DNA of 64,000 nt from a virus: positions 59,807 to 123,806 of the IMG/VR virus record IMGVR_UViG_3300019487_000022. One strand, written 5' to 3'. The notes under the pieces were generated by a model. The model did not search any database and had not been told where the DNA came from. It was given only the letters and a program-made list of their open reading frames with translations. The position numbers and the translations under genes were made by a program. How positions within the stretch are numbered: the first letter of the stretch is position 1; the number at the start of each line of letters is the position of its first letter. Positions 1-64,000 of this stretch are shown piece by piece.

Positions 1-850
1 GATTTTTTGCATGAATGAAACCAAGATCTGCAATTTGTTTTTTAAGTTCTGCAATTTTCTTAGTAACTTCTGGGGCATGCAAAACACAAGTTACACCACA
101 TGAATGACATGCAGGATTAACAACAAATGAATTTTCAATAAACTTAAGATCGTAATTCCATTCAAAGACTTTTTCGCTATCAATTTCATGTTCCTTGGAT
201 GAACCCTTTTTGCATCCGCAAACTGGACAATCGCATTCAGGCTTGCAATCGCTTTCGTGGAATTTACATGCGTATTTGCCGCTTTTTGTACGATTTTTAG
301 ATTCTTTAATGTGAGAACAGAATTCTTCTGCTGTGCTGGCTTTATTGTGACATATGGAACAGCAGGAATATCCTACTGCACAACCCATACTTGTCCCTGT
401 TGCGTATCCCTCTTCAATACTTCTAGCTAATTTAGGATATGCAATTTTATCAACTCTAGCTATTAAATTGATACCTTTATCTTCCTTAGAGTACCAGGCA
501 TGTACGCATTCGCCTCTTGCATTTTCAATATCATCATTCTTGTGATTAGTGAAGATAGGAACACCGATAAAGGTAGAAGCTGCCTTTGCTAATTCTTCTG
601 GGGAAAAACAGTCAGCATTATCGTTTGGTTCATTTTCTTTTATAGCAAATATTTTTACAAAGAGATCATCGGGGTGTTTTTCAAGTTCTGCTGATAAAAC
701 TAATCCGCCTAAATCTTGATCATTTGATTTGCTGATTGATGCTGTTTTTATTATTTTAGGTAGATTAAATATTTCCCAACCTTTAGGAGTATTTAATGGA
801 ACCATGCGTAATTTTACATTTTGTGATAAAGCGCTTTTAGTAAATGCCAT
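1..850 (-). CDS. Putative prohead (capsid maturation) protease, 3' end outside window
   Basis: Starts at ATG 848-850 and is still open at the window edge, so at least 283 residues are present. The middle matches the HK97/S78-type prohead protease layout: a His in FTNHKND near residue 100, then an acidic GECVHAWY stretch, then a Ser in YATGTSMGC about 50 residues later, giving a plausible His/Ser pair. After it comes a Cys-rich segment (SCCSICHNKA, CDCPVCGC) unusual for these proteases and possibly metal binding. It lies two genes downstream of the portal on the same strand, the usual place for a prohead protease ahead of scaffold and major capsid genes. It would cleave scaffold and capsid proteins during head maturation. 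Assignment rests on motif and context; no search was run. Confidence 0.65.
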   Translation of the reverse strand, partial: MAFTKSALSQNVKLRMVPLNTPKGWEIFNLPKIIKTASISKSNDQDLGGLVLSAELEKHPDDLFVKIFAIKENEPNDNADCFSPEELAKAASTFIGVPIFTNHKNDDIENARGECVHAWYSKEDKGINLIARVDKIAYPKLARSIEEGYATGTSMGCAVGYSCCSICHNKASTAEEFCSHIKESKNRTKSGKYACKFHESDCKPECDCPVCGCKKGSSKEHEIDSEKVFEWNYDLKFIENSFVVNPACHSCGVTCVLHAPEVTKKIAELKKQIADLGFIHAKN

Positions 851-917
851 TTCTTATCTCTATAAATATGTTATATTCCATTACTTATACAATGCTTTAC
901 AGTAAAAATCCTTTATA

Positions 918-1406
918 TTATCCTTTGACGTGACGTGGAATATTTTTATCAGTTAATACACTTTCTGGATAATTCGGAACACCTTGTGGAAAAGATATTC
1001 CCCATTTTTCTTGGGCGTGACTAAATGCAGCATGTGAATTAGAAAAATATTCTCCACTTGGAGAATAAACTAACTTATCAGGATCATCCGGCAATCTTTT
1101 AATTCCAGCAAAGAATCTTTTCTTTTGATCGGATGTTATAGCAGGACCAACAACAACAAAGTAATCTCCATTTGTTGTATAATCATGACCTTCCCAACGC
1201 ATATATGCTGCTGGTCCTATCATTTTATCAAAGCGACGTTTGAGCGAATCAGATTTTTCTCCATATTGCTCTTTCCAGTCTATGCCCCTGTCTTTAATAC
1301 GTTTTCTTCCACCACTTTTTCCACCTGGACCACTACCTGGTTTTGGACCTTTAGGAGGTTCTGGTGCTTTAGAGGATTGTGCTTGCTTTTGGTAATTAAA
1401 TGCCAT
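918..1406 (-). CDS. Small portal-adjacent protein, unknown function
   Basis: 162 residues. Overlaps the portal 3' end by 11 nt, so the two are probably translationally coupled. The N-terminus reads MAFNYQKQAQ, a version of a short AFNF/Y motif also seen in two neighbouring virion-module proteins. It is followed by a Gly/Pro/Lys-rich linker (residues about 13-35) and a compact domain with GDYFVVVGPAI and DPDKLVYSPSGEYF. No family recognised. Position between portal and protease suggests a head protein. Confidence 0.75.
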   Translation of the reverse strand: MAFNYQKQAQSSKAPEPPKGPKPGSGPGGKSGGRKRIKDRGIDWKEQYGEKSDSLKRRFDKMIGPAAYMRWEGHDYTTNGDYFVVVGPAITSDQKKRFFAGIKRLPDDPDKLVYSPSGEYFSNSHAAFSHAQEKWGISFPQGVPNYPESVLTDKNIPRHVKG

Positions 1407-3675
1407 TAATATATCCTGCTTTAACGATGTATCCTATTTCATCACTTATATCTTCTATCTCTATTGCTATATCTCCTACTGCCGCTGTTTGTATTGTTTG
1501 TTTAATAGAAGCAAATTTAATCATACCACCACTTTGTTGAGCTGCTTTTTTTAAATCTTTTGCAGCTTCAGCAATTTGTTTTATAATTACATCTCTAACT
1601 ACTGGTAAATGCTCTTTAATAGCTGTTTCGCTAAACCTGAGTATTCGCCAACCTACATTGGATAACTTTTGATCTCTTTCCTGATCTCTCGCTTTTAATT
1701 CTGGACGCTCATGAAATATCTTTCCATCTGCCTCTATTCCAATTCCTAATTCAGGTAAAGCAAAATCAAGTAAGAAAGGTTGTTTTTGTCCAGGCAAAGA
1801 AACAGTATATTGACCATAAATTCTATATGGTAAATTAAGATTTTTTAATTCGCTATATATACTAGCTTCTAATGAAGTTAATTTAAGAGGCTTCATTGGC
1901 ACAGGTTCTGGCTCTTCTTTTTTGCCGCCTTTACCTCTCTTCATTATTTTTGGAGGTGCTGAAGCTTGCGCTCCGCCTGGAGGACCGCCCATAGGCATCA
2001 TACCTGGAGGCATTGGTGGAGCTCCGCCCGGAGGAGCGCCTGGTGGTGCGCCCGGTGGAGCTGCACCATCTGGACTACCCATTGGACCGCCGGGAGGTGC
2101 CCCGCCCCCGCCCATTGGTGGTGGACCACCCATTGGACCGCCTGGTCCACCTTGTTGACCACCCATAATTAATCCTGCAGCATTAGCGATCAATTCTTCT
2201 TGGCGGCGTTTTTCTATTTCTGCATCGTATTCGTATCCTAATTCTGATACGATTGTTTGCATTGCTATACCGCCTTTATCATATACAGCAAGCATGCTTT
2301 GAATCTTATTAGAATTATCACGAAGATTCATGTCATTCCATTTAATCTTCGGATATACATAAAATTTTCTATTGTACTTTTCTGATTTTTCGTTGTCTAT
2401 AAATCCTTGCATTTCTGCTATAGGCAAAAATACATGTCTTTCCACCCAATTTTTTAATTTTGTACGCCATTGTTCTAAACGACGTATCATAATTTCAATA
2501 CCAACTTGAGCTGAATTGTATCCAGCCATTTCTCCATTAAGAATAGCTTGATTTAACATCAAACCATCTAATATTTCTTTACCTATCAATTCCATTTCTG
2601 TATTGAGCTGTACAATTTTACCATTTGCACCATACCATTCATATTTAAAAGCATGGTGAGTAACAATAGTTAAATTAGGATCGTTTGCTACTTGTCCAAT
2701 TAAATTCACAACATCTTGAATATCATCTTCTACTGCAGGACGATCTTTATCTCCTATCATAATAACCCTGATTGGTAAGATCATTCTTTCAGCCACGATC
2801 CAATTCGCCGTCATTATTTTTGTTTTATAGCTTAAAATCGTAAACAATCTACGCAACATAGATGTACCATAAGTAGCATACCCAGATGCATTATGTTTTA
2901 TATGACTTATAGATCTACTTGAAAGAGGTATTGGATGACCGGCTTCAACTAATTCTACTAACCAATCTGGTAAAGATTCATAAATTTGTTTAGGTTGTTT
3001 GCGCTGAATAACGAGCTTTAATTCTTCATCAGGAAGTAACGCAATTACTTTTTCTTTTGAAAGCACATTGTCTTGCACTTCGATGTAATCAGGATTCATT
3101 ACTCTGATAGATTCAATTATTCCACCAGGATGATTACATTGCTCTCCTGTATCGGGATCAATTTGTGATCCATTGCATTGAGGACAAGTAATTTCGGCAA
3201 ATGGAAAAACATCACCCAGCAAAAAATAATCATGACTGATATAACTAAACCATTCATTTAGTTCTAAGTCTTCTACTATTTGCTCATAATATTCAAGTAT
3301 CTTTGCGTTCGGGCATTCGAGTTTAAAACCATTCATAGGGAAGTTAGTGTAAAATTCAACACCAGCTGCTACTTTAGGTTCATTTTCATAAAAGAATCTT
3401 GCCCATTGATAAACTTCTCTTCTTTTAGATGCTACTTGCCAGTTTTGTGGAGTATGTAATGGAGAAAAGAACATCGGCTGTGTAAATAATACACGAGCAT
3501 CGTTTCCTAGAAATTGAGAGTTTTTAGTAATAGGAACTTGGGAAAGCCCACTTTTCGTGAAACGAGGTTTATTTTTTCCCCCAGAAGTAGGAGCGGAAAG
3601 TGATCCTATAGATGCAACTCGTTTCTGTAATTGTTGCTCCCGCCTATTCGGAATTTTTAACTGCATTATTGCCAT
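1396..3675 (-). CDS. Portal protein fused to a C-terminal DUF559-type nuclease domain
   Basis: 759 residues. Residues about 55-500 look like a T4 gp20-like portal: an N-terminal region with WARFFYENEP, a long helical centre, and EQWRTKLKNWVERHVFLP before the C-terminus. A likely zinc site is inserted at C164, C167, C180 and H182. Residues 505-570 are a Gly/Pro/Met-rich linker and 575-590 a basic stretch. Residues about 598-705 are a textbook DUF559/Vsr-like PD-(D/E)XK fold: SIYSELKN, LLDFALPE (D637), GIEADGKIFH (E648, D650), RDQERDQKL and GWRILRFSE. A final tail (715-759) contains GGMIKFASIK. Portals form the dodecameric DNA channel and dock the terminase, so a nuclease here would sit at the packaging vertex. 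Start may be M1 or M4. Confidence 0.85.
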   Translation of the reverse strand: MAIMQLKIPNRREQQLQKRVASIGSLSAPTSGGKNKPRFTKSGLSQVPITKNSQFLGNDARVLFTQPMFFSPLHTPQNWQVASKRREVYQWARFFYENEPKVAAGVEFYTNFPMNGFKLECPNAKILEYYEQIVEDLELNEWFSYISHDYFLLGDVFPFAEITCPQCNGSQIDPDTGEQCNHPGGIIESIRVMNPDYIEVQDNVLSKEKVIALLPDEELKLVIQRKQPKQIYESLPDWLVELVEAGHPIPLSSRSISHIKHNASGYATYGTSMLRRLFTILSYKTKIMTANWIVAERMILPIRVIMIGDKDRPAVEDDIQDVVNLIGQVANDPNLTIVTHHAFKYEWYGANGKIVQLNTEMELIGKEILDGLMLNQAILNGEMAGYNSAQVGIEIMIRRLEQWRTKLKNWVERHVFLPIAEMQGFIDNEKSEKYNRKFYVYPKIKWNDMNLRDNSNKIQSMLAVYDKGGIAMQTIVSELGYEYDAEIEKRRQEELIANAAGLIMGGQQGGPGGPMGGPPPMGGGGAPPGGPMGSPDGAAPPGAPPGAPPGGAPPMPPGMMPMGGPPGGAQASAPPKIMKRGKGGKKEEPEPVPMKPLKLTSLEASIYSELKNLNLPYRIYGQYTVSLPGQKQPFLLDFALPELGIGIEADGKIFHERPELKARDQERDQKLSNVGWRILRFSETAIKEHLPVVRDVIIKQIAEAAKDLKKAAQQSGGMIKFASIKQTIQTAAVGDIAIEIEDISDEIGYIVKAGYINGI

Positions 3676-3682
3676 TTATACA

Positions 3683-4246
3683 TTATCCATCTATTGCCAA
3701 ATCTGTACATGATTTTGTTATTTCATCGACTTTTTTTCTATATAAACTATTTGCATCATTAGGATCTACTAACTGCTTAAATTCCTTTCCTGTTAATGTA
3801 TCAGTTGTGGTTGGAAAATTCTGAGATTTAGGAAAATGTCTTTTACGTATTTTCTTTTTCTCTAATAAACCTATATCCATGTTTTCTAAACTAGCTACAG
3901 TAAATCTTCCTGTCTTAGAATCAAAATAGGTATTAGACAACAAGACATTCTTTGTCGGATCTATTTCTTTTGGTTTAGATGGATCAGGCTGTCTGAGTTG
4001 GAGTTGTCCTGTTTCAGATAAATTAGAATTTAAAGGAAATCCACAATTGTGGCAAGATGTTTCCTGAGCATTAACCCTGCTATTACACTTTGGGCATACA
4101 TGCTTAGTATCTAATGGTTTTTGTGGTTTTTCTCCAAATGGAGCGAGAGGCTTTAAACCGCCATTTTCAGGTGGGCGACCTTCATTAAGCCAAGCAGTTT
4201 TTAACGCTTGAAAGGTTCTACCTTGAGACGCTGTTTTTTTTTTACG
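3683..4246 (-). CDS. Zinc-ribbon ORF lacking its own start, probable -1 frameshift extension of the upstream gene
   Basis: 187 codons open between TAA at 4247-4249 and the stop at 3683. It is in the -1 frame relative to the gene ending at 4201 and begins inside that gene's last codons. Before its zinc ribbon (CPKCNSRV, then SCHNCGFPL) there is no ATG, GTG or TTG codon. The first ATG (MDIGLLEKKK) lies more than 100 codons in, after the conserved-looking part. An A10 run at 4234-4243 (minus strand) sits exactly where the frames could join. Ribosomal -1 slippage or transcript slippage would give a product of about 683 residues. A homopolymer length error in the assembly would look the same. A TTG start near 3943 would give only an 86-residue C-terminal piece. 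Confidence 0.6.
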   Translation of the reverse strand, partial: RKKKTASQGRTFQALKTAWLNEGRPPENGGLKPLAPFGEKPQKPLDTKHVCPKCNSRVNAQETSCHNCGFPLNSNLSETGQLQLRQPDPSKPKEIDPTKNVLLSNTYFDSKTGRFTVASLENMDIGLLEKKKIRKRHFPKSQNFPTTTDTLTGKEFKQLVDPNDANSLYRKKVDEITKSCTDLAIDG

Positions 4247-5733
4247 TTACTTTGGGCAGCTTTATTGGTTAACCGATAAGTTAACAATGCAGCATTAAAC
4301 GCAGCGCCAATCTGAGGATTAACGCCAACTAACTGAGTCCAATCAAAGTTGTTCGGATTTTGTTTCCATTCTTCAAAAAGAGCTTTGCCAAAATCTTTTG
4401 GACTCATGTTATCAAGTGCTGCTTGTGGAGCAGCCATTTCATCTAAATCTGCGTTAATATCTTGTTCGATATCTGCAGGGATAGGTGGTTCCATTGTAGG
4501 ATTACCAAGAGCCTGTTTTGTTATTTTTTTTGCAGAAGCTTCTTTCCAATTAAAAGGAGCGCTTGTATCATTAAACACTCTACCAACATTCCCATCATTC
4601 TTATGACGCATTGCTTGTAAACGAGCTTCTGTGCTTCCGTATTCTGGAAGGTATGGGCGACGGCGTTCACCTGGTAAAAGTTGATAATTGTTTGTTACTG
4701 GAATATTCTTATCAACTTCAAATCTTTTCTGGATATATCCGCCAATCCATTCGCCTGTTTCTGAATCACGATAAGGACGGCTGTATTTGTCCATGATATT
4801 ACCACGCCATACAGCTTCCCAATCAACTCCCCAATAACCATCTATATCTTGTCCAAAACCTTTATTTCTTTCTAAAATGTGCCAGTCAGAAACAGGTTGA
4901 CCTCTCATAAAAGGATCAGGACGTGTTTGAGCTGGACCCCACATTATTATATTTTCTGATGCTTTATGTTGAGCATATTTTTTGAAGTTAAAAGCCTTCT
5001 CCGATGCTCTTTTTTCATTTGCAGCCTTTTCAGCAGCTTCTTTAATAGCAAGAGTTACTTCTTTTAGGTAATCAGCGAGATTTGCTTTTGTATAAGGAGC
5101 CTGCAAGGTCATTCCTTCTGCAGGATTAGACGTATCAGTTTGTTGGTTTTTCATATTATTTGGTAAATTCTGATAAATCATTTCAGCTAAATTTAGTTTT
5201 ACTTCTTCATTTTGTTCAGTAAAGAATCTATCTAATGCATCTTGTGCTGTATTACTGCCTGATATAGCTTGGATTAGTTCAGGGTTAAATTGCTGTGCAG
5301 TTTCTAAACTTCCATATGAAGATAATTCATCTTTTAAATCTTCATGACTGTTAAATTGGTTATTATTTGGTTGATTTGTATTGTTAATATAATTTTGTTC
5401 TGCAGCTGTTCCTGTTGGATTTGCTTCAGCTCCAAATGGGTCGGTAGGAGAAGCGGGCGCAAAGTTATTTTGTTGCGAATATCTCATGAAATTAAATGCT
5501 TGACTATTACTCACTACGCCTTTTTCCAAATTGTTTAAGTTTTCCACTGTGTTTTTCATGTCGTTTTTCCATTCAACCGCTGGATCATTTGGTGTTTCTG
5601 CAATAGCTGATTGCATTTCTGCTTTTTCTATTGCTGTTTGCATCGCATTAAGATCAGTTTGCGGTATCCCCTGCCTTAATTCCTCTGGCAACATTAAAAA
5701 ACGCGCACGAATTTCATCTGGTCGCATGAACAT
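4201..5733 (-). CDS. Unknown virion-module protein with slippery A10 near its 3' end
   Basis: 510 residues, no family recognised. N-terminal helical region, then Asn/Gln-rich linkers (residues 85-130). A repeated short motif appears as AFNFMRYSQ (79-87) and AFNFKKYAQ (247-255). Residues 265-385 form a Trp/Tyr-rich block (DGYWGVDWEAVWRG, GEWIGGYIQKRFEV) that may be a folded domain. Near the end the frame runs over ten A residues (4234-4243); slippage there would replace the last dozen residues with a 187-residue zinc-ribbon extension. Begins one base after the upstream gene stops. Probably a head or neck component because it sits between terminase and portal. Confidence 0.8.
   Translation of the reverse strand: MFMRPDEIRARFLMLPEELRQGIPQTDLNAMQTAIEKAEMQSAIAETPNDPAVEWKNDMKNTVENLNNLEKGVVSNSQAFNFMRYSQQNNFAPASPTDPFGAEANPTGTAAEQNYINNTNQPNNNQFNSHEDLKDELSSYGSLETAQQFNPELIQAISGSNTAQDALDRFFTEQNEEVKLNLAEMIYQNLPNNMKNQQTDTSNPAEGMTLQAPYTKANLADYLKEVTLAIKEAAEKAANEKRASEKAFNFKKYAQHKASENIIMWGPAQTRPDPFMRGQPVSDWHILERNKGFGQDIDGYWGVDWEAVWRGNIMDKYSRPYRDSETGEWIGGYIQKRFEVDKNIPVTNNYQLLPGERRRPYLPEYGSTEARLQAMRHKNDGNVGRVFNDTSAPFNWKEASAKKITKQALGNPTMEPPIPADIEQDINADLDEMAAPQAALDNMSPKDFGKALFEEWKQNPNNFDWTQLVGVNPQIGAAFNAALLTYRLTNKAAQSNVKKKQRLKVEPFKR
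4234..4243 (-). other. Candidate -1 frameshift / slippage site (A10)
   Basis: Ten consecutive T on the plus strand (A10 in the minus transcript), in frame as GTA-AAA-AAA-AAA-CAG. The zero frame ends 11 codons downstream. The -1 frame is open from just before the run for 187 codons and has no usable start codon ahead of its zinc ribbon. A-runs are classic sites for ribosomal -1 slippage and for polymerase slippage. Confidence 0.55.
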
Positions 5734-6564
5734 TTACTTTTTTGCCTTATTTGTGCTGTTGATCCAGTTATCTAACATATTATCAACAATACTACTTGAA
5801 TTTACGCTTTTATAAGATGAAATATATTTATCTTTTTGACTCTCTTCTCTTTCCTTTTGTTTGTTGTTTCTCGCACGTTCTCCATCAGACATGGATGCTA
5901 ATCGTGGAAAATCTCCTTCATTAGAAAATTGGTCAAATATGCTCATACTATTGCGGTTATTAGAGAATCTAGCTGTATCTTCATGAACAACTTGATCGTC
6001 ATTAGAAGATATAAAAGAAGTTTTTCTTGTATCTACAGAATCCATTTCTTTCATTCTTTCTTCATATTCTTGATCTTTTGCAGCTTTCTTTTGAGCAGCA
6101 ATAGTTTCTCTTTCTTCACGTATACGGGTTCGTGAATCTTTTTGAGCTAAAACTTCTTCGATACGATCAGCATTAAAAATAGATGGACTAGATTCTCCTT
6201 TTACATATTTATTTGGATTAACATTTTCTCCATCCATCATATGCATAGAAGAAACAGAGCCTAATCTTTGAGATCTATTTTCAGGGTCGAAATTGTTATT
6301 AAGTTTATTTGTCTGATTGTCTACAATTTCATCTTGCGTATTTTTAGGAGCAGGCTTTTGAACTGTATTGCCGTCTAAAAATGGTATGGAATCTAGGAGA
6401 CTTTGAGAATATACGTTTTTAGAACTTCTCTGTGAAACACGCAAGTTTTGCTGTTCTTTAGGAGCGTTATATTTATCATGAGTTGCTTGAGCTTCTTTTT
6501 CGACTTTTTCCCAATCAATATTTAAGAAGTTCAATTGATCTTCTTTACGAGTTTTTTGTACCAT
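5734..6564 (-). CDS. Unknown charged, probably coiled-coil virion-module protein
   Basis: 276 residues, no recognised domain. Highly charged and polar. A likely coiled coil is at residues about 140-180 (RIREERETIAAQKKAAKD). Many Asn/Ser-rich spacers and no membrane segments. It overlaps the preceding gene by 20 nt and abuts the next one (stop 5734, next start 5733), so it is part of one translational unit. Structural or scaffolding role is a guess from position only. Confidence 0.75.
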   Translation of the reverse strand: MVQKTRKEDQLNFLNIDWEKVEKEAQATHDKYNAPKEQQNLRVSQRSSKNVYSQSLLDSIPFLDGNTVQKPAPKNTQDEIVDNQTNKLNNNFDPENRSQRLGSVSSMHMMDGENVNPNKYVKGESSPSIFNADRIEEVLAQKDSRTRIREERETIAAQKKAAKDQEYEERMKEMDSVDTRKTSFISSNDDQVVHEDTARFSNNRNSMSIFDQFSNEGDFPRLASMSDGERARNNKQKEREESQKDKYISSYKSVNSSSIVDNMLDNWINSTNKAKK

Positions 6565-7264
6565 TTTTGCTCCCGAATACCAATTGCATTAAATTATATT
6601 GTTTTTCTTGACTTTCTTTAATTAATTCCGTAATGGTCTTAGCATTCTTCATATTAGGTTTACCTTTACCGCCGCCAGCAGGCTTACCATATACTTTGTC
6701 AAGAATATCACCTGGACCCGCATCCTCCATCGACTGTTGAGCAGCAGCATCTGAACTAATGAAATTCAAAGTTAATTGTTCATTAGCTCTTTTATAATCT
6801 TGGAAAGATAAGGCATGCTTTTGTTCAACTATTTGAACTAATTCCTTGAGTTTTTCCCTTGGAATTTGTGTGTTTTTACCATAAACTTCGTCTGGTAATA
6901 CCAGAGTAACCTGTGTCCCGCTATTAGCAGAACCAGTCTCTGAAACAAATTTTGATCTAAATTCTTGTAAACGACGTGGTGGATAACCTAAACCAACAAG
7001 AAATTCGAATACAGTATGACGGATATCTCCTTCATTTGTATTTTGTTGAACAGGTGGCTGTTCTTCATTGTTTTGTTGTTCTTCTAACTGATCAACTTGA
7101 TTCTCTAATTGATCTATATTAGGTTGCTCATTGCCTGGATCCTCAGCTGAAGGCACTTGTTCTGGATCAATACCTGTAGTGTCCAACTCACCTGCCATTT
7201 CAGATGTGGGACTTGGCATTGTTTGAGCAACCATTAATCGTCGTTTACCGCTTGGTACTAACAT
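6545..7264 (-). CDS. Unknown acidic virion-module protein
   Basis: 239 residues. Residues about 45-75 are a Glu/Gln/Asn-rich low-complexity stretch (IDQLENQVDQLEEQQNNEEQ is its core). A compact region follows from about residue 80 (GDIRHTVFEFLVGLGYPPRR) with a helical C-terminus ending EKQYNLMQLVFGSKNG. No family recognised. Overlaps the next gene by 20 nt. Confidence 0.75.
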   Translation of the reverse strand: MLVPSGKRRLMVAQTMPSPTSEMAGELDTTGIDPEQVPSAEDPGNEQPNIDQLENQVDQLEEQQNNEEQPPVQQNTNEGDIRHTVFEFLVGLGYPPRRLQEFRSKFVSETGSANSGTQVTLVLPDEVYGKNTQIPREKLKELVQIVEQKHALSFQDYKRANEQLTLNFISSDAAAQQSMEDAGPGDILDKVYGKPAGGGKGKPNMKNAKTITELIKESQEKQYNLMQLVFGSKNGTKNS

Positions 7265-7350
7265 AAATTCCTTTGCTTTTCTTTATTGTTGTAACACGTC
7301 TGTTATGAATAACAAATGTGTATAAAAATTAAAGCTGCGGTAATTAACAA

Positions 7351-8082
7351 TTATTTGTCGCCAAGCATCTTAGCAACATATTCTGCTGGGTACATACTGC
7401 CCCAGTATTTTTTCAACCAAGCTTTAGACTTATTGTCAAGGTTAGCTAAACGAATAAACTTGTTAGAAGAAGCTTTCTTATCAGCCTTTTCTTCTGTTTC
7501 TTCCTTCTTACCAAAAGGAGGAGCTTTCTTATCGCCAAAATTGTCAATTCCAGCTGCTTCCTTGGTTTCTTCAGTCTTGACCTCTTCCTTCTTGCAACGT
7601 CCACATCCCTTAGCAGCTTCTTTAACTTCACCAGCAGCGTCAGCTTTCTTTTGATCGCCATCACCGCTACGATGCTTACCTGCATCTGGATCGTTAGTTA
7701 ATTTTGGAAAATCTGCTTTAGCTTGCCCGCTGTCTTTTGCAGGACCATTATTCTCGTTGTCTTTATCTTGACAACCAGAAGCTTCAACAGTCTTTGCTGG
7801 CTCGCTGGATGCTGAAGTTGCACTGTCTGAACCCTTAGCGTCTGTCTTGCCCTTTACCTTCGGTGTGGATTCACCTTCTTGATGAAGAGGCTCAACATCT
7901 AGTTGACCAGATGATTCAGCTTCATCTTTTTCATTTGCAGTTTTAACTGCAGGTGCTACTGGGGCTTGAACAGAAGCAACCTTGCTCATACCTTGCTTTG
8001 GCTGTACTTCTTGAAGCTTTTTATTAATGAAATCCTGGAAAGACACAGCTTTACCAGTATTGATTTGAGTCATAAATTCCAT
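7351..8082 (-). CDS. Unknown Lys/Glu-rich virion-module protein with C-terminal KYW motif
   Basis: 243 residues from ATG 8080-8082, chosen because AGGAG precedes it; an in-frame TTG 24 nt upstream is less likely. The centre is Ala/Lys/Glu/Asp-rich and likely disordered, with an isolated GCGRCKKEE cysteine pair. The C-terminus reads KFIRLANL then LKKYWGSMYPAEYVAKML. That last motif recurs near the N-terminus of the 2H-phosphoesterase-like protein at 13148-13705, which suggests a shared docking peptide. Function unknown. Confidence 0.75.
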   Translation of the reverse strand: MEFMTQINTGKAVSFQDFINKKLQEVQPKQGMSKVASVQAPVAPAVKTANEKDEAESSGQLDVEPLHQEGESTPKVKGKTDAKGSDSATSASSEPAKTVEASGCQDKDNENNGPAKDSGQAKADFPKLTNDPDAGKHRSGDGDQKKADAAGEVKEAAKGCGRCKKEEVKTEETKEAAGIDNFGDKKAPPFGKKEETEEKADKKASSNKFIRLANLDNKSKAWLKKYWGSMYPAEYVAKMLGDK

Positions 8083-8142
8083 ATTGCTATATTCTCCTAA
8101 ATACAAAAATGGTATTCCGTTTTAATTCTTTATAAAAAAGTG

Positions 8143-10497
8143 TTAAAAACCCTTCTTTATTTTACGAATGAGTTTGTTTATATCTTTATTTGTTATCGCT
8201 ACTTTGCGTAAATCATCTTCACTTGAAGCAGCTACTGCCGCCGGAGCAGTAGGAGCTTTAGGTGCGAAATGCTGCAACATTTGTTTTATGCTACCTTTAA
8301 CAGCCTTATGGTAATCACCATGAGTTGGTCTACTGATCCATTGTTTAACTGCTTCAATAGATTCAGGATTTGGAGTTTTTCCGTTACTTACGTCGCTAAG
8401 AAAAGATGTAATTCCCTGTTCTAAGCCGCCTGTTATGCTTTTTACAAGAGCTGGATTCATTTGAAATGCAGGAAGCCATTTTTTTGCATCTTCAAGTAAC
8501 TTAGGAGAAACTTGTTTAGTTACGTTTTCTATTTCAGGACCAGTAACCGGATTTGATGGGGCTTCAGGTGCTACTGTTGGTGACGGTTTTGCTTCTGTTG
8601 GAGCTGTAACACCCTGTTGTTTTTTCTTTGCTAATTCTTTTAAAGTATTTTTAGAATTAGCAATGAACTCCTGTTGAGTTTTTGGAGCTGATGGTTGAGC
8701 AATCATTGGTGGAGGTACAGCTTCTACCACAGGTTCAGTTACTGTCGAAGGAGGATTTACTTTTTCTGGTGCTGCTGTTGAAGCAGGGGAAATAGTGGAT
8801 GTCGGTGGAGCTTGTAATTTTGGTTTTACAGGAGTCTCTTTTTTAACTGGAATCTCTTGTGTAGGCTCAATTTTTTTATTTACTGGAGGTTCCACTGCTT
8901 TTACTGTTGGATCGCTCGTATTTAATGGGGCTATATCGTACAGATCCTTATTAGCAGGTGGAGTGGTTTTATTATTTTGAACTATGGGTTCAGGCGCAGC
9001 AATATCATAAGGATCTTTTTTAGATGGAACTTTTGCAACAGGAGGATTAGCCGAAGGCGTTGTTTGTGAAGGAACCACATCATAAGGTTGAGCCTTGCCT
9101 GCATTTGCTGCTGGATTTACTTGTAATGAGGCAACAAAAGTAACTCCAAATTGCTTTAAATTATTTTTAGCTTGAGATGAATTTGTATTATAAAGCTTTA
9201 ATAACCATTCCCCAACTTCTTGAGCATTCAAGGCTTGGGCGAATAATTTTCTGTGCCAAGATGAAAATGCTGCAGTACTAAGAGCATTAACTGTAAATGG
9301 TGCATTTTGAGCTTTTAAGAATGCATTTACTGCAGTCAAGTTTGCAGGTTGTTTTAAGAAATCACTTATTCTTTGAGTAAATGATTTTGTTGTATCGTTA
9401 GATACGGGCGAAGTATTTTGAGCAACTGGAGCAGGTTGCGGAGATGCTGCAGGAGATGCTTGTTGTATTTGCGGATTAACAACGTTTTGTCTTGTTTCCT
9501 GTGTAGGCGCAAGATTGTTAGTTTGCCCTGCAGCATTAGCTATAACATTTGCCAAATTATCAAGTTGTTTACGTCTAGATTGCATATCTTGCAAAGGAGT
9601 ATTTGCAAAGTTATTAAATGCAACCATGATTTGTTGATAGATTTGACCAGCGCTTGGGCTATTCCTGGACATTTGCCCTAAAACGTTCAATTCAGCAGAA
9701 ATATTTTGTTGCAATTGAGCCATTTGCTGATTGATCTGTTGTTGTTGGTTTAAAGGCAACTGGGACATATCGTTAGGAAAACGAGTTCTCAAATTTTGCA
9801 CTGCTAACAACGCTCTTTGTAAGCGTTGTTTCATCATTTCATTATTCGCATTACCTGTCCATGAGTTAAACTGTTCTTTTCCCCATTGAAGCCAATTTTT
9901 CGGGTTCCAAAGGTTAGCATTAAACTGTGAGATCTTTAATAATTCATTAGCTAGATCTGCTGTCTGAAGAGCTAAATCTTTTTTATTGTTATTATGTAAC
10001 GTCTCAGCTAATTTTGCCATCTTCTGAGATGCTGTAATAACATCTTCAGTAAGATTTGCCTTTATTTCATCTATGCTTTCAAATACGGCAACAGGCAAAG
10101 ATGTTCCCAATGATACTTTTTTCTGTATCATTCCATTAAAAATATTATCCTCTTTGGTCCAGACATGTTTGTTATTTGCTGTTTTGACAAAACTTACAGC
10201 CTGGTCTGCATATTTATCCCAATCACTCTCATCTTTTCCAAAAGATGCTAAATATTCTTTGTGACACTCGAACCAGATTTCTTGAGCCGATTTATTTGTT
10301 GCTGTTCTTTTTTGGCGGTAACAGTTACTCCAGCATCGCTGATTGCGAATTGCATATCCTGTAGAACCTACATATTGTGCTTGAACAATACGAATTGTTT
10401 GTTTATTTACATCATCAACTATATCTGCTGCTTTAAATAGTTTAGCTGCATCAAGATTATTAGCTAAAGAAGTAAGTTTTTTGTTAATATCAATCAT
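8143..10497 (-). CDS. Large Pro/Gln-rich virion-module protein
   Basis: 784 residues. Residues 1-110 look folded, with a Cys-rich patch (NQRCWSNCYRQK). Residues 190-330 are helical and Gln/Asn-rich. Residues 330-660 are a long Pro/Thr/Ala linker with three spaced copies of a YD(V/I)(V/A)P motif (PYDVVPSQ, PYDIAAPE, LYDIAPLN). The C-terminal 120 residues look folded again (KKWLPAFQMNP, KQWISRPTHGDYHKAVKG). No membrane segment, no recognised catalytic motif. Length and composition fit a tail, baseplate or neck protein; that is inference. Confidence 0.75.
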   Translation of the reverse strand: MIDINKKLTSLANNLDAAKLFKAADIVDDVNKQTIRIVQAQYVGSTGYAIRNQRCWSNCYRQKRTATNKSAQEIWFECHKEYLASFGKDESDWDKYADQAVSFVKTANNKHVWTKEDNIFNGMIQKKVSLGTSLPVAVFESIDEIKANLTEDVITASQKMAKLAETLHNNNKKDLALQTADLANELLKISQFNANLWNPKNWLQWGKEQFNSWTGNANNEMMKQRLQRALLAVQNLRTRFPNDMSQLPLNQQQQINQQMAQLQQNISAELNVLGQMSRNSPSAGQIYQQIMVAFNNFANTPLQDMQSRRKQLDNLANVIANAAGQTNNLAPTQETRQNVVNPQIQQASPAASPQPAPVAQNTSPVSNDTTKSFTQRISDFLKQPANLTAVNAFLKAQNAPFTVNALSTAAFSSWHRKLFAQALNAQEVGEWLLKLYNTNSSQAKNNLKQFGVTFVASLQVNPAANAGKAQPYDVVPSQTTPSANPPVAKVPSKKDPYDIAAPEPIVQNNKTTPPANKDLYDIAPLNTSDPTVKAVEPPVNKKIEPTQEIPVKKETPVKPKLQAPPTSTISPASTAAPEKVNPPSTVTEPVVEAVPPPMIAQPSAPKTQQEFIANSKNTLKELAKKKQQGVTAPTEAKPSPTVAPEAPSNPVTGPEIENVTKQVSPKLLEDAKKWLPAFQMNPALVKSITGGLEQGITSFLSDVSNGKTPNPESIEAVKQWISRPTHGDYHKAVKGSIKQMLQHFAPKAPTAPAAVAASSEDDLRKVAITNKDINKLIRKIKKGF

Positions 10498-10560
10498 GCT
10501 CTTAACCTTAAATTACGATATTATATTCGTTTAAACTACGAAAAACTTTATCAGAAACCT

Positions 10561-11478
10561 TTAAGTCTTTACTGTAAATTTGGGTGTAAATTCTCTTCCT
10601 ACAAAGGAATTGAACAATATATTGTCTATTATGAAAGCTCTAATATCCCCAACTGTTTCATCAAAAGTTACAACTATAGTATTTCCAGTACTTGCTGCAT
10701 TGAATGTGCCGTGAGGTTCCACCTCTCTCTTTATGTCTCTTCCTCCCTTGGTTTTATACCAAATTTCAACCACTTCATGTTCCTGTTCAGCCCATTGCAT
10801 AGCTTCATGAGGGGATGAGAAATTAGGATATTCTTTTTCTGGAACTTCAAATTCTGTAGGTTCTTCTAATTCTGGGCTTTCTTGTGTAATTTCAGGCTCT
10901 GCTTCTGGTTGCTGCATTTCATCAGGTATTTGTTCATTATCTGTATCATCATAAGAATCTTCTAATATACCAGCTAAGTTAGAGACATCTATAGTGGGTA
11001 AGTTTGTTGTGTTTTGCTTATTATTCTGTGTTTGTACTGGAATAGCTGAAGGGGTTTGTAGGAATTGAGGTTGTACATCCTGCATTATTTGAGCTATTTT
11101 AATATGATACATTTCTGAATCTTTTATAAAATTAATTAGAGCTCCGTCTGCTTCTTGTTTTACCAATTCAATTTTATCACCAACATTAATATTGTTTTTA
11201 TCAAAAAAACCCATATTTGCTTCAATGGCGATAGAACAAGATGTAGAACTTGCTACCGTAATATCTGACATTGGTTTAATATGTGATATCTGGGTTATGG
11301 AGTTATTGTCATCTATAAAAGCTATATCTAAAGGAATAAAGGTATTAACACCCCAGAATCGGAGTTTTTGGGGTTTATCAAAAACAAAAAGCATACCCTC
11401 ATCATCAGGCATGTCTTTTCTAAACATTAAACCTTGAGCTTTTTTATATGGTGTATCAGCTATTTCTACAAAAAGCAT
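10561..11478 (-). CDS. DUF192-domain protein with acidic linker
   Basis: 305 residues. Residues 1-108 match the DUF192 family: KAQGLMFRKDMPDDEGMLFV, FWGVNTFIPLDIAFID, then GFFDKNNINVGDKIEL. DUF192 proteins are small, mostly uncharacterised beta-folds found widely in bacteria and archaea. Residues 165-225 are Glu/Pro-rich. The C-terminal segment (about 230-305) contains SPHEAMQWAEQEHEVVEIWY and may be a second small domain. A DUF192 domain among head genes is unusual. Function in the virion is unknown. Confidence 0.8.
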   Translation of the reverse strand: MLFVEIADTPYKKAQGLMFRKDMPDDEGMLFVFDKPQKLRFWGVNTFIPLDIAFIDDNNSITQISHIKPMSDITVASSTSCSIAIEANMGFFDKNNINVGDKIELVKQEADGALINFIKDSEMYHIKIAQIMQDVQPQFLQTPSAIPVQTQNNKQNTTNLPTIDVSNLAGILEDSYDDTDNEQIPDEMQQPEAEPEITQESPELEEPTEFEVPEKEYPNFSSPHEAMQWAEQEHEVVEIWYKTKGGRDIKREVEPHGTFNAASTGNTIVVTFDETVGDIRAFIIDNILFNSFVGREFTPKFTVKT

Positions 11479-11482
11479 AATA

Positions 11483-11884
11483 TTATATGATAGAATACCT
11501 AAACTTATTCCTTTCCAGATCTTCTATGAATTCATCTAATTCAATATCTGGAACTTCAAAAATCATATATTGGTTTTTCTGTTCTACAATTATTTCAGAA
11601 TTGGAATCATTATAGTATGTAAAATTACGAAACCAATTATGCAATTTCTTTACGTCCTTTTCATTTATTTTGACTTCAGAGCTCGCAGTAATAATTTCTT
11701 TAGGGAGTAAGCGATAACCTGGAATAGGCAAAGAAGGATCGTATGTATAAGCCATTTTTATTTCTGTTCCAACAGCTTTGTACATTTTCTTATGTACTGC
11801 ATCATACCAATATAGTGTTCTATTTTTTTGAAAGCTATTTTCAGATTTGTTTGGCAGTTCAACTTTTATTATCGGCATCTTCAA
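11483..11884 (-). CDS. Unknown small protein
   Basis: 133 residues, starting MKMPIIKVELPNKS; M3 is an equally good start. It overlaps the upstream gene by 26 nt. It contains RTLYWYDAVHKKMYKAVG and PGYRLLPKEIITAS, then an acidic C-terminus (IELDEFIEDLERNKF). No family recognised. Confidence 0.7.
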   Translation of the reverse strand: MKMPIIKVELPNKSENSFQKNRTLYWYDAVHKKMYKAVGTEIKMAYTYDPSLPIPGYRLLPKEIITASSEVKINEKDVKKLHNWFRNFTYYNDSNSEIIVEQKNQYMIFEVPDIELDEFIEDLERNKFRYSII

Positions 11885-12326
11885 ATCTCTTCCACCAATT
11901 ATCAGAAGCAGTTTTAGTCAAGTTATGACCTCGTAATGTTGAAGCTTTCTTTGTGTTAGACAAAGCCTCTGAATAACCTATAAGTTTATCGTCTTTTTTA
12001 TCAAATATTGAAGAATCATCTCCCAAAACCATGACCCGTATAACTTTAGCACCTTTATCTGTTATCTCTATATTATCACCGTTCGTTTTTATAAGTCCTG
12101 AATCGCTCATGGATTCTACTTGGGATGCAGAAACGGTATATGGTCTTTGGTAAACACGATCACTTATTTTATTTTTCTCATCTTTCCAAATAGCAAATAG
12201 ATTTTTTGCAGCAACTGGATCTATTGCATTTTCTTCTTTTGATTTGATTTGAACTTGTAATCCTGGCATTATCTGAATTAAATAATCAAATAACGTTGGA
12301 GAGAATTGAGATTTTTTCTGTAACAT
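11859..12326 (-). CDS. Unknown protein, possible winged-helix region
   Basis: 155 residues. The stretch VSASQVESMSDSGLIKTNGD followed by IEITDKGAKVIRVMVLGDD resembles a small winged-helix (helix, turn, beta hairpin) but no family is certain. Terminates with TGA, one of the minority of TGA-terminated genes in this window. Followed by an overlapping start. Confidence 0.7.
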   Translation of the reverse strand: MLQKKSQFSPTLFDYLIQIMPGLQVQIKSKEENAIDPVAAKNLFAIWKDEKNKISDRVYQRPYTVSASQVESMSDSGLIKTNGDNIEITDKGAKVIRVMVLGDDSSIFDKKDDKLIGYSEALSNTKKASTLRGHNLTKTASDNWWKRFEDADNKS

Positions 12327-12374
12327 AATATATAATATATTCTTACAATATTTGCTTTTAACCTTTATAAGTCT

Positions 12375-13151
12375 TTAATTCCAGAACAACACAGACCTAC
12401 CTGGATATGGACTATCATTTTCTCTATTATACCAACTGAACGGTTCGTTTCTTATCTCTCTCCAATAATGACCTTCTCCAACACGTCCATCATTATTGTA
12501 GTTTTCTAATCCCTTTCTATATCTTCTTTGCTTACGAATATCGCTGTCACGTTGTCGAAAATCATTTTCATCTTCCCACCAAGACCAAACTCTTTCTTCC
12601 ATTGGCAAATCCAAATTAGCCCAAGGACCACTTATGCCTTCTGCAGTTTTGTAATTATTAACGTGATTTTTTCCTTTTGCTGTAAATTTTAATAGAGATC
12701 TTATATATAGTAATCTTTGAACTACACGTTGAACCCAATCAATAGATATTTTAGTATCAATAATCTCATTCATTTGAGAAGGCATGAATTCTGTAATATC
12801 TTTTTCTAAAGAAGCTTGTAAAACTTTTTTATATCTAGTTATCTCCTGATCTTCAAAACAATCTAAGAGTTTTGCAAGTTCTTTTAGACTAAATATAAAC
12901 AATTTTGTTATTTTAGCATCTGGTGATGATGCTATTGGTTCTGGTCTCAATAATGTTTTGATAACATCAGTCCACAGATTATGTAAAAGATGACTATTCT
13001 CTTTGATAAAAGCCTCAATATGAGTAATCGCTTCAAGAATAGGTTTAGTTACTTTTTGTTCTTGTAAAGAGAATTCTACGTGTCCATTATTGACTAACTT
13101 AAAGCCAAAATGTAACAATTCTTTTTGAATTATAGTCCAGTTATCACTCAT
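12375..13151 (-). CDS. Unknown protein with Trp/Arg-rich C-terminus
   Basis: 258 residues. Residues 1-165 are predicted mainly helical (KLFIFSLKELAKLLDCFEDQ and similar). Residues 180-258 switch to aromatic and Arg-rich sequence (GPWANLDLPMEERVWSWWED, GHYWREIRNEPFSWYNREN). Start codon overlaps the stop of the preceding gene as ATGA, indicating coupling. No family recognised. Confidence 0.75.
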   Translation of the reverse strand: MSDNWTIIQKELLHFGFKLVNNGHVEFSLQEQKVTKPILEAITHIEAFIKENSHLLHNLWTDVIKTLLRPEPIASSPDAKITKLFIFSLKELAKLLDCFEDQEITRYKKVLQASLEKDITEFMPSQMNEIIDTKISIDWVQRVVQRLLYIRSLLKFTAKGKNHVNNYKTAEGISGPWANLDLPMEERVWSWWEDENDFRQRDSDIRKQRRYRKGLENYNNDGRVGEGHYWREIRNEPFSWYNRENDSPYPGRSVLFWN

Positions 13152-13705
13152 TTATTTCTTTCCACGGCGACAGTTATATGAAACTCATGCCCTTTGAGCT
13201 TCTTAGATAAGCCGTACTTCTCTCTTATTTCTTCTAATTCAGGTGATTCTACTTCTACAAACCATACACGTTTTATACCTTTCCAAGATTCAGGGTCTAC
13301 AGAATAGAATTTTCCTAATTTAAAATGTACCTCTGTTCCACTATCTTGAAAAGGTTTTTCTTTGGTTAATTCTTTTGCGTTAATTACAGAAATATGAGCG
13401 CCAACATTGTTATAATCATCTTCAAGATAAGGCGGTTTTTCCTTTGTTTCTGAGTCTATTAACGAAAACAGACCATGAATGACATCGTTTGAAATATCAA
13501 CATAAACGAAGCCATCGTAGGTCTGTTTTACTGTACCTATCAAAGGTACTTGTAATTTTCTTGCAATTTTAATAAATCCGCTTTTGGTATTAGCAGATAA
13601 ATTACTTACATATTCTTTTGGAAATATTTCTTTCCAATATTTCTTAAAATTCTTTTTGTTCTTTTTGAGTTTATCTTTATATTTTTCAGTTTTAATAATT
13701 TTCAT
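13148..13705 (-). CDS. 2H-phosphoesterase-like protein
   Basis: 185 residues. Two H-hydrophobic-(S/T)-hydrophobic motifs, HISV (H104) and HITV (H176), about 70 residues apart near strand ends, are the hallmark of the 2H phosphoesterase superfamily (LigT, CPDases, phage Acb1). The gene encodes little more than this domain plus an N-terminal tail with KKYWKEIFPKEYVSNL, a motif shared with the C-terminus of the protein at 7351-8082. Family members hydrolyse cyclic phosphodiesters: 2',3'-cyclic ends during tRNA repair, or cyclic-oligonucleotide signals for phage Acb1. The window also has an RNA ligase (51853-52875). Co-location with head genes raises the possibility that it is packaged. Substrate unknown. 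Confidence 0.65.
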   Translation of the reverse strand: MKIIKTEKYKDKLKKNKKNFKKYWKEIFPKEYVSNLSANTKSGFIKIARKLQVPLIGTVKQTYDGFVYVDISNDVIHGLFSLIDSETKEKPPYLEDDYNNVGAHISVINAKELTKEKPFQDSGTEVHFKLGKFYSVDPESWKGIKRVWFVEVESPELEEIREKYGLSKKLKGHEFHITVAVERNK

Positions 13706-14802
13706 TACTCTATCTCTGCGTTATGCGCTGCTATAGTGCGACTAACGCGAGAAGACTGTTTACCATTCTTTTTGGATGCTGAAGCACCAGTTATTGATGC
13801 TAAGTCACTTAAATCCACATCCTTCATTGACATCACATCTAATGAACTAATAGTAGTGTTTTTGCGTTTACGTCCAACAGGCTTCACCGCTTTAGCTTTA
13901 TTAACTTTAGACTTCTTATTTTCTTTTCTTACTACTAGTTCAGCTTCCTCTACCCCTTTGTCTGTGAAATCCAATTCCCCTGACATTACACCATCATTAT
14001 TTAAAGTTCTTTTTGGTCTTGTATTAACAACCTTAGCAACTCGATTTGTTGACTCTTCTTTATTTAGCAATGATTTAGAGTAAGGATCCCATGCTTGCAT
14101 TTTATTCTTTTTATCTCTTCTTTGATCTATATCAATATCATCTAAATCGATTCCTTCATCATCATCCGTGTCTTGATCTAATTCTTCATTATCGATAGAT
14201 ACTGTCAACTCTTCATTCTCAGAATTTTCTGTCTCTTCAGATTCATCTTCGTCAGTTAAATCGATTTTTGTCAGTTTTTTGGCTATCTCTTGTGCGCTTT
14301 TTCTTTTTGAAGGTTTGATATTGTCTAAATCAATAATAGGATCTGCTTGTTTCTTTTTTACAATTTGAGATTTTTTACTTGTGCCTAATTTGATTTTCTT
14401 TTTTAAAGTTCCTGCGGATTTTGTTTCCGTAGTATCATCTGAATCATCTTTTTGTGGATCTTTTACTAATAAAATACCTTGTATGATTGCACTACGAACG
14501 TTATTTGATTGCAGTTCTATCCTAGAAACATAAGTTGATTCATTCTTTAATAAACTTATATTATCTAAACCAATAGGTTTTCCTGATACATTTGTAATTT
14601 TTATGTTTTTTGCGTTAGGAGAATCTTGGTGACCTTGTGCATCTAATACAACAATTAAACCTTTTCTTAAACACGCTTGAATGTCACCATTGTAAAATGC
14701 TTCATCTGAAATGGAAAGTTTTGCTCCAGCTTTTACCGCATATCCTATTGTTGGTATTACAATCTCTTTCTTCTTTACTGCGTCCGTAACTTGAATTATC
14801 AT
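13705..14802 (-). CDS. Unknown protein with acidic and Lys-rich tail
   Basis: 365 residues. Residues 1-115 look folded (IGYAVKAGAKLSISDEAFYN, VSGKPIGLDNISLLKNES). From about residue 120 it is low-complexity: Lys-rich, then strongly acidic (DDDEGIDLDDIDIDQRRDKK within 200-235), then basic again. Shares one base with the next gene (stop and start at 13705). No family recognised; the charge pattern fits a scaffold or DNA-proximal protein but that is a guess. Confidence 0.7.
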   Translation of the reverse strand: MIIQVTDAVKKKEIVIPTIGYAVKAGAKLSISDEAFYNGDIQACLRKGLIVVLDAQGHQDSPNAKNIKITNVSGKPIGLDNISLLKNESTYVSRIELQSNNVRSAIIQGILLVKDPQKDDSDDTTETKSAGTLKKKIKLGTSKKSQIVKKKQADPIIDLDNIKPSKRKSAQEIAKKLTKIDLTDEDESEETENSENEELTVSIDNEELDQDTDDDEGIDLDDIDIDQRRDKKNKMQAWDPYSKSLLNKEESTNRVAKVVNTRPKRTLNNDGVMSGELDFTDKGVEEAELVVRKENKKSKVNKAKAVKPVGRKRKNTTISSLDVMSMKDVDLSDLASITGASASKKNGKQSSRVSRTIAAHNAEIE

Positions 14803-14819
14803 CTAAACTCCTTCGTGCG

Positions 14820-15413
14820 TTATATCCCTTGGATTTTTTGTACTGTTTTTCCAAAGATACTATCGTCCAAACGCACGCGCAAACTTTGGTCTGTTCGTTT
14901 CTTTTTGAGTTTAGAATCCAAAGAACCAGTTTCCTTACCTGACATGTCTCTGTTTAATTCCTGTGCAGCACTTAATGGGTCTTGCGGGTCCGCAAACCAA
15001 CCTTGCATTGGTGTGCCTTCTGTTGAAGGATGATCTAAATTAGTGTCTTCCGATGGTAAATCGTTTTTATATTGCTCGTCATAATCATTTTCGTGTTCTG
15101 AAAAATCTCTAGGGGATAAAGAACCACGAAAACGTGTACCAAAACCGCCACTCTGACTTTCATCAGCTGGCGCAGTTAATTTATAGCCTTGACCATCATT
15201 AGGACGTACTGCTTTTTGTTTTTGTCTGATATAAGGATCTGGCCTATCTAAATCCCATGCTGTAGGAGTACCAGTTCTGGTGGATACTTTAAAAACATGG
15301 TGACGACAAGTGCAACAACCTTTTATAGCTAATGCGTAATCAGATTGGCACCCGCATTTTGTGCAAGTGAAGATAGCGGATTTTTCAAATTTACTAAAAT
15401 TGAATGAATCCAT
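14820..15413 (-). CDS. Zinc-ribbon protein with AFNF-type N-terminus
   Basis: 197 residues. N-terminus MDSFNFSKFEKSA carries the short FNF motif seen in other virion-module proteins. It is followed by a four-Cys ribbon (FTCTKCGCQ, then KGCCTCRHHVF). The rest is polar and probably disordered (GFGTRFRGSLSPRDFSEHEN). Zinc ribbon likely structural. No named family. Confidence 0.7.
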   Translation of the reverse strand: MDSFNFSKFEKSAIFTCTKCGCQSDYALAIKGCCTCRHHVFKVSTRTGTPTAWDLDRPDPYIRQKQKAVRPNDGQGYKLTAPADESQSGGFGTRFRGSLSPRDFSEHENDYDEQYKNDLPSEDTNLDHPSTEGTPMQGWFADPQDPLSAAQELNRDMSGKETGSLDSKLKKKRTDQSLRVRLDDSIFGKTVQKIQGI

Positions 15414-15420
15414 GTTTGCA

Positions 15421-16497
15421 TTAGAACTCTACATCTTGATCGTCTACACCTAAGTCAATAGGATTTTCGTATCCTTCATTTGGATCTAGAGAATTTTGTG
15501 TTTCCAAATCAGGAACATAATCAAACCCATCTAAACTAGGATCTCTTTCCGCAAAAGTGTGAGCATCTTGTTCATTTGGGAAAGTTGCAACAAATTGACT
15601 TTGTGTTTCGCCAGGTTCTATTTTAAATAAATTAAAACCTTGTTCATTAGGAACTATAGAATATTTTCCTGGGGAAACATCAAAATCATCGGGATTTGCC
15701 ATACCATCCTCTAATTGACCACCTTCATTCATATAATCATTAACTTCATTAGCATTAAAATCTGCCAAGTCATCCATGCCGCTTCCGTCACCGGGCCAAC
15801 CAGTTTCGGCAAAATCATCATCCCATTGTGCAGACTTTATCCAACCTTCAGCTGCTGCTATTAATCGAGCTTTACCACTATTAATATCATTAACTTGTTG
15901 TTCTTCTTTTGCAGTTAATTTTCTATTTTCAAGAGACGCTTTAGCAAAAATCTGGAACATCATGGAATCTGCTTTTTTCAATGACGTAAGCATTAAATCA
16001 TCAAATTTGTCTGTGGAACTGGCAATATCTTTAGTTAGACCATCAAAACGGTCTGGATGATTTGGTAATTGACTCTTTTGAGTGTTTGCTGGAATATATG
16101 TCATTTCTCCTATCATCTGAGAACCAACATATTTATCCCAAAATTCTGTGTCCCTGTCTTTTGTTCTTGCTGCAACAAAAGCTTTGGTCTTTTCCTTATC
16201 GTAAGACTCACTTAACAAAGCCATAGGGGTGATGCTCTTATTTGATAAATTTTCATTTCTCTTATCATTATATAACTTAGGATTATCCATTTGCTTTTCA
16301 GTTGTTGCCGATTGTGAACCTGAACGAGCTTTAGATAATCTCTCATTAAAAGGTACGGACGCATCTTCTTCTTTATGGGAATTCGCAGCAAGCTGACGCT
16401 CTGTGTAACCTTCAAACGGTTCTTTTTGATTGAAATCTTCTCTATGCTCAGAAAGCTGCTTTGAATATGGTAGTGTTGGATCAGACTTTTTAGCCAT
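15421..16497 (-). CDS. Unknown acidic protein upstream of portal cluster
   Basis: 358 residues. N-terminal 95 residues are polar with a repeated S-(K/E)-x-R pattern (LPYSKQLSEHREDFNQKEPF, VPFNERLSKARSGS). A folded middle is likely (FWDKYVGSQMIGEMTYIPA). The C-terminal part (about 270-330) has FNLFKIEPGETQSQFVATFP and ends strongly acidic. Lies directly downstream of the terminase gene. No family recognised. Confidence 0.75.
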   Translation of the reverse strand: MAKKSDPTLPYSKQLSEHREDFNQKEPFEGYTERQLAANSHKEEDASVPFNERLSKARSGSQSATTEKQMDNPKLYNDKRNENLSNKSITPMALLSESYDKEKTKAFVAARTKDRDTEFWDKYVGSQMIGEMTYIPANTQKSQLPNHPDRFDGLTKDIASSTDKFDDLMLTSLKKADSMMFQIFAKASLENRKLTAKEEQQVNDINSGKARLIAAAEGWIKSAQWDDDFAETGWPGDGSGMDDLADFNANEVNDYMNEGGQLEDGMANPDDFDVSPGKYSIVPNEQGFNLFKIEPGETQSQFVATFPNEQDAHTFAERDPSLDGFDYVPDLETQNSLDPNEGYENPIDLGVDDQDVEF

Positions 16498-16550
16498 TAT
16501 GTTTCCTTAATAATATATTTATCCTAAACTATTGACAATTTCTTAAATTA

Positions 16551-18527
16551 TTACAACCTTCCTTGTCTGGTTCCTCCATATTTCAGACTTTGTAACTTCG
16601 CTAATTGCTGTCTGTTATAAGGTTGTCCACTTGCAGAACGATACGGAGTTTGACCAGAACCAGGCAATAAATGCAAAACAGTAGATTTGCTCTTTGGTAA
16701 TCTTGTTATATTTGCATCTATTGCCAAATAACATGCCCCCGCTAATGCATCTACTATATCATCTGTTTTACAACCATCTCCGTCTTTTCGAGCGTAAACT
16801 TTAAACCCTTGTCCGTCATATTTACGTTGTAAATTTAGCATCTCTAATCTCAATAGATCATGTAGAGGAATTTTTATTTTTCCGCTTTTAATAAGTTCTT
16901 CTAATTCTCCATAAATATCCATTTTATATCGTCTTAAATATTTTCTATGTTCAGCGGGGAGTCCTGCTTTTCGAAGTTTTTGTATACTAGCTACGCTATT
17001 CCATGAGTCATAAGCTATAAGCCCTAAATGAAAATATTTCTTTAAATTACATACATATTCGTCTACTTCGGAAACCTGAATAGTTTTCTCGTGTGTAGGA
17101 CTCCAATATGCTATGTGATCTACTATTATAACAAAATCTGCTTTTTGAGTTTTAGGGTCTATGAAAACTTCTTTGTGAACAACTACCAAAGCATAATTGT
17201 GAGAATTTGTGGCAGGGTCCAATTGAGCAAAATGCACTCTTCCCGGTAATCCTATACTCTTATTTTTAAGATTATTTTTAAAGCAAGCGTTCACCTGTTC
17301 TTCCAAAAACATGCTTTCGCCAGCCATGCCACTAAATTCTGCGCCGAATTCACACATAAATTCAGTGGCACTCATTTTTCTAAATTCTCTTCTTAATGCA
17401 TCTTGTTTTTGACGTGGATTAACATGCCATGTCGGTAAACGACATCCAAGGGTTCTGTTGTCGTCCCAATGGTTTTTCCAAAGATCCCAAAGTTTCCCCT
17501 CTTTACCTCTTGGAGAAGATATTGATATTACTTTACCATCGTATACATAATTTAATTTTTGCTCGCCAGTTTCTGGGTCAATTACTGGTTTACCCTTTTC
17601 ATCAAAAACCAATTCTTCATGAACATAGCTTGCTGTTGCAGGTTGTAATAAAGAATATATTTTATCACCAGAACCAGCACCCATAGTTCCGACTTTATAA
17701 GATGCCACTTCGTCTAGAATTAAAACAATACAAGATTTACCAACTAGTGTATCGGGATTCGAGTGACCTACTTCGATTTTGATACTTCCCATATCTGCTG
17801 GTTGACCACGAGCTACCAACTCTTTATTATTTTCTATATCTTTTTTAGTAAGCAGATAAATACAATCGGATTGAATACCGCCTGGTAATATCTTGTCTTC
17901 AAAATATTTACTAAAACGCAATTTTTCTCTAATTTCCGAGAATGCGATACCAGCTTGTGGATTGGATGCGGCTATAGTTAAGATAGTTATATCAGCACCT
18001 GGAGCTAATCCATAATAAGCATATGGATCACCGCCGGGTATCTCTAACAGTTTCATTGCTTCATAAAGTGCAATTAAAGAAACGAGATAATCTTTTCCTG
18101 ATCGTCTTCCCCAAACTAAAATTAAATCTCTAAATAAATCCCCGCTTTTATATTTACCAAGTACATCACCATATTCGCAATTGTCTTCTTTCGTTTCTCT
18201 GTATAAACCTAATTTTTTGCATATTTCTATTTCTTCATCTGTTAATGTTAAATGTTCGTTTCCTCTTGAGCCTCTATAAAATGCTTTAAGAATAAGTTTT
18301 TGCACTGGAAAAGGTGGAAAGCCTCTGCTTTGACCATGTTTTTTATTTTTATTACCCAGTCCTAAATATTGATCGTCTTCTATAAATGTTATTATGTCTG
18401 GAATATTTGATATTTCGGCAGTGGGTGTTTTTCCCACCAAATCAACCTGCATCTTGTCTATATATTCTTCAAATGATGAAAGTGGATTTTTATTAGCGGT
18501 TTTTTTATCAGTTTTAGCTTTTGCCAT
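16551..18527 (-). CDS. terL: Terminase large subunit
   Basis: 658 residues. Packaging ATPase and nuclease. Walker A is at residues 140-146 (GRRSGKD, a classic terminase variant), Walker B at 268-273 (VLILDE), and the coupling motif follows at 334-341 (SISSPRGK). The RNase H-like nuclease has D437 in VHFAQLDPATN, D507 in LIAYDSWNS, and D590/D593 in KTDDIVDALAGAC. Length is normal for large-phage terminases. It would translocate DNA into the prohead through the portal encoded 13 kb downstream on the same strand and cut concatemers. No small subunit is recognisable next to it. Confidence 0.95.
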   Translation of the reverse strand: MAKAKTDKKTANKNPLSSFEEYIDKMQVDLVGKTPTAEISNIPDIITFIEDDQYLGLGNKNKKHGQSRGFPPFPVQKLILKAFYRGSRGNEHLTLTDEEIEICKKLGLYRETKEDNCEYGDVLGKYKSGDLFRDLILVWGRRSGKDYLVSLIALYEAMKLLEIPGGDPYAYYGLAPGADITILTIAASNPQAGIAFSEIREKLRFSKYFEDKILPGGIQSDCIYLLTKKDIENNKELVARGQPADMGSIKIEVGHSNPDTLVGKSCIVLILDEVASYKVGTMGAGSGDKIYSLLQPATASYVHEELVFDEKGKPVIDPETGEQKLNYVYDGKVISISSPRGKEGKLWDLWKNHWDDNRTLGCRLPTWHVNPRQKQDALRREFRKMSATEFMCEFGAEFSGMAGESMFLEEQVNACFKNNLKNKSIGLPGRVHFAQLDPATNSHNYALVVVHKEVFIDPKTQKADFVIIVDHIAYWSPTHEKTIQVSEVDEYVCNLKKYFHLGLIAYDSWNSVASIQKLRKAGLPAEHRKYLRRYKMDIYGELEELIKSGKIKIPLHDLLRLEMLNLQRKYDGQGFKVYARKDGDGCKTDDIVDALAGACYLAIDANITRLPKSKSTVLHLLPGSGQTPYRSASGQPYNRQQLAKLQSLKYGGTRQGRL

Positions 18528-18536
18528 ACGTATTTA

Positions 18537-18908
18537 TTAATCCTCTACGTTATCTACAGAAATCGGATAACCACAAGCTTCTGATAGTGCAGCAAAATCT
18601 TCTGAAACACGAATATTTGAAGCCTCTAAAAAAGTATCTACTGTTCCGTAACGATGCTCAATATGCTTCTGTAGATTTTGAACCATTTTGGACATTTGTT
18701 CATTTATCAGCACATGATCTTGCACTATTACTTGATAAGTGTCTTCTATTACACCCATCAGAAGAATCTTGGCAGAATCTGAATCGGAGAGATTATTTGT
18801 ATCAAGATGAATTATCATTTCTTGAATAGAATTTAGTATATTTCTTCCCTGGGATTGAGCATTACCCAGATTGTTAGAAATGAATTTGTAATCGTTTGAA
18901 CTTATCAT
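18537..18908 (-). CDS. Small helical protein upstream of terminase
   Basis: 123 residues from ATG 18906-18908, which overlaps the TGA of the preceding gene as ATGA; an in-frame TTG six bases upstream is less likely. Mostly helical (NSIQEMIIHLDTNNLSDSDS, NEQMSKMVQNLQKHIEHRYG). It ends 10 nt before the terminase start, the position of a small terminase subunit, but there is no visible helix-turn-helix. Function unknown; small terminase is only a positional guess. Confidence 0.7.
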   Translation of the reverse strand: MISSNDYKFISNNLGNAQSQGRNILNSIQEMIIHLDTNNLSDSDSAKILLMGVIEDTYQVIVQDHVLINEQMSKMVQNLQKHIEHRYGTVDTFLEASNIRVSEDFAALSEACGYPISVDNVED

Positions 18909-20692
18909 GTACAAATTATGTCGGATGATTCTCTAAAATCATATATCGTGTTTTGATCTCTTTGCCTGATTCTAAAATAGTATATATCAGATCGTTGTAA
19001 ATATTCTGATGATTTCGCTATGTATTTTATTCTTCTTCCAACAAAATTAGATCCAATTCCTTGAATGTCAAAAGGAACAAAATTATCTTTTTCTTTCTCA
19101 TACATCCAATTAGAGATGTCTTCTATACTTTTCTTTTCTAATATGATATTGGAAAAATTCTCTGTATCAGCGATGTACAATTCAAAATGATAAAAAGCAA
19201 AATCTGTTGATTCATCTTTTAAAATAAATTCAAATTCCCAATACCCTTCGGGCAATAAGTTAGCTTCGATTAGTTTATTATCATCTCTTTGAGCATCAAA
19301 AACTAGCTCGCTCATTTTTATTTCATTAGCTAATAAATATTGCGATACTGATTGATTAACTTGAGTCGGATTATTAGATATTCTCTCTTCTATATGATTT
19401 AATAAAGTATTAACTACGTCATCAAACTGCCCTTGTCTTCGGCTATCATCATTATGATCTACTATATTTTGTGATAATCTTAATAAATCTACTTCTTCTG
19501 AAACATCTGTACTTAAAACTACTTTGTCTCTTACCTCTTCTAACAAATCTGTCTTGCGTAAAGAATAAGCCATAGCCTTAGATACATCTACAAACATTTT
19601 TCTCCAACTCTCTTCTTCAGTTAAAATATCTTCTTCTTCAATTTGTAACTCTGCAGGAAAAGAAACTTTCATTAACGGATCACCAATAAGTGTTAAAGTC
19701 CAATTCCAATAGGGTAAAGAAAAAGTATATGCTTCGCCTAAAGTTCCTCCCCTTAAAAGAGTTGTAAAGAAAGGAGATGGTTGTAATAAACCATCGTACC
19801 CTGGTGAAGACATAGAACCTGCAGTCGCTGCGTAACCATTACGAATATATAATCCACACCATCGTCTATCACTTACTGAACGCAATGTGTAAGCACCATC
19901 ATTATCTCCGTTATAAGCAAAAAATCTAAAAGCATTTGTTGGTTTAAAAAATGATGATGAACCCCGATCTGTAAACCAAGACCAAATAAATGAATCTTCT
20001 TTGACAGAAGGGATAATCGTATCAATATAAGGATCTAAAAATGTTGTAGACCATGTATTTAAATTAAGAAGAGGGAGTATCTTAGATTGAAATTCTAATA
20101 AGAAATTTTGGTATTCTAATGATCCCCTGCCTTGCCTGTCTGAATAAGCATCTAAATAAAAAGTCCCATTAACAAACAATTGCTTCTTTATAGTATCTGA
20201 TAAATTGACTAAATTTAACCCATTATCTAAATTTATTCCATCTATTCGTGAAACTATAAGAGCAGATACCTTATCATCTTCGTCGAATAACTTGAAATCT
20301 TTACGATCAAATAACTTATTTCTCGTTTTCTTATCAAAATTATGATGTATTCTAGCTATTCTTGATGTTGAAGATATGATATTATCTTCGTGAATAAATC
20401 CTGCAGGTATATTAAACCCAAGAACCACACACCATACAGAAAGACCGTAATTCTCTAAGTCTATAATAGCATTGAGGATAGGATTTAGTACTTGGGTATT
20501 GAATGCATCTTCATCAGATAATATCTCTGTGGAGCTACATGAAATGGGTATTTTTTGCCCTGTAGGGACATTAACAGAAACATTTGTGGAATCATCAAGA
20601 TCATGAAGGGCTACGTAAGCATCAGCAATAGCTTCGCTTGCATTATCTCCAGACCTATAAACTATTATTGTGTTTGCAGGGGAAACTGACAT
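18905..20692 (-). CDS. TIGR03790-like protein (gingipain/caspase-like fold family)
   Basis: 595 residues. Residues 1-350 resemble the TIGR03790 family of bacterial proteins common in Planctomycetes: an N-terminal NTIIVYRSGDNASEAIADAY, then ALIVSRIDGINLDNGLNLV, and the hallmark end GYAATAGSMSSPGY ... FFTTLLRGGTLGEAYTFS ... LTLIGDPLMK. The fold is related to C25/caspase peptidases, but I cannot identify a convincing catalytic His/Cys pair. Residues 350-595 are a separate helical and beta region (QVNQSVSQYLLANEIKMSEL). The ATG is partly inside a 20-bp hairpin. First gene of the packaging module, so it may be a virion protein; finding this family in a phage is unusual. Confidence 0.65.
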   Translation of the reverse strand: MSVSPANTIIVYRSGDNASEAIADAYVALHDLDDSTNVSVNVPTGQKIPISCSSTEILSDEDAFNTQVLNPILNAIIDLENYGLSVWCVVLGFNIPAGFIHEDNIISSTSRIARIHHNFDKKTRNKLFDRKDFKLFDEDDKVSALIVSRIDGINLDNGLNLVNLSDTIKKQLFVNGTFYLDAYSDRQGRGSLEYQNFLLEFQSKILPLLNLNTWSTTFLDPYIDTIIPSVKEDSFIWSWFTDRGSSSFFKPTNAFRFFAYNGDNDGAYTLRSVSDRRWCGLYIRNGYAATAGSMSSPGYDGLLQPSPFFTTLLRGGTLGEAYTFSLPYWNWTLTLIGDPLMKVSFPAELQIEEEDILTEEESWRKMFVDVSKAMAYSLRKTDLLEEVRDKVVLSTDVSEEVDLLRLSQNIVDHNDDSRRQGQFDDVVNTLLNHIEERISNNPTQVNQSVSQYLLANEIKMSELVFDAQRDDNKLIEANLLPEGYWEFEFILKDESTDFAFYHFELYIADTENFSNIILEKKSIEDISNWMYEKEKDNFVPFDIQGIGSNFVGRRIKYIAKSSEYLQRSDIYYFRIRQRDQNTIYDFRESSDIICT

Positions 20693-20743
20693 AACTTATT
20701 AGCAATCGTAATATTACACATAGTACGATTACTAATAAGTTAT
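20691..20743 (-). promoter_or_regulatory. 20-bp hairpin embedding the start codon of the TIGR03790-like gene
   Basis: Arms 20691-20710 and 20724-20743 pair over 20 bp in the minus transcript with a single G-U pair; on the plus strand the same position is an A-C mismatch, so the RNA structure is selected on the minus strand. The loop is 13 nt. The AU of the downstream AUG (20690-20692) is inside the stem and no Shine-Dalgarno lies outside it. No U-run follows, so it is not an ordinary terminator. Confidence 0.65.
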
Positions 20744-20753
20744 GCTATTCCCT

Positions 20754-21254
20754 TTACTTTCCAGTAGATCCAAACCCGCCTGTTGCTCTTTCCGTTGAAC
20801 TTAGTTCAGCAACTTCTTCAATATAAGGAGTGATTGTTTTTCTTATAACAAGTTGCGCTATCTTATCACCTTGTTTATAAAAAATAGAATAAGGGTTATT
20901 AATAGTTACGAGTTCTGTGCTTTTTCCTGTGTCGATTTTATATGAACGTGGAATATATTTAAATCGGACTAACAATTCTCCACGATATCCATTATCAACT
21001 AATCCAATACTATTAGCCAGTATTAAGTCCGTTTTTGTAATACTGCTACGTGGGAATATTTCACTGTGATATCCTGGAGGTAATTCTATTGCCAGTCCAG
21101 TTTTATATTCAATGTAGGTTCTTTCATAATTCCAAGTACCATTGTCAATTGCTATTAAATCTAATCCGGCATCACCTGAATGAGCTTGTGATGGAATAAT
21201 AGCTTGTGGAGTTAATTTTTGTATTTTTAGCGTTAATGGTTGATCGTTTTGCAT
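20754..21254 (-). CDS. dut: dUTP diphosphatase (trimeric dUTPase)
   Basis: 166 residues, normal length. Converts dUTP to dUMP and PPi. Motif I AHSGDAGLDLIA, motif II PRSSITK, motif III NSIGLVDNGYRGEL, motif IV YKQGDKIAQLVI and motif V ERATGGFGSTG are all present in order. There is a small insertion between motifs III and IV (KIDTGKSTELVTINN). Belongs with the ribonucleotide reductase encoded just upstream as a dNTP-supply pair. Confidence 0.95.
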   Translation of the reverse strand: MQNDQPLTLKIQKLTPQAIIPSQAHSGDAGLDLIAIDNGTWNYERTYIEYKTGLAIELPPGYHSEIFPRSSITKTDLILANSIGLVDNGYRGELLVRFKYIPRSYKIDTGKSTELVTINNPYSIFYKQGDKIAQLVIRKTITPYIEEVAELSSTERATGGFGSTGK

Positions 21255-21301
21255 AGTGGTAATAAAAGGTATTTTAATTAATCCTTATAAAGAAATATGT
21301 T

Positions 21302-21538
21302 ATGAATTGGTTTAAACGTAATATAAAATCTCAAATATTTGAAAATCCAATTTATCTCAGTGAGCTTGAAAAAGAATACAACGAGACAAAAGGTATTTAT
21401 TCACGTTTATCCAGACAATATAAATATACTAAAGATTCTTCACTTTTCTACTATCTCAATGATTTAAAACGCAAATTAAATCAATTGCAATTAAGTTTAA
21501 CCATGCTTAATAAACCAACAGAAAAACAATTAGATTAA
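21302..21538 (+). CDS. Small coiled-coil protein with MNWF N-terminus
   Basis: 78 residues on the plus strand between two minus-strand genes; its end overlaps the ribonucleotide reductase stop by 4 nt (convergent). Begins MNWFKRNIKSQIF, the same MNWFxRN start seen at 32865 and 45201. The rest is a helix-rich segment (YLSELEKEYNETKGIYSRLS, YLNDLKRKLNQLQLSLTML). No family recognised. Confidence 0.65.
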   Translation: MNWFKRNIKSQIFENPIYLSELEKEYNETKGIYSRLSRQYKYTKDSSLFYYLNDLKRKLNQLQLSLTMLNKPTEKQLD

Positions 21539-24231
21539 GAGCATTTCGTCCATTGACAAATAGAGCATTTTACGCATCCTTCTTGTCTTACTAAATTTCC
21601 ACCACATTCAGCACAAGATTCTCCAGCTACTTTAGATCCGTCTGGAATATACTTCTTTAATGCTCTGCTCATTGCCTTAGCAAAGCCTTGCATATCACCA
21701 CGTACTTTTTCAAGTTGGTGAGTTACAAAATTTATATCTGTCCCATGACGCAGCGCAGTGGATGCTAATCGGGTAACAGCTTCTTCTTCGTCTGAGATAT
21801 ATTCTGCGATGTTTTTTACTTCACTGCCATCATCTAATTTAGCTAAATAATGACCACGAGATTGTTTTGTAATTTCACCTGTTTTTACTCCACGCTCTAT
21901 AAATCCATTTGCTCCAGCAAAAACCTCATAAGGTTCCCCTTTGTATTTGCCTACCATTACGAAATAATCTGTTCCTTTAACCTTTATATGATGGACATCA
22001 CAAGGTAAACTTGATGGACGACGTACAGGTTGAGTTTTTGCTATAACATCTTTCTTTTCTTGTTCACGTACTAACACTCCAGACCTGCAACCGTCTCTGT
22101 AAACAGTGATACCTTTACATCCTGCTTTCCAAGCAGTTTCATAAATTTCTTTAACTTTCTCAACTGTAACGTCATTTGGAAGATTTACAGTGCTGGAAAT
22201 AGAATGGTCCACATGTTTTTGGGCTGCTGCCTGTAAACGAACACGCAATGTCCAGTCAAGATCGTTAGCACAATTTTCAAACCAAGGAGATTTTTTATAA
22301 TCTGTTTCTCCTGTAACTTGCATCCAATCTTTTAATGCACTACATCTAACTTCAAAGTGCATCCAATGATCTCCATTACCATCAACGGAATCAGACCTGA
22401 AATTCTGATCTCCTGGGTTGCCTTTCTTCTTTCGTGTATATGGCGTAATGTCAAACTCTGGTTCTATACCGGAAGAAGTGCCATAAAACGAGAGTAATTT
22501 AGCTAAATTGGACATTGTACCAACAGGAGCAGTAGTTAATAATGCTATATTTCTGCGACCATATTTCTTCATTTCAGACCAAAGTTCATGTCCGTTAATA
22601 ATCGTTATTGTTTGTCCCTTTTCATCTTCTAAAGAAGTATGTTTACCATATACATCATTGAGTACCAAGGCTTCATTTTTAATACGTAATAAATATGGGT
22701 TATCTTTTTCCAATTCATGATCCCATACTGGGAAAGCACCTAATTCTTTTGCCATATCAATAGAAGATTGATAACAAGCGAATTTAAGGGTTTGATAAAT
22801 TCTGTCAGTCATGTTTATACCATCTTTTGTTCCATAACCGACATTGCATGCTGCGATAGTATCTCCCAGGGCTGTTATTCCTGTACCTGTTCTTCTCCCG
22901 CTGCGACAAGCTTCAAGAACATTATTCCAAAGATTCAATTCTCGGAATTTAACATCATCTGGTTCAGGATCTGATTTTACTTTTTGAATAATTTTGAGAA
23001 TACATTCTTCTTCAAGATCAACCAAATCATCCATTAAACGTTGAGCGATTTGGGCTGTCTCATAAAATTCTTTATAATCAAAATAAGCATCTTTTGTGTA
23101 GGGATTTTTAACAAAGCCGAATAGATTTAAAACGAGCAACCTACACGAGTCATAAGCGCTGAGAGGAATTTCTCCGCAAGGATTAGTTGATAAGGTTTGG
23201 AAGCCAAAATCTTTGTAGCAATCAGCTACGGATTCTTTAATAATATTATCCCAAAATAGTACGCCAGGTTCTGCGGTTTGCCATGCACTATAAATAATCT
23301 TATCCCACACTTTGCGAGCGTCTACCATTTTACTAATAGATGGTGGGGAATTTGGATTCTTTTCTATTGGCCAACGTTGTTCATATTTTTCTCCTGTAAC
23401 AACAGCATTTAAAAACTCATCTGTTAAACGAAGAGATATATTTGCACCTGTAACTTTTGTTCTATCATATTTAACAGTTGCAAAATCTGGTTTCTTGGGA
23501 TTATAATTAACAGAAGAAATGTCAAAATTTCCAATATCTTTGTCTCTAATTTGAGTTACAAATACTTCACCGTCAGTTTCAGGATCCCATAAAATAACAG
23601 ATTCTGGATGATGAATAGATTGAGTCATCATTTCAGCACCACGGCGTCCATTTTGTCCAACTTCACGAATAGAATTAGAATAACGTGACATAAAAGGAAT
23701 AGTGCCTGTAGATGTACGGGCAGCATTTCTAGTGGGTGCGTTGGCAGGGCGTAAGTTAGCAATATCTGTACCTACCCCTCCACGACGTTTGCTTATTTGA
23801 ACCAGCTCTTCATCGGTTTTACAAATACCAGCATAACTATCCAACGGGGAAGGCAATACAAAGCAATTACTTAAACTAACTACTTGGTAAGGATTTCCAA
23901 TGCCGCTCATAGGAGAGCCTTGTGGGATAATTTTACTAAAATGATCTAAATATGAAAAGATTTGCTTTGCTGTAAGCGGCTTTTTAAATTTCTTCGCTTC
24001 AATTCTTGCGAATTCATTTGCAATACGCCAGTGGCTGTCTTCTGGAGTCTTCTCTACAATTTCATCCTTTTCATTTCTTAAAGCATATTTATCTAAAAAT
24101 ATGCGAGCAGCCATTTCATTATCATTAAAATATTTAATGGATGCTTCTAAGGCTTCGTTATAGGTGTAAGTTGTTTTTTCGTTTTTTTTATTATCTTTAG
24201 ATATGTTCTTATCATTACCATCAACTGTCAT
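21535..24231 (-). CDS. nrdJ: Adenosylcobalamin-dependent (class II) ribonucleoside reductase
   Basis: 898 residues. Reduces ribonucleotides to deoxyribonucleotides using coenzyme B12. N-terminal region YTYNEALEASIKYFNDNEMA, substrate-binding SNCFVLPSPLDSYAG (first redox Cys), active-site loop NPCGEIPLSAY (radical Cys), TSTGTIPFMSRYSNSI, then a TSCPD-like domain (PCDVHHIKVKGTDYFVMVG). It ends in a C-terminal Cys-rich ribbon (CAECGGNLV, CVKCSICQWTKCS) that likely carries the reducing pair. Full length for NrdJ. It implies cobalamin is available in the host. A structured 195-nt leader precedes it. Confidence 0.95.
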   Translation of the reverse strand: MTVDGNDKNISKDNKKNEKTTYTYNEALEASIKYFNDNEMAARIFLDKYALRNEKDEIVEKTPEDSHWRIANEFARIEAKKFKKPLTAKQIFSYLDHFSKIIPQGSPMSGIGNPYQVVSLSNCFVLPSPLDSYAGICKTDEELVQISKRRGGVGTDIANLRPANAPTRNAARTSTGTIPFMSRYSNSIREVGQNGRRGAEMMTQSIHHPESVILWDPETDGEVFVTQIRDKDIGNFDISSVNYNPKKPDFATVKYDRTKVTGANISLRLTDEFLNAVVTGEKYEQRWPIEKNPNSPPSISKMVDARKVWDKIIYSAWQTAEPGVLFWDNIIKESVADCYKDFGFQTLSTNPCGEIPLSAYDSCRLLVLNLFGFVKNPYTKDAYFDYKEFYETAQIAQRLMDDLVDLEEECILKIIQKVKSDPEPDDVKFRELNLWNNVLEACRSGRRTGTGITALGDTIAACNVGYGTKDGINMTDRIYQTLKFACYQSSIDMAKELGAFPVWDHELEKDNPYLLRIKNEALVLNDVYGKHTSLEDEKGQTITIINGHELWSEMKKYGRRNIALLTTAPVGTMSNLAKLLSFYGTSSGIEPEFDITPYTRKKKGNPGDQNFRSDSVDGNGDHWMHFEVRCSALKDWMQVTGETDYKKSPWFENCANDLDWTLRVRLQAAAQKHVDHSISSTVNLPNDVTVEKVKEIYETAWKAGCKGITVYRDGCRSGVLVREQEKKDVIAKTQPVRRPSSLPCDVHHIKVKGTDYFVMVGKYKGEPYEVFAGANGFIERGVKTGEITKQSRGHYLAKLDDGSEVKNIAEYISDEEEAVTRLASTALRHGTDINFVTHQLEKVRGDMQGFAKAMSRALKKYIPDGSKVAGESCAECGGNLVRQEGCVKCSICQWTKCS

Positions 24232-24426
24232 TTTTTCTCCGCTATCTTATCTCTAATTTACAAAGTATATCCATCATGTTTGGCAAAGTTCTCTTTTCCT
24301 TTCCTTCTAATGAGTGAGGAATTTTTTTGCCAATTGCTGCAAGTCTGCTTTCGTATGATAGTTGCAGCAAAAAATATATCGAGAAAATTTATGATATGAA
24401 TTTTAACTTCACAATTCAATATGAAG
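24232..24426 (-). promoter_or_regulatory. Structured 5' leader of nrdJ (no gene)
   Basis: 195 nt with no credible ORF. In the minus transcript there are two successive hairpins: arms TTGCTGCAA/TTGCAGCAA (24334-24342 with 24362-24370, 19-nt loop), then TTGGCAAA/TTTGCCAA enclosing a purine-rich loop. A third inverted repeat, TAACTTCA/TGAAGTTA, marks the end of the upstream gene. I see no cobalamin-riboswitch B12 box. Could be a regulatory leader; an nrdJ RNA motif has been reported upstream of nrdJ genes and should be compared. Confidence 0.4.
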
Positions 24427-25119
24427 TTATTCAGTTTCTACATGCAGGCGGGCTAAGAAACTATCTCGATTATGAGGGCGATCAAAAGGAATTTCTTTTA
24501 CCACATCATTCAAATCACGGCGTTCTTCAAAAACATTGTTATTTGAGCAATTAATTATTTTTCTACCACTTGGGCATTTTTTCATCCATGTTAAACCTTT
24601 TTTACAATTAACCAATGTATGAGGCTTATGAGAGGGGTTTTTACCATAAAAATTAGTTTTACCATTATAATAACAACAATCCATACCTAATAGTATAATA
24701 GGATTACATCCTAATATATAGGCAAGTTGAAATGCTACCGGACCTGTCGCTCCCCTGCCAAATAATATAGATGGAGTTTCTGGTAACTCAAAATTACCAG
24801 TTGTTAATTTAAAATGATAAAATCTACCTTTTGGATCTGAAATATCTCTACAAAATTTAACTGCTTTTAGTCTAGATATTTCTGTACGATGATTCCACCA
24901 TAACTCGGAATCTTGCCACATTAATATTGTGGGATCAATCTTTAGAAATGCTCTATTAATGCCTATTGTAAAATGATTTTTTAGACAACTTAAATCTAGG
25001 TTATCTAAAGAAGGTCCATTACCAATAAGAAACGCTGGCACCCCTGTTAAACAGTTGTGCCAGCGTTTGATATCACCACGTTGTCCTACTTTATAACTCC
25101 GAATCCTTTTTCTGATCAT
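24427..25119 (-). CDS. MptE-like / DUF115-type Rossmann protein
   Basis: 230 residues. FLIGNGPSLDNLDLSC at the N-terminus, IGINRAFLKIDPTILMWQDS, and LFGRGATGPVAFQLAYILGC followed by PIILLGMDCCYYNGK give the pattern of the DUF115/6-hydroxymethylpterin-diphosphokinase MptE-like proteins common in phages and glycan loci. These have a nucleotide-sugar or nucleotide-binding Rossmann-type fold, and phage members may modify surface glycans. Exact substrate unknown. Confidence 0.7.
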   Translation of the reverse strand: MIRKRIRSYKVGQRGDIKRWHNCLTGVPAFLIGNGPSLDNLDLSCLKNHFTIGINRAFLKIDPTILMWQDSELWWNHRTEISRLKAVKFCRDISDPKGRFYHFKLTTGNFELPETPSILFGRGATGPVAFQLAYILGCNPIILLGMDCCYYNGKTNFYGKNPSHKPHTLVNCKKGLTWMKKCPSGRKIINCSNNNVFEERRDLNDVVKEIPFDRPHNRDSFLARLHVETE

Positions 25120-25179
25120 ACATATGTTCTCATTGTACTTGGGTATTCAGAATTCTTAATTCTAAAATCCCAAATAGTA

Positions 25180-25797
25180 TTATACTTCAAACTTATGCAT
25201 ATCAGCATTAAAAGTTTTCTGGATGTCAGTTAAGTATGGCAACCAATCAGAACAAATTGCTTCTCCGCTGTATAAAACAGAATACAATGGAGACCACTTT
25301 GGTTCTCTTGGCGTTAAAAGCAAGCGTAAGCCAGCTTCTTCAGGGGTTTTATCCCCCTTGCGTTTGTTAATATTTGGACAACAAGTAACTAAGTTATCCC
25401 AACTATCTTTTCCACCTCTTGATGTTGGAATAACGTGATCTTTAGTTGCCTCAGACAACGAAAGCATACGTCCCGTATATTGGCATCGCTTTCCATCTCT
25501 CAACCAGATATTTTTCATATTCTGTTTGACAGAATATGCTGGAATCTTGTTGTAATTAGATAAGACTGCCATTGTTGGAACGCGAACTTTCAAATGCTTT
25601 GTTGCAATACAAGGCATATTCTCATAAACTGGTAGTTCTAACCAACCTTCCCAATCATATAAGATAGATGTTTCGGCATCTAAAATAGAGCATAAGCCTT
25701 TAGAAAGCGCAGTTAAAGTCTTGCGTACATTGCTGACGCGAATTGGACGCCAAGACTTGTTTAAAACTAAAACTGAGTTAGATAAAGCACTTTTCAT
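25180..25797 (-). CDS. HNH endonuclease (McrA/HNH_5 type)
   Basis: 205 residues. N-terminal SVLVLNKSWRPIRVSNVRKT is typical of the HNH_5 proteins. The HNH core is ATKDHVIPTSRGGKDSWDNL followed by VTCCPNINKRKGDKTPEEAG, with the DH and N/H metal ligands present. Fully intact. Phage HNH proteins serve as homing enzymes or assist packaging; here it stands alone near nrdJ, so a homing or host-DNA role is possible. Confidence 0.85.
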   Translation of the reverse strand: MKSALSNSVLVLNKSWRPIRVSNVRKTLTALSKGLCSILDAETSILYDWEGWLELPVYENMPCIATKHLKVRVPTMAVLSNYNKIPAYSVKQNMKNIWLRDGKRCQYTGRMLSLSEATKDHVIPTSRGGKDSWDNLVTCCPNINKRKGDKTPEEAGLRLLLTPREPKWSPLYSVLYSGEAICSDWLPYLTDIQKTFNADMHKFEV

Positions 25798-25839
25798 ATC
25801 ATCCCTTACTCTGAAGAATTGTCTCTTTAATTCTGAACT

Positions 25840-26031
25840 TTAAGTTCTGAAAATTAGATCTTCAGGTTCTAATTCAATTGCCATTACTTTAGCAATTTTT
25901 ATTGTTTTTACCATTCTAGCCGCAGAAAGTTTATTAGATGGTTTGTATGCATCTAATAATAGCTTTGCGCGTTCTAAACATGGTGTTTGATAATACCTCA
26001 CCTTTAACAAAGACAATGGTTGATATTTCAT
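25840..26031 (-). CDS. Small basic protein, unknown
   Basis: 63 residues. Helical and basic (CLERAKLLLDAYKPSNKLSA, MVKTIKIAKVMAIELEPED). Ends next to the HNH gene and starts 3 nt after the macro gene stops, so it is probably cotranscribed with them. No family recognised. Confidence 0.55.
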   Translation of the reverse strand: MKYQPLSLLKVRYYQTPCLERAKLLLDAYKPSNKLSAARMVKTIKIAKVMAIELEPEDLIFRT

Positions 26032-26034
26032 AAA

Positions 26035-26547
26035 TCATTTGTTTAAAAATTTATTTACTTCATTTATGAAACTTTTATTTTTATCTACTATCTTTATTGT
26101 GAATTTATCCGAATAGTTAAATCCTATTTGTACCATTAATGATGCTACTATGCTTCTATCCACGTTGCCAACTCCGGTTCCTAATCCTGTTATAGCCACA
26201 TTTTTTAATCCATCTTTGGCAACTGCATCAAAAACTTTGTACAATACTTTATTTACTGTATGTATATCGCTTTCACCTCGTGGTAATTCTGTTGTAATTG
26301 CATGATATACCCATTTTACACCACGTCTAGCCAATTTATATGGTCTAGTTTTAAAGCAATCACCTGCCTTAAATGGTGTTTTTTGTTGGTCCACTACTTC
26401 TATTGCTTCATATTCTATATCGTCCCCAGCTACTTTTTTCACTTCTGCTGCAGCACCGTAAATCATTAAGCCAGAACCATTTGCTGGTATAATGATACCC
26501 TCAGTTAAGGGGCGTACAATAGTTCTAACTTCAGCCAACAAAGCCAT
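26035..26547 (-). CDS. Macro domain protein
   Basis: 170 residues, one macro domain. Signature IIIPANGSGLMIYGAAAEVK (the NAAN/NxxG ADP-ribose loop), AGDCFKTRPYKLARRG, WVYHAIT, then LKNVAITGLGTGVGNVD (phosphate loop). Macro domains bind or hydrolyse ADP-ribose, its O-acetyl form and ADP-ribosylated targets. Its neighbourhood, with the sigma factor and the pncB-nadE operon across the divergent promoter, makes a role in ADP-ribose or NAD+ handling during infection plausible. A TCTCCAG-type promoter lies 50 nt upstream. Confidence 0.85.
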   Translation of the reverse strand: MALLAEVRTIVRPLTEGIIIPANGSGLMIYGAAAEVKKVAGDDIEYEAIEVVDQQKTPFKAGDCFKTRPYKLARRGVKWVYHAITTELPRGESDIHTVNKVLYKVFDAVAKDGLKNVAITGLGTGVGNVDRSIVASLMVQIGFNYSDKFTIKIVDKNKSFINEVNKFLNK

Positions 26548-26577
26548 ATATTTTCTATTGTTGCGGATAGTAATGTA

Positions 26578-26597
26578 TATAAGTGATTCTCTGGAGA
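26578..26597 (-). promoter_or_regulatory. TCTCCAG-type promoter, macro gene
   Basis: TCTCCAG at 26591-26597 (minus) followed by AT-rich TATACATTACT ending near 26575, 30-50 nt upstream of the macro start. Member of the recurrent element described in the findings. Confidence 0.45.
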
Positions 26598-26604
26598 AGA
26601 CTGG

Positions 26605-27450
26605 TTATATCTCAAATACATCGATATAATCAGATAATTCCGCTTCAAAGTTCTTAGGATGTTTTTTTATTTCTCGTTTTATTTTCTTCCTAATTTTTTT
26701 ATATTTTTGACTTACTCGGGATTCGGATAATCCTATTTTATCAGCTATTTTATCCATTGTTAAATGTTTATAATAATAAAAATAAACTATCTTTTTCTCT
26801 TCATCATCCAAGTTACCCTTACAGCATAATTTCATGAAGAAGTCTTTTTGTTTTATATTTCTATCTACTTCTTCTGAATCATGGTCTATTAAATTATCAT
26901 TCAAATCCCAGGCATGCATATCTCCGTCTTCATCATGAGAAGATTCGATACTTTCATAGTTGCTGACAATATATTTTCTGTTATTACGATGAAACTCAAT
27001 TTCATCCATTCCTATCATATTAACAAAATCCGCATCCGAAATGCGATGCCCAACTTCGTTTTGGACTAAATTTTTTCTTTCTTGAAATTCATCAGAAGCT
27101 AATCTTATGCTGCGTGGAATATTATCTAATCTTCTAATCCCATCAATCATAGATCCTCTTATTCTTCTGTTTGCATACTGTTCAAATGGTACTCCTTTTT
27201 CCATATCATAGTTTTCAATCGCATCATATAAACCATCTAATCCTAGAGATGCTAATTCATCTGCTTGCATTTTCCAGTTTAAACATTCTGCAACTTTTAC
27301 AGCGATTTTTTGAACAAATGGGAAATAATATTCAATGAGAATATTTTTAACATCTGTTTTTTTGTGAGTAATAAATTTTTTCCAAATTATTTGTAACTCT
27401 TCTTTAGACAACTTGTTTTGATTTATCATACTATATTCACCACTAATCAT
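26605..27450 (-). CDS. Sigma factor of the FliA (sigma-28) family
   Basis: 281 residues (or 274 from the second ATG, which has GGTG ahead of it). Region 2: ADELASLGLDGLYDAIENYD then PFEQYANRRIRGSMIDGIRR, very FliA/WhiG-like. Region 3: LASDEFQERKNLVQNEVG. Region 4 helix-turn-helix: TMDKIADKIGLSESRVSQKY. It would redirect host RNA polymerase to phage promoters. The acidic insert SSHDEDGDMHAWDLND between regions 3 and 4 is also typical of the family. The window's recurrent promoter element does not look like a sigma-28 site, so its target may be elsewhere, for example the late genes. Confidence 0.9.
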   Translation of the reverse strand: MISGEYSMINQNKLSKEELQIIWKKFITHKKTDVKNILIEYYFPFVQKIAVKVAECLNWKMQADELASLGLDGLYDAIENYDMEKGVPFEQYANRRIRGSMIDGIRRLDNIPRSIRLASDEFQERKNLVQNEVGHRISDADFVNMIGMDEIEFHRNNRKYIVSNYESIESSHDEDGDMHAWDLNDNLIDHDSEEVDRNIKQKDFFMKLCCKGNLDDEEKKIVYFYYYKHLTMDKIADKIGLSESRVSQKYKKIRKKIKREIKKHPKNFEAELSDYIDVFEI

Positions 27451-27521
27451 ATTAGCACATTAAAGCGCTATAAAATCCACATTCCAAGTATATTTTAAGA
27501 AAAAAATTGACGACCAGTCTA

Positions 27522-27555
27522 TCTCCAGACAGTACTAAACTTTAGATACTATCTT
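27522..27555 (+). promoter_or_regulatory. TCTCCAG-type promoter of the pncB-pth2-nadE operon
   Basis: TCTCCAG at 27522-27528, then 12-13 nt, then TTTAGATACTAT. It lies in the 127-bp divergent spacer between the sigma gene (minus) and pncB (plus), about 30 nt upstream of the pncB ribosome site (GAAAGG). Confidence 0.5.
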
Positions 27556-27577
27556 AAACAGAAAGGTATTAATTATT

Positions 27578-28783
27578 ATGTCTTTAAGATATAAACCCAT
27601 TATCAATTCTATATTGGATACCGACCTTTATAAGTTGACAATGGGTATGGCTGTGGGTAAGGAATATCCTCGTGAGATTGTTAATTATCATTTTATCAAT
27701 CGTGGCAAAACCGTATTTCCTGAAGGCTTTGGTTCCGAACTGATTAATCAAATTCAACATATGGCATCGCTTAGTCTTACAGACAGCGAAGCTTCTTTTC
27801 TTACCGAAAAATGCGGAAGTTTCCTTGATCCTTATTATATTAAAACGTTAAAAGGGTTTCGTTTTGATCCTTCTCAAGTTGATGTTATTCAAAAAGATGG
27901 AGATCTTCGTATCGAAATAATCGGTCCCTGGATTGAAACAATTTATTGGGAAGTGCCTCTTATGGCGCTTATTAGTGAATTGTATTTTTTGATGGAACGC
28001 TACCTTATCAGAACAGAAAATAAGATTGCAACAGACAGGATAGAAATTCTTGATAGGATAGTTAATAAAGGTAAAAAGCTGTCTAATGCGGGCGCTAAAT
28101 TCGCCGATTTCGGTACAAGAAGGAGACATTCATATAATACGCATGATATAGTAGTTTCTGGTTTATGCCAAAAATACTCTGGCAATTCATGCACAGGAAC
28201 GTCAAACGTACACTTTGCACAAAAATACAACACGACCCCTATCGGTACTCAGGCTCATGAATGGTTCATGTACCATGCAGCTAAATATGGCTATCGCATG
28301 GCGAATCAAATGGCTCTTGGAAGGTGGGTTGATGTATTTGGTGGTCAATTGGGTATTGCATTAACAGATACTTTTACTACCAAAGATTTTTTTCATCATT
28401 TTGATCTATTATATGCACAACAGTTTAAGGGAGTAAGGCAGGATTCGGGGGATCCGTTAGTATTTATGGAGAAAATGATCGCTCACTATAATTCACTGGG
28501 AATTGACCCATCAACAAAGACCATTGTGTTTAGTGATTCTTTGAATGTGGAAAAATGTTTAAATATTCTTGAGAAAGCTAATAATCGTATTATGGTTAGT
28601 TTTGGAATTGGAACTAATTTTACTAATGATGTAGGTTATAAACCCCTGAATATGGTTATTAAATTAATGAATGTTAAATTTCAAAATCGTTGGATTCCTA
28701 CTGTTAAATTCTCGGATGATGAAGGTAAAGTGCTTGGACCTGAAACTGAAATAGCATATGCTAAGTATGCATTAGGATTATAA
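27578..28783 (+). CDS. pncB: Nicotinate phosphoribosyltransferase
   Basis: 401 residues, full length. Converts nicotinate and PRPP (with ATP) to nicotinate mononucleotide. Diagnostic blocks: LDTDLYKLTMGMAV, ADFGTRRRHSYNTHD, CTGTSNVHFAQKYNTTPIGT then QAHEWFM (phosphorylated His), RQDSGDPLVF, FSDSLNVEKCL and GIGTNFTNDVGY. These match PncB rather than nicotinamide phosphoribosyltransferase. First gene of a plus-strand operon with a Pth2 gene (2 nt later) and nadE. A nicotinamidase gene at 42303-43112 supplies the preceding step. Confidence 0.93.
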   Translation: MSLRYKPIINSILDTDLYKLTMGMAVGKEYPREIVNYHFINRGKTVFPEGFGSELINQIQHMASLSLTDSEASFLTEKCGSFLDPYYIKTLKGFRFDPSQVDVIQKDGDLRIEIIGPWIETIYWEVPLMALISELYFLMERYLIRTENKIATDRIEILDRIVNKGKKLSNAGAKFADFGTRRRHSYNTHDIVVSGLCQKYSGNSCTGTSNVHFAQKYNTTPIGTQAHEWFMYHAAKYGYRMANQMALGRWVDVFGGQLGIALTDTFTTKDFFHHFDLLYAQQFKGVRQDSGDPLVFMEKMIAHYNSLGIDPSTKTIVFSDSLNVEKCLNILEKANNRIMVSFGIGTNFTNDVGYKPLNMVIKLMNVKFQNRWIPTVKFSDDEGKVLGPETEIAYAKYALGL

Positions 28784-28785
28784 AA

Positions 28786-29178
28786 ATGAAAGAACCAAAG
28801 TTAGTTATTGTTATGAGATCTGACCTTAATATGAGCAAAGGAAAAATTGCTGCTCAAGCTGGTCATGCGGCGGTAGCTTTTCTTTTAGCTAAAGTTGCAA
28901 ATAAGAAAAACTTAGAATATACTACAGTTTCTTTTAAAGAAGTAGAACAAAAATGGATGCAAGGTATTCAAAAGAAAGTATGTTTAGATGTTTCTTCAGA
29001 ACAAGAACTATTATCTATATATGAGCATGCAAAAACAGGAGGATTAGAAGCCCATTTAATTACTGATTTAGGATTGACCGAATTCAATAGTGTAGCAACA
29101 ATGACTTGCGTAGGTATAGGTCCAGACACTGAAGAAAAAATCAATCTCGTTACAGGAAGCCTCAAACTCTTTAAATAA
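28786..29178 (+). CDS. Peptidyl-tRNA hydrolase 2
   Basis: 130 residues, complete Pth2 domain: KLVIVMRSDLNMSKGKIAAQ, AGHAAVAFLL, IQKKVCLDVSSEQELLSIYE, GLEAHLITDLGLTEFNSV then ATMTCVGIGPDTEEKINLV. Pth2 releases peptidyl-tRNAs that fall off ribosomes. It is usual in archaea and eukaryotes and present in some phages. Placed between pncB and nadE with minimal spacing, so translated with them. A second, possibly recoded Pth2 homologue lies at 34526-34864. Confidence 0.92.
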   Translation: MKEPKLVIVMRSDLNMSKGKIAAQAGHAAVAFLLAKVANKKNLEYTTVSFKEVEQKWMQGIQKKVCLDVSSEQELLSIYEHAKTGGLEAHLITDLGLTEFNSVATMTCVGIGPDTEEKINLVTGSLKLFK

Positions 29179-29185
29179 AGAGAAA

Positions 29186-31171
29186 ATGGATATGATTATT
29201 GCACTTGGACAAATTGAAGTGGAATGCGGAAAGCCTCAAGATAATGTCGGGAGAATGCTCCGCATGATTTCTTCATCTGCTGAGAAAAAAGCTCAACTTA
29301 TTTGTTTTCCTGAGATGTGTGTTGGAGGCTACCTACTAGGAGATTTATATCTTGATGATGATTATTGTTTAGATTTAATGTCTTATAATGCTGAGATTGC
29401 AGATGCGGCACAGAAATATAATATTGCTGTAGCATTTGGTAATGTTTATTTAGAAGAAAATATTTACGATAGAATTGGCGGAAATAAAAATATCCCTCAT
29501 CCAAATAAAGATGGTCGGCGAAGAAGATATAATGCAGCTTATATTTACAATAAAAAAGGAGAACCCGCAACAAGGGCAATTAATACTCTCAATTTGTTGC
29601 CTAAAGGCATACAAATTAAATCAAATCTTCCTAACTATAGATTCTTTGATGATGTAAGATATTTCTTTTCAATGCAAGATCATATTAAAGAATTTGGTAT
29701 TTCAAATATCGGTGCTTATAGCCCATTTGACATTGATGGTATTAACATTGGATTCGCATTGTGTGAAGATTTATGGTGCGAAGATTACAGAGAAGGCGAA
29801 GAATCAATCAATCCAACTAAATACTTGGCAGAAAATGGTGCAGAGGTTATAGTTAATCTTTCTGCTAGTCCCTGGACTTACGGTAAAAAAGATGCAAGAC
29901 ATAAAAGAGTAAAAAAAGTTCTAAGCGATTACAGACCTATTAATAAAGCAAGAATGCCCGTCTCTATGTTCTATGTCAATTGTTGCGGTGTGCAGAACAA
30001 TGGCAAAAACATCATAACATTTGATGGCGGTTCTACAATTTACGATGGAGCAGGGAATCCTGTTGTTGTTTCAAACGAAATGTTTAAGATGGATCTTCTT
30101 ATAGCCTCTGTATCTTCAAACTTGCAGATAGAAAATTCTAATATAAATTCAGATTTATCGTCTCCAAATGTTTTAGTAAAACGTGATAAAATTGAAGAAA
30201 AGTATTTAGCTATTAAAACGGCTATTCAACATTTTGTTAAATGCAATGCTGTAATTGGTGTAAGTGGAGGCATTGACTCCGCAGTAGATGCGGCTCTATT
30301 TGCTGACGCTATTGGTCCAGAGAATGTTATCGGTATCAATATGCCTACCAGGTATAACAGCGAAACTACTAAGAATGCGGCTAAAGAATTATGCGATAAT
30401 CTTAAAATCCCATATTATGTAATCCCTATCGAAGATATGGTGGAAGCAAATAGAAAGGCATTAGACAAATATAGCAAGCTTAAAAAGCAAGATACATTCC
30501 TACAGTCTCTTGTTGAAGAGAATATTCAAGCTAAAATCCGTGGCGCAAGTGTTTTATCCAATATTGCGCAGATGGAGAATGGGATTTTTGTAAATAATGG
30601 AAATAAAATTGAGGTTGCTATTGGATATGCTACTCTTTACGGAGATTGGGGCGGTGCTATTGCTCCTTTAGGAGATTTAACAAAAACAGAAGTATATGAA
30701 TTAGGAAAATACCTTAATCAGCATGTCTTTAAGAAAGAGGTTATTCCTGCCGCATCTTTTAATGTTGCTCCAAGTGCTGAATTAAAAGAAAATCAAAAAG
30801 ATCCCATTATTGTAGAATACCATTCTGCAATGATCGATAAAATGACAAACTATATGATTGCCTCTGCAACTGATTTTATGGAATGGTGGCTAGAGGGTAA
30901 GTTAGAAGAAAAATTAGGTATTTCTAATGATGTTCTGCAAAAATACAATCTTACAAATGCTGAAGTATTTTTGAAAGATTTGAAGTTTATATTATCTCGG
31001 GAAAGAAATCAGGTTTTCAAACGAGTACAAAGTGTTCCTATTGTTGTTACTTCCAAGACAGCTTACGGATACGATAGAAGAGAAAGTATAATGCCTTCTT
31101 ATACTTGGACTAAAAAAGCTGAAGAATTAGAAAAGCGTATTAGAGAACGCGGTAGTTATACCTTTTCATAA
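29186..31171 (+). CDS. nadE: Glutamine-dependent NAD+ synthetase
   Basis: 661 residues, the long two-domain form. Residues 1-300 are a nitrilase-type amidase with E43 (FPEMCVGGY), a Lys near 145 (KSNLPNYRFFDDVRYF) and C193 (ALCEDLWCED). Residues 330-661 are the ATP-dependent synthetase with SGGIDS at 360-365 (pyrophosphatase loop), and GDWGGAIAPLGDLTKTEVYE. Makes NAD+ from nicotinate adenine dinucleotide and glutamine-derived ammonia. All catalytic residues are visible, so it should be active. Its 3' end overlaps the convergent lipoprotein gene by 16 nt. Confidence 0.93.
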   Translation: MDMIIALGQIEVECGKPQDNVGRMLRMISSSAEKKAQLICFPEMCVGGYLLGDLYLDDDYCLDLMSYNAEIADAAQKYNIAVAFGNVYLEENIYDRIGGNKNIPHPNKDGRRRRYNAAYIYNKKGEPATRAINTLNLLPKGIQIKSNLPNYRFFDDVRYFFSMQDHIKEFGISNIGAYSPFDIDGINIGFALCEDLWCEDYREGEESINPTKYLAENGAEVIVNLSASPWTYGKKDARHKRVKKVLSDYRPINKARMPVSMFYVNCCGVQNNGKNIITFDGGSTIYDGAGNPVVVSNEMFKMDLLIASVSSNLQIENSNINSDLSSPNVLVKRDKIEEKYLAIKTAIQHFVKCNAVIGVSGGIDSAVDAALFADAIGPENVIGINMPTRYNSETTKNAAKELCDNLKIPYYVIPIEDMVEANRKALDKYSKLKKQDTFLQSLVEENIQAKIRGASVLSNIAQMENGIFVNNGNKIEVAIGYATLYGDWGGAIAPLGDLTKTEVYELGKYLNQHVFKKEVIPAASFNVAPSAELKENQKDPIIVEYHSAMIDKMTNYMIASATDFMEWWLEGKLEEKLGISNDVLQKYNLTNAEVFLKDLKFILSRERNQVFKRVQSVPIVVTSKTAYGYDRRESIMPSYTWTKKAEELEKRIRERGSYTFS

Positions 31172-32124
31172 AGACCATGCGGATCTTCAATCTCATCTTC
31201 CATATTATCTGCGGCGTCTCCGCTGAATGTAGGTTCGATTAAATCCTTTAGTTTCTCTCGTACTCGCTTAACCTCATTTTCTGTTGTGGTACTTTGAATA
31301 TTATAAGCGATACCTGGTTCTGCTTTGTGTCCAAAGATTTTACGTTTTGCTTCTTCCGGCAAATAATCTTTAGTAATTTCTTCTAAATGAACAACTTGTT
31401 CTAATGCTTTCTTCTTAATAAAGATTTGCCATACAAGAAGACCAATACATGCCACTAATAGTACAAGACCACCTAGTGCTATTTGTTCTAAATATTTGCT
31501 TACAACAATAGAAACTACTAATGTTGATCCAGCTGCTCCAAGAAGAATAGTTCCAGTTTTTAGACCCCCGTGGAACATTAATGCAATACCACCACCAGCC
31601 ACAATAACACATATTACAATAACCCAACGCAATAGTTTTTGTGTAGCACTGTTCTTTTCAGCAATAGCGTTATCTCTTTCTTTAATCGCACTATCTCGTT
31701 CTGAAACAGCCTTATCTATATTTGCTTCGAGTTGAGTTACTTTTTGACCTATCAATCCTATTGTCACCTTAGCATCATTAAGTAGAGCAGTAAGACGACG
31801 AATTTCCGCCGTTTCTTTATTTATATTTGTTGATGATGTCCTTACATCCTCAATGTTAGGTTTAATTTGATTTTCCACTTCGTCTGGTACGGATTGCTCT
31901 ATATTAGTGATAGCAGTTCGTATAGCTTCTGTATATGTATCTATCTTTTCAGAAGATGCATTTATCCCATCATGAGCTATTGCTACATTCTTTTCTGCAC
32001 TCTTTACATCTTGTAAAGTTTTTAAATCTGGAAAAGGAGTTGAAGATGTTTTGGGGCGACAAGAGGCAAAAGTTATCGCCAACAATAAAGTAAGACTATA
32101 AAGTAATGTTCTAGTAAATTTCAA
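31156..32124 (-). CDS. Lipoprotein with coiled coil and three membrane segments
   Basis: 322 residues from a TTG start with GGAG six bases upstream. Residues 1-22 are a lipoprotein signal ending LLLAITFASC (lipobox, acylated Cys at 22). Residues 30-165 form a long coiled coil (AEIRRLTALLNDAKVTIGLI, AVSERDSAIKERDNAIAEKN). Three hydrophobic segments follow at about 166-185, 190-208 and 214-234, then a cytoplasmic or periplasmic tail. The coiled coil plus lipobox recalls spanins, and the gene is close to a lysozyme, but three extra membrane segments are atypical. Could also be a superinfection or membrane-anchoring protein. Confidence 0.7.
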   Translation of the reverse strand: MKFTRTLLYSLTLLLAITFASCRPKTSSTPFPDLKTLQDVKSAEKNVAIAHDGINASSEKIDTYTEAIRTAITNIEQSVPDEVENQIKPNIEDVRTSSTNINKETAEIRRLTALLNDAKVTIGLIGQKVTQLEANIDKAVSERDSAIKERDNAIAEKNSATQKLLRWVIVICVIVAGGGIALMFHGGLKTGTILLGAAGSTLVVSIVVSKYLEQIALGGLVLLVACIGLLVWQIFIKKKALEQVVHLEEITKDYLPEEAKRKIFGHKAEPGIAYNIQSTTTENEVKRVREKLKDLIEPTFSGDAADNMEDEIEDPHGLYEKV

Positions 32125-32171
32125 AGGATTCTCCAGGTAACTATATATCCTGGTTATTCCTTTTAATTAAT

Positions 32172-32525
32172 TTACATTCCTTGTTCATCCGTTCCATCAG
32201 ATTTTTGAATCGGTTTTATATCATCCAATGATCCAAATAACTCATATATTATCCATGTAATAAATATTGAGCCAAAACCTGATAAAGGCCATAGAATAAA
32301 ATCTGATTTAGTAGATAATAAGATTATCAAATCCGCTAATAACGTAGTCCAAAAACTTAAGCAGACCGTGCAATCCAGTACGGGCTCTGCTGGCGGATAC
32401 CAATATCTTAAAAAACGACGTAAAGGTGAAGCAATTATATGAACGGGCCATCTATCCCCTTTTTCAACAATAGCAACTGCCATTCCACAACCAGCTATGA
32501 TAGATATAATAAACCAAGTCAACAT
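32172..32525 (-). CDS. Small membrane protein, DUF1360-like
   Basis: 117 residues. Hydrophobic segments at about 1-18, 58-74 and 78-98. The middle contains PVLDCTVCLSFWTTLLADLI, like the C-x2-C-x-(S/G)-FW signature of small DUF1360-type membrane proteins. Lies in the presumed lysis region; a holin role is possible but unsupported by motif. Confidence 0.6.
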   Translation of the reverse strand: MLTWFIISIIAGCGMAVAIVEKGDRWPVHIIASPLRRFLRYWYPPAEPVLDCTVCLSFWTTLLADLIILLSTKSDFILWPLSGFGSIFITWIIYELFGSLDDIKPIQKSDGTDEQGM

Positions 32526-32809
32526 TATTTTTTAGCCTTTCTTCCTGTAACCATTTCCCATGCAGAAGGCTTAGGTTTTGGAGGATGATCTTTTGCCCAT
32601 TTAAGTTTTCCATATTTTCTTATTGCTAAATGTTTTATAGTTATTTCTTCAGAAGGATTAAGATTAAACCATTCCCATTCAGTCAATTCTCTATATAAAT
32701 CTAAATCTGCGTTTTCCAGTGGTTGACCAGGATTTTCAACAGCAATTTTAAATTTAGTATATACTTCTGTAGCCCATTTAATCGCTTGATCTTGAAGTTC
32801 TTTATCCAT
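32525..32809 (-). CDS. Unknown small protein of the lysis region
   Basis: 94 residues from ATG 32807-32809, chosen because GGAG sits 11 nt upstream; a longer reading would run into the divergent lysozyme promoter. It contains QAIKWATEVYTKFKIAVENP and ends with a basic tail (KPKPSAWEMVTGRKAKK). Shares one base with the stop/start junction of the next gene at 32525. No family recognised. Confidence 0.65.
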   Translation of the reverse strand: MDKELQDQAIKWATEVYTKFKIAVENPGQPLENADLDLYRELTEWEWFNLNPSEEITIKHLAIRKYGKLKWAKDHPPKPKPSAWEMVTGRKAKK

Positions 32810-32819
32810 TTTAGTCGTT

Positions 32820-32850
32820 TCTCCAGAAGGTTTAACCACTAAATATATCG
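32820..32850 (+). promoter_or_regulatory. TCTCCAG-type promoter of the lysozyme gene
   Basis: TCTCCAG at 32820-32826, 13 nt spacer, then TAAATATATCGG, ending about 20 nt before the lysozyme ATG at 32865. Confidence 0.5.
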
Positions 32851-32864
32851 GAATAATAATCACT

Positions 32865-33710
32865 ATGAACTGGTTTAGAAGGTCATTTAGCACATCCTAT
32901 AATCCGAAATTAGCTGCTAATTGGAAGGATTATAGAAAAGGATTTTACGGTCCTGCTTTTTTAGGACTGTTAAATGTCTTTTTAAATATGGGGTATAGCC
33001 CAGCTGAAGCTCAGCAACTCGCAGAAAAACAATATACAGCACAAAATAGTTCAAATGTTACAACACAACCTTCAATAGCTCAACCGACTTCACAACCCAT
33101 TATTAGTCCTATTGTAACAGAATATTCAACTACTCAGCCAACTACACAACCTGTAAATCCTACAACTCAGCAAAGTCAAGGATTTAACTACGATGATTTT
33201 TACGATCATTTATCTCAAGATAATATCGAAGGTTATAGGACAAAGGTTTACGATGATGGAGTTGGAGTAAAAACTATTGGCGTAGGTCATGCAATGGGGA
33301 AAAATCCCAATGATAATTGGGCTACAAGAAGTCGTGAAGTATTTAAAAAGTTATTTCCTGAAGATCCTGATTTATGGGAAAAAGTTTGGAATGGACAAGA
33401 ATTAACCCCAGAACAAATTGGAAAGCTTACTTTTGAAGATATTGAACAGCATCTTACTACTGCAAAACGAGTAATGCCAAATTTTGATACTTACCCTTAT
33501 TATCTACAAAAGGCTCTCCTTGATGGAATTTATCGTGGAGATATAGGTCCAAAAACCAAAAATCTAATTAACCAAGGTAAATGGCAAGAAGCCGCTGACG
33601 AATATATTAACCGTGAAGATTATCGTAATGCAGAGGAAAATAATATGAGAGGCATAAAAACTCGAATGAATAGTAACAGAGATGCTATGCTTCAATATTA
33701 TAAAAACTAA
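32865..33710 (+). CDS. GH24-type lysozyme (endolysin) with N-terminal MNWF segment
   Basis: 281 residues. Residues 107-281 are a T4-type muramidase: the catalytic signature E-x8-D-x5-T is met exactly by E122, D131 and T137 in the stretch from IEGYRTKVYDD to KTIGVGH. Residues 1-60 begin MNWFRRSFSTSYNP and include a hydrophobic helix (GPAFLGLLNVFLNMGYSPAE) that may insert in or contact the membrane. Residues 60-105 are a Thr/Gln/Pro linker. It would cleave peptidoglycan at lysis or entry. It lacks a clear cleavable signal peptide. Plus-strand transcription has its own promoter. Confidence 0.88.
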   Translation: MNWFRRSFSTSYNPKLAANWKDYRKGFYGPAFLGLLNVFLNMGYSPAEAQQLAEKQYTAQNSSNVTTQPSIAQPTSQPIISPIVTEYSTTQPTTQPVNPTTQQSQGFNYDDFYDHLSQDNIEGYRTKVYDDGVGVKTIGVGHAMGKNPNDNWATRSREVFKKLFPEDPDLWEKVWNGQELTPEQIGKLTFEDIEQHLTTAKRVMPNFDTYPYYLQKALLDGIYRGDIGPKTKNLINQGKWQEAADEYINREDYRNAEENNMRGIKTRMNSNRDAMLQYYKN

Positions 33711-33712
33711 AA

Positions 33713-33991
33713 ATGAGCTGTAATTGCGCAAAAGGTAATAAACGAATACAAGAAGAGCAAAGACATAAGGATTTAATTAATGGTACTATTCAATCTGTGT
33801 CATTAGAAGTCTTGCAACAACGACGTGAAGCATGTAGAACCTGTCCGTTAGCCACTAAGAACCCAAACCCAAAATACGCCAAATTTGGCGGTTTAACGAA
33901 TTTAAGTAAATGTAAGCGAACGGACAGGTTATTACTTTCCGCATTAAAAGATCCCGAATATAAATGCCCAGAAAAACTATTTAAGCAATAG
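33713..33991 (+). CDS. Small Cys-rich protein
   Basis: 92 residues starting 2 nt after the lysozyme stop. Cysteines: MSCNCAKG at the N-terminus, RREACRTCPLA, then KCKRTD and YKCPEK, likely metal-binding. Similar Cys-rich small proteins occur in many phages without known function. Stops with TAG; its end overlaps the convergent 45-residue gene by 11 nt. Confidence 0.6.
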   Translation: MSCNCAKGNKRIQEEQRHKDLINGTIQSVSLEVLQQRREACRTCPLATKNPNPKYAKFGGLTNLSKCKRTDRLLLSALKDPEYKCPEKLFKQ

Positions 33992-34118
33992 TTTTAGGCT
34001 TACGTTTACGGCTAGCTCTTGCGGCTTCTATTGAAGCACGAAGTTCTTTACGTAATTCTCTTTTTCTTTCATCTCTGCGTTTTCTGATTCTACGTAATTT
34101 TTTAGCTATTTTATGCAT
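33981..34118 (-). CDS. Very basic 45-residue protein
   Basis: 45 residues, ATG at 34116-34118, one base after the stop of the upstream gene, so coupled to it. About 45 percent Lys/Arg: begins MHKIAKKLRRIRKRRDERKR. Probably nucleic-acid or ribosome binding. No family recognised; too short for certainty. Confidence 0.5.
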   Translation of the reverse strand: MHKIAKKLRRIRKRRDERKRELRKELRASIEAARASRKRKPKTIA

Positions 34119-34119
34119 G

Positions 34120-34524
34120 TTATTCATCCTCATCTGAATATCTGGATATAGGTTGATTAGCGTCTAGATATCTTCCAACTTTGTCTATAACAACTTCACT
34201 AACACCCACATCTCTTAATGTCTTTTCCCAATTATCATCTCTAATATCTCCACATCCAAACTCAAATCGATTTCCTATTATCAACTGACAAGGATTGGTG
34301 AATAATTTTATCCCATCAATATTGGTATAAGGAGAAGCATATAAGACAGAATCGCTACAACAACCACAACTATGATAAATATCAACGTCTGTTGTTATAG
34401 ATGCTATTTCTTTAGACACTAATCTTACTTTTCCCCATCTATCTTTTCTTTCTTCAATATCTGGAAATTTTTCTAAAAGTTTACTTACTTTTTCTTCATT
34501 TAATTTTTGAGCTAATGCTGTCAT
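34120..34524 (-). CDS. Unknown protein with CGCC motif
   Basis: 134 residues from ATG 34522-34524, preceded by AAGGAG. It has VDIYHSCGCCSDSVLYASPY and IGNRFEFGCGDIRDDNWEKT, suggesting metal or redox Cys. It follows the Pth2-like gene by 1 nt. No family recognised. Confidence 0.65.
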   Translation of the reverse strand: MTALAQKLNEEKVSKLLEKFPDIEERKDRWGKVRLVSKEIASITTDVDIYHSCGCCSDSVLYASPYTNIDGIKLFTNPCQLIIGNRFEFGCGDIRDDNWEKTLRDVGVSEVVIDKVGRYLDANQPISRYSDEDE

Positions 34525-34525
34525 T

Positions 34526-34864
34526 TTATTTCTCCTTAATTTTGAATAATTGAAAACTTTTAAGCGCAATACGAGCATCACCCTGCAACGGCGCAGTAGC
34601 AATAGCTGTAATTTCATTGTTTCGATCTGGCTCTCGCCAAATCTTAAAGGGTATATCGGCAGCTTTAAGTTTATTTATTGCCGTTTCGAGTTGAGATAGG
34701 CTATCAACGGAGCATAAACAGAGATGAGGATGCTCTTGATAATTGTGATATTCTAATGTTGATTCTATTGCCGCATGACAGGCTTGCACGGCAATCTGAG
34801 GAATGGATAGATCGTTGCGTGTGATAATATAAACATACTGATTTTGATTGTTAACTCACTTCAT
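34526..34864 (-). pseudogene. Pth2-like gene with in-frame UGA at codon 3 (recoded or broken)
   Basis: From ATG 34862-34864 (AAGGAG six bases upstream) the frame reads ATG AAG TGA GTT and then stays open for 109 codons: VYIITRNDLSIPQIAVQACH, DIPFKIWREPDRNNEITAIA, APLQGDARIALKSFQLFKIK. That is a compact Pth2-like domain, including the conserved EPD and TA-x-A blocks. Without reading the UGA, the first in-frame ATG is 25 codons in and would remove the first strand and Q-A-x-H-A core. A Trp-like tRNA with anticodon UCA is encoded 250 nt upstream in the same transcript direction. Either UGA is read as Trp, or the gene is freshly broken by a TGG to TGA change. Confidence 0.6.
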
Positions 34865-34919
34865 TTTAATCTCCTTGTAGTATAAGTTAGTTACTTCTAA
34901 AATTTTAATCGACCTTTTG

Positions 34920-35111
34920 TCATCTTACAATATGATATCCAGCTATTCCCAGGGGCCAAAAAATTACTTCTAAGATAACACATACCCAAAATAAATACAT
35001 TATTTTAAGTATTTTAAAATCTGTATAAAACAAACGACTGATTTTATTTGCCCACCATATACCTATTCCGAGGTATAATAAAGAAGCAAAAATAATTAAC
35101 ATTGTTAGCAT
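34920..35111 (-). CDS. Small two-segment membrane protein
   Basis: 63 residues with two hydrophobic helices (MLTMLIIFASLLYLGIGIWW and MYLFWVCVILEVIFWPLGIA) joined by a short basic loop. Lies between the UGA-reading tRNA and the Pth2-like gene, same strand. No family recognised. Confidence 0.55.
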   Translation of the reverse strand: MLTMLIIFASLLYLGIGIWWANKISRLFYTDFKILKIMYLFWVCVILEVIFWPLGIAGYHIVR

Positions 35112-35115
35112 AAAT

Positions 35116-35188
35116 GCGTCACGGTGGGACTTGAACCCACAACCTGAAGATTTGAAATCCTCCGCTCTGCCAATTGAGCTACGTGAGC
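35116..35188 (-). tRNA. Trp-like suppressor tRNA, anticodon UCA (reads UGA)
   Basis: Cloverleaf: D-arm GCTC AATTGGCA GAGC, anticodon arm GAGGA-TTTCAAA-TCTTC with anticodon TCA at 34-36 and U33 present, 5-nt variable loop, T-arm GTGGG TTCAAGT CCCAC. D-arm and variable region closely resemble tRNA-Trp, whose normal anticodon CCA would become UCA by one change. The acceptor stem pairs over 7 bp only if one C on the 3' strand is bulged (GC-TCACG with CGTGA-c-GC), so function is likely but not certain. Confidence 0.75.
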
Positions 35189-35233
35189 ATATATGTATGC
35201 TACTTTAAATTAAAGCACCATACATATTTAAAT

Positions 35234-35992
35234 TTATGTATTATCTTTAATGTCTGTATCTTCTTTAGGATTTTCTGCAAAGAAATCCTGAGTTGTTAAA
35301 GACATTAACTCATCTGCTGCTTCTTTATTATCTGTGGAACGAGCTCTAACAGCGGATTTAACTTTACTGACATATGATATACGAGAAGTTCGTAATGTGT
35401 CAAATGCATTTTTTGTTCCTTTTTCAGATGGAACATAATTTAATGTGTTATTTACACTAAATCCTAGTTCTTTAGCAGTTTTAAGGGTATTCTCATCGCA
35501 CCCTATAAATGTGAATGTCCATGCACGACTTGAACGAAATTCTTCCAATATTGTTTTAAGTTTACCGAAGTCTCGCCATTCTTGCGATGAAGAATTTTCG
35601 CCTCCATCAGTAAAAATAGTGACTACAACATTGACACTTTGAGAAGTCAATTGATCCCTAATCTCTTCAGAAAGACGTTGTACTGTTTTTCCAATTGCCT
35701 CATATAGTGCAGTACTTCCTGATGGACTATATGTATTAGTGGTCAAGTCTTTGATTTGATTAACAGGCTTATCCCATATATCACAAGAAACTGAATCATT
35801 AAAAGTAACAAAATATAATTTTTGTTCTATTTCTGAATCGTTTTCTTGTTCTTTACGAAGTGCGATCAGGTTTTCGTTAAACCCGTCGATAGTTGACTGA
35901 CGAACCGATGTCATAGAACCGCTTTTATCCAAAATCAGTACATGACATATTGTGTGTTTACCTAACACACTCTGAGCTGCATTTGTAGACAT
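35234..35992 (-). CDS. von Willebrand A (TerY-like) domain protein
   Basis: 252 residues, one vWA domain with an intact MIDAS: DKSGSM (DxSxS), SGSTALYEAIG (the Thr loop) and TIFTDGGENSS (Asp). Residues about 20-200 are the domain; the tail (SRISYVSKVKSAVRARSTDN) is basic then acidic. Similar to TerY and to the second vWA protein at 41369-42124, which sits in the PP2C-kinase cluster. A metal-dependent protein-binding role is likely. Confidence 0.88.
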   Translation of the reverse strand: MSTNAAQSVLGKHTICHVLILDKSGSMTSVRQSTIDGFNENLIALRKEQENDSEIEQKLYFVTFNDSVSCDIWDKPVNQIKDLTTNTYSPSGSTALYEAIGKTVQRLSEEIRDQLTSQSVNVVVTIFTDGGENSSSQEWRDFGKLKTILEEFRSSRAWTFTFIGCDENTLKTAKELGFSVNNTLNYVPSEKGTKNAFDTLRTSRISYVSKVKSAVRARSTDNKEAADELMSLTTQDFFAENPKEDTDIKDNT

Positions 35993-36072
35993 AAAGTCTC
36001 CTCTCTACTCTATTTATAAGCGGAATTGCCTATAAAACTCTCTCAAAAGCAAAATCTTTAATGGTTACAACA

Positions 36073-37062
36073 TTAAAGGATTTTATTGCTTACTCTCTCT
36101 AAGTATTCATTCGTCTTTTCAATATCTTTTACTTTAAAAACCAATATAACTTTATTCCAAAGTACATCTTGTTCTTTCACAAAAACAGAATTGGTAATGT
36201 ACCTTTTTATTTCTTTTCGATTTAATTCTTTCATGCTTTTACAATAAATGCCTTTTCTTCCATAGTACTCGCTATTTTCTGCCTTACCTTTTAAGAAAAC
36301 ATCGTAAAGATCAGGAAATACCCAACGTCCGCATTGGTCACGATTAAACATTCTTAATTCGTGAGTCAACCATCCATGAGTAGCTTTGGTTGCCTCTAAT
36401 TCCTTTTGTAAACGATCTCTGTGTTCTGCTCTCCAAGGTATATAAACAGGCTCAGGGATTTCAGCAAATGTTAATAAATGCCATTTTCCTTTGTAAGAGT
36501 GGCATTGATGCCATTTATCCACTTCTATACGATAATATGGTGTTTTATCAACACGATATCGATCATTTTTAGGAACTAATTCTAATAATCCAGTTCCTGG
36601 ATGAACATATACTATGGCATAAGACTCGGAGATTGGAAGATAAGGAATGCCTTTAGCAATATCTCCACGTATAGAAAAACGATAGATATAATCCGAAGCA
36701 AAATATACTTCGCCTTCTTCGTTTAAGAAGGTTTTTTCTTCCACATAATCTTTTGCATGTTGCCAAATGTGATATTGTACAGCAGAGCTGGGATTTATGT
36801 ATTCACACATTTCAGAGAATACTTGGTCCCAAGATCTTCCAACTTGGCTACGAAGGTAACGCATTAAGGGATTGAGATTTTCATTCAATTCCTTGCATTC
36901 CCAGCTTTTTGTCCAATTACGGATACCTTCACGATCTGTCAAAAGATCGTAATTGTCGTTATGAATACAACGGTTTAACTCGTGTTTTAATTCATTGCGA
37001 CGTTCACGGTATTTAGTTGCGTGTCCTTTGTATCGTGGACGTTCCACGATAACCTTTGCCAT
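36073..37062 (-). CDS. Conserved protein of a Planctomycetes-like family (MAKVIVERPR type)
   Basis: 329 residues from the ATG that gives MAKVIVERPRYKGHATKYRE; a start four codons upstream is possible. Features LNENLNPLMRYLRSQVGRSW then DQVFSEMCEYINPSSAVQYH, and PYYRIEVDKWHQCHSYKGKW. I recall the beginning and the GR-(P/S)-WD-x-V-(Y/F)-SE block from uncharacterised proteins of Planctomycetes and Myxobacteria, but I have no family name and no function. It suggests gene exchange with that host group. Confidence 0.7.
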   Translation of the reverse strand: MAKVIVERPRYKGHATKYRERRNELKHELNRCIHNDNYDLLTDREGIRNWTKSWECKELNENLNPLMRYLRSQVGRSWDQVFSEMCEYINPSSAVQYHIWQHAKDYVEEKTFLNEEGEVYFASDYIYRFSIRGDIAKGIPYLPISESYAIVYVHPGTGLLELVPKNDRYRVDKTPYYRIEVDKWHQCHSYKGKWHLLTFAEIPEPVYIPWRAEHRDRLQKELEATKATHGWLTHELRMFNRDQCGRWVFPDLYDVFLKGKAENSEYYGRKGIYCKSMKELNRKEIKRYITNSVFVKEQDVLWNKVILVFKVKDIEKTNEYLERVSNKIL

Positions 37063-37183
37063 ATCTGATCTCATGTAAGTTCCTTTCGTGTCTACACCTA
37101 CACATGTGCGTTGTAGACCATAGCTTACTAGTTGCAGCTATGCCGCCATTCGCGGACGAAAAAGAATATGAAAAACCAGTCAT
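37013..37183 (-). CDS. Possible 56-residue leader ORF
   Basis: ATG 37181-37183 preceded by AGGAG at 7 nt spacing. The 56-residue product begins MTGFSYSFSSANGGIAATSK and its end overlaps the next gene out of frame by 50 nt. Strong ribosome site but unremarkable composition, so it may be a translated leader. Low certainty. Confidence 0.35.
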   Translation of the reverse strand: MTGFSYSFSSANGGIAATSKLWSTTHMCRCRHERNLHEIRYGKGYRGTSTIQRTRN

Positions 37184-37226
37184 AACAAAATCTCCTAAAC
37201 AAATACCGAATAACCAACTTCCGTAA

Positions 37227-37254
37227 TTAATATCGAGTTATTTTTCTCTGGAGA
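37227..37254 (-). promoter_or_regulatory. TCTCCAG-type promoter
   Basis: TCTCCAG (minus, 37248-37254), 13 nt, then GATATTAATTAC. Lies just after the stop of the gene at 37262 and upstream of the leader ORF and MAKVIVERPR-type gene. Confidence 0.45.
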
Positions 37255-37261
37255 AACAACT

Positions 37262-37834
37262 TTATTTTGCCTCTCTTTGAGACAAATATAAATCTAGTAT
37301 GCTATATTTCTTTGGTAAGTTCAGCTTTGACGGAGCTTTACCACTCAATATTGTTTTTTGTGCTTCTAAAAATGCCTCATCACATGAGGTACATCCTCCA
37401 CCATTACAGGATGTGTTTTGACATTTTGGACATTGAATCGCAGGAGTTTCGCATACATCGCACCAAAACCAAAAATATTCAGAATCCATGAAAGTATCCT
37501 TATGTTTTAGAATTGTAGGGAACATATTACTAAAGAATTTTTGTTCTTTAGGTTTGTTGCACTCTATCAATATATTATCTGGTCCCGTCAATTCCTTTTT
37601 GATCCATTCATTATAATCAGAACGTCTTAATTTGGCAGGTAAAGCCATTTCTTGTAAAACTCTTTTTTGAGCAAGAGTTAATTTTTTAGGGCGTGAAAAT
37701 ACTATCGTGGATGTTAACGGACGTTCGATTTTCTCCCCAATATTTAGATCAACTGAATAACAAATTGCATTATCATTTGTTCTAATAGGGATAGTTAACA
37801 ATAATATTAAAGCAAGATATATATTATACCACAT
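37262..37834 (-). CDS. Unknown protein with N-terminal hydrophobic segment and Cys-rich ribbon
   Basis: 190 residues. Residues 1-17 are hydrophobic (MWYNIYLALILLLTIPI), a signal or anchor. The C-terminal half has a Cys cluster FWCDVCETPAIQCPKCQNTS then CNGGGCTSCDEAF, eight Cys that could bind two zinc ions. Directly follows the deoxyribosyltransferase-like gene. No family recognised. Confidence 0.65.
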   Translation of the reverse strand: MWYNIYLALILLLTIPIRTNDNAICYSVDLNIGEKIERPLTSTIVFSRPKKLTLAQKRVLQEMALPAKLRRSDYNEWIKKELTGPDNILIECNKPKEQKFFSNMFPTILKHKDTFMDSEYFWFWCDVCETPAIQCPKCQNTSCNGGGCTSCDEAFLEAQKTILSGKAPSKLNLPKKYSILDLYLSQREAK

Positions 37835-37847
37835 ACACCATATAAAA

Positions 37848-38303
37848 CTATATTAAAACTTCTTTTATAAGATCTGATAATGATAAGCAAGCATTTCTTT
37901 TAGTTTCTAGATTATAAAGCCAATCTAAATAGTTAGTGTGACATGCGCCGTCAGGTCGTCCATAATAGAGCCTGCCACTTGTTACATATCTACCAAATTC
38001 TACATTAGTAGTAAGTGCTGGCATATTTGTCATATTACGTGGAACCCAACAGACGATCTTTTTGCAATTTTCTAGCCAGAAACGTTCCCAATTAACTTGA
38101 TCTAGAAAATCTATTCTGGATTGAAAACTTTTAAATTCAGGAATTAATATTACACCGTCAAAGTTCTGAATGATTAATTCTTGAATTGCTTCTGGACGCC
38201 AAGATTTTACATCTGGATTTCTGGGTGTAGGTCCAGCTAAGAAAATAGTGTCAAATCTTAATAATTCTGAATCAATAGGATCGTCAGAATAAACTATTTT
38301 CAT
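37848..38303 (-). CDS. Nucleoside 2-deoxyribosyltransferase-like protein
   Basis: 151 residues. Matches the nucleoside deoxyribosyltransferase-like fold: TIFLAGPTPRNPDVKSWRPE, GVILIPEFKSFQSRIDFLDQ, WERFWLENCKKIVCWVPRNM and TTNVEFGRYVTSGRLYYGRP, the last two being the usual substrate and Glu-containing blocks (candidate catalytic Glu in NVEFG). The fold is shared with TIR and ADP-ribosyl cyclase enzymes, but the GP-x-x-R and EFG motifs favour deoxyribosyltransferase. Could exchange bases on deoxynucleosides. Confidence 0.75.
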   Translation of the reverse strand: MKIVYSDDPIDSELLRFDTIFLAGPTPRNPDVKSWRPEAIQELIIQNFDGVILIPEFKSFQSRIDFLDQVNWERFWLENCKKIVCWVPRNMTNMPALTTNVEFGRYVTSGRLYYGRPDGACHTNYLDWLYNLETKRNACLSLSDLIKEVLI

Positions 38304-38310
38304 ATTTATC

Positions 38311-38670
38311 TCACACTATATCTATTGATAAAAATTTTATACCACATGAATTTACCAGTTTTGGTTCATCTTTATTTACTTTTTCAGGAGATGATACATA
38401 TCCAACAAATGAATTTTTATTACATGTAGTAAAAGTAAATCTATTATTGTTATCTATATACACGGGACCATCAGGAGAACCGGAACCTATTGAGACTCTA
38501 TTATTAGAAGCATCAACGAAAAAAAGTGAACCTTCTTGTGTTTCTATAATAGGAAAATTTCCAGATGATTTGTCTTCTATCTTCCCTGAGCCATTGCATT
38601 TCGTACATTTTTTCTTACTGACAAGTAAAGGAATGTACCCGTCGCCCTTACATTCATCGCATTTCTTCAT
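38311..38670 (-). CDS. DnaJ-type zinc-finger protein
   Basis: 119 residues. Residues 1-31 hold two CxxCxGxG repeats (CDECKGDGYI and CTKCNGSGKI), the DnaJ cysteine-rich module, without any J domain. Residues 35-119 form a beta-rich region (GSLFFVDASNNRVSIGSGSP). Follows the kinase gene and likely belongs to that set, perhaps as an adaptor. Stops with TGA. Confidence 0.75.
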   Translation of the reverse strand: MKKCDECKGDGYIPLLVSKKKCTKCNGSGKIEDKSSGNFPIIETQEGSLFFVDASNNRVSIGSGSPDGPVYIDNNNRFTFTTCNKNSFVGYVSSPEKVNKDEPKLVNSCGIKFLSIDIV

Positions 38671-38697
38671 AAGAGTATTTTATCCTTACTATTATCA

Positions 38698-40392
38698 CTA
38701 TTTCATTTTAAATGTATAAAGACTGTTATTTTTTGTTATAACAGCCTCATCTCCATATCTGTGAATTTTCATCTTCCCATTAACAGCATTGTCACTCACA
38801 ACTGTTAATCGTGTATCATCTTTTGTGTTTTTGAACACATTTACATCGTCTTTTTCATCAATATGAATGCATATTCCATTTTTAAGCACTGTAAAATTCA
38901 ATCCAGAATATACAATATCCTCATCGATACGCATATCATATGTATCATGAGACGAATTAAATCTTAATACAAAACGATCATATCTACCCTGTTTAGTTAC
39001 TCCTATCATCATTAAAACAGAACTTTCATATTTTGCGTCAATTATCTTATGTTTTGCAATTTCAGGTATAGTTATGCGTTTATGCATTCGCTCGGATGGA
39101 AATACAGAAACAAACTTCATATCAATCAAGTTCTGTATTGCTATTCCGTCAAAAAGTGTAGTTGCTTTTTCAGAAACGTTAGCAATTGGCTGATTGATAA
39201 TTTTTATCGTATTAGGTAGTTCTATGTAACGTATTTCATTAATCCAAGTTCCATTTTTAATGTATACCCTTCCTTGACAAACCATCATATCTGAAGCAGA
39301 TACCGAACCTATTTCTTTATTGGCAATAAAATCTGTGAATTTTGCTAATCCATTTTCTAAATATGCAACAATAGGTTTATTTAATTGAGGCGTAAATATA
39401 ACTTCAGAATTAGATGATATAGCAACTGGAGAGTTGTTATTGAATTTGCCGGACTTTTTATCTGTGACGAATCTATGTCCAAAACTGAAAATGATATTTG
39501 TAAGTTCTCCCATTCCAGAAAATTCTTCAATTTTCTTGACAATAAATTTATTACTACCAATGAATTGATTAACTCTAGGTACATAAATAACAGTATCTAT
39601 TTTGTTACTTTGTGGAGGAAGCAATCTTTTTCCCTCTTCAAAAATTGCAAAATACCATTTACGATATTCATCCGGTATCACATCTACGGGATCACATGCT
39701 GCTGGTACTAAAACATCTTTGTTAAATACCGATATATTATGAGCCATTCGCTCTTCAAATCCTTTATACTTATCATGTCTCCCCTTAAATGGATGAATAC
39801 CTGTAAAAAGTTGAAATGTAATTATTCCCCAAGAATACCAATCAGAAAGAACTGTAAACTTGTTATCTTTTATCAAAGGATCTTTTATATTTGGCATAAT
39901 AGCCGTAGCAGGATGTTTTTTGGTTTGATAAGTATTTGTATCTATAAAATAAACCTCTTTTAAATCTTTTCTAACGAGAAAGTTCAACTCATTACAATCA
40001 ACAACCAATATCTCTTTTTTATGAAGATGTTCTATCCCCTCTTGCAATCTCTTTACAAGGAAAAGAATCTGATCTTGATTGACATTGTTTTTATTTTTAA
40101 ATGCACGAGTAAATAACTGACATAAAACGTATGTATTAGTTACATACTTCATACTATAGCCAATGGGACGGTTTTTCTTATCTAAAATAATATCTTCTGG
40201 TTTAATTATATTAGGAAGAGTAATAGCAGATAATTCTTGTATTTTCTCATATGGTATCATCTTTGACGGATCTGAATAAATCTTAAAAACAGTATCTCCG
40301 TGAGCAAATATTTTCCCTTCTCCACCTTCAGCTAGAAAATCTGAAGGATCAAGCTTTAGTTTCCCTTTGCCTTGTATTGTGAAGTCAAGCAT
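38698..40392 (-). CDS. Protein kinase with C-terminal beta-rich domain
   Basis: 564 residues. Residues 15-265 are a eukaryotic-like Ser/Thr kinase: glycine loop AEGGEGKIFA, K37 in VFKIY, VVDCNELNFLV (catalytic D132 and N137, HRD replaced by VVD), D151 in FIDTNTYQ (DFG replaced by DTN), and SDWYSWGIITFQLFTGIHPF. The changed HRD and DFG neighbours resemble the kinases of the TerY-phosphorylation triad. Residues 290-564 look like repeated beta strands, perhaps a propeller sensing domain. One base upstream of it is a PP2C phosphatase gene. Confidence 0.85.
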   Translation of the reverse strand: MLDFTIQGKGKLKLDPSDFLAEGGEGKIFAHGDTVFKIYSDPSKMIPYEKIQELSAITLPNIIKPEDIILDKKNRPIGYSMKYVTNTYVLCQLFTRAFKNKNNVNQDQILFLVKRLQEGIEHLHKKEILVVDCNELNFLVRKDLKEVYFIDTNTYQTKKHPATAIMPNIKDPLIKDNKFTVLSDWYSWGIITFQLFTGIHPFKGRHDKYKGFEERMAHNISVFNKDVLVPAACDPVDVIPDEYRKWYFAIFEEGKRLLPPQSNKIDTVIYVPRVNQFIGSNKFIVKKIEEFSGMGELTNIIFSFGHRFVTDKKSGKFNNNSPVAISSNSEVIFTPQLNKPIVAYLENGLAKFTDFIANKEIGSVSASDMMVCQGRVYIKNGTWINEIRYIELPNTIKIINQPIANVSEKATTLFDGIAIQNLIDMKFVSVFPSERMHKRITIPEIAKHKIIDAKYESSVLMMIGVTKQGRYDRFVLRFNSSHDTYDMRIDEDIVYSGLNFTVLKNGICIHIDEKDDVNVFKNTKDDTRLTVVSDNAVNGKMKIHRYGDEAVITKNNSLYTFKMK

Positions 40393-40393
40393 T

Positions 40394-41278
40394 TTAACTC
40401 ACGTTTAAGACAGCAACTGAAACATCATCAAAATTTTGCCAATCTAATTTTACTATTTCTTTTTGAAACCAATTAACTTGTCGTTGTACAAAAGATCCGT
40501 TTGTATTACGAAAATCCAGAAGAACTTTTAATACTTCTTCTAACGGAATAGAGTCAGGGTTTTCACCCTTTCTGGTAAATGAATTTACACCATCGGATAA
40601 AAGCGCTACCCACTCAACATCCTCTTCTACAGCAAAACAATAACACCCATGTTCTGTATGAAAACCTCTAAATGTTGGCTTTGTCCAATTCTTCATATTG
40701 ACTCTTTGATATTCTTTCCATTCAGAATCATAACTAATTTCGGTTTGAATAATGCTTTCTTCTGGACCTCCTGCGGCATTTAATATACTTTTCCATTGTT
40801 CCATTCTTTCTGCATCATGTAAATAATTGAGATATGCCGGATAGCCAGATATATACTCCATAGTATAAACTAAATATGTTTTATTCTTCAATTTGAAAAC
40901 AATTATTCCATCTCCAAATAAAGAAGCATAAATCATATCTAAAGGGGCTATTTCTTGACCGAATAATGATGTTTCAGCAAACATTTTACCGGCATACCCC
41001 AATGTCGCATCCAAACATGAATAATCTAAATTCAAAGATTTACAGATATTTCTTGCTTCCGATATAGCCAACCTATCTATCTTTTGAAGATCAATATCTG
41101 GATAATAATTGACCATTTTATTTGCTGATAAAGATAGAATTCTTGCACCAACATCTGTCATTGGAGATCCTGAACAGCCATCTGAAATGATAATCCGGTT
41201 ATAAGCTTTATTTACAAATGCAAAATCTTGACACACATGGTGTCCTTTACCTTGAAAAAAAGAACAATCCACGTTCAT
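40394..41278 (-). CDS. PP2C-type protein phosphatase
   Basis: 294 residues from ATG 41276-41278 (GGAG upstream); a longer frame would translate through a terminator hairpin. PP2C blocks: HHVCQDFAFVNK, IIISDGCSGSPMTDVGAR (metal Asp), YASLFGDGIIVF, WVALLSDGVNSF and NFDDVSVAVLNV (second metal Asp). Removes phosphate from Ser/Thr, opposing the adjacent kinase. Gene order vWA, PP2C, kinase is the TerY-P triad arrangement. Confidence 0.88.
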   Translation of the reverse strand: MNVDCSFFQGKGHHVCQDFAFVNKAYNRIIISDGCSGSPMTDVGARILSLSANKMVNYYPDIDLQKIDRLAISEARNICKSLNLDYSCLDATLGYAGKMFAETSLFGQEIAPLDMIYASLFGDGIIVFKLKNKTYLVYTMEYISGYPAYLNYLHDAERMEQWKSILNAAGGPEESIIQTEISYDSEWKEYQRVNMKNWTKPTFRGFHTEHGCYCFAVEEDVEWVALLSDGVNSFTRKGENPDSIPLEEVLKVLLDFRNTNGSFVQRQVNWFQKEIVKLDWQNFDDVSVAVLNVS

Positions 41279-41297
41279 AATATCTCCAAATAAAAAT

Positions 41298-41340
41298 ACC
41301 TGGTAATCTGAAGGCACAAATATATTCCAGATTACCAGGT
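41298..41340 (-). terminator. Terminator or attenuator between vWA and PP2C genes
   Basis: Arms 41298-41310 and 41328-41340 pair over 13 bp (CAGATTACCAGGT as the 3' arm on plus), followed on the minus strand by ATTTTTATTT. The PP2C ribosome site lies right after it, so it could tune vWA against PP2C-kinase expression. Confidence 0.7.
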
Positions 41341-41368
41341 TCAAGATGTCTTAAACTATAGCGTAGAA

Positions 41369-42124
41369 TCAGAACTTCAATGGTACAGATGCAGAACCTG
41401 TACCGAGAGCCTGGCTTTGTGCAGAAATACTCTTAGAAACAAAGTTGGCTAGCTTCTTTAAAGTATTTGTATCTGCGTTTTTCTGTTCTACGTACTGTGT
41501 AAGCCCACCTTCTTTATAAAAATCAGCAAGCCTTTGTGATGTATTCTGATCTTCAATACCAACGCCAATTAAAATTGAAATAATTGACTCTAAAGATTCA
41601 TCTTTGATAGTTTGCGCCAATACGGCTTTAACATCTGATGCATTGCAAGATGAGACATTATCACAACCGTCTGTAATAACAACAACAATTCCATTTACCT
41701 GAAACCTTTGATTAGCTAATTTTGTAGCATAATCATGTGTTGCCATAATTGCGTTCTTTGTAGCATCAAATAAAGCAGTTGAACCACCCACCTGAAGACA
41801 ATCATTATAATCGTCAACTTTGCAATTATCCAAAGGTTTAAAACCATGTGTTTGAGAAACAGAACTTGAAAATTGGAGGAAACGAAATAGTAGATTGTCT
41901 TTTCTGGGACTAAATTGACAGGCTTCAACTATCTTTTGAATCGTTTCTTCCATTTGAACTTTATATGGTTGCACAGAGCTTGAAACATCGTTTACCAATG
42001 TAACAAGTGTAAATTCTGTTGCAATTTCATCCAAATCAGCAACCTTTGCAGCAGAATACGTAAAATTCGCTTTAACAATCTTATGATCTTCAAGCGAATT
42101 ACTGATAGTAGCGGATTTAGACAT
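41369..42124 (-). CDS. von Willebrand A (TerY-like) protein of the phosphorylation triad
   Basis: 251 residues from ATG 42122-42124 (AGAGG upstream). vWA domain with VTLVNDVSSSVQPYK (MIDAS-like, DxSxS kept as DVSSS), GGSTALFDATKNAI and VVVITDGCDNVSSC. The tail SAQSQALGTGSASVPLKF is conserved-looking. Likely the client or adaptor of the PP2C-kinase pair encoded next, as in bacterial TerY-P modules. Confidence 0.88.
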   Translation of the reverse strand: MSKSATISNSLEDHKIVKANFTYSAAKVADLDEIATEFTLVTLVNDVSSSVQPYKVQMEETIQKIVEACQFSPRKDNLLFRFLQFSSSVSQTHGFKPLDNCKVDDYNDCLQVGGSTALFDATKNAIMATHDYATKLANQRFQVNGIVVVITDGCDNVSSCNASDVKAVLAQTIKDESLESIISILIGVGIEDQNTSQRLADFYKEGGLTQYVEQKNADTNTLKKLANFVSKSISAQSQALGTGSASVPLKF

Positions 42125-42248
42125 CTGATTTCCTCTTTCTGTTCTTGGATTCAGTATATTGTTCCTGGCACAATTCACAGAACCAAATACTGTTTTTCTT
42201 TTTAATCTTGCCTAAACAAACGCGAAAATTATGTCCCGTCGATATCAT
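42117..42248 (-). CDS. Possible 43-residue Cys protein
   Basis: ATG at 42246-42248; the end overlaps the vWA start codon by 8 nt. Product has a candidate small zinc-binding pattern (H and C in GHNFRVCLG, then WFCELCQEQY) and a basic tail. It fills the only gap in this operon. Weak ribosome site. Confidence 0.4.
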   Translation of the reverse strand: MISTGHNFRVCLGKIKKKNSIWFCELCQEQYTESKNRKRKSDV

Positions 42249-42302
42249 TTCTCGACAAATTTTATCTAAAGGCAGATTTTTTAATTTTAATCTTTTTTGC
42301 TA

Positions 42303-43112
42303 TTAAAGCATGTAATCTGTTGTAGTAGTGATTCTCATTCCTCTTGCACTCAAATCTTTGACAAATTTTTCACCCAAAGATTCAAAACCACCTACATTGC
42401 TAGATGCATCTTTAAGCAAGATAAGATTCTTTACAAGCTCATCATTTTTAAATTCATCCGCAACATCTCGAAAAGTGTTAGCAACACAGTGGCTTAAAGC
42501 TTCACCTGAAATAAGAATTTCATCTGCTTTGATTAAACTTTCAATGAATTCTCCGTCCAATTGAGTATAAGGATCATTTGGATCCTCAACTTCTGCTTTA
42601 ATAGCACTATAATGTTCGCAATAGGGATTACTTCCTTTTGTCTTTGTCTGAATGACCTGGAAGTTATCTCTTGCCCATGCTCTTAATTCCTCATGCAATG
42701 GAGGATAAATCGCTTGCCCAGCACTTCCAATAATGCAATGTGGAGGCCAGATACATAAAGCATATTTGCCTTTTGCCGCTAAATCACGAACATAATTTAA
42801 TGCAATATTGCAAATGCTTTTTGAAGGCATTGCAGGCGTCCATTTGCCTTTTTCTACATCTTCTGGATTAATGATTGTAAATGGAGGTGGGTTTTTGCCG
42901 TTAGCATCAACCCAAAAACAAGGATGAGCAATATGTAGATCGTGGTGACTATCGAGAGTAACGCGAATATTTTGTAATTTACGACCAAATTTCTTAACGA
43001 ACTTAGCTAAACGATTCATATCTTCGTTTGCCCCTGCAACATATAGACTCCCTTTTGGATCGCAAAAGTCTATTTGAGGGTCAATAATGCACAGTTCGAT
43101 ACGTTTGGGCAT
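42303..43112 (-). CDS. pncA: Nicotinamidase-like isochorismatase-family hydrolase
   Basis: 269 residues from ATG 43110-43112 (AAAGGA upstream). Isochorismatase fold with the nicotinamidase triad D11 (IIDPQIDFC), K159 (KTKGSNPYCEHYSAI) and C209 (SGEALSHCVANTF). Metal ligands are likely D54 and the following His residues (LDSHHDLHIAHPCFW). CIWPPHCIIGSAG replaces the usual WP-x-H-C-x-x-G-T-x-G. Would hydrolyse nicotinamide to nicotinate, feeding pncB. Longer than standalone PncA because of an insert at about 70-95. Pyrazinamidase-like activity on another amide cannot be excluded. Confidence 0.78.
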   Translation of the reverse strand: MPKRIELCIIDPQIDFCDPKGSLYVAGANEDMNRLAKFVKKFGRKLQNIRVTLDSHHDLHIAHPCFWVDANGKNPPPFTIINPEDVEKGKWTPAMPSKSICNIALNYVRDLAAKGKYALCIWPPHCIIGSAGQAIYPPLHEELRAWARDNFQVIQTKTKGSNPYCEHYSAIKAEVEDPNDPYTQLDGEFIESLIKADEILISGEALSHCVANTFRDVADEFKNDELVKNLILLKDASSNVGGFESLGEKFVKDLSARGMRITTTTDYML

Positions 43113-43201
43113 TGGATAATCCTTTCTATACGTGTAATACGATGGGGTTTGACACAACCGGAGATAATTACAAAATACTTTAAAAGGTTAAAAAATTAAG
43201 A

Positions 43202-43558
43202 TTATACGCTTTCTGGAATGAAATAACCGTTCTCTTCTCCCCATTTTAGCCAAATTTTGCGTAATTCTCTTATATTGCCGTGTATTTCAGGTATAGATAT
43301 GTTTGCAGCAGTAATCCATTCTAATGCTGTGAACCAATGCCCACTTTCTCGTTTCACTTCTCTTAACAGCAAAGGTACAGCATCCCATCCCATTGCTACG
43401 ATTTGACCATATGCATCATTTACAAGAATTCCAGAATTGGAATTCCGTATCTTTTTCCACTCTACCACAAGAGTGTAAAATTTTGATTCCATATCCTTAA
43501 AGGTTACTCGTTTTCCTTGGATAATTGCCGCTTGTGTCTGCTTTAAAGACGTATTCAT
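43202..43558 (-). CDS. Conserved protein of a widespread unnamed family
   Basis: 118 residues. The stretch VNDAYGQIVAMGWDAVPLLL then REVKRESGHWFTALEWITAA and LRKIWLKWGEENGYF matches a widespread bacterial family (AYxxIIxMGxxAxPLxLxEL ... HWFxAL) that I recall from cyanobacterial and plasmid genomes but cannot name. Start codon lies inside a 16-bp hairpin. Confidence 0.7.
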   Translation of the reverse strand: MNTSLKQTQAAIIQGKRVTFKDMESKFYTLVVEWKKIRNSNSGILVNDAYGQIVAMGWDAVPLLLREVKRESGHWFTALEWITAANISIPEIHGNIRELRKIWLKWGEENGYFIPESV

Positions 43559-43595
43559 ATCTAGTATCCTTCATTGTCTATACTAGATATGAATA
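43552..43595 (-). promoter_or_regulatory. 16-bp hairpin embedding a start codon
   Basis: Arms 43552-43567 and 43580-43595 are perfectly complementary over 16 bp. In the minus transcript the AUG (43556-43558) is inside the 3' arm and the AAGG ribosome site is in the 12-nt loop. A TCTCCAG promoter element lies immediately upstream (43601-43607). Confidence 0.65.
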
Positions 43596-43607
43596 TTTAC
43601 CTGGAGA

Positions 43608-43979
43608 TTATCTTGTAGACAATAAAATTAATAAATTGACAATATCTGTTTCCAGCTGACTCCATTTAGCTGCGTAATTTTCTCGTGTCACAAGGAAATC
43701 CATAATTTTAACATCTACACAGTCCAAATTATCAGTACTCAATAATTTAATTTTATTGCTGAGATGCAAAAGTATTTTCATATCCCGATCCATCTCTTCG
43801 ATACGGCTAATACAATTGCAGATTGTTTGAGACATACTAATAGATAATTTTACATCGTTTTTGATATCTTCAAATTCTTGTAAGATTTTTTCATGATGTT
43901 TAAATGATTCTTGAAAATTCTTACGCCAGCTATCTATAAGATAAAATGCATGTTCTCTATCTGTCTTTGAAAGGGACAT
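43608..43979 (-). CDS. Unknown helical protein
   Basis: 123 residues, nearly all helical (FYLIDSWRKNFQESFKHHEK, ISRIEEMDRDMKILLHLSNK). Cotranscribed with the next genes at 3-nt spacing. No family recognised. Confidence 0.65.
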   Translation of the reverse strand: MSLSKTDREHAFYLIDSWRKNFQESFKHHEKILQEFEDIKNDVKLSISMSQTICNCISRIEEMDRDMKILLHLSNKIKLLSTDNLDCVDVKIMDFLVTRENYAAKWSQLETDIVNLLILLSTR

Positions 43980-43982
43980 ATA

Positions 43983-44345
43983 TTATTCCTTTACTAAAAA
44001 CTTTTCACAAGCCTTTGCTATATTATCCACCCATTTATCTTGAAATTTGCTCTGTGCTATTGGCAAATGGGTTTTAACTAATTTCCTACCTGTTTCAGAT
44101 GTCCAAAAATGTATTATATTTTGCAGATCCTCTTCTGAAAATACATCATTATACACTTGTTTAACTTGGTTTAAATATGTTTGTCCACCATATTCTTTAT
44201 AAACCTCATACAGTTGTTCAGATGTTAATTCCGGGTACTTACGTCGTAAAAATGTAAAACTTAGTTGGATCCACTTACCAAAGTCTTCCTCTAAGTTTCC
44301 AACTTTAAACAACTGATCTATCAACTGTGATTTTTTGTTATTCAT
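43983..44345 (-). CDS. DUF2059-like protein
   Basis: 120 residues. VKQVYNDVFSEEDLQNIIHF then WTSETGRKLVKTHLPIAQSK matches the FT-x-x-E-x-x-x-I-x-x-F-x-S-x-x-G-(R/K)-K core of DUF2059. These are usually periplasmic proteins, but no signal peptide is visible here. Start overlaps the stop of the preceding gene as ATGA. Confidence 0.6.
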   Translation of the reverse strand: MNNKKSQLIDQLFKVGNLEEDFGKWIQLSFTFLRRKYPELTSEQLYEVYKEYGGQTYLNQVKQVYNDVFSEEDLQNIIHFWTSETGRKLVKTHLPIAQSKFQDKWVDNIAKACEKFLVKE

Positions 44346-44800
44346 GGCAACAGTATTCCACCATCAGACTTCTTTCCTAATTTGTTTTTCATTTCTGCTG
44401 CTTTATCAAGTCTTTGCAATGTATCACCAGAAGCAATCGCTAATGCATTTTTACGTTTATTTTGTTCTTCTTGTAGATTTTCTACCTCCGCTTTTAAGAA
44501 AATATCAAAGTTCTTAAAAGCTTCTGCGTAGGATGTAATTGATTCGTCAAATCTGAACTCGATAGGTTGAGGAAACACGCCTTCTCTAGTTTGAATATAT
44601 ACTTGACCTATTCCAATACAAACTACAGGAGGCATATTTGAAAGATCAAATATCTCTTCTCCTAAATCAGATATCGCCTTATCAGAAACATCCTCTTCGT
44701 AATGCCCCACAAGTGTTAATACTTTCACTTGTTTTGAAGCAATTGGATTTGCAGATTCATAAGAATCTGTTTTGTAGATAGGAATCTTTTTTAGCATCAA
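44342..44800 (-). CDS. Unknown protein
   Basis: 152 residues. N-terminal beta-rich half (VKVLTLVGHYEEDVSDKAIS, PPVVCIGIGQVYIQTREGVF) and helical, charged C-terminal half (AEVENLQEEQNKRKNALAIA). No family recognised. A candidate variant promoter (TCTCCTA with AT-rich box) lies in the 74-nt spacer upstream. Confidence 0.65.
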   Translation of the reverse strand: MMLKKIPIYKTDSYESANPIASKQVKVLTLVGHYEEDVSDKAISDLGEEIFDLSNMPPVVCIGIGQVYIQTREGVFPQPIEFRFDESITSYAEAFKNFDIFLKAEVENLQEEQNKRKNALAIASGDTLQRLDKAAEMKNKLGKKSDGGILLP

Positions 44801-44874
44801 TTCTCCTTAATAATGCGCTCTATTGTAGGAGAATCGCTTACCACTTTCTGAAAGAAAATGGTCATTTTTATCAC

Positions 44875-45201
44875 TTATATAACGGTATTTAGCGGGGTAA
44901 CAGCTTCGTGATTTTCATCAGATGTGATTTGTATTTCTGGAGTACCCTGTAATTTGAGTTTGACGTATTGCTGATGTGAAACAGGGGTTAAATCAGAATA
45001 TTTAAATCCAATTGTTTCTTCTTGTGGATACACGATGATACGTAATTCTTTTTGACAGCTAGGACATTTTCCTATTGCATCTGAGTGTTCGCCCTGTTTT
45101 TCCCACCAAAAATCCAATAAAACAGATTCTGTACAATTAGGACAAACATTATATCCATAAGGATATGCTATTTTTCTTAAATTACGTGCAAACCAGTTCA
45201 T
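44875..45201 (-). CDS. Zinc-ribbon protein with MNWF N-terminus
   Basis: 108 residues. Starts MNWFARNLRKIAYPYG, sharing the MNWFxRN start with proteins at 21302 and 32865. A four-Cys ribbon follows (VCPNCTESV and GKCPSCQKE). The C-terminal part is beta-rich (ELRIIVYPQEETIGFKYSDL). No named family. Confidence 0.65.
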   Translation of the reverse strand: MNWFARNLRKIAYPYGYNVCPNCTESVLLDFWWEKQGEHSDAIGKCPSCQKELRIIVYPQEETIGFKYSDLTPVSHQQYVKLKLQGTPEIQITSDENHEAVTPLNTVI

Positions 45202-45218
45202 ATAAATATTTTAACTGG

Positions 45219-45527
45219 TTATGTAGGGTTTTCCTTTTCTATTTTACAATCTTTATAGGATTTGAGCAGTTGAACATTTTCTTCTGCATATTTTGGAGAT
45301 CCTACTATAGCACTATTAAAATACTCAATAACTTCGTCTATTGTATTTTTAGCAAAAAAATCGAATTCTGCCCCTTTTGCTTCTGCTTTCTGAATGTCTT
45401 GTTTTAATAGCCTGAGTTGAAAGATGATATAACCAGCATTGTCTCCCCGTATAAATATACCGGGCCAATCATTTTCAAATTGCATAGGTCCAGATTCAGG
45501 ACGAATAAAATCTTTTATTGTTTCCAT
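45219..45527 (-). CDS. Unknown acidic protein
   Basis: 102 residues. It has GPMQFENDWPGIFIRGDNAG then YIIFQLRLLKQDIQKAEAKG and a helical end. No family recognised; a clean frame with normal spacing to neighbours. Confidence 0.6.
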   Translation of the reverse strand: METIKDFIRPESGPMQFENDWPGIFIRGDNAGYIIFQLRLLKQDIQKAEAKGAEFDFFAKNTIDEVIEYFNSAIVGSPKYAEENVQLLKSYKDCKIEKENPT

Positions 45528-45598
45528 AATAAATCATCTTATAACACATTTTTAGCACAATTTCAAGCTTTTTAATATTTTAAGACGAAATATTAAAT

Positions 45599-46168
45599 AT
45601 GAGAATAATAGGATTTCTGTATCTTCTATTGTTGTTAATTGTAGGCTGTACTGATAATAAACATATCAACTATAATTGTAATTATAGTAACGCAAAAGCT
45701 GCATTAAATCCAAAAGAAAAATCATTAGCTCTTGGTACTTTATCATCTTCTACTACAAAACCGTCTTCTTCTGACAAATACATCATATGTTTAAATAAAA
45801 ATCTAGAATTTGCTAAAGAAATGGCATGGAGAGATGCTAAAACGCGATTTACTAATCCAGTTGTAGTTTTAGCTCATGGGCGGGAATATCTAGGCAGTTG
45901 GTTTATTTTTCCAGATAAGGGAGATCCTTTTAGAGTAGATAGCTATGCTTGGATATTAAACGAAACATATATAGATTGTGATATTGTTTTATTTGTGTGC
46001 AATCCATCTGGATTAACGATATATGTACCACGAGTATGGTATTATAGAGGAAACGTTTGGGTAGTACCGGATACAGAACCTCCTGCAAAATATCGAGAGA
46101 TGAAAAGAAATTTTATGGGTAATGGCTCTATTTGGGAAGCTATTACACAAAATACATGGGCTGAATAA
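45599..46168 (+). CDS. Lipoprotein on the opposite strand
   Basis: 189 residues. Signal LLLLLIVGC gives a lipobox with acylated Cys at 17. The mature part has FAKEMAWRDAKTRFTNPVVV, DSYAWILNETYIDCDIVLFV and GLTIYVPRVWYYRGNVWVVP. No family recognised. It is a lone plus-strand gene without a Shine-Dalgarno; a 10-bp AT hairpin (45571-45597) ends one base before the ATG. Exposed phage lipoproteins often block superinfection, which is only a suggestion here. Confidence 0.65.
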   Translation: MRIIGFLYLLLLLIVGCTDNKHINYNCNYSNAKAALNPKEKSLALGTLSSSTTKPSSSDKYIICLNKNLEFAKEMAWRDAKTRFTNPVVVLAHGREYLGSWFIFPDKGDPFRVDSYAWILNETYIDCDIVLFVCNPSGLTIYVPRVWYYRGNVWVVPDTEPPAKYREMKRNFMGNGSIWEAITQNTWAE

Positions 46169-46257
46169 GGAAGATAGTGGAGTCGAACCACAGGCACTAA
46201 TCAGTGACACCATCCCGCTTCGAACGGGCGACCATTACCACAATGGCTATATCTTCC
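46169..46257 (-). tRNA. tRNA-Ser, anticodon CGA
   Basis: GGAAGAT/ATCTTCC acceptor, anticodon loop TTCGAAG, long variable arm, T-arm with TTCGACT. One mismatch at the base of the anticodon stem. Reads UCG. Confidence 0.85.
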
Positions 46258-46450
46258 GCTGAGAAAATTCTTCGTAATATCCAGCTAGCTCATCTTCAAC
46301 AATTACTTTCATTTTGTGAAAACGATAACCATATTGTTTTTGTTCTTTACAAACAGCTTTTACCTCCGATCTATTCTCTTTGCAAACTGGTTTTCCATCA
46401 CATCCACAAATAAAGCGTTTTGCAGTTAAATCTACTACATAATATTTCAT
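46247..46450 (-). CDS. Small Cys-containing protein
   Basis: 67 residues. It has RFICGCDGKPVCKENRSEVK then AVCKEQKQYGYRFHKMK. Its last 11 nt overlap the 5' end of the tRNA-Ser(CGA) gene. Stop-to-start spacing with the upstream gene is 2 nt. No family recognised. Confidence 0.6.
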   Translation of the reverse strand: MKYYVVDLTAKRFICGCDGKPVCKENRSEVKAVCKEQKQYGYRFHKMKVIVEDELAGYYEEFSQRKI

Positions 46451-46452
46451 TG

Positions 46453-47331
46453 CTAATCTTCTTCTTCATCTGTGATTCTAGGAAGTTCCCCTAATGAAAA
46501 TTCTCTAATAAGATGTTCAAACGGTTCTTCTCCCTCTACATTCCACATTTTAATTAAAAAGTTATGTTCAGCAACTGTGAGAATCATGGCGGGATCTATT
46601 ACACTATTAGGAATAGATATTTTTCTTGAATAAATGGTTTTCGTTTGAGGTATCCACATTACCCTAATTCTGCCATCTTCTTCATTTTGCCATGTATCGT
46701 TGGCTTCCAATGAAAAGATATCTGCTAGTTTGGGTATCTTGTAACATTCTGACATAACTTCAAAATATCGCTGTTTTGCTAAAGCAAAACCTTTTAACAA
46801 ATCGTCTGTTAATGTTCCAGGCATATCCGCATAAAAATAAATACATTCCCTGTAGCCATAAGGAATTCTTCCTAATTCAGCGCTAAATGCAGTATTTGAG
46901 AAATCAATGTTTGCAACTGCAAAAAGGTTACTATCTAAATATCTAATTTTTCTATTGTTTTCTTTGATTATCTTTTTGGTAAATGGATATCTTTGATCAG
47001 AAATAATTTCAGTTTCTACATCATGTCTCCTTGTCCATTGATTTGCATTTATTGCAATTTTAAAATAGCGAGGGAAATCAAATAATTTGTTATCAAGTAT
47101 TGGAAAATACCTGCTTAATTTTGCAGCTACGTATTTTTTCCCAAGTGCTAACAAAACCTTTGATTTGCGTTGCCGTAAAATCTCATATCGTCTCCCTGCC
47201 CTATCGTATTTAATATTTTCTGCTCTTTCTATTGCCTCAAACAAACTATCTTCATTTTTTAATTTAGAAGTATGCTTGTAAATAATCTGAGGAAATTTTT
47301 CAATTGATTCATCAATAGTCATTACAGACAT
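46453..47331 (-). CDS. Unknown protein
   Basis: 292 residues. Conserved-looking segments are RRYEILRQRKSKVLLALGKK, FDFPRYFKIAINANQWTRRH, IPYGYRECIYFYADMPGTLT and DGRIRVMWIPQTKTIYSRKI. A folded enzyme-like protein without a motif I can name. Ends acidic (RITDEEED). Confidence 0.7.
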   Translation of the reverse strand: MSVMTIDESIEKFPQIIYKHTSKLKNEDSLFEAIERAENIKYDRAGRRYEILRQRKSKVLLALGKKYVAAKLSRYFPILDNKLFDFPRYFKIAINANQWTRRHDVETEIISDQRYPFTKKIIKENNRKIRYLDSNLFAVANIDFSNTAFSAELGRIPYGYRECIYFYADMPGTLTDDLLKGFALAKQRYFEVMSECYKIPKLADIFSLEANDTWQNEEDGRIRVMWIPQTKTIYSRKISIPNSVIDPAMILTVAEHNFLIKMWNVEGEEPFEHLIREFSLGELPRITDEEED

Positions 47332-47369
47332 GATTGCGTCTCCTTTATTTTGAATTTTGTCAAAATAAG

Positions 47370-47603
47370 TTAATCGTCATAAGGTTCCAGTTGAATATCC
47401 GCAGTATCTTCCTCTAATTGTTTTTGAAAATTATCATATTGTTCTTGTGATGGTGGTTTACATGGAGGATTACATTGACAAGGAAAAACTGTATAATGAC
47501 CACAGCGTTTATTTAAACGCATAGCTTTTAATACAGCATTATACATGTCTTTATCGCCTTCTGCTGCTTTATACATAGCACAAGCTAATATTGGAAAACT
47601 CAT
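47370..47603 (-). CDS. Small Cys/His protein
   Basis: 77 residues with MRLNKRCGHYTVFPCQCNPP then CKPPSQEQY, a possible metal-binding knot. Start overlaps the preceding stop as ATGA. No family recognised. Confidence 0.6.
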   Translation of the reverse strand: MSFPILACAMYKAAEGDKDMYNAVLKAMRLNKRCGHYTVFPCQCNPPCKPPSQEQYDNFQKQLEEDTADIQLEPYDD

Positions 47604-47995
47604 TCTTGATTCTCTTTCTCTTCCCTTTTCTTTTGAAGTTTCATTTTTTGTTCAAATGTTAGTTGTTCTTCTGCTTCAGGACTAGGCTCAAAACCATTAG
47701 CAATAAATAAATCTTCTATTGTGTCTGCATCTTCATAATCTTCATCGGTTATAACCATCCACTCGCTGCCGCAACTAGTGTCAAAAACATCCTCTATGAT
47801 TTGTTTTTCTACTACATTACCCAGATTATCGTGAATATGCACATAACCCATAGTTATATCATTAGCACATACTTGGCAAATAAAGCCAGTAATGTAGTGT
47901 ATTGCTTCTTTTCTGGATTCAAAACCACTGTGATTATGATTCCCATTTACAAGATGAACAGCAGTAAATCCCATTGTATTTTTCCTATGTATCAT
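47600..47995 (-). CDS. Unknown protein
   Basis: 131 residues. It has TAVHLVNGNHNHSGFESRKE then AIHYITGFICQVCANDITMG (His- and Cys-containing), and an acidic Glu/Lys tail. Overlaps the upstream gene by 11 nt. No family recognised. Confidence 0.6.
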   Translation of the reverse strand: MIHRKNTMGFTAVHLVNGNHNHSGFESRKEAIHYITGFICQVCANDITMGYVHIHDNLGNVVEKQIIEDVFDTSCGSEWMVITDEDYEDADTIEDLFIANGFEPSPEAEEQLTFEQKMKLQKKREEKENQE

Positions 47996-48224
47996 TGAGA
48001 TTTGATTCCCAACGATTTAATTCTGATTGCTCATAACAGAAAAAACCATGATTCAAACTATAAATAATTACCCAACCATCTTTTTCTTCTATAAAAGCAT
48101 TACTTATGAAAAAGAAGGTTTTATCTTTATGACTAATGACAGCATAATTTTTAAATCTATCATCTGTTGACTTTAGCGTTTCAGCAATAGTATCTGCATA
48201 CTGCTCTATTTCGTCCAGATTCAT
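47985..48224 (-). CDS. Unknown small protein
   Basis: 79 residues with NYAVISHKDKTFFFISNAFI and GWVIIYSLNHGFFCYEQSEL, beta-rich. Terminates with TAG. No family recognised. Confidence 0.55.
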   Translation of the reverse strand: MNLDEIEQYADTIAETLKSTDDRFKNYAVISHKDKTFFFISNAFIEEKDGWVIIYSLNHGFFCYEQSELNRWESNLNDT

Positions 48225-48226
48225 AT

Positions 48227-48499
48227 CTATTCCATTTTATTCTTTTCATCCAAAACATCTTGTTTAAGCTGTTTTATTTTAGCACAGATATTTGCCATTG
48301 TTTCGCTTTTTTCTTCGTGAGATAAATTTTTTCTATTTGAAAATACTATTTTATCTCTGTTTATTTCGTCTATTCGTGTTTGGTATTTTTTGAAAATGAT
48401 TGTGTGACGTTTAAGATTTTCGCAATATGCGTTCCATTCTTCGTGCATATTGTTATATTCGACTACATATCTTCTGATACCTCCATCTCTATTCTCCAT
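48227..48499 (-). CDS. Unknown small charged protein
   Basis: 90 residues from ATG 48497-48499; a longer frame would read through the adjacent tRNA gene. Helical and charged (YCENLKRHTIIFKKYQTRID). Terminates with TAG. Next is the tRNA-Leu gene, 4 nt upstream of its start. Confidence 0.55.
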   Translation of the reverse strand: MENRDGGIRRYVVEYNNMHEEWNAYCENLKRHTIIFKKYQTRIDEINRDKIVFSNRKNLSHEEKSETMANICAKIKQLKQDVLDEKNKME

Positions 48500-48503
48500 T
48501 AAT

Positions 48504-48583
48504 GCGGGCGACAGGAATCGAACCTGCACACCTTATGGTACTGGCTTCTAAGACCAGCGCGGCTGCCGTTACGCCACGCCCGC
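48504..48583 (-). tRNA. tRNA-Leu, anticodon UAG (copy 1)
   Basis: GCGGGCG/CGCCCGC acceptor, anticodon arm CTGGT-CTTAGAA-GCCAG, variable arm with ACC/GGT stem, T-loop TTCGATT. Reads CUA (and likely other CUN). Confidence 0.88.
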
Positions 48584-48598
48584 AAATATCTTTAAAGT

Positions 48599-48727
48599 GG
48601 GACAGGCGGGATTCGAACCCTAACAGTATTGCTACTGTAGCTGACAGTTCATGTGTTCGCGACGGGACATGCTGTCAACGCATCTGTCGATTAGAGGTCT
48701 CTATCGGCTTACTTAGCCCACTGTCCC
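48599..48727 (-). tRNA. 129-nt tRNA-like gene with expanded core
   Basis: A perfect 7-bp acceptor (GGGACAG/CTGTCCC), a T-arm with TTCGAAT and a short D-arm (GGCT..AGCC) bracket a core about 55 nt longer than any normal tRNA. The core holds a hairpin closed by ATGC/GCAT with loop GTTGACA (anticodon would be UGA, but base 37 is C) and a strong ACAGTA-GCAA-TACTGT hairpin where a variable arm should be. It lies 3 nt from one tRNA-Leu gene and 15 nt from the other. Could be an odd class II tRNA, a tRNA with an insertion, or a tRNA mimic. Confidence 0.5.
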
Positions 48728-48730
48728 AAT

Positions 48731-48804
48731 ACGCCCGAGGGGATTTGAACCCCTAAGCATCTCCTTCTAAGGGAGATAGGTTTGCCAATTTCCGTCACAG
48801 GCGT
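48731..48804 (-). tRNA. tRNA-Leu-like, anticodon UAG (copy 2, short variable loop)
   Basis: ACGCCTG/CGGGCGT acceptor, Leu-like D-arm (GGAAATTGGCAAACC), anticodon arm TCTCC-CTTAGAA-GGAGA, T-loop TTCAAAT. The variable loop is only about 5 nt, short for tRNA-Leu. A TCTCCAG-type promoter lies just upstream (48848-48854). Confidence 0.8.
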
Positions 48805-48828
48805 GTAAAAAATATGGCTATTTTCGAT

Positions 48829-48854
48829 AATAAAGAGAATTTAACTTCTGGAGA
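48829..48854 (-). promoter_or_regulatory. TCTCCAG-type promoter for tRNA cluster
   Basis: TCTCCAG (minus, 48848-48854), 13 nt, TTTATTATCG, ending about 25 nt before the first tRNA-Leu. Confidence 0.45.
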
Positions 48855-48856
48855 TA

Positions 48857-49060
48857 TTACTTACCCCTGGAGATTTCCAGGGAAACATTTGAACCATCTT
48901 CAATAGAAATAATTGTTTGATTACCCTGTCTACTAACTATAACCCCCTGAGTTTCATATATCTTTTGAGGTTTATTTGCTTCAATTTTTAATTTAGATCC
49001 GATAGCAAAACCAAAAAATAGTGCTAATACTAACAGAATCAGGTATATGATCTTAAACAT
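48857..49060 (-). CDS. Small single-span membrane protein
   Basis: 67 residues. Hydrophobic anchor at 4-22 (IIYLILLVLALFFGFAIG), then a small beta region (GVIVSRQGNQTIISIEDGSN). Its last codons overlap a CCCTGGA/TTCCAGGG inverted repeat that may act in termination. No family recognised. Confidence 0.6.
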   Translation of the reverse strand: MFKIIYLILLVLALFFGFAIGSKLKIEANKPQKIYETQGVIVSRQGNQTIISIEDGSNVSLEISRGK

Positions 49061-49068
49061 ATAATAGT

Positions 49069-49344
49069 TTATTCATCAAAAGAAACATCATGACTGTCAT
49101 CCTTCCAATGAACTGTATTATATTTGGCCCCACAATTTCTGCAGGTAACATCCTCTGGTATTGTCATCCATTCTCCTGATTTAACATCTTGTGGATCTAC
49201 ACCAAATTGTTCTGCATAATCCATCTTCTCTTCAGGAGACATTTCAACAATAATGCCTTGTTCAAAATTATCCGTATAACATTTATCACAAGTCCAAATA
49301 TGTGCCGGTCTTAATTCTATATAAGGTAATTTATCGTTATCCAT
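49069..49344 (-). CDS. Zinc-finger protein
   Basis: 91 residues with two Cys pairs (WTCDKCYTDN and VTCRNCGAKYN) separated by an acidic segment, a probable zinc ribbon. No named family. Confidence 0.65.
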   Translation of the reverse strand: MDNDKLPYIELRPAHIWTCDKCYTDNFEQGIIVEMSPEEKMDYAEQFGVDPQDVKSGEWMTIPEDVTCRNCGAKYNTVHWKDDSHDVSFDE

Positions 49345-49345
49345 A

Positions 49346-49576
49346 TTATTTAATATACTGTTTATATGCTTTAATTGCCTCTACGGTTAACAATTTTCTT
49401 ATTTCTTCCTCTTCTCTTATATCTATATACTTCCCTAAAGGATATAATGCAGAATCTACAGAACAATCAATTGCAGTCTTTTCACTAGCATTGGAATAAT
49501 ATTTTATTGTTGTTTCAACTGCTTCATGTACATGTAAAATAGCAACATCTAACAATGCTTTATCGATCTTAATCAT
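49346..49576 (-). CDS. Unknown helical protein
   Basis: 76 residues, helical (LLDVAILHVHEAVETTIKYY, EEEIRKLLTVEAIKAYKQYI). One base between its stop and the next gene. No family recognised. Confidence 0.6.
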   Translation of the reverse strand: MIKIDKALLDVAILHVHEAVETTIKYYSNASEKTAIDCSVDSALYPLGKYIDIREEEEIRKLLTVEAIKAYKQYIK

Positions 49577-49577
49577 A

Positions 49578-49859
49578 TTACTTAGGGTTTCTTATTTTTA
49601 ATTTCTTCCAAATAAAATCAGGTACTATACAACGCACTTTTTCATCATTATCAATATCCGTTAATGCTTTGCATTGACAACATTTAAAACTTACATAAGT
49701 TATGGTAGACCCATCCATGAGACATCTGGTAGTCTTAAAAAGATCTTTCTCATCAACTAAGAGAATTGCGCCACAGCCTTTTCTGTTATTACCAAACCCA
49801 GTACATTTAAACTTCTTCGACCAAATTTGTGTGGGTTCTCCCTTTTTAATAACTTTCAT
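49578..49859 (-). CDS. Small Cys-rich, probably zinc-binding protein
   Basis: 93 residues with Cys at KKFKCTGFG, KGCGAILLVDE, TRCLMDG and SFKCCQCKAL, resembling phage zinc ribbons. Starts in an ATGA overlap with the upstream gene. Confidence 0.65.
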   Translation of the reverse strand: MKVIKKGEPTQIWSKKFKCTGFGNNRKGCGAILLVDEKDLFKTTRCLMDGSTITYVSFKCCQCKALTDIDNDEKVRCIVPDFIWKKLKIRNPK

Positions 49860-50431
49860 TTTATAGCCTTATAGTTAGCTAAACTACATACTGCTTCATT
49901 CCCTCTTCCCGATCCAATATCGGTTATTATCATTAAATTTCCATTTGGTAATTTAACTGTTACTTGCCCTTCATCTTGAACCGCAGTTAATTTCAAACCT
50001 CTCCATCTGACATGCCCTATAGTTTGTTTATTTTCTTCAACTGCTGTAAATGTTAATCCGCCATCTGGTTCCACAGCCGCTAAATAGTTCTCTCCAGTTT
50101 TTACTTTTGATAAATTTAGAGCAAGATCAAACAACCCATCTTTAGTAATTGCGGTAAGTCTTCTGGTAGGGTCTACATTGTTCGTGAGCCACTTGAGGGA
50201 TTTAACTGTTCCAATTTTACAAGTAGGAATTTGACAGCCCTTTTTTATAAATGATTGTAACCATCTAGATTTCGAGATAAAAGCAGCTTCGTCAAAGCAC
50301 ATTTTATCTCTCAACTCTTGATAACCTTGAGATATCAATAGTATGTTTTCTTGTATATCTTCATCTGCTAAATAAGAATAGGTGTTAAAAGTTAATACTC
50401 TACTTGCATAAATGGCTTGTTCGTCTGTCAT
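49856..50431 (-). CDS. Unknown protein
   Basis: 191 residues. It has NILLISQGYQELRDKMCFDE, FISKSRWLQSFIKKGCQIPT and GNLMIITDIGSGRGNEAVCS. C-terminal half beta-rich. No family recognised. Terminates with TGA. Confidence 0.65.
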   Translation of the reverse strand: MTDEQAIYASRVLTFNTYSYLADEDIQENILLISQGYQELRDKMCFDEAAFISKSRWLQSFIKKGCQIPTCKIGTVKSLKWLTNNVDPTRRLTAITKDGLFDLALNLSKVKTGENYLAAVEPDGGLTFTAVEENKQTIGHVRWRGLKLTAVQDEGQVTVKLPNGNLMIITDIGSGRGNEAVCSLANYKAIK

Positions 50432-50443
50432 TAGTTAATCCTT

Positions 50444-50668
50444 TTAAGCTTCACCGACTACTTCTTTATCATCTGGAGGAATATAATTCGTTACCCACCA
50501 TACCGGCTCATAAATTTCGATTGCCTGATCGCCAGCTATTCCTAATGTCTTACTTACTTTCTTTGCTATTCCTAATCCAGGTTGACCAGCTATGTCAATT
50601 CTAAACCATGCTCCAATAGGTAAATCACTCATATGTTTAAGCACTAGGTTTTCTGCTAAGGGATACAC
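50444..50668 (-). CDS. Unknown small protein, GTG start
   Basis: 74 residues from GTG at 50668, chosen because GAGG lies 7 nt upstream and a longer frame overlaps the preceding gene. It has LPIGAWFRIDIAGQPGLGIA and IEIYEPVWWVTNYIPPDDKE. No family recognised. Confidence 0.55.
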   Translation of the reverse strand: MYPLAENLVLKHMSDLPIGAWFRIDIAGQPGLGIAKKVSKTLGIAGDQAIEIYEPVWWVTNYIPPDDKEVVGEA

Positions 50669-50690
50669 TGAATCACCTCTTTTTATTAAA

Positions 50691-50930
50691 TTAAGCAATG
50701 TAAGCCATATCATTTTTAATCTTTATATCATTAGCATACCCTTCAATTACCGCTCTTGGTTGTCTCTTTTTCGATTTACTACAACCATTTAATTTATGAA
50801 AAACAATGTGCTTAACAAAATGACATTTTCCTTTAAAATGCACTGACCAAATTACCTCTCCCAATTGCAATGTTTTTGGTTTATTAAAGTGAAAGAAAAA
50901 CTTAAATTTGCCAGGTGTTTTAAGAGGCAT
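50691..50930 (-). CDS. Unknown small basic protein
   Basis: 79 residues, basic and aromatic (GKFKFFFHFNKPKTLQLGEV, KCHFVKHIVFHKLNGCSKSK). No family recognised. Confidence 0.55.
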   Translation of the reverse strand: MPLKTPGKFKFFFHFNKPKTLQLGEVIWSVHFKGKCHFVKHIVFHKLNGCSKSKKRQPRAVIEGYANDIKIKNDMAYIA

Positions 50931-50933
50931 ATC

Positions 50934-51263
50934 TTAGTCCATCCAATCGGGATTCTCTTCTTCCCACTTCTTTTCTTCTAATAAGACACGATGTTCATCT
51001 GGAGTTAATGTTTTAATAAATGAAATGTTAGTATATGCCTTTTCACCAATCTCTTCTTTTAATGCTGTCCAAATAATATCCTGTCGATTTGAAATAGGAA
51101 TACCATTGAAACCTTTCCATATCACAATACCATTAATTCTAGGTAGACATTGCAACTCCACAGAAGCTTCTGGAAAAGTTTCTTTTATTATTCTTAAAGT
51201 AACTTCAAATAATTGATTACGTTCGATGATTTCTTTATCTCGCGGCATTAATCCACAACCCAA
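50934..51263 (-). CDS. Unknown protein
   Basis: 109 residues with TLRIIKETFPEASVELQCLP, GIVIWKGFNGIPISNRQDII and a C-terminal helix. Starts within the end of the upstream gene. No family recognised. Confidence 0.6.
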   Translation of the reverse strand: MGCGLMPRDKEIIERNQLFEVTLRIIKETFPEASVELQCLPRINGIVIWKGFNGIPISNRQDIIWTALKEEIGEKAYTNISFIKTLTPDEHRVLLEEKKWEEENPDWMD

Positions 51264-51613
51264 TCTAACGAAGCTAAAGCAAGCATTTCAGTTTTTGTCA
51301 TTTTTCTATAAATACGACTATTTAATCTAAAATTTTGATTATCACTTAAAATAGCTAATCTTGGAATATCAGTTTCTAAATCTAACCTATCCTTATCATC
51401 TAATTCAACATATGCACATTTATTCTTGTTTAATCTAATAATTTTATCAAATGCTGGAAACTCTGGAGTGCTTGGGAATCGTATCACTAAGTAAGAAAAA
51501 CTATTACCCACATATCCTTCTAAAACAAACACCTCTACAGATGGAGAAAAGAACGGATTATGAGAGTATAAAAGCTTTAATTTTATTGAAGAAGTAGGTA
51601 ATATACACAACAT
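51248..51613 (-). CDS. Unknown protein
   Basis: 121 residues, beta-rich (SFSYLVIRFPSTPEFPAFDK, LNKNKCAYVELDDKDRLDLE). C-terminus KMTKTEMLALASLDWVVD. No family recognised. Confidence 0.6.
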   Translation of the reverse strand: MLCILPTSSIKLKLLYSHNPFFSPSVEVFVLEGYVGNSFSYLVIRFPSTPEFPAFDKIIRLNKNKCAYVELDDKDRLDLETDIPRLAILSDNQNFRLNSRIYRKMTKTEMLALASLDWVVD

Positions 51614-51642
51614 CTATCTTATAATCGACAGGCATTGTTAAT

Positions 51643-51843
51643 TTATATTCTCACCCATTTTGCAGGTTTTCTAGACGATTCTCTACGTCGATTTATATCT
51701 TTTAGTTTAGGGCATATGTTATATATAATCTCGCCCAATATAGATATATCTAACATTTGTCCTTTACTTTCTTTAAAAGCTTTATCTATCGCTGCATCAA
51801 AACGTTGTGAAAATTTCTTTCTTTTTATATTATTCTTTGCCAT
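51643..51843 (-). CDS. Small basic protein
   Basis: 66 residues with KRKKFSQRFDAAIDKAFKES, GEIIYNICPKLKDINRRRES and a basic C-terminus. Lies immediately downstream of the RNA ligase gene (10-nt gap), so possibly its partner. No family recognised. Confidence 0.55.
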   Translation of the reverse strand: MAKNNIKRKKFSQRFDAAIDKAFKESKGQMLDISILGEIIYNICPKLKDINRRRESSRKPAKWVRI

Positions 51844-51852
51844 AATAGTTTA

Positions 51853-52875
51853 TCAACTAAAATCATTATCATCTGGCGCATGTTTCGGATTAATTAACTT
51901 AAGAGCCAAACGAAACTTTGTTGTTGAATAACGAGGAATTAGTGGAGTTACAACAACACCTTCTTTTATATGTAACGAATTGCCACTGATATTTTCTTTT
52001 CCTTCTCTTAAAGGACGAATTTTATTGATATCAAATGGACCTTCATATAAAACAGGCACCCAAAGCTTCCGTAAATCTTCAGGAATTTCTGAAAATGGTA
52101 AAGTCCTACCTTCAACATCAATCCTGAAAATAAATATAGTTTTCTTTTTTAAACCGTAGTTGTATCCTTTATGAAAAGGAACGACCTCACCAAATGCTTG
52201 AGTATTTACACTAGGAAAATGTTTTTCCAAAAGATCAAAGAGTCCAGAATCATTAGCTACAATACGATACGCAACATCTGCTTCATCAGCAAAAAATTGA
52301 TCGTTATCAAGTAATCCTTTTGATGTAACTAACCTTTTACCATCTGCTAGTTTGACATACACACCTTGAGTACCATGAATTTTCTCTGTAACTTGTACAT
52401 GTTCACCCTCTACAAATTCATTAGGATAAATATTGTAAGTTTCAACTTCGTGCTTATGAATATCTGTACCAATTGTTTCAAGAGAAAATACCTCTCCAAC
52501 CAATTCATCTGGAATTGGAGCTATATATCGCGTTATCCCTAACCTAGCAGAAATATCTTCACCTAATGGAACATCCACTAATGCAGGAATATCATCAAGA
52601 ATAATTCCCTGAGTCAGCTCTTTTTGCATAACCAGGGCTTTAACACGATTCTTTTCAGGACCAACTAAGTATTTACGGCGATCCCCTTCATCAGCAATTG
52701 CATCTGGTAAAACGGATTTTTCAGGAACAAAAATTACAATGCTCTCGTTCTTGAAAATTCCTTTACCAACGACCACCTGATATTGCCCCACTTTACCTAG
52801 TTCCAATCTCAAAACCTCTGGATTAGGGTGAGGAAATAACTGTATCTTTTCTCTTGTAACTTTCCACTGTGCCAT
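51853..52875 (-). CDS. RNA ligase, DRB0094/Rnl5-like
   Basis: 340 residues. N-terminal OB-like region (1-130) followed by a nucleotidyltransferase domain, the Rnl5 order. Motif I is VTEKIHGTQG with the adenylated Lys at K165; motif III is likely QAFGEVVPF; motif IV KEGVVVTP; motif V LALKLINPKH. Seals RNA nicks via ligase-AMP. With the 2H phosphoesterase at 13148 and the tRNA array it could repair host or phage tRNAs cut by defence nucleases. All core motifs appear intact. Confidence 0.88.
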   Translation of the reverse strand: MAQWKVTREKIQLFPHPNPEVLRLELGKVGQYQVVVGKGIFKNESIVIFVPEKSVLPDAIADEGDRRKYLVGPEKNRVKALVMQKELTQGIILDDIPALVDVPLGEDISARLGITRYIAPIPDELVGEVFSLETIGTDIHKHEVETYNIYPNEFVEGEHVQVTEKIHGTQGVYVKLADGKRLVTSKGLLDNDQFFADEADVAYRIVANDSGLFDLLEKHFPSVNTQAFGEVVPFHKGYNYGLKKKTIFIFRIDVEGRTLPFSEIPEDLRKLWVPVLYEGPFDINKIRPLREGKENISGNSLHIKEGVVVTPLIPRYSTTKFRLALKLINPKHAPDDNDFS

Positions 52876-52902
52876 AAATACTCCAAAATATCGTCTTTGC
52901 TT

Positions 52903-53415
52903 CTATTTTAACATTGTTTGCATTACAGGATTGCAATACGCACGTCTCCAAAAATCTAATGTTTCTTCTCCAACCTGAGAGACATTCGCTCTTGCAACTA
53001 TTTCAGCTTCGCTATAAAAAACAAAAGATTCTTTTCTCAATCCAAATAATCTTAAACTTCTAATGATTCGCGTAATACGTAATAAATTATGATTGCGAAA
53101 AGCACACCAAGATTGTTTATCTACATTCCAATGATTACCTATTCCATAAAATAAACGAAATCTCTCAAGACAACTTAAAATATTAGTTGTGGCTTTATCT
53201 GAACTTTGAAGAATTTTTATATCTTCTTCTGTTAAAACAGGCCCATTAAAATTATGCCGTGAAGTCTCATGCAAAGGGAATAGCCATTGAATCCAAGTAT
53301 GACTTTTTTCAAGATCCCAATCAGAACTGTTAATCATCTGTTTTAAAGTTATGCCTTCATCATTTGGTAAATCATTAATATAGAAGTCTAAAATTTTTGA
53401 TGTATATTTAGTCAT
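52903..53415 (-). CDS. OGFr-like domain protein
   Basis: 170 residues. WDLEKSHTWIQWLFPLHETS then RHNFNGPVLTEEDIKILQSS matches the opioid-growth-factor-receptor-type domain (W-x-LE-x-x-H-x-(Y/W)-IQWLFP), which occurs in some bacterial and viral proteins. The C-terminal half is helical (RFRLFYGIGNHWNVDKQSWC). Molecular function of this domain is unknown. Lies directly upstream of the RNA ligase gene. Confidence 0.75.
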   Translation of the reverse strand: MTKYTSKILDFYINDLPNDEGITLKQMINSSDWDLEKSHTWIQWLFPLHETSRHNFNGPVLTEEDIKILQSSDKATTNILSCLERFRLFYGIGNHWNVDKQSWCAFRNHNLLRITRIIRSLRLFGLRKESFVFYSEAEIVARANVSQVGEETLDFWRRAYCNPVMQTMLK

Positions 53416-53756
53416 ACAATACCTGCCATTTTCTTGCGATGTCTTTTACACCATGATGAATTTAAAACCATGTTTGATGCATCTCTAGCACAAGAAGGTT
53501 GTTCAAAAGCGACTTTAAAACTAGTTAAAAATAACCTATGGCGTTCTTGTTCATCTTCCCATGACTTTTTATGTTCTGGACAAAGAGCTAAAGAACCCCA
53601 ACCCGGTCTTGCATTTGCAATCCATTCTGCACCAAAAATACCACAAACATTGCAACAGAGATTCCAGCCGTTTAATTCCTTTTCTGCTGCTTCTGCCATT
53701 TGTAAAGCAATTTTATGGGCTTCTGGATTTATTTCTTCTGGTTTCTTAAAAGGCAT
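53412..53756 (-). CDS. Unknown Cys/His protein
   Basis: 114 residues. WNLCCNVCGIFGAEWIANAR with LALCPEHKKSWEDEQERHRL could bind one metal. Helical C-terminal part. Stop overlaps the next start as ATGA. A TCTCCTG variant promoter lies about 60 nt upstream. Confidence 0.6.
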   Translation of the reverse strand: MPFKKPEEINPEAHKIALQMAEAAEKELNGWNLCCNVCGIFGAEWIANARPGWGSLALCPEHKKSWEDEQERHRLFLTSFKVAFEQPSCARDASNMVLNSSWCKRHRKKMAGIV

Positions 53757-53828
53757 TTTTCACTTTCTTAAACGTAAATAAGCCTTAATGAGATATGAAA
53801 GGGGAATTTTCTTCAGGAGATGAGAAGT

Positions 53829-53912
53829 GTCGTTGAGAGGATTCGAACCTCCAAGGTCACAATGACCACATGGGTCTGAACCATGCGCTTTTACCAATTT
53901 AGCCACAACGAC
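53829..53912 (-). tRNA. tRNA-Leu, anticodon CAG
   Basis: GT-rich acceptor GTCGTTG/CAACGAC, anticodon arm CATGG-TTCAGAC-CCATG, long variable arm GGTC..GACC, T-loop TTCGAAT. Reads CUG. Confidence 0.9.
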
Positions 53913-53915
53913 ATT

Positions 53916-54086
53916 TTATATTTTTCCACACAAGTGATAAATTAATGTTGTAAATGACATGCCTATTACAAATAAATATATGCAAAGAAGAATCAAAAAT
54001 GCTTGCCTTTGTTTCCAACGAACTTTTGCAATAGCATAATCCGTTGTTTCTTTCCAATATTTTTTCTGCCAATCATCTGTATTCAT
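53916..54086 (-). CDS. 56-residue single-span membrane protein
   Basis: ATG at 54084-54086 shares its A with the stop of the upstream gene (TAATG). Starts MNTDDWQKKYWKETTDYAIA, a variant of the KKYWKE motif seen in two virion-module proteins, then a basic segment and a membrane helix (FLILLCIYLFVIGMSFTTLI). No named family. Confidence 0.6.
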   Translation of the reverse strand: MNTDDWQKKYWKETTDYAIAKVRWKQRQAFLILLCIYLFVIGMSFTTLIYHLCGKI

Positions 54087-54346
54087 TATTTTTTCTTTCT
54101 TTTCTTTTTTAAATCTTCTTCTCTTTTCTTCATTGCTGCTATCTTTATTTTAGCTATATAATGTCCGTTCCCAGCCAGATCTTTTGCTTCTTTTGTCATT
54201 GCTGCTACATAATGTTCATGAGCAGTTTTTAATGCTAATTGACCTTCTGGTGTTTCAAACATTCTACGAGATATTTCTATTCTTTCTTGTATGTCTTTTT
54301 CTAGTTCTTCCTTAGTCATCTCTTTATATTTAGGTTTCTTTTTCAT
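54086..54346 (-). CDS. Small basic helical protein
   Basis: 86 residues from ATG 54344-54346; a longer frame would read through the tRNA gene. Very charged (MKKKPKYKEMTKEELEKDIQ ... MKKREEDLKKKRKKK). No family recognised. Confidence 0.55.
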   Translation of the reverse strand: MKKKPKYKEMTKEELEKDIQERIEISRRMFETPEGQLALKTAHEHYVAAMTKEAKDLAGNGHYIAKIKIAAMKKREEDLKKKRKKK

Positions 54347-54350
54347 AAGT

Positions 54351-54431
54351 GTCGATGACAGGAGTCGAACCTGCACGATGTTACTCAACAGTTTTTGAAA
54401 CTGCCGCGGCTGCCAATTCCGCCACATCGAC
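54351..54431 (-). tRNA. tRNA-Leu, anticodon CAA
   Basis: GTCGATG/CATCGAC acceptor, anticodon arm GCAGT-TTCAAAA-ACTGT, variable arm, T-loop TTCGACT. Reads UUG. Confidence 0.88.
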
Positions 54432-54439
54432 ATGTATTA

Positions 54440-54661
54440 CTACCAATCATTTATCAAATGTTCATTGATAAATGATATCAGCCATTTTCTACCACGTTCT
54501 TCCGCACCTACAGAAATTCTTAAAACTTTATGACCTACATATCCAGCAATTCCTGTTAGCTCAAATTCTTTTTGAGTAGTTTCATCATAGTAACGTTTAC
54601 CCATTTTATTTAAAATTTGAAAATCATTTGGATGAATATATTCTACATCTTCTATAGCCAT
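54440..54661 (-). CDS. Unknown small protein
   Basis: 73 residues from ATG 54659-54661 (reading further upstream enters the tRNA). It has FELTGIAGYVGHKVLRISVG, ending in a helix. No family recognised. Confidence 0.55.
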   Translation of the reverse strand: MAIEDVEYIHPNDFQILNKMGKRYYDETTQKEFELTGIAGYVGHKVLRISVGAEERGRKWLISFINEHLINDW

Positions 54662-54687
54662 AAATATCTTTCTTTTTAAATTACAAT

Positions 54688-54777
54688 GCGGAAGGTGGGA
54701 TTCGAACCCACAACCGTTCAAGGACGGATTCCCAATATTTTAAGTATTGGAGGTAAGCCAGTTCCCGTCACTCCCGC
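54688..54777 (-). tRNA. tRNA-Leu, anticodon UAA
   Basis: GCGGGAG/CTTCCGC acceptor (one G-U), anticodon arm CAATA-CTTAAAA-TATTG, long variable arm, T-loop TTCGAAT. Reads UUA. Confidence 0.9.
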
Positions 54778-54860
54778 GATATGAAGTGAAGATCATTAGA
54801 CCCAACCCAGAGCAGCGTCATAGGCGTCATTCTAACATAAATTCACTTCAATAATATAAT

Positions 54861-55115
54861 TTAACTTTGCATATCATCAAACATTTGACATTCAGATACA
54901 TGACATAAATTGTATCGAATTCCATTTATTTCTTTTGTCTCAACGTTAGGCCATTCTCTGCAATCAGGATCTCCACAATCTAGCATGCACCATTCAGGAC
55001 CATCTCTGCCCTTATTAGGTCCAATGATTTGTACTATATGTTTATTTGAATTTTCTATAAAACCACTGGCTCTTGAGAGCCAAACCCAATCTCCACTTTT
55101 ACGTCTTTTGCTCAT
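54861..55115 (-). CDS. Unknown Cys/Trp protein
   Basis: 84 residues from ATG 55113-55115 (GGAG six bases upstream). It has KSGDWVWLSRASGFIENSNK, EWCMLDCGDPDCREWPNVE and NLCHVSECQM, five Cys and possibly metal. The 83-nt gap to the next tRNA holds an 8-bp inverted repeat (GAAGTGAA/TTCACTTC) and no gene. Confidence 0.55.
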   Translation of the reverse strand: MSKRRKSGDWVWLSRASGFIENSNKHIVQIIGPNKGRDGPEWCMLDCGDPDCREWPNVETKEINGIRYNLCHVSECQMFDDMQS

Positions 55116-55133
55116 CTTTAGCTCCAAATAAAT

Positions 55134-55213
55134 GCGGTTGAGAGGATTCGAACCTCCACGGTGTTACCCGCTACCACCTCAAGGTAGTGCGTCTGCCTTT
55201 TCGCCACAACCGC
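55134..55213 (-). tRNA. tRNA-Leu, anticodon GAG
   Basis: GCGGTTG/CAACCGC acceptor, anticodon arm CTACC-TTGAGGT-GGTAG, variable arm CGG..CCG, T-loop TTCGAAT. Reads CUC/CUU. Confidence 0.9.
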
Positions 55214-55229
55214 GATTCTTCTTACAAGC

Positions 55230-55317
55230 GGAAGGTGTCAGAGTTGAACTGACAATACGTCTTTCAACGTATAATTGTTTTCAAGACAATCGGACTTGCC
55301 AATGTACCAAACCTTCC
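55230..55317 (-). tRNA. tRNA-Ser, anticodon UGA (copy 1)
   Basis: GGAAGGT/ACCTTCC acceptor, anticodon arm ATTGT-CTTGAAA-ACAAT, long variable arm ATACGT..ACGTAT, T-loop TTCAACT. Reads UCA and probably other UCN. Confidence 0.9.
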
Positions 55318-55328
55318 ATATAAACAGC

Positions 55329-55417
55329 GGTGGGAGTCAGAGTCGAACTGACACACCATCTTTTCGACGATGAACACCTTTCCAAGATGTTTGACTTACC
55401 AATGTGCAAATCCCACC
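55329..55417 (-). tRNA. tRNA-Ser, anticodon GGA
   Basis: GGTGGGA/TCCCACC acceptor, anticodon arm ACATC-TTGGAAA-GGTGT (one G-U), long variable arm, T-loop TTCGACT. Reads UCC/UCU. A TCTCCTG promoter variant lies upstream at 55446-55452. Confidence 0.9.
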
Positions 55418-55455
55418 ATATAAATAATATATCGACAACTTCATTCAGGAGACAT

Positions 55456-55540
55456 GGATGATGGAGGAGTTGAACCACTTGCCTGTCCGCCCGATTTAAT
55501 TAGGCAACCGGGTTACAGCCGGTCATCGGGAACATCATCC
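55456..55540 (-). tRNA. tRNA-Tyr, anticodon GUA (copy 1)
   Basis: GGATGAT/ATCATCC acceptor, anticodon arm ACCGG-CTGTAAC-CCGGT, long variable arm TGCC..GGCA. The T-stem is imperfect and the D-arm short. Reads UAC/UAU. Confidence 0.82.
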
Positions 55541-55544
55541 GTAA

Positions 55545-55617
55545 GGCTATGTAGGGAGTCGAACCCTAAATGTCGCGAGATTTGCAGTCAAGCCGCTTGC
55601 CACTTGCATACATAACC
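55545..55617 (-). tRNA. tRNA-Cys, anticodon GCA (imperfect anticodon stem)
   Basis: GGTTATG/CATAGCC acceptor (one T-G), anticodon loop CTGCAAA, short variable loop, T-loop TTCGACT. The anticodon stem CTTGA/TCTCG has two mismatches, so it may be weak or decayed. Confidence 0.65.
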
Positions 55618-55653
55618 ATAGGCATCTATTCAGTTTTCAAAGAACTCACAAGA

Positions 55654-55735
55654 GACTGGGGTGAGATTCGAACTCACGTTGTCTTTCGACAGTCGCTTTG
55701 CAGGCGACCCCATTTGTCCACTCTGGCACCCAGTC
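55654..55735 (-). tRNA. Class II tRNA with Cys anticodon GCA
   Basis: GACTGGG/CCCAGTC acceptor, Ser-like D-arm (CCAGAGTGG..TGG), anticodon arm GTCGC-CTGCAAA-GCGAC and a long variable arm GTC-GAAA-GAC, T-loop TTCGAAT. Normal tRNA-Cys has a short variable loop, so this is a Ser/Leu-type body carrying a Cys anticodon. Charging identity is uncertain. Confidence 0.8.
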
Positions 55736-55744
55736 AACTATTAA

Positions 55745-55761
55745 CGGAGAGGTAATGGAAT
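55745..55761 (+). repeat. Left direct repeat of the nuclease insertion (tRNA 3' end copy)
   Basis: CGGAGAGGTAATGGAAT, 16 of 17 bases identical to 56409-56425, which is the 3' acceptor and T-arm start of the tRNA-Ser(UGA) copy 2 gene. The two copies flank the plus-strand nuclease gene. Confidence 0.65.
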
Positions 55762-55807
55762 AGCTCTTGTTTTAAAGAAAACCTTTCCGTTTATTCGAAT
55801 ATCTATT

Positions 55808-56419
55808 ATGAAAACATCGTGTTCAGACTGCAATAATACCTTTGATAAAAAATCTTATGAAATTAAACGCACTAAATATCATTTTTGTTCTCTTAAATGT
55901 TGGTCAAATTTTCAAAATAAGAAAAAACCAACTAAAATTAAAGTAACATGTGCAACTTGTGGTTTTAACTTTTTTAAAATTCCAGCAGAGATCTCTAAAA
56001 CTGGTAATTCTTTTTGTAACCGTTCTTGCGCTGTTGTGTTTAATAACCGTAAAAAACGTAAAAGCAGACGTTCTAAAGCAGAAAAAATGCTTTTTGATTT
56101 ATTAAATAAATCTTTTCCTAACCTTCCTATTCTTGCAAACGACAAATCATTATTAGATGGTTTAGAAATTGACATAGCTTTTCCTAGTCTTAAACTTGGC
56201 ATAGAATGGAATGGTATAGTCCATTTTAAACCAATTTTTGGTACACAAAAATTTCTAAAAATTCAACACAACGATATCAGAAAACAAAAAATAGCGTTTG
56301 AAAAAGGCATTCACTTAATTGTTGTGCCAGATCTTGTTTCTACTAAATCCTATGTTGAGGACGCTGCAATGAGCATCAAACAGATCATAACATCTCTGCT
56401 TGATAAACCGGAGAGGTAA
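55808..56419 (+). CDS. Zinc-finger/Vsr-like (DUF559-type) homing-type endonuclease
   Basis: 203 residues, on the opposite strand to the surrounding tRNA genes. N-terminal half has two zinc fingers (CSDCNNTFDKK ... HFCSLKCWSNF and CATCGFNFFKI ... SFCNRSCAVVF), then a basic stretch. The C-terminal half is a PD-(D/E)XK/Vsr-like nuclease: SKAEKMLFDLLNKSFP, LEIDIAFPSLKLGIEWNGIV (D and E of the core), HNDIRKQKIAFEKGIHLIVV. Its last codons (KPER then TAA) are made from the duplicated tRNA acceptor sequence. This architecture matches free-standing EDxHD/Vsr-type homing endonucleases. Confidence 0.78.
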   Translation: MKTSCSDCNNTFDKKSYEIKRTKYHFCSLKCWSNFQNKKKPTKIKVTCATCGFNFFKIPAEISKTGNSFCNRSCAVVFNNRKKRKSRRSKAEKMLFDLLNKSFPNLPILANDKSLLDGLEIDIAFPSLKLGIEWNGIVHFKPIFGTQKFLKIQHNDIRKQKIAFEKGIHLIVVPDLVSTKSYVEDAAMSIKQIITSLLDKPER

Positions 56420-56425
56420 TAGAAT
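56409..56425 (+). repeat. Right direct repeat of the nuclease insertion
   Basis: CGGAGAGGTAATAGAAT, overlapping the nuclease stop codon and the 3' part of the tRNA-Ser(UGA) gene. One mismatch with the left copy at 55745-55761. Confidence 0.65.
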
Positions 56426-56493
56426 CGAACTATCAACGTTTTACCGTCAGCCGAGTGTTCAAAACTCGTTGGGAACCGTTTCCCGCTACCCTC
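56410..56493 (-). tRNA. tRNA-Ser, anticodon UGA (copy 2, insertion target)
   Basis: Acceptor GGAGGGT with CCTCTCC (one G-U, one mismatch next to the D-arm), anticodon arm CGAGT-TTTGAAC-ACTCG, long variable arm, T-loop TTCGATT. Its 3' end is shared with the end of the inserted nuclease gene. Confidence 0.85.
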
Positions 56494-56526
56494 CAAAATA
56501 TTAACTTTTTACAACTAACTTCAAGC

Positions 56527-56613
56527 GGAGAGCGAGAGAATCGAACTCTCACCGGGGTTAACCGGACCAATTTAGCAAACTGGCGAGGCGAAGCCAATAT
56601 CCAACTGCTCTCC
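56527..56613 (-). tRNA. tRNA-Ser, anticodon GCU
   Basis: GGAGAGC/GCTCTCC acceptor, anticodon arm CCAGT-TTGCTAA-ATTGG (one G-U), variable arm CCGG..CCGG, T-loop TTCGATT. Reads AGC/AGU. Confidence 0.9.
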
Positions 56614-56617
56614 GTTT

Positions 56618-56887
56618 TTAAATATCAGTACGCAACTTCATCTTATCATAATCATGAGACATTCTGATAATCAATGATTCTCGCAAAGCAGGTAAAGTTG
56701 CATTTACAACCTTCCAACCTGTTTCTATTCTTCCTGTTTCAGGATCCTCTAATTTATCCAATATGGCACCTGGAATAGCAATCGATTGACGTATCCAAGA
56801 CACCATTCTAGCTATACCATTGTCCATAGGTTTTTCTAATTCGCATTGAACATACATTGTTTCGTTATGTTTATTATGCTTTGCCAT
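56618..56887 (-). CDS. Unknown small protein
   Basis: 89 residues with GIARMVSWIRQSIAIPGAIL, GWKVVNATLPALRESLIIRM. Overlaps the upstream gene by 14 nt. No family recognised. Confidence 0.6.
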   Translation of the reverse strand: MAKHNKHNETMYVQCELEKPMDNGIARMVSWIRQSIAIPGAILDKLEDPETGRIETGWKVVNATLPALRESLIIRMSHDYDKMKLRTDI

Positions 56888-57143
56888 ATAATTCTTTCTG
56901 TTCAGCTACTTGCCAAGTTACTTTTGTTTCGCTGCCTTTCTTATATGTATCCCAATCAATCTTGCCGGTTGCGATGATTACTCCATCAACAATCTTTACG
57001 ATTCTCCATTCAAAACCAGGTTCAATCCAATTTAGTTGTACAAGACCTTTTGTTTGTTCTACTTCTGATTCTAACGCTTTCCCTTCATTCTTAAACTCTT
57101 CGCCACTATGGTTTCGTACCTGAATCTGAAATAAATTACTCAT
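56874..57143 (-). CDS. Unknown small protein
   Basis: 89 residues from ATG 57141-57143; reading further upstream enters the tRNA-Tyr. Beta-rich (LVQLNWIEPGFEWRIVKIVD, GSETKVTWQVAEQKELYGKA). No family recognised. Confidence 0.6.
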   Translation of the reverse strand: MSNLFQIQVRNHSGEEFKNEGKALESEVEQTKGLVQLNWIEPGFEWRIVKIVDGVIIATGKIDWDTYKKGSETKVTWQVAEQKELYGKA

Positions 57144-57147
57144 AAGT

Positions 57148-57230
57148 GCGCCGGACAGGATTCGAACCTGTGAACCCATTAGGGATCTGTTTTACAGACA
57201 GACTGCTTTAAGCCACTTGCATACCGACGC
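57148..57230 (-). tRNA. tRNA-Tyr, anticodon GUA (copy 2)
   Basis: GCGTCGG/CCGGCGC acceptor (one G-U), anticodon arm TCTGT-CTGTAAA-ACAGA, variable arm CCC..GGG, T-loop TTCGAAT. Confidence 0.9.
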
Positions 57231-57234
57231 AAAT

Positions 57235-57411
57235 TTAAACAATTGTCGTTTTTCTCTTTTCTGATTTTGGAAAAAATATTAATTCAAATATATTTATTTC
57301 CATTACATCATCTGGTCCAGGTCTTTTACCGTTCAGTAGTATTGATTTTTGTTCAAGCCACCGTCTCTTTTCAGAATTAGATGCCTTTTCACAAGGTTTT
57401 TCAATTGACAT
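57235..57411 (-). CDS. Unknown small basic protein
   Basis: 58 residues from ATG 57409-57411 (MSIEKPCEKASNSEKRRWLE). An in-frame TTG 24 nt upstream is possible. Basic, no family recognised. Weak ribosome site. Confidence 0.45.
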   Translation of the reverse strand: MSIEKPCEKASNSEKRRWLEQKSILLNGKRPGPDDVMEINIFELIFFPKSEKRKTTIV

Positions 57412-57498
57412 AGGACAAAAATGAAAATTGAGCAACCATTCTAAAACCGAACCTTTGATAAACCATCCTCCGTTTCATCATTTCTCCATATAAAATAA

Positions 57499-57528
57499 AA
57501 AAGCCCAGTTTTTTAGGACTGGGCTTTT
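57499..57528. terminator. Bidirectional Rho-independent terminator
   Basis: AAAAGCCCAGT (57499-57509) pairs with ACTGGGCTTTT (57518-57528) around an 8-nt loop, with A- and T-runs on both flanks, so it can work on either strand. Confidence 0.85.
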
Positions 57529-57539
57529 CAGGAAACTGT

Positions 57540-57657
57540 TATTGTTCGTTTTACCGTTACATAACAGAACCAGCCCAGCTATTGCTATACGAAAGCAATA
57601 GACTATAATAACATGAGCTGGATAATGATAAGTTACGGTTCATTTTAAATCTCTACC
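57540..57657 (-). other. Intergenic interval with nested hairpin and possible 28-codon ORF
   Basis: Contains CCAGCT/AGCTGG enclosing CTATTGC/GCAATAG, a nested hairpin, and a possible ORF starting MNRNLSLSSSCYYSLLLSYS that ends before the terminator. Nothing firmer is supported. Confidence 0.3.
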
Positions 57658-57891
57658 TTACATATTTTCTAATGGAGTACATCTACCCTCTTTGTACGCC
57701 TCAACTATTGCCATCATTTCAGAACAAAACTTGTCTGCAAATGATGAATCATGTTGTATTTTAGACCAAAATTCTTCTCGTGATTCATCCAAAAAATTGC
57801 TTGTTGTGAAATTTATTGCAACAAGACCTTGTTTTCGTTCTTCTTTTAACCAATCACAAAATTTCTGCTGAATCTCGGTCATTGCATCCAT
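57658..57891 (-). CDS. Unknown small protein
   Basis: 77 residues with EIQQKFCDWLKEERKQGLVA, FWSKIQHDSSFADKFCSEMM. Preceded by a TCTCCAG-type promoter. No family recognised. Confidence 0.6.
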   Translation of the reverse strand: MDAMTEIQQKFCDWLKEERKQGLVAINFTTSNFLDESREEFWSKIQHDSSFADKFCSEMMAIVEAYKEGRCTPLENM

Positions 57892-57894
57892 TAT

Positions 57895-57919
57895 TCTTAT
57901 GTCATCAGTTCTCTGGAGA
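57895..57919 (-). promoter_or_regulatory. TCTCCAG-type promoter
   Basis: TCTCCAG (minus, 57913-57919), 13 nt, TAAGAATAATGG running into the start of the gene at 57891. A hairpin (ATTTTATC/GATAAAAT, near 57970) that may terminate the protease gene lies further upstream. Confidence 0.45.
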
Positions 57920-57992
57920 TTCCTTCAACAAATTCACAAAATTTATTGAAAATAAAGTTTAAACCTTATTTTATCACATAAAACCGATAAAA

Positions 57993-58973
57993 TCAAGCAA
58001 CAGCAATAAATTTAGACAAATTTATAATTTCACATCTATAAGGGCTACCAGATGCTGCCATTACAGCGTTTATTTCATCCACATGTAAATGAACAGCTAA
58101 TCCTTTGCCTGGACCCCCGTTTGCAGACCTTAATAACGTGACAACAACAGGATCATAATCTATATAAGATAGAACTGGATTGCCTGAATCAAGGTTTACA
58201 ACGTCTTCATAAAATGGCATTCTTGGACCAAAAGGTTGAATCATTGTTGTACTTTTATCATAAGGTCCACGTAAAGCTCTAATATTAGATATCAGAGCTT
58301 TTTCTTCTTGATCTGTAACTAGAACAGGAAAACCAGATGCTAGTTTATCAATATATTTTTCGCAATCAGCAGGAAGAATTTTCGCATGTTTAATGGATGT
58401 TGGAACATCATTAGCAAAATATCCTATTCTAAAATCTGAAAAGCCAACTCGCCAACTGTTAATTTGAGTAGCGTCAATAACTTCGTCATTTTCAGTAATA
58501 AATCTAATATCGCATGGAGGCCAGATGGCATAATGTTCTGTGTATAATATATGCCTTGGAGAAATTAATACGCCTCCACCGCCAAATCCATATTTGGAGT
58601 TATAAGGACTAATACAAGTTTTATTCAACGAAGCTGCCCAACAGGATTTATTTCTTTTATATATCTTCTTAGCATGATCCTGAACTTCATATATTAATTT
58701 ATGAGAAGCATTTTTACCGACGATAAGTTTATCAATGATATTCGTTGTATTCTGACGTACCGTTTCTTTAGGTATATTTGGCTGGGGTTTGTTATAGTTG
58801 CTAGCTAATATGCTTAAGTCTGCAAGATCTACATCTCCGTCACCATCAAAATCTCCTTGTTCCCAAGAAGCCCCTGTTTTTTTTCCGTAATTGGAAGAAA
58901 GTTTACCTAAATCAGTGAGATCTACGTCTCCATCACGATCAGCGTCACCTGGTACTGGTTTATCTTCGGGCAT
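57993..58973 (-). CDS. Dockerin-repeat trypsin-like serine protease
   Basis: 326 residues, no signal peptide visible. Residues 9-62 are two calcium-binding dockerin-type repeats in the style common in Planctomycetes: GDADRDGDVDLTDLGKLSSN and GDFDGDGDVDLADLSILASN. Residues 85-326 look like a chymotrypsin-fold protease: GGGVLISPRHILYTEHYA (H147), GFSDFRIGYF (D180) and NLDSGNPVLS (S263 in a DSGNP nucleophile loop). Catalytic triad therefore appears intact. The gene is translated from a ribosome site inside a hairpin. Could be a virion-associated or host-directed protease, or a moron expressed for host cell-surface interaction. Confidence 0.8.
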   Translation of the reverse strand: MPEDKPVPGDADRDGDVDLTDLGKLSSNYGKKTGASWEQGDFDGDGDVDLADLSILASNYNKPQPNIPKETVRQNTTNIIDKLIVGKNASHKLIYEVQDHAKKIYKRNKSCWAASLNKTCISPYNSKYGFGGGGVLISPRHILYTEHYAIWPPCDIRFITENDEVIDATQINSWRVGFSDFRIGYFANDVPTSIKHAKILPADCEKYIDKLASGFPVLVTDQEEKALISNIRALRGPYDKSTTMIQPFGPRMPFYEDVVNLDSGNPVLSYIDYDPVVVTLLRSANGGPGKGLAVHLHVDEINAVMAASGSPYRCEIINLSKFIAVA

Positions 58974-58977
58974 AAAA

Positions 58978-59009
58978 ACACCTCATAGTATTTGCTTACT
59001 ATGAGGTGT
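58978..59009 (-). promoter_or_regulatory. Hairpin containing the ribosome site of the dockerin-protease gene
   Basis: Arms 58978-58990 and 58997-59009 pair perfectly over 13 bp with a 6-nt loop. In the minus transcript the 3' arm ends GAGGUGU and is followed by U-run and AUG (58971-58973), so the Shine-Dalgarno is inside the stem. The U-run also makes it look like a Rho-independent terminator. Confidence 0.7.
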
Positions 59010-59028
59010 GGTTTAAATCCTTTTATAT

Positions 59029-59224
59029 AATGTTAGGGCTAAGACTATCCTTAATATAAATCCATTTCTGAATGTATATTAAAGAAAAAGAGTAAAAGAT
59101 TGTGTCTTACGGATTGCATTTTGCACCTTGTAGAACGATGTATCATGTATCTTGAGGCGCAATCGATTTCCGTATAAAACGATTTGTTTTATTTACACCT
59201 TCTTGTCATCTTCGCCCTAACATT
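59029..59224 (-). ncRNA. Candidate structured noncoding RNA
   Basis: 196 nt without a plausible gene. Ends form an 11-bp closing helix (AATGTTAGGGC at 59029-59039 with GCCCTAACATT at 59214-59224). Inside are a TTAATATA/TATATTAA hairpin and a helix pairing TACGG-ATTGC with GCAAT-CCGTA across a 6-nt bulge. Strand unproven; drawn minus because of neighbours. Could be a phage small RNA or a regulatory leader for the dockerin-protease gene. Confidence 0.5.
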
Positions 59225-59230
59225 TGTTCC

Positions 59231-59464
59231 TTAGAGAAATTTCTTTTTCTTTTTAGGCTTTTTAAGAATAGCCCAACGGCATTCTATTTTTTGACAGACA
59301 GGACATGGCTTATATCTTTTTCTGTCTGTTTCTTGCATTGAAAGGATTTCTTTTATATCTAACTTAAATGACCAATGAAAATAATCACGTTGATGATCTG
59401 GTTTACAACGATTATTCCATTCCCAATAACGGTTCTTTATCTTACGAACTAAATTATTAAACAT
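59231..59464 (-). CDS. Unknown basic Cys protein
   Basis: 77 residues with a CPVCQKIEC pattern near the C-terminus and a Lys tail (LKKPKKKKKFL). It begins MFNNLVRKIKNRYWEWNNRC. No family recognised. Confidence 0.6.
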   Translation of the reverse strand: MFNNLVRKIKNRYWEWNNRCKPDHQRDYFHWSFKLDIKEILSMQETDRKRYKPCPVCQKIECRWAILKKPKKKKKFL

Positions 59465-59471
59465 TTATTTA

Positions 59472-59954
59472 TTATCCTGCAATCATATCTATAGTAATAT
59501 CTTTGGTGTAGTTAAACTTATCAATTTGATTTTGTATCCTATCAATTTCTCGCTGTATATCTAATTTTGTTTGTTCTACTTCTTGTTTTTTAATACAAGC
59601 ATCAAAGTTACTAGGTTCCGATTCGTATTTATCTTTTACTTTTCCGTGCTTTGTATCTACAGTACCCCAAAACATCATATCATCTTTTAATTCTGCTAGC
59701 TTAAGTATATCTGGACGGATACTTTGGCTTTCGTCCCACAATACGAGTTTCAATTGGATTAGATGAGTTTTTAATTCTTCTCTACGTTGAACAAGTGTAT
59801 TTATGTCTACCCCGTCTCTATTGGCAAATGCTTCATTCTCGAAAATTTCTACAGAGTTATATTTCGCAATCTCTGAAGAAACTTTTGTTAGTTCCTGTAT
59901 AACACGTTTTTTGTAGACCAACGCTTGAGCAATCGAGAGAGTGGTAACAGCCAT
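59472..59954 (-). CDS. Unknown coiled-coil protein
   Basis: 160 residues. SIAQALVYKKRVIQELTKVS and VDINTLVQRREELKTHLIQL, then VEQTKLDIQREIDRIQNQID: long helices typical of coiled coils. A weak resemblance to DIP1984-type proteins (N-terminal ALVxRxxL) is noted but not trusted. Confidence 0.65.
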   Translation of the reverse strand: MAVTTLSIAQALVYKKRVIQELTKVSSEIAKYNSVEIFENEAFANRDGVDINTLVQRREELKTHLIQLKLVLWDESQSIRPDILKLAELKDDMMFWGTVDTKHGKVKDKYESEPSNFDACIKKQEVEQTKLDIQREIDRIQNQIDKFNYTKDITIDMIAG

Positions 59955-59984
59955 GTTTAAAATCCTTTTGTTGTTCTTAAAATA

Positions 59985-60009
59985 TAAATTTGAAAGTAGC
60001 CGCTGGAGA
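59985..60009 (-). promoter_or_regulatory. TCTCCAG-type promoter
   Basis: TCTCCAG (minus, 60003-60009), 13 nt, ATTTATATTTTA, about 40 nt upstream of the coiled-coil gene start at 59954. Confidence 0.45.
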
Positions 60010-60041
60010 TTCTAATATGTATATTTTCACTTTAAATAAGA

Positions 60042-60072
60042 AAGACTGCCAACAATTATTGTTGGCAGTCTT
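60042..60072. terminator. 14-bp hairpin terminator
   Basis: AAGACTGCCAACAA pairs perfectly with TTGTTGGCAGTCTT around a 3-nt loop (60042-60072). On the minus strand it follows the outer-membrane protein gene and is trailed by T-rich sequence. Confidence 0.8.
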
Positions 60073-60101
60073 GGTATCCTAAACTATCTTCTATATCCAA
60101 A

Positions 60102-60605
60102 TTAGAAGCGGAAACCTACGCCCAATCCGTACACAAATGCCCCATCATCGAAGCCGTCTTCAAGAGGTACTTCATATTGAACAATACCGTAAATATATGT
60201 GGTATCGTTAACGAAATACTTAACGCCTGCTTCAGGTCCACCGATCCATTCATCCTGTACGCAGTCACCATATTGATAACCAACGCTTACACCAACAAAT
60301 GGTTGCCAACGTTGTAAATCAAAATGATACTGAGCAAAACCGACAGTAGCACCATTTACTACTGAATCGCTTCCCTCACTATCAGACCAATTTACAGTCT
60401 GACGAAGACCGAATTCCACTTCTTTCGTAGTGAAATAGCCAATACCAACAGTAGCGCCAAGCGAATTGCTATCAAAATCGTTATCGCTTGCACCGCTACC
60501 ATTGAGAGTCAAATCCCAGTTACCCTTTTCTGCCGCTTGCCCGAAAGCAAAAGACGACATCAAGGCGAGACTCAAAACAATAACAGATACGAACTTACGC
60601 AACAT
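60102..60605 (-). CDS. Outer-membrane beta-barrel protein
   Basis: 167 residues. Signal peptide MLRKFVSVIVLSLALMSSFA then FGQAAEKGNW (cleavage near residue 23). The mature part alternates polar and aromatic strands (LGATVGIGYFTTKEVEFGLR, WQPFVGVSVGYQYGDC, TYIYGIVQYEVP) and ends GAFVYGLGVGFRF, the C-terminal aromatic signature read by the outer-membrane insertion machinery. Predicted 8-strand barrel. Codons are more GC-rich than in its neighbours. Phage-encoded barrels of this kind can alter the cell surface, as Lom does in lambda. Confidence 0.85.
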   Translation of the reverse strand: MLRKFVSVIVLSLALMSSFAFGQAAEKGNWDLTLNGSGASDNDFDSNSLGATVGIGYFTTKEVEFGLRQTVNWSDSEGSDSVVNGATVGFAQYHFDLQRWQPFVGVSVGYQYGDCVQDEWIGGPEAGVKYFVNDTTYIYGIVQYEVPLEDGFDDGAFVYGLGVGFRF

Positions 60606-60753
60606 ATCGTAACTCCTTATAAAGATTTTTCTGTTCCACCATAGAACAGTTTGGGCAACATGCCCTTTATTACGAACTATGCATCATAACAGATGCTTCT
60701 ACCACTTTATAGGACTAAAACCTTTTCAGCGGGAGAGATCGTTTATACGAATT

Positions 60754-61749
60754 TCATTTTACATTGTTACCCACATTTTTGTTTACAGCCTTTGTGAAAA
60801 ACGAATTATTACTATTTTCCACATAAAATTTTCTTACAGGAAAAGCATCTTCATCTTTGTGATTTTTGAGCAACGTATTGTATTTTTTGATTAAACCTGG
60901 ACTTGCTTTTTTGTCTTTTTTGTCTTTTTTATCTTTTATTTTTCTCATTTTAGCAAAACTTTTTTCTATTTGTGAAAATGAGTATGTTTTTTCTTTCCCC
61001 GATTTAATATCTTGAGAAATTTTTGTTATTCTTTCTGCTTCTTGATTTCTTTTTGCAGGAGACCCATAAAATGTCATTTCAAAAAATATCGCATATAAAA
61101 TTTCCCACAGTATTAATCCATGTCCATCAAGATTTTTATGTACAATAAATGGTGGTTTTGCATTCTTTTTAATATCTTTCCACTCTGTAAAAAGAACAGT
61201 ATCTTTAATACGTAGTGGAAGATCTGCTATGGTGTTTAACGGAGAAAATCCAATAGAAAAGGTTTCTGTTTGAATTTTTTTAGTCTTTTCGCTGTCGAAT
61301 GGTTTTCTCCAACCGTACCCACCAAAATCAGTGTAAACCGAAAATGATTGTTCATCAGAATAATTATGCAACTCAGCTACTTTATAAAATTCCAGACCCA
61401 CCATTACATTATCTTCTGTGTTGGAAGAAGATAATAGTTGTTCTGGTTTTAAGGTGTGTAAAGATGATGTTTTTTCAATTTCTAACGATCCAATCTCTTT
61501 GAAGAAATCACCTAGTGGGAAAGAACCCAATGGACCAGAAAACAGACATTGTAATAAAAATTTGGTTTTATTAATATATCTAAATAAATCTCGTAGGGTA
61601 AAGTCTTTTCCTATTTTAATAGTAAAACCTAAATAAGATAATAATGAAGGGATAGTATATTCAGTGTAAATATTCTTCTCTTTATTATCTTTATCGCTTT
61701 TAATTTCAACCAAAACGATTTCGTGATTACGACAATATAAGTACTTCAT
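60754..61749 (-). CDS. Unknown protein with Lys/Asp repeat
   Basis: 331 residues, starting MKYLYCRNHEIVLVEIKSDK. A folded N-terminal region is followed by VHKNLDGHGLILWEILYAIF and a Lys/Asp stretch (MRKIKDKKDKKDKKASPG) at about 275-292. No family recognised. Confidence 0.7.
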   Translation of the reverse strand: MKYLYCRNHEIVLVEIKSDKDNKEKNIYTEYTIPSLLSYLGFTIKIGKDFTLRDLFRYINKTKFLLQCLFSGPLGSFPLGDFFKEIGSLEIEKTSSLHTLKPEQLLSSSNTEDNVMVGLEFYKVAELHNYSDEQSFSVYTDFGGYGWRKPFDSEKTKKIQTETFSIGFSPLNTIADLPLRIKDTVLFTEWKDIKKNAKPPFIVHKNLDGHGLILWEILYAIFFEMTFYGSPAKRNQEAERITKISQDIKSGKEKTYSFSQIEKSFAKMRKIKDKKDKKDKKASPGLIKKYNTLLKNHKDEDAFPVRKFYVENSNNSFFTKAVNKNVGNNVK

Positions 61750-61775
61750 GGTTTAGTTCTAAAATTAAATTAAGA

Positions 61776-61928
61776 TTACGTAGAATGGGAACGTTTAAAC
61801 ATTCCTTTAGATTTGTCTGAGGTTTTAGAAGACGGTTTATCACCAGTCTTACTAAGGCTTTTTCCAGATGGTTTAAATATCTTTCCGGTTTTCTTATCAG
61901 TTGGATTATATCCGTCTTTTTTTAACAT
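61776..61928 (-). CDS. Small basic protein
   Basis: 50 residues, ATG at 61926-61928 with AGGA upstream. Begins MLKKDGYNPTDKKTGKIFKP and is Lys/Ser-rich throughout, with no hydrophobic core. Likely unstructured. Confidence 0.5.
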   Translation of the reverse strand: MLKKDGYNPTDKKTGKIFKPSGKSLSKTGDKPSSKTSDKSKGMFKRSHST

Positions 61929-61951
61929 TTTATTTTCCTATAAATTATCAA

Positions 61952-62023
61952 GCCTACGGTGGGAATTGAACCCACGATCTCCATATTACGAGTATGGCGC
62001 TTTGCCAGCTAAGCTACGAAGGC
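61952..62023 (-). tRNA. tRNA-Thr, anticodon CGU
   Basis: GCCTTCG/CGTAGGC acceptor (one mismatch), anticodon arm CCATA-CTCGTAA-TATGG, T-loop TTCAATT. Reads ACG. Confidence 0.88.
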
Positions 62024-62027
62024 GAAT

Positions 62028-62324
62028 TTAATAATGAACGCCTAATGGTCTTTTAGTATTCGTCTCACTAGCCACAATTAAAAACCATGACTGTCTGAAT
62101 TTACTCCATCTCACCATCCGCCAGCCATTAGTATAAGAGCCAACAGTAATATCGAGCCAGGGAATCTGCAAAAACGATAAATAACGATCTACCCAATTTT
62201 GCATCTTCCTCATTTGTGCTTCAAATGCTTCTTTTATCAAAGGAGTAAAAGAAGCAAGAATTAAAGCATCGTTTAATTCATCCACTGTTTTATCGACCCT
62301 ATTAAGAAGATAATCGTTATTCAT
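62028..62324 (-). CDS. Unknown small protein
   Basis: 98 residues with NALILASFTPLIKEAFEAQM, VDRYLSFLQIPWLDITVGSY then GWRMVRWSKFRQSWF. Overlaps the next gene upstream by 8 nt. No family recognised. Confidence 0.6.
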   Translation of the reverse strand: MNNDYLLNRVDKTVDELNDALILASFTPLIKEAFEAQMRKMQNWVDRYLSFLQIPWLDITVGSYTNGWRMVRWSKFRQSWFLIVASETNTKRPLGVHY

Positions 62325-62535
62325 AACATTTTATACCAGATAATATAATACGCAATCTTTTATGCCATTTATAAATTAAACCTCTATAATTAACACTTTG
62401 TGCTAATTCAAGTCTATCGCAGATTGTTTGTTTGGTTTTTTCTAATCTTCGTATCTCTTCTAAATTGCGCTTTCTTACTATTGGTCTTGCACCCCATAAT
62501 CCAGGACGTATGAGGATCCATTTATAACGACGCAT
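62317..62535 (-). CDS. Unknown small basic protein
   Basis: 72 residues, Arg-rich (RRYKWILIRPGLWGARPIVR then KRNLEEIRRLEKTKQTICDR). Sits 3 nt from the tRNA-Thr(GGU) gene. No family recognised. Confidence 0.55.
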   Translation of the reverse strand: MRRYKWILIRPGLWGARPIVRKRNLEEIRRLEKTKQTICDRLELAQSVNYRGLIYKWHKRLRIILSGIKCYE

Positions 62536-62537
62536 AA

Positions 62538-62610
62538 GCTAGTGGCGAGAATCGAACTCGCGACCTCTTCCGTACCAAGGAAGCGTTCTACCAGACTGAA
62601 CTACACCAGC
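62538..62610 (-). tRNA. tRNA-Thr, anticodon GGU
   Basis: GCTGGTG/CACTAGC acceptor (one G-U), anticodon arm CTTCC-TTGGTAC-GGAAG, T-loop TTCGATT. Reads ACC/ACU. Confidence 0.9.
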
Positions 62611-62620
62611 ATAATTAATA

Positions 62621-62736
62621 GAAGAAGGAATTTCACCCTCGACAATTAAGATACCTTAGAATTTCCTAATTGCTGGCGGCTACATCCTCTAAGGTTAGTC
62701 TCGCCGCCCTCTTAAGCCAGAACTACTCCACTTCTT
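62621..62736 (-). ncRNA. Candidate structured RNA upstream of tRNA-Thr
   Basis: 116 nt with no ORF. Terminal AAGAAG/CTTCTT pairing encloses a GGCGGC/GCCGCC helix (62675-62708) and a CAATTA/TAATTG hairpin (62643-62672). A TCTCCAG element at 62744-62750 (minus) points at it. Resembles a decayed or unusual tRNA or a small phage RNA; no anticodon arm can be assigned. Confidence 0.4.
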
Positions 62737-62852
62737 ATTATTTCTGGAGAAACCTTCTTTTTGCACTTATATTAGCCGATTAAACAAAAGGAATACCTAT
62801 TAAATAATCACAATTAAATTATAAGAAAATATTTCACACTCAATAAACTTTT

Positions 62853-63713
62853 ATGGCTAGTTTTATTACCTACAAAAATGTTCAGATATTAGCACAAACC
62901 CCAAAAGGTAGTGCGGGACAGATTCTTAACAATAATTTTAAGAATATCGCAGATGTTTTAGAACAATTAACTGTAGATGTAGAGGGTGCAAGCGGTTTTT
63001 CGGGGTATTCTGGTTCTGGTTATTCTGGATACAGCGGTTTAGGATTATCGGGATACTCTGGTTATTCTAGTACATCAGGATATTCTGGACCATCAGGTTA
63101 TTCGGGTTACTCAAGTACATCAGGTTATAGTGGTTACAGCGGAAGATCAGGTTATTCAGGATACAGCGCTTATTCTGGATATTCTGGAAGATCAGGTTAT
63201 TCAGGTTATAGTGCTTATAGTGGTTATAGTGGGATATCCGGTTATTCTGGCTATTCAGGAAGATCAGGTTATTCTGGCTATAGTGGCTATTCTAGTTTGT
63301 CCGGCTATTCAGGATACAGTGCCTCATCAGGATATTCGGGATATTCAGGCACAGTAGATGGTTCGGTAGAATCAATAGTATTTGGTATAGATGGTGGTGG
63401 AGGTCCAATTACAACTGGTAGCAAATTGTATCGCATAATAGATTTCTCTGGCACGATAACAGGATGGACTATAGTTTCAGATCAAACTGGAAGTATTGTT
63501 TTAGACATAAAAAGAGCTACTTATTCTGATTTTCCAACCACTACATCAATTGCAGGATCCGAAAAACCTACACTATCTTCTGCTAGAAAAAATCAAGATA
63601 ATTCCCTTTCAACATGGACAACTTCTCTTTCAGCGGGAGATATATTAGAATTCGTTGTAGATTCAGTTTCTGCGGTTGAAAAAGTTGTTGTTAGTATAAA
63701 AACTACAAGATAA
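62853..63713 (+). CDS. Tail-fibre-type protein with GYS tandem repeats
   Basis: 286 residues. Residues 1-45 form a short adaptor (MASFITYKNVQILAQTPKGS, IADVLEQLTVDVEG). Residues 47-168 are about forty copies of G-Y-S triplets (SGYSGYSG with RS, TS, LS variants), a collagen-like triplet repeat common in phage fibres. Residues 170-286 are a beta-rich end domain (FGIDGGGGPITTGSKLYRII, TSLSAGDILEFVVDSVSAVE). Likely trimeric. Plus strand, opposite to the virion module. Confidence 0.85.
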   Translation: MASFITYKNVQILAQTPKGSAGQILNNNFKNIADVLEQLTVDVEGASGFSGYSGSGYSGYSGLGLSGYSGYSSTSGYSGPSGYSGYSSTSGYSGYSGRSGYSGYSAYSGYSGRSGYSGYSAYSGYSGISGYSGYSGRSGYSGYSGYSSLSGYSGYSASSGYSGYSGTVDGSVESIVFGIDGGGGPITTGSKLYRIIDFSGTITGWTIVSDQTGSIVLDIKRATYSDFPTTTSIAGSEKPTLSSARKNQDNSLSTWTTSLSAGDILEFVVDSVSAVEKVVVSIKTTR

Positions 63714-63731
63714 TAATCAAGGATAGTATTA

Positions 63732-64000
63732 ATGGCATTTACAGAATTCTATTGTCAATCTGGCGGAAGTAATTTAAATTCAGGAAGTACAACAAACAAT
63801 ACTGCTACGTTTACTTACGCATCGGGTAGTTGGGTTTCTACTACAAGAGTATTTACAGTAGCATCAGGCAACCCATCAACGGATGGTGTCGCCGTAGGAG
63901 ACTTCGCAAGCGTATACGCTGATGGTTCTACTGCTACAGGTTTCGTAGCAAGAGTAACAGCAAGGGACGCTACAACAATTACATTGTCAACTACGGTAGA
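63732..64000 (+). CDS. Tail-fibre/spike-type protein, 3' end outside window
   Basis: At least 89 residues, open at the window edge. Starts MAFTEFYCQSGGSNLNSGST and continues with FTVASGNPSTDGVAVGDFAS and VYADGSTATGFVARVTARDA, the N-terminal pattern of phage spike proteins also found in surface proteins of environmental bacteria. Follows the GYS-repeat gene by 18 nt. Confidence 0.75.
   Translation, partial: MAFTEFYCQSGGSNLNSGSTTNNTATFTYASGSWVSTTRVFTVASGNPSTDGVAVGDFASVYADGSTATGFVARVTARDATTITLSTTV

Follow-up and report, generated by a model that had tools for sequence, protein, structure and literature searches.

A candidate phage-specific promoter class with a CTCCAG box in the −35 region of a huge phage related to Bacillus phage G

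In bacteriophage T4, the normal −35 element of the middle promoters is replaced by a phage-specific box. This MotA box, (a/t)(a/t)(a/t)TGCTTtA, pairs with an excellent TAtaaT at a distance of 12 ± 1 bp (PMC2988021). The middle promoters of SPO1 also carry their own pair of −35 and −10 boxes. The −35 box of SPO1 is AGGAGA, and the −10 box is T-rich. The sigma factor for the middle genes of SPO1 is gp28 (PMC9429907). Reviews of jumbo phages describe sigma factors and raise the possibility of phage-specific promoters.

The element analyzed here consists of a −35-like box, (T)CTCCAG, in which the A is less often G, T or C, followed after 18 (or 19) bp by a minimal −10-like element where TA alone is strongly kept. 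If TA represents positions −12/−11, CTCCAG would occupy the position of the −35 hexamer with an 18-bp spacer. The likeness to the T4 middle promoters lies in the phage-specific box in place of the normal −35, the many promoters and the presumed use of host RNA polymerase, but the CTCCAG box, the 18-bp spacer and the poor −10 element separate it from the MotA type. The likeness to SPO1 lies in the phage-specific −35/−10 pair of a large phage of Bacillota, but CTCCAG and TA differ from the SPO1 consensus boxes. Host sigma-70/sigma-A promoters are characterized by TTGACA, TATAAT and T at −7; here the −35 is CTCCAG, and beyond TA the −10 is weak, with T at −7 in 6 of the 26 accepted sites (defined below). 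As in the FliA/sigma-28 system, the phage encodes a sigma factor of the FliA/WhiG type, but neither FliA promoter element is present in the box class. The earlier statement that the class is unlike sigma-70 and FliA sites agrees with the −35, the base at −7 and the lack of CGATA.

The window, the whole 64,000-nt stretch of DNA under analysis, corresponds to positions 59807–123806 of a 123,806-bp record of an uncultured virus (IMG/VR IMGVR_UViG_3300019487_000022); the remaining part of the record was also analyzed. A simple hexamer model called 147 CDSs, covering 89% of the record, and tRNAs were called with ARAGORN. In its major capsid protein, the phage shares 53% identity with Bacillus phage G. 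Capsid proteins 66–79% identical are encoded at 80 IMG/VR loci, some on contigs of up to 548 kb. Judged from these proteins, the phage falls within a clade of huge phages close to Bacillus phage G and is a distant relative of phage G itself. Its kin were recovered with the capsid protein as the query. Single-protein scans with the terminase and the sigma factor recovered no relatives, and that with NAPRTase recovered one. The scan with RNR recovered two other phages, with just one further matching protein and no box class.

The window contains 28 copies of TCTCCWG, compared with 10 expected from dinucleotide-preserving shuffles (s.d. 3.2, maximum 18). Among the 78 upstream regions of the 123.8-kb record, the most enriched 7-mer is TCTCCAG, present in 11 regions vs. 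0.9 expected (P = 5e-9). Its density per base over the whole record is 10.6-fold higher in intergenic than in coding DNA; its one-mismatch versions show no intergenic enrichment (0.86-fold). The possibility, raised in the sequence-only reading, that the motif is equally frequent inside genes or in shuffled sequences was examined. The motif is far more common between genes, and far more common than in shuffles.

An AT-rich box 13 nt after the motif had been proposed as its partner. The actual partner is TA, 18 or 19 nt after the G. Of the 26 intergenic TCTCC.G sites, 19 have TA at exactly 18 nt (background frequency 0.10, binomial P = 6e-14), compared with 2 of 37 coding copies (Fisher P = 1.6e-8). 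Because this pairing was first spotted by eye in these same intergenic sites, controls were run. In an unbiased scan of this record, covering all 5-mers, gaps of 10–23 nt and all dinucleotides, the highest-ranking pair was TCTCC-N20-TA. TCTCC.G ranked first among 60 arrangements of the same letters, with 26 intergenic copies and 19 with TA at 18 nt, compared with set means of 3.3 and 0.55. There are 21 copies of TCTCCNG-N18-TA in the record and 12 in the window, vs. 2.2 and 1.2 in the respective shuffles, and the reversed two-part pattern has 0 occurrences in the record. The box, its spacing, its orientation, its intergenic enrichment and its conservation at orthologous places are read directly from the sequence, and they strongly support the earlier proposal of a single phage promoter class whose −35 is unusual.

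All eleven TCTCC(A/T)G positions reported previously are exact, as is the TCTCCCG at 60736. Their distance to the next gene or RNA, given as 25–60 nt, holds for eight of them. Seven are putative promoters. TCTCCAG-N18-TACTAT is found on the minus strand at 26571..26597 before the macro-domain gene (26035–26547), and on the plus strand at 27522..27548 before the NAPRTase/NAD synthetase genes (27578 on). TCTCCAG-N19-TATCGG (32820..32847, plus) precedes a lysozyme-like gene (32865–33710). On the minus strand, TCTCCAG-N18-TATAGA (43581..43607) precedes the gene at 43202–43558, TCTCCAG-N18-TATCGA (48828..48854) precedes tRNA-Leu (48730–48804), TCTCCTG-N18-TATCTC (53794..53820) precedes the gene at 53412–53756, and TCTCCAG-N18-TATTTT (59983..60009) precedes the gene at 59472–59954. 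The eighth, a promoter-like TCTCCTG-N19-TATTTA (55425..55452, minus), is 28 nt before an ARAGORN call of tRNA-Ser (55327–55417), a call without Rfam support.

Four promoter-like sites, all on the minus strand, lie outside that range. TCTCCAG-N18-TAATTA (37228..37254) is 173 nt from the called gene at 36073–37074, TCTCCCG-N18-TATAAA (60710..60736) is 169 nt from the gene at 60102–60560 as called, and TCTCCAG-N18-TAGTTC (62724..62750) is 133 nt from tRNA-Thr (62537–62610). TCTCCAG-N19-TAATGG (57892..57919) is 501 nt from a called gene and ~21 nt from a small ORF (57658–57891). The previous list was also incomplete. It missed TCTCCGG-N18-TATTAC (43138..43164, minus) before the gene at 42303–43112, TCTCCAG-N18-TATTCC (32130..32156, plus), which is doubtful as no same-strand gene follows for 728 nt, and a second, tandem box without a paired TA (48867–48873, minus), which adjoins the site at 48828..48854.

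The accepted set contains 26 sites in the record, for which N19, CCTCCAG and sites just inside gene ends were also admitted. TA is at 18 nt in 20 of them and at 19 nt in the other 6. Around 12 fall outside the window, elsewhere in the record. The sequence-only reading proposed early or middle genes as the ones served; the genes that follow boxes include those for NAD salvage, the macro-domain protein, tRNA and the lysozyme-like protein, together with a Cas3-like operon elsewhere in the record. Inverted repeats are found at some sites, e.g., CTGGAG-GCAAT-CTCCAG before the Cas3-like gene. About 15 accepted sites are clearly placed as promoters, 28–57 nt ahead of a called same-strand start, and several are more than 100 nt from any called gene. 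The minimum of 28 nt between box and start is expected if transcription starts ~30 nt after the box. RNA polymerase would then start ~30 nt downstream of the box and produce very short leaders; at three sites the mRNA would have no leader or almost none.

The motif had been described as absent from the virion module at 1–24 kb. This stands for the intergenic regions of the module; two antisense copies are present inside genes of this block, at 20646 and 21620. The box is found in 0 of the 10 usable upstream regions of the virion module vs. 9 of 39 elsewhere, a difference that is not significant (Fisher P = 0.17).

The box is found at orthologous places in relatives, and the class is therefore not a quirk of a single genome. 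In G069, whose sigma factor is 45% identical, TCTCCGG precedes the NAPRTase orthologue with TA at 18 nt and the macro gene orthologue with TA at 17 nt. In G073 (sigma factor 48% identical), CTCCGG precedes both orthologues with TA at 18 nt. In G074, TCTCCGG precedes the macro gene with TA at 20 nt, and its record as a whole has an excess of CTCCGG in the forward orientation only (7 forward and 0 reverse, 1.9 expected). When these three are pooled, the most common TA spacing is 18 nt (6 of 14 sites). The orthologous macro-gene promoter carries CTCCGG in L246 and L247 and TCTCCGG-N20 in L248. Including this record, T(C/T)TCC.G is present in 6 of 14 non-redundant sigma-NAPRTase intergenic regions vs. 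0.7 in shuffles, and in 4 of 26 sigma-macro regions vs. 0.6 in shuffles. Box counts are near background in 71 capsid-relative records, and in the seven loci inspected the matches are mostly in ORFs. The box class is absent from the 75 kb of Bacillus phage G examined. Most relatives show no box above background; its conservation, as judged from these records, extends over a subclade of the phage-G-related huge phages.

The more distant G003 and G015 have TTTCCAGACAA at the orthologous NAPRTase promoter. In G003, TTCCAGAC is present in 29 upstream regions over the record vs. 1.3 expected, and the TTTCCAGACAA element is at a fixed distance from a TAGAAT-like −10. This element resembles the box described here in its TCCAG core in the −35 region, its position at the orthologous NAPRTase promoter and its presence in ~30 upstream regions. 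It differs in its longer conserved site, in TA being 3 bp further away and in its sigma-A-like TAGAAT −10. The TTTCCAGACAA element was found in this analysis and is undescribed.

The sigma factor gene (26605..27450, minus strand) has no box ahead of it. Regions 2 and 4 of its product score above the Pfam cut-offs, and the best family matches are WhiG (1.4e-44) and FliA_WhiG (5e-43), both below the NCBIfam family cut-offs. The gene is kept in the clade (21 of 50 records tested), where it often adjoins the same macro-domain and NAPRTase genes. The residues aligned with FliA D81, R84 and R91, which read the −10, are invariant in 18 of 18 aligned phage sigma factors. Nearly all of these proteins also have a FliA-like recognition helix, SESR(I/V)SQ.

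We estimate a probability of about 75% that the sites constitute a phage-specific promoter class with a phage-specified factor as its reader, a factor that would recognize the box in place of normal −35 recognition. The 19-nt spacing in 6 of 26 sites, the sites more than 100 nt from genes and the lack of the box in most relatives count against this explanation. As to the reader, a separate activator-like phage factor that cooperates with host RNA polymerase is tentatively taken as somewhat likelier than the FliA-type phage sigma factor, because the sigma factor does not co-vary with the box. The weak −10 argues against host sigma-A, and it also counts against the activator, as it is unusual for activator-driven sigma-A promoters. 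No candidate gene for the activator, and neither MotA nor AsiA, was seen among the family matches listed for the proteins scanned (best 25 families per batch). A WYL-domain match was rejected as a regulator, as it is weak and inside a DUF192 protein.

The phage sigma factor as the reader is somewhat less probable. It leaves the promoter reading unchanged and differs in the reader only: region 4 would have shifted from TAAA to CTCCRG, and region 2 would need little beyond TA. The sigma gene is flanked by two box promoters here, in G069 and in G073, and a dominant −35 with a fixed spacing to a −10-like element would suit a dedicated sigma factor. This sigma factor alone among the 18 has K-Y after SESRxSQ; elsewhere the pair is (I/L/M)-H, with Y in place of H in one more locus. 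However, G069 and G073, which carry the box, have the same ordinary FliA-like helix as the phages without it. The dependence on this sigma factor suggested by the sequence-only reading is therefore unsupported, the FliA-like helix being found with or without the box. The invariant −10-reading residues also count against it; the consensus of FliA promoters is TAAAGTTT-N11-GCCGATAA (PMC2859248). CGATA, the FliA-type −10, is enriched upstream in G006, G008, G003 and G011 but missing from the box promoters, and in this record it is not enriched upstream (9 vs. 6.6). In this record, neither TAAA-N-CGAT pairs nor, upstream of genes, sigma-70-like pairs (25 vs. 24.8 in shuffles) are in excess. Two other motifs were rejected as FliA sites. 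CTAAACTT of G008, a candidate −35, often has a start codon only ~20 nt away and lacks a consistent −10, and AAAGTGA, an enriched motif of G003, G015 and G047, is in most cases preceded by TTG within ordinary TTGAAA/TATAAT promoters.

It is unlikely that a host alternative sigma factor or host activator reads the box, with the phage having copied the signal of a host regulon. Phages often use host signals, but the box differs among closely related phages (CTCCAG, CTCCGG, TTTCCAGACAA), and to our knowledge no bacterial sigma factor has a CTCC −35. It is more improbable still that the motif is no promoter but an RNA element (e.g., one masking ribosome sites), an operator only, or a chance or codon effect. 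TCTCC could pair with the GGAGA Shine-Dalgarno core, itself enriched upstream, and the inverted repeats at some sites would suit such a role, but the fixed TA at 18 nt is left unaccounted for, one site precedes a tRNA, and chance fails in the controls by a wide margin. Two divergent promoter sites, each with TA at 18 nt, account for the repeat before the Cas3-like gene.

A search of an open library turned up no such motif, and to that extent the box is of an undescribed type; the kind itself, phage promoters with a replaced −35, is known. Very little is known of the promoters of uncultured huge phages, and this class predicts start sites for ~15 or more transcription units from sequence alone. 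It also offers a handle on the factor that would redirect the host polymerase in phages related to phage G. The occurrence of related yet different boxes in one clade (CTCCAG, CTCCGG, TTTCCAGACAA) would permit a study of the co-evolution of factor and box. Our broader proposal, somewhat short of even odds, is that a factor of the phage G clade re-targets host RNA polymerase to a fast-evolving box in the −35 region, with CTCCAG, CTCCGG, TTTCCAGACAA and perhaps TTTCCCGA and TCACCGA as its versions. If true, such a factor would be a further phage route to a rewritten −35 recognition, beside MotA/AsiA and the SPO1-type sigma factors.

In the 548-kb relative IMGVR_UViG_3300033145_003233 (G003; loci L162-L189), TTAAT-TTTCCAGACAA is found in about 30 copies in upstream regions, at a constant distance to TAGAAT. 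There is a second, distinct class of elements in this relative, TTGAAAGTGAAAG...TATAAT. In another relative, IMGVR_UViG_3300032257_000479 (G002; loci L207-L215), 10 upstream regions contain the sequence TCACCGA, where 0.4 would be expected, and none has it in the reverse orientation. Most copies lie about 40 nt 5' of start codons, and a TA-rich, -10-like stretch follows about 19 nt after TCACCGA. TCACCGA is perhaps this phage's own class of box.

The 494-kb relative IMGVR_UViG_3300005681_000225 (G008; loci L225-L244) carries CTAAACTTTC in more than 30 upstream regions, frequently about 20 nt 5' of start codons; CTAAACTT is observed in 31 upstream regions against 3 expected. CTAAACTTTC would be a leader or start element of some kind. 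In the relatives L258-L260, four copies of TTTCCCGA are distributed on both strands of the intergenic region between the sigma factor and NAPRTase genes (3685-4001), and they are possibly a variant of the box.

In the stretch 43550-43607 of the window, the leader downstream of the box at 43607 contains an inverted repeat, CATATCTAGTAT...ATACTAGATATG, with the probable ribosome site in its loop. The repeat may form an RNA hairpin at the start codon.

A tRNA with the anticodon TCA is called at 35116-35188 by both ARAGORN and Rfam. The sigma orthologue of the relative G004 (locus L105) contains one in-frame TGA. The window also has an unusual tRNA set at 46168-57230, where part of the ARAGORN calls are without Rfam support; it consists mostly of tRNAs with a long variable arm (many Leu and Ser, and one Tyr), along with two Cys tRNAs.

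Outside the window, the phage carries a CRISPR locus (L011 5267-12065, record positions 45267-52065). It encodes a Cas3-like HD/helicase of 819 aa and a 1135-aa protein whose C-terminus is TnpB/Cas12-like, and includes an array with 12 repeats of GTTGTAATGCATTACGTTAAAGTAATGTTATGCAAC. The Cas12/TnpB-like protein adjoining Cas3 is an unusual combination. A predicted box promoter lies upstream of the Cas3-like operon.

Follow-up and report, generated by a model that had tools for sequence, protein, structure and literature searches.

A phage gene whose reading frame is closed by a stop codon almost at its start is very likely under a translational switch gated by a neighbouring suppressor tRNA, a reading drawn from sequence alone, without expression, proteomic or aminoacylation data. 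The gene, here called Pth2-like, lies in a window of 64,000 nucleotides (the whole stretch analysed, positions 59,807 to 123,806 of IMG/VR virus record IMGVR_UViG_3300019487_000022, a 123,806-base virus contig with a terminase gene). The suppressor tRNA, a 63-codon open reading frame (ORF) and the Pth2-like gene follow one another on the minus strand, and we refer to the start, few codons and in-frame stop as the lock. The features of the window locus are as follows.

35116–35188, minus strand: suppressor tRNA gene, anticodon UCA, which reads UGA (ARAGORN, Rfam RF00005 and fold)
34920–35111, minus strand: 63-codon ORF between the tRNA and the Pth2-like gene (no Pfam family)
34871–34876, minus strand: Shine-Dalgarno sequence AAGGAG, 6 nt ahead of the ATG (sequence)
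34856–34864, minus strand: lock ATG AAG TGA, made up of a start, a single codon and an in-frame stop; the next base is a purine, G (sequence)
34526–34864, minus strand: Pth2-like gene, 112 codons long with the TGA read as sense (Pfam PTH2, AlphaFold2 and Foldseek)
28795–29175, plus strand: canonical second Pth2 with a normal start, outside the switch, serving as a contrast (116 bits)

This architecture is seen in the sequence itself. The Pth2-like gene consists of ATG (34864–34862), AAG, TGA (34858–34856), 109 open codons and TAA, with no ATG, GTG or TTG between the TGA and the Pth2 domain, and the tRNA lies 251 nt upstream of the ATG on the identical strand. ARAGORN called a single tRNA gene, which matched the Rfam tRNA model with 55 bits (E = 3e-11). 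An initial annotation, made without database searches, had proposed the UCA tRNA, the ATG AAG TGA start with AAGGAG ahead and 109 open codons behind, and a spacing of about 250 nt in the same direction, all of which held. Its description of the tRNA as Trp-like was not established, the acceptor stem closing only with a bulged C (UGC-UCACG / CGUGA-C-GCA) and the discriminator being A; CCA is not encoded. Trp as the inserted residue is unsupported (discriminator A; position variable), and TGG is not evident as the ancestral state, the nearest relatives having TAG. No terminator-like site was found between the tRNA and the Pth2-like gene, and the intervening ORF probably shares a transcript with both. 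Elsewhere in the window, 15 more tRNA genes lie on the minus strand (46168–62610), a Leu/Ser-rich set with two Leu-UAG and two Cys.

The standard code, claimed initially for the rest of the window, held for the 123.8-kb contig: reading TGA as sense created no long recoded genes, and a search of the full contig for other genes with in-frame TGA found none besides the Pth2-like gene. A lock scan over the entire contig (Shine-Dalgarno sequence, ATG, no more than five codons, a stop, then an open stretch of 50 codons or more that has no further start) returned 34526–34864 alone, so that the Pth2-like gene is the sole visible target of the UCA tRNA. The claim of a single target gene thus holds for this contig, in which neither gene X nor a locked leader was found; relatives add locked RGPP/KPP leaders before gene X, as described below.

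The part of the window gene after the TGA exceeded the gathering cut-off of PTH2 (PF01981; 32.2 versus 23 bits, E = 1.3e-7), although several of its relatives score under it. An AlphaFold2 model of the protein, built with an alignment of relatives, reached a pLDDT of 91.9, and its leading Foldseek matches were all Pth2 (TM 0.69–0.76; 2zv3, 3erj, 1xty, 1wn2 and 1q7s), so the Pth2-like identity proposed initially held for domain and fold. Canonical Pth2 and the phage protein have the fold and the core motif R-x-D-L...Q..HA in common, but the phage protein is shorter and the lysine-bearing GKGK loop is deleted in alignments. The lysine of this loop belongs to the active-site region of Pth2; because it is missing, classical hydrolase activity is doubtful, and we use the name ‘Pth2-like’ and not ‘peptidyl-tRNA hydrolase’. 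The canonical Pth2 of the window, which the initial annotation missed, adjoins an NAD synthetase-like gene, giving two Pth2-type proteins in one phage. A bacterial genome search for the Pth2-like family returned five MAG contigs only, and the family is therefore essentially phage-borne.

Five relatives carry fusions of an N-terminal domain with the Pth2-like domain (XacN1, RAS14 and loci L019, L026 and L047), with the lock at the fused start. The N-terminal protein that is fused to the Pth2-like domain, or lies in frame directly before it, has an HD-like motif (HDxGK or HDILEDT), as in L009:3443–4300 (XacN1), L008:3452–4309 (RAS14) and L007:4422–4985. Two additional TAG-locked Pth2-like 5′ ends (L062:2098 and L096:4246) enter an endonuclease-like frame after GYQ and look interrupted by an intron or homing gene.

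The pattern is larger than the initial annotation could see and recurs in many large phages. Our sample comprised 169 non-redundant homologous loci from viral contig scans and phage records; the family was sampled by similarity with related phages included, and lock counts are not independent events. By script, 120 of the 169 loci have a stop at codon 2–10 behind a good start, most commonly at codon 3, the stop being TAG in 113, TGA in 4 and TAA in 3. Where a suppressor tRNA lay within 5 kb, its anticodon fitted the lock in every script-called case (86/86), and still did so once five locks called by eye were added (91/91), a fit matched by none of 100,000 label shuffles. In the tree, TAG/CUA relatives surround the four TGA genes as well as the one TAA gene that has a UUA tRNA, from which we conclude that stop and anticodon have switched together, more than once. 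This comparison lends strong support to the initial idea that a dedicated suppressor recodes selectively: TAG goes with CUA, TGA with UCA and TAA with UUA.

Position and strand of the tRNAs point the same way. All 144 suppressor tRNAs are co-directional with the gene, and 56 of them lie within 500 nt, a distance that would hold about a tenth if the tRNAs were scattered evenly across 5 kb in either direction; the baseline here is this internal distribution of distance and strand, together with 12 canonical-Pth2 loci, not random loci. The tRNAs are very diverse in sequence and have many different acceptor stems, as if decoding, and not the amino acid, were what is conserved, although this is no more than a possibility. 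The closest IMG/VR relative of the window gene (L007, 48% identity) reads MA-TAG; a further in-frame TAG takes the place of a Q codon in the window, a CUA tRNA lies 0.57 kb upstream, and the neighbouring genes are standard-coded. Cultured phages with the lock include GAP32 (MAQ-TAG), XbC2 (MAH-TAG), ME3 (MT-TAG) and Arash (ML-TAG), in which a CUA tRNA lies 0.4–3.4 kb from the lock; the annotations of these genes are truncated.

Purifying selection acts on the codons behind the stop, with a median dN/dS of 0.12 and a maximum of 0.36 over 71 pairs, and in 107 of the 120 script-called loci no start codon occurs between lock and domain. In 114/120 loci a purine (A or G) directly follows the lock, compared with a purine after the nearest upstream stop in 29/49 open genes; suppressor context effects are such that a purine following the stop favours suppression. 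A comparably strict lock rule was met by 81 of the 169 homologues versus only 37 of 3957 control frames (0.9%), and the 12 loci of canonical Pth2 relatives had no lock (0/12) and, in the flanking sequence retrieved, no suppressor tRNA. Opening TAG in the TAG-locked loci gave a mean coding gain, as a fraction of locus length, of 0.085 versus 0.108 for TGA. Individual genomes may be recoded throughout, but the phage set as a whole is not.

Not every locus fits. No suppressor tRNA was found within 5 kb of 34 of 125 locked genes; a whole-record search of eight such records, made with a strict pattern and on partly fragmentary records, found a CUA tRNA elsewhere in three. Relatives with an open gene, one form of which the initial annotation had named as a refutation, do exist, mostly in clades without a nearby suppressor or with the lock on a leader. 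Some open Pth2-like genes adjoin a suppressor tRNA, and several of these, not all, have a lock on a leader. At seven loci (L060, L064, L077, L084, L034, L042 and L052) an open Pth2-like gene without a Pth2 lock has a CUA tRNA nearby; only some open CUA-adjacent loci have a candidate locked leader (MR-TAG-LKPP in L084 and MQA-TAG-ICRPP in L060), and the rest, such as L034 and L042, are unexplained.

The locked leaders, first met in loci that pair an open Pth2-like gene with a nearby suppressor tRNA, constitute a second locked element. They consist of ATG, 1–6 codons, a stop and then ..RGPP or ..KPP, and lie 35–160 nt ahead of gene X. Three of them (L161, L149 and L151) combine a start, 1–6 codons, the cognate stop and RGPP, with TAA and a UUA tRNA in L149 and TGA and a UCA tRNA in L151. 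Positions of the leaders and of examples of gene X are given below.

L186:2780, L080:4438, L129:5296, L196:5299, L206:5299 and L189:5314: locked leaders
L161:4560, L149:4026, L151:3343, L066:5300, L071:5306 and Summit MZ326862:49442: locked leaders
L189:5403–5747, L151:3439–3819 and Summit MZ326862:49530–49865: gene X, adjoining suppressor tRNAs

An RGPP-type motif follows TAG 15 times on the gene strand, each permuted motif occurring at most once per class, and the broader pattern [RK]x?PP follows TAG 36 times on the gene strand versus twice on the other. Gene X was found at 39 loci and encodes a small undescribed protein, predicted to be all-helical (pLDDT 89), with the motif LRGxxYxxIE or HELRGSxYRH; it had no fold match in the PDB and no convincing family in Pfam or PHROGs. 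Of the arrest motifs, RGPP is reported to be the most robust (PMC12992588), and the leader therefore probably stalls the ribosome only after suppression, thereby controlling X; both the stall and the control of X, though likely, are inferred and not observed. The membership test for RAPP/RGPP arrest leaders, a small R-A/G-P-P ORF upstream of a co-directional gene, is met in relatives only. A suppressor-gated arrest leader has, as far as we can tell, probably not been described before.

Several phages with suppressor tRNAs of unexplained purpose can be re-read in this light. The purpose of the amber suppressor tRNA of Stenotrophomonas phage Summit ‘remains unknown’ (PMC9022506), its authors having sought a target in vain. 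Summit gene 069 is X and lies directly before the orphan CUA tRNA; 88 nt before X stands AGAAGGAGAAGACC-ATG AAG TAG GTC TAC AAG CCG CCG TAA (MK-TAG-VYKPP-stop). The same locked leader is present in DLP5, and a similar one in DSS3_MAL1. For XacN1, whose authors found no target for its CUA tRNAs (PMC5852040), the fused Pth2-like gene bears the lock. The locked genes are thus possible targets for the orphan amber tRNAs of Summit and XacN1. In Mycobacterium phage IkeLoa (L256, 2593–3672), a locked MF-TAG leader precedes gp150, gp151 is an open Pth2-like gene and a CUA tRNA follows; cluster C mycobacteriophages, which have the IkeLoa layout, are a tractable laboratory system. Neither a Pth2-like relative nor a locked target was found within 5 kb of the UCA tRNA of Atu_ph07, and ARAGORN found no suppressor tRNA nearby in NCTB and OLIVR1, both of which have X.

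We propose that the Pth2-like mRNA would be engaged at a strong ribosome-binding site but interrupted by a stop behind codon 2 (a UGA in the window gene, in most relatives a UAG), so that ribosomes would release a very short peptide until the suppressor tRNA has been transcribed, matured and charged. The charged phage tRNA would then compete with the release factor, and the Pth2-like protein would be made. Such a circuit would be a coherent feed-forward AND gate requiring both the mRNA and a functional suppressor tRNA of the phage. This tRNA would, in relatives, also open the leader ORF up to RGPP or KPP-stop, where the expected stall would control X. Recurrence, stop/anticodon matching and purine context are shown, as are the architecture and the selection described above; readthrough, charging and decoding activity of the tRNA, the leader stall, the timing and the parts played by X and by the Pth2-like protein remain inferences. 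The initial statement that the protein is made only once the tRNA accumulates is likewise an inference, without expression data. In a bolder and still likely reading, dedicated suppressor tRNAs are trans-acting regulators, each a private key for Pth2-like locks, X-leader locks or both, in a small regulon that keeps its logic while stop, tRNA and locked ORF change. The advantage of the gate could be strict silence, early in infection or in its absence, or else a feedback by a peptidyl-tRNA enzyme on the activity of the suppressor; sequence does not tell these apart. Against the switch stand the irregular acceptor stem of the window tRNA and the lack of read data for the window TGA, as well as Atu_ph07 without a target, the window contig in which neither X nor a locked leader was found, the unexplained L034 and L042, and the 34 of 125 locks without a tRNA in reach.

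The alternative that survives best is a feedback valve, which shares the gating step with the switch and differs in purpose. The suppressor would serve some other end, and the Pth2-like protein would be made in proportion to limit side effects, perhaps by hydrolysing suppressor-derived or dropped-off peptidyl-tRNA, an activity that is itself inferred. This remains possible: the protein has the Pth2 fold and falls in an enzyme family connected with translation, suppressor tRNAs are also seen beside Pth2-like genes that are open, and X is linked to a suppressor without an adjoining Pth2-like gene in Summit. However, no other recoded gene was found in the window contig, leaving no other purpose of the tRNA visible, and the missing lysine of the GKGK loop makes hydrolase activity uncertain.

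That a single gene here merely exposes an ordinary genome-wide stop reassignment (code 4 or 15) is very unlikely. The homologue in LR756501 has further in-frame TAGs like those of recoded phages, and L007 and L030 each have a second in-frame TAG, but no other gene of the window contig is opened by reading TGA, the mean gain from opening TAG does not exceed that from TGA, and the annotations of GAP32, ME3, XbC2 and Arash use the standard code. A pseudogene, a sequencing error or a non-AUG start after the stop is also very unlikely; the single contig without reads and the irregular acceptor stem speak for such readings, but against them stand the recurrence at codon 2–10 with a matching anticodon, the low dN/dS, the purine after the stop and the lock kept in five gene fusions. 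A device that senses a lack of release factor, like the prfB frameshift, or a minigene of the lambda bar type that promotes drop-off of peptidyl-tRNA, with the tRNA incidental, would have a Pth-type gene as a sensible output, and a start, 1–3 codons and a stop is indeed the minigene shape known from lambda bar and Pth, but it predicts neither an anticodon that changes with the stop nor complete co-direction and is very unlikely.

The suppressor-gated switch offers a candidate answer to why standard-code phages carry suppressor tRNAs, and it joins stop-codon suppression to arrest-peptide regulation. It also implies that gene callers systematically truncate or miss locked genes, as with PHROG 34073, a truncated form of the Pth2-like family, and it supplies a search rule for suppressor targets: a ribosome-binding site, a start, few codons, the cognate stop and a purine. 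In the open-access literature searched, suppressor tRNAs were nowhere connected with Pth2-like genes (subscription papers were mostly outside the scope), and within that scope the switch looks undescribed.

Among known systems, phages using code 15 or code 4 recode stops with suppressor tRNAs (Borges et al. 2022, cited in PMC10879173; PMC9523058; PMC11210395), and suppression has been suggested to time their late genes. In both cases a phage-encoded suppressor decodes a stop codon as an amino acid (in the locked phages by inference) inside a host that uses the standard code, but recoded phages have many genes with internal stops, whereas here one or two small targets carry the stop at their very start, the genome keeps the standard code, and each of the three stops occurs with its matching anticodon. 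Of the hallmarks of code 4/15, the window has a tRNA with the matching anticodon and lacks many internal reassigned stops. In selenocysteine and pyrrolysine decoding, too, a dedicated tRNA reads UGA or UAG in particular genes; the tRNAs here are of ordinary shape, and the ‘SeC’ and ‘Pyl’ labels given by ARAGORN reflect the anticodon only. RAPP/RGPP arrest leaders (EMBO J 2025, PMC12992588; PMC10987492) share with ours a small RGPP/RAPP ORF upstream of a regulated gene, but in our leaders the motif lies after an early in-frame stop and would be reached only by suppression; a term search of PMC12992588 found no mention of suppressors or phages. The same logic underlies the synthetic leak dampener (Ho et al. 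2020, PMC7969014), a coherent feed-forward circuit in E. coli that combines a silent nonsense codon in a regulated gene with a suppressor tRNA and also works with TGA. That circuit is man-made, and we propose the phage switch as its natural counterpart, which, if true, would be a natural version of a circuit known so far only as an engineered one.

Follow-up and report, generated by a model that had tools for sequence, protein, structure and literature searches.

Results

The locus lies in a 64,000-nucleotide stretch of viral DNA, analysed as a whole and referred to here as the window. The genes and features relevant to the analysis are as follows:

42303-43112, minus strand: PncA-type cysteine hydrolase, nicotinamidase-like, at the head of the tetrad; 269 aa from ATG
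41369-42124, minus strand: TerY-like vWA protein, 251 aa from ATG; PF00092 34.1 bits (cut-off 23.8)
40394-41278, minus strand: PP2C-type phosphatase, 294 aa from ATG; PF13672 24.0 bits, exactly at the cut-off
38698-40392, minus strand: YegI-like protein kinase, 564 aa, with a beta-propeller-like domain at its C-terminus; PF00069 44.7 bits (cut-off 31.7)
38311-38670: DnaJ-type zinc-finger gene; PF00684 E 2e-4, below the cut-off
37848-38303, minus strand: nucleoside 2-deoxyribosyltransferase-like protein; PF15891 30.5 bits
35234-35992: second vWA gene; PF00092 24.0 bits
29186-31171, plus strand: NadE, glutamine-dependent NAD synthetase (CN_hydrolase and NAD_synthase), 661 aa; TIGR00552 140 bits (cut-off 63.7), PF00795 and PF02540
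27578-28783, plus strand: PncB, nicotinate phosphoribosyltransferase, 401 aa; TIGR01514 421.7 bits (cut-off 269.6), PF04095 and PF17767
26035-26547, minus strand: macro domain (ADP-ribose related); PF01661 48.1 bits

An earlier sequence-only reading of this DNA had overlooked the nicotinamidase-like gene as well as PncB and NadE at 27578-31171. A reassignment of TGA, prompted by a tRNA(tca), was considered and rejected, TGA being the terminator of 7 of the 33 listed window genes.

Open reading frames and Pfam matches place the kinase, PP2C and vWA genes consecutively on the minus strand, separated by gaps of 1 and 90 nt. As reportedly described by Anantharaman in 2012, a TerY-P triad consists of a vWA, a PP2C and a protein kinase gene lying side by side, and this arrangement is found at the window locus. 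The three genes noted by the sequence-only reading are real and adjacent, and alignments show their catalytic residues to be retained. The unit, however, is a tetrad rather than a triad, with a constant fourth gene, nicotinamidase-like, preceding vWA-PP2C-kinase.

Two further genes were considered as members of the set, and neither is retained in it. The zinc-finger gene is present, its match being weak, and the second vWA gene is real; both are excluded from the module because neither has a homologue among the recurrent neighbour families listed for tetrad loci, and the second vWA, located outside the conserved module, is devoid of a Ser-rich tail. The nucleoside 2-deoxyribosyltransferase-like gene, whose homologue cluster was found in 5 tetrad loci, is associated but not core. 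The macro-domain gene is regarded as associated with the module rather than as an established part of it.

The tetrad is widespread in very large phages, on contigs of up to 618 kb. It is complete in 89 of 108 deduplicated loci, its genes share one strand in all 89, and they follow the order PncA-vWA-PP2C-kinase in 82. The sequence-only reading had tied its proposal to the presence of the gene order in relatives, and there the order does recur. Across the phages the nicotinamidase and vWA genes are nearly always paired, and the pairing recurs in bacteria, which carry the same tetrad; NrtR adjoins it in 10 of 26 bacterial tetrads. Since NrtR is also found at 10 of 53 bacterial loci having the nicotinamidase only, it is no marker of the triad itself. 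In the tree of the hydrolase, phage and bacterial copies are interleaved (at least nine label changes forced by the starred branches), hence exchange with bacteria happens. A prior description of the tetrad was not found in the open literature searched, and among the matches listed from the NrtR literature nothing was relevant to the bacterial tetrad.

The product of 42303-43112 is nicotinamidase-like, as judged from profile, predicted structure and a complete active site. The Pfam scan gave a weak match to PF00857 (Isochorismatase), and the phage hydrolase stays below that cut-off in three of four phages; the cut-off of the E. coli-type PncA equivalog (PRK11609) was not reached either (27.3 bits compared to 174). 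The best PDB match of the profile is yeast Pnc1 (E 6e-20), and structure comparison of the AF2 model (pLDDT 97.5) returned nicotinamidases for all of the best 16 matches listed. Across 61 aligned sequences, D11, D54, H56, H125, K159 and C209 are invariant. D11, K159 and C209, aligned with Pnc1, correspond to the catalytic Asp, Lys and Cys of PncA. The PncA metal site DxH...H...H is likewise present, formed by the invariant D54, H56 and H125 together with H63, which is conserved in at least 90% of the sequences. Profile, fold, catalytic triad and metal residues are thus shared with PncA and Pnc1, whereas the phage hydrolase differs in the longer spacer that separates its metal-site segments, in its genetic link to a kinase system and in a score under the E. 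coli-type equivalog cut-off.

The kinase is specifically YegI-like, not a generic PknB: its profile scores 130 (hhalign, E 1e-16) against E. coli YegI and 62 (E 2e-7) against a PknB-type control. The HRD and DFG motifs are altered as originally described, reading VVD and IDT, and this alteration is the signature of the YegI-like family; phage kinase and YegI have in common GGEG...KIY and (G/V)D.N..NF.V...IDxDS(F/Y)Q. Across 61 sequences, conservation at K37, D132, N137, D151 and D184 is complete or no lower than 90%. In the AF2 model (pLDDT 93.7) residues 283-564 are all-beta, and Foldseek matches included the LRRK2 kinase-WD40, Hsv2 and Nup133. VIA-align gave almost only kinase-domain rows among the matches listed, so the assignment of the C-terminal domain as propeller-like is based on secondary structure and Foldseek. 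The single kinase sequence found no matches in the viral scan, and alignments were therefore used as queries. The defence kinases MADS and PD-T4-6 were rejected on scores (MAD6 21.7 bits, cut-off 460), the PADLOC matches of at most 37 bits reflecting generic kinase similarity only.

The MIDAS of the vWA protein is intact, with D46, S50, T116 and D152 invariant in 53 sequences. A Ser-rich C-terminal tail, carrying the motif SxS[SA]xS in 96 of 115 homologues, aligns with a Ser-rich stretch of YegL. The match of YegL to the phage vWA profile is modest (E 2e-6), and the window's second vWA scores better (4.6e-12). The PP2C gives PF13672 scores of 40-52 bits in three relatives and has D18, D33, D123, D229, D284 and D285 invariant (53 sequences); PphC matches its profile modestly (E 3e-6).

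The association of the tetrad with NAD salvage is well supported. In the window, PncB and NadE lie 7-15 kb from the tetrad, on the opposite strand and outside its operon; NadD was absent when the 123.8-kb record was searched, and the complete Preiss-Handler set (PncA, PncB, NadD, NadE) is thus not there. All four enzyme types do occur in other records, both with terminase matches: curated models show phage L152 with a single run PncB-NadE-PncA-vWA-PP2C-KIN-NadD-NrtR and phage L102 with the order PncA-vWA-PncB-NadE-PP2C-NadD-KIN. Among the 89 tetrad stretches, 45 include at least one of PncB (34), NadE (30), NadD (15) and NrtR (14), and 44 have none of them nearby. NadE and PncB are present in 30 and 27 of 49 tetrad records, compared to 0 and 1 of 20 large virus contigs lacking the kinase, whose mean size is below that of the tetrad records. 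The control originally comprised 21 records: 16 large contigs among the matches of an alignment-based RNR scan (80 contigs), L275 from a first RNR scan (2 contigs) and four vWA-only contigs. One of these, G064, proved to carry a kinase of the tetrad type and was left out of the counts; alongside that kinase it has NadE over the cut-off and a PncB match.

Discussion

Based on the collective evidence, the locus is probably the core, regulatory part of a Preiss-Handler unit for NAD+ salvage encoded by the phage, and includes a phospho-switch of TerY-P type. The nicotinamidase-like enzyme would deamidate nicotinamide, released for example from NAD+ broken by host NADase defences, to nicotinate, which PncB and NadE would take onward to NAD+, the NadD step being supplied by the host or by a missing part of the genome. 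The vWA protein, PP2C and kinase would constitute the switch. The likeliest target, phosphorylated by the YegI-like kinase and dephosphorylated by the PP2C, would be the Ser-rich tail at the C-terminus of vWA. The vWA protein would then bind or let go of the nicotinamidase, so that NAD+ salvage would rise or fall as conditions in the infected cell change. As regards the switch, we infer its substrate, the vWA-nicotinamidase contact, the phosphorylation of the tail and the signal sensed.

Alternatively, the NAD enzymes could be ordinary auxiliary salvage genes, sharing an operon through co-expression only with a kinase, PP2C and vWA whose targets are other proteins of phage or host. Phages do carry NAD salvage enzymes singly, according to section 3.6 of PMC9503650 and to PMC13384950, and nearly half of the tetrad stretches (44/89) have no other NAD gene nearby. 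The near-constant nicotinamidase-vWA pair, recurring in bacteria whose tetrads adjoin NrtR, argues against this explanation, which we consider unlikely. Considerably more doubtful is cleavage of a different amide, for instance an immune signal derived from a nucleotide, by what would then be a regulated signal-degrading enzyme: best sequence and structure matches are to nicotinamidases, ahead of other amidases, and PncB, NadE and NadD occur in the same operons, against which stand the lengthened spacer that separates H63 from the WPxHC motif, the sub-threshold Isochorismatase scores and the catalytic diversity of the superfamily. That a phage TerY-P copy serves to mimic, supplant or jam a TerY-P module for stress or anti-phage response in the host, as first suggested, is very improbable, for interference or imitation finds no direct support where NAD-salvage genes and NrtR are found next to the unit in both phages and bacteria, and the constant fourth gene, the NAD-gene context and the absence of ter genes from the recurrent neighbour families listed for tetrad loci outweigh a specifically YegI-like kinase and the exchange with bacteria evident from the hydrolase tree. 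Bacterial tetrads share the same NAD context, which makes the phage module look like a functional relative rather than a decoy.

The preferred reading, a switch-controlled NAD+ salvage unit, can be placed among known systems. E. coli yegL-pphC-yegI (L190, with divergent yegJ in between) and the phage unit share a vWA gene followed by PP2C and kinase on a single strand, the kinase family signature and the Ser-rich tail region aligned in YegL. The phage unit differs in the constant presence of a nicotinamidase-like gene and in its NAD operon context, and the kinase C-terminus is beta-propeller-like whereas YegI matches a helix-hairpin-helix model (below cut-off). Likeness to the TerY-P triad therefore stands in the type of kinase and the recurrent order; a free-standing triad, given the constant nicotinamidase-like partner, does not. 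In the bacterial NrtR regulon, NrtR lies beside PncB, NadE and nicotinamidase genes, as it does here, but here it also borders vWA-PP2C-kinase genes, in bacteria and in 14 of the 89 phage stretches. Known phage NAD+ salvage uses either NadV with NadM/NadR (NARP2 and the KVP40 type, the latter cited in PMC13282480) or Adps with Namat (NARP1; PMC12774641). All have phage-encoded NAD+ restoration in common with the present unit, which is distinct in its deamidating route via nicotinate (PncA, PncB, NadD, NadE), not NMN or ADPR-PP, and adds an apparent phosphorylation switch.

Lastly, to our knowledge TerY-P triads have been known by sequence for more than ten years, their biochemical role never having been settled. 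The nicotinamidase-like partner and the NAD operon context give one TerY-P branch a concrete and testable substrate pathway, and phage biology gains an NAD+ salvage route that proceeds by deamidation and apparently has a regulator of its own, besides the NMN and ADPR-PP routes. More tentatively, a new form of NAD+ control might be envisaged, in which a kinase/PP2C/vWA relay reading NAD+ or nucleotide state gates the nicotinamidase and is shared and exchanged between phages and bacteria; TerY-P-type triads could then be metabolic switches, one of which huge phages would use to outlast NAD+-depleting immunity. If the proposed switch is true, it would represent a regulated counter-measure against NADase-based immunity.

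The four-gene unit in the window and its distribution

The 64-kb window is part of a virus record of 123,806 bp which, given its portal and terminase genes, is a phage fragment. The consecutive vWA, PP2C and kinase genes of the sequence-only reading lie at the positions it gave, all on the minus strand and all matched by Pfam; the run begins with a further gene that it left unnamed, an isochorismatase-fold hydrolase.

42303-43112, minus strand: isochorismatase-fold, nicotinamidase-like hydrolase (PncA), first gene of the run
41369-42124, minus strand: vWA protein
40394-41278, minus strand: PP2C phosphatase
38698-40392, minus strand: kinase (KIN)
27578-28783, strand opposite to the tetrad: PncB, from profile matches
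29186-31171, strand opposite to the tetrad: NadE, from profile matches

PncB and NadE flank a peptidyl-tRNA hydrolase gene (PTH2), and a profile search of the 123.8-kb record returned neither NadD nor another nucleotidyltransferase of the NadD family. Divergent from PncB-PTH2-NadE, a macro-domain gene adjoins a sigma-70-like factor (26035-27450, minus strand). ARAGORN calls a tRNA-SeC of 73 nt with anticodon tca at 35116-35188 (minus strand); the usual selenocysteine tRNA is longer, and the molecule looks closer to an opal suppressor or a Trp(tca) tRNA, although TGA ends 7 of the 33 listed window genes. The 15 further tRNA genes at 46168-62610 (minus strand), mostly Leu (6) and Ser (4), suggest selective supplementation.

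Searched by tblastn with kinase, PP2C and vWA queries, 50,697 phage records yielded two huge phages from metagenomes with a full-length relative of the kinase, LR756511 (595 kb) and LR745208 (485 kb); LR756500 (462 kb) and the human faecal contig MT837596 match it more weakly and in part. Two of these also have a PP2C relative and three a vWA relative; Rhodococcus phage Trina matched with vWA only. All three huge phages have the order hydrolase-vWA-PP2C-kinase on one strand; the vWA-PP2C-kinase order recurs in relatives, here and in the IMG/VR loci. The 6.5-kb MT837596 holds a very divergent tetrad in canonical order, and close to its tetrad LR756511 has another kinase gene (locus L001:2214-3785, minus strand), whose product is of the canonical PknB type and probably contains a membrane segment.

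Three IMG/VR scans with four-row alignments gave the best 80 of 127, the best 80 of 105, and 23 loci. Once those with DNA in common were merged (deduplication by shared 50-mers, not a species count), 108 clusters remained among the matches listed. The complete set of four is present within the available stretch in 89 of them; some of the other 19 stretches are truncated at a contig end. The tetrad lies on one strand in 89/89 complete clusters, in the order PncA-vWA-PP2C-KIN in 82, PP2C-KIN-PncA-vWA in 4 and other orders in 3. Distances of the four proteins correlate pairwise (Spearman 0.46-0.63, 0/500 permutations as high, 95 of 105 loci considered), as expected for co-inheritance, and shared genome ancestry alone would give the same. 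A Thg1-like tRNA-His guanylyltransferase occurs near the tetrad in seven loci (e.g., L111:1881-2714). In-frame TAG (and TAA) within otherwise long matches (NadD frame of record G031, NadE frame of G004, terminase frame of G037) hint that some tetrad phages recode stop codons or have broken genes.

NAD genes near the tetrad in phages

Recurrent neighbours, nearly all on the tetrad's strand and labelled from one representative per family, are Nudix (35 loci), NAPRTase (31), NAD synthetase (28), NadD-like (13), calcineurin-type phosphoesterase (12), NADAR (9) and macro (8) proteins; examples of PncB, NadD and NadE exceed curated cut-offs. With iterated profiles, at least one of PncB (34), NadE (30), NadD (15) and NrtR (14) was found in 45 of the 89 tetrad stretches and none of them in 44; PncB, NadE and NadD all accompany the tetrad in 10. 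Of these 10, loci of the L152 type read PncB-NadE-PncA-vWA-PP2C-KIN, then NadD and NrtR in either order (one with PP2C and vWA called swapped), those of the L102/L129/L106 type PncA-vWA-PncB-NadE-PP2C-NadD-KIN. Independent curated models agree in part: PncB (403 bits, cut-off 269.6) and NadE (797, cut-off 473) of L102 and NadE of L152 (71, cut-off 63.7) pass, whereas NadD (81-106 bits) and NrtR (144.5 bits) match the expected models below cut-off, as the L152 phosphoribosyltransferase also falls below its own. All records behind these four loci have a terminase match of E 5e-23 or better. Among 49 tetrad records 32 have a match, of which weak ones mean little because the model also matches 11/14 bacterial control genomes.

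Those 49 whole records, the window's and 48 others picked mainly by length from the 108 clusters, contain PncB in 27 (38 at E<=1e-3), NadE in 30 (38) and NadD in 10 (30) above cut-off. The control comprised 21 large virus contigs, 17 obtained via ribonucleotide reductase and 4 via a lone vWA. One of the 21 (G064) proved to hold a tetrad-type kinase and, tellingly, a PncB match together with NadE above cut-off. In the remaining contigs NadE is above cut-off in 0/20 and PncB in 1/20 (Fisher 1e-6 and 9e-5 vs tetrad records); control contigs are smaller on average, and the contrast persists with only the 12 of at least 100 kb (1e-4 NadE, 6e-4 PncB). The window has a ribonucleotide reductase gene at 21535-24231; in its relatives (L275:201-3815) the reading frame is extended by an intein-like insert of about 300 residues.

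Gene identity and NAD context are strong, and the meaningful unit is the tetrad within NAD+ salvage, not the triad. The likeness to bacterial TerY-P put forward in the sequence-only reading holds; a stand-alone triad is not supported.

Bacterial copies

An alignment of the hydrolase searched against 84,980 species genomes gave at least 424 confirmed relatives. Among the best 80 of these, many on stretches cut by contig ends, 26 have hydrolase and vWA (23 with the kinase too, 17 with all four genes), 53 the hydrolase alone and 1 hydrolase with PP2C. In 10 of the 26 an NrtR-like gene lies no more than 250 nt from the hydrolase, and 10 of the 53 have one anywhere on the stretch; PF21906 above cut-off confirms NrtR in four bacterial loci. 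In the hydrolase tree, read for exchange without direction, copies from the two sources are mixed: the label changes 22 times, 9 or more of these on starred branches, against a mean of 55 after shuffling. This interleaving indicates that the module has crossed between phages and bacteria repeatedly, unless some of the bacterial-bin contigs are misplaced phage DNA.

The tetrad proteins

In the hydrolase, D11, D54, H56, H125, K159 and C209 are invariant and H63 is at least 90% conserved (61 sequences). Its model (pLDDT 97.5) is nearest to nicotinamidases, which fill the top 16 rows (Z 24.0-18.9) ahead of an isochorismatase-like hydrolase (Z 18.7); the boundary is soft because rows within 1 Z are tied, with the top seven clear of it. 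In the PDB profile search yeast Pnc1 comes first (E 6e-20), and its catalytic and metal-binding residues line up with the phage family's. Since the protein falls below the curated cut-off of the E. coli-type PncA equivalog, "nicotinamidase-like" is the safer term.

Conservation is complete or reaches at least 90% in the other three proteins too, for kinase K37, D132, N137, D151 and D184 (61 sequences), PP2C D18, D33, D123, D229, D284 and D285 (53 sequences), and the vWA MIDAS residues D46, S50, T116 and D152 (53 sequences). Judged by conserved residues, all four proteins look active. The modified HRD and DFG noted earlier in the kinase are real and constitute the family norm, E. coli YegI having the same pattern. 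The predicted kinase structure (pLDDT 93.7) joins an N-terminal kinase domain to an all-beta C-terminal half resembling, by Foldseek on the model, WD40-type propellers and the kinase-WD40 part of LRRK2. The vWA proteins share a Ser-rich C-terminal tail (S/T 28% vs 15% elsewhere) with SxS[SA]xS in the final 30 residues of 96 of the 115 examined (89 phage, 26 bacterial), and in the hhalign alignment it faces a similar Ser-rich segment of E. coli YegL. The tail is a candidate phospho-site that the tetrad kinase may phosphorylate.

Proposed role in NAD+ salvage

NAD enzymes alone are not new in phages, one phage with pncB, nadM, nadD and nadE being listed in PMC13384950. The phage NAD+-synthesis domains given in section 3.6 of PMC9503650 are NadV, NadM and NadR; PncA, PncB, NadD and NadE are absent from that list. 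Term searches find neither PP2C nor TerY in PMC7824862, and no Willebrand or nicotin- terms in PMC7162821 and PMC13282480. Searches of the open-access literature brought up no account of the nicotinamidase-vWA-PP2C-kinase set.

Nicotinamide released by NADase defences and phage consumption would be converted to nicotinate by the tetrad hydrolase. Nicotinate is turned by PncB into its mononucleotide, by NadD into the dinucleotide and by NadE into NAD+. NrtR-type repressors, annotated in NCBIfam as ADPR-responsive, would add transcriptional control. Regulation by kinase, PP2C and vWA is a well-motivated, testable proposal, according to which these three proteins would set the activity of the first, committing step of salvage.
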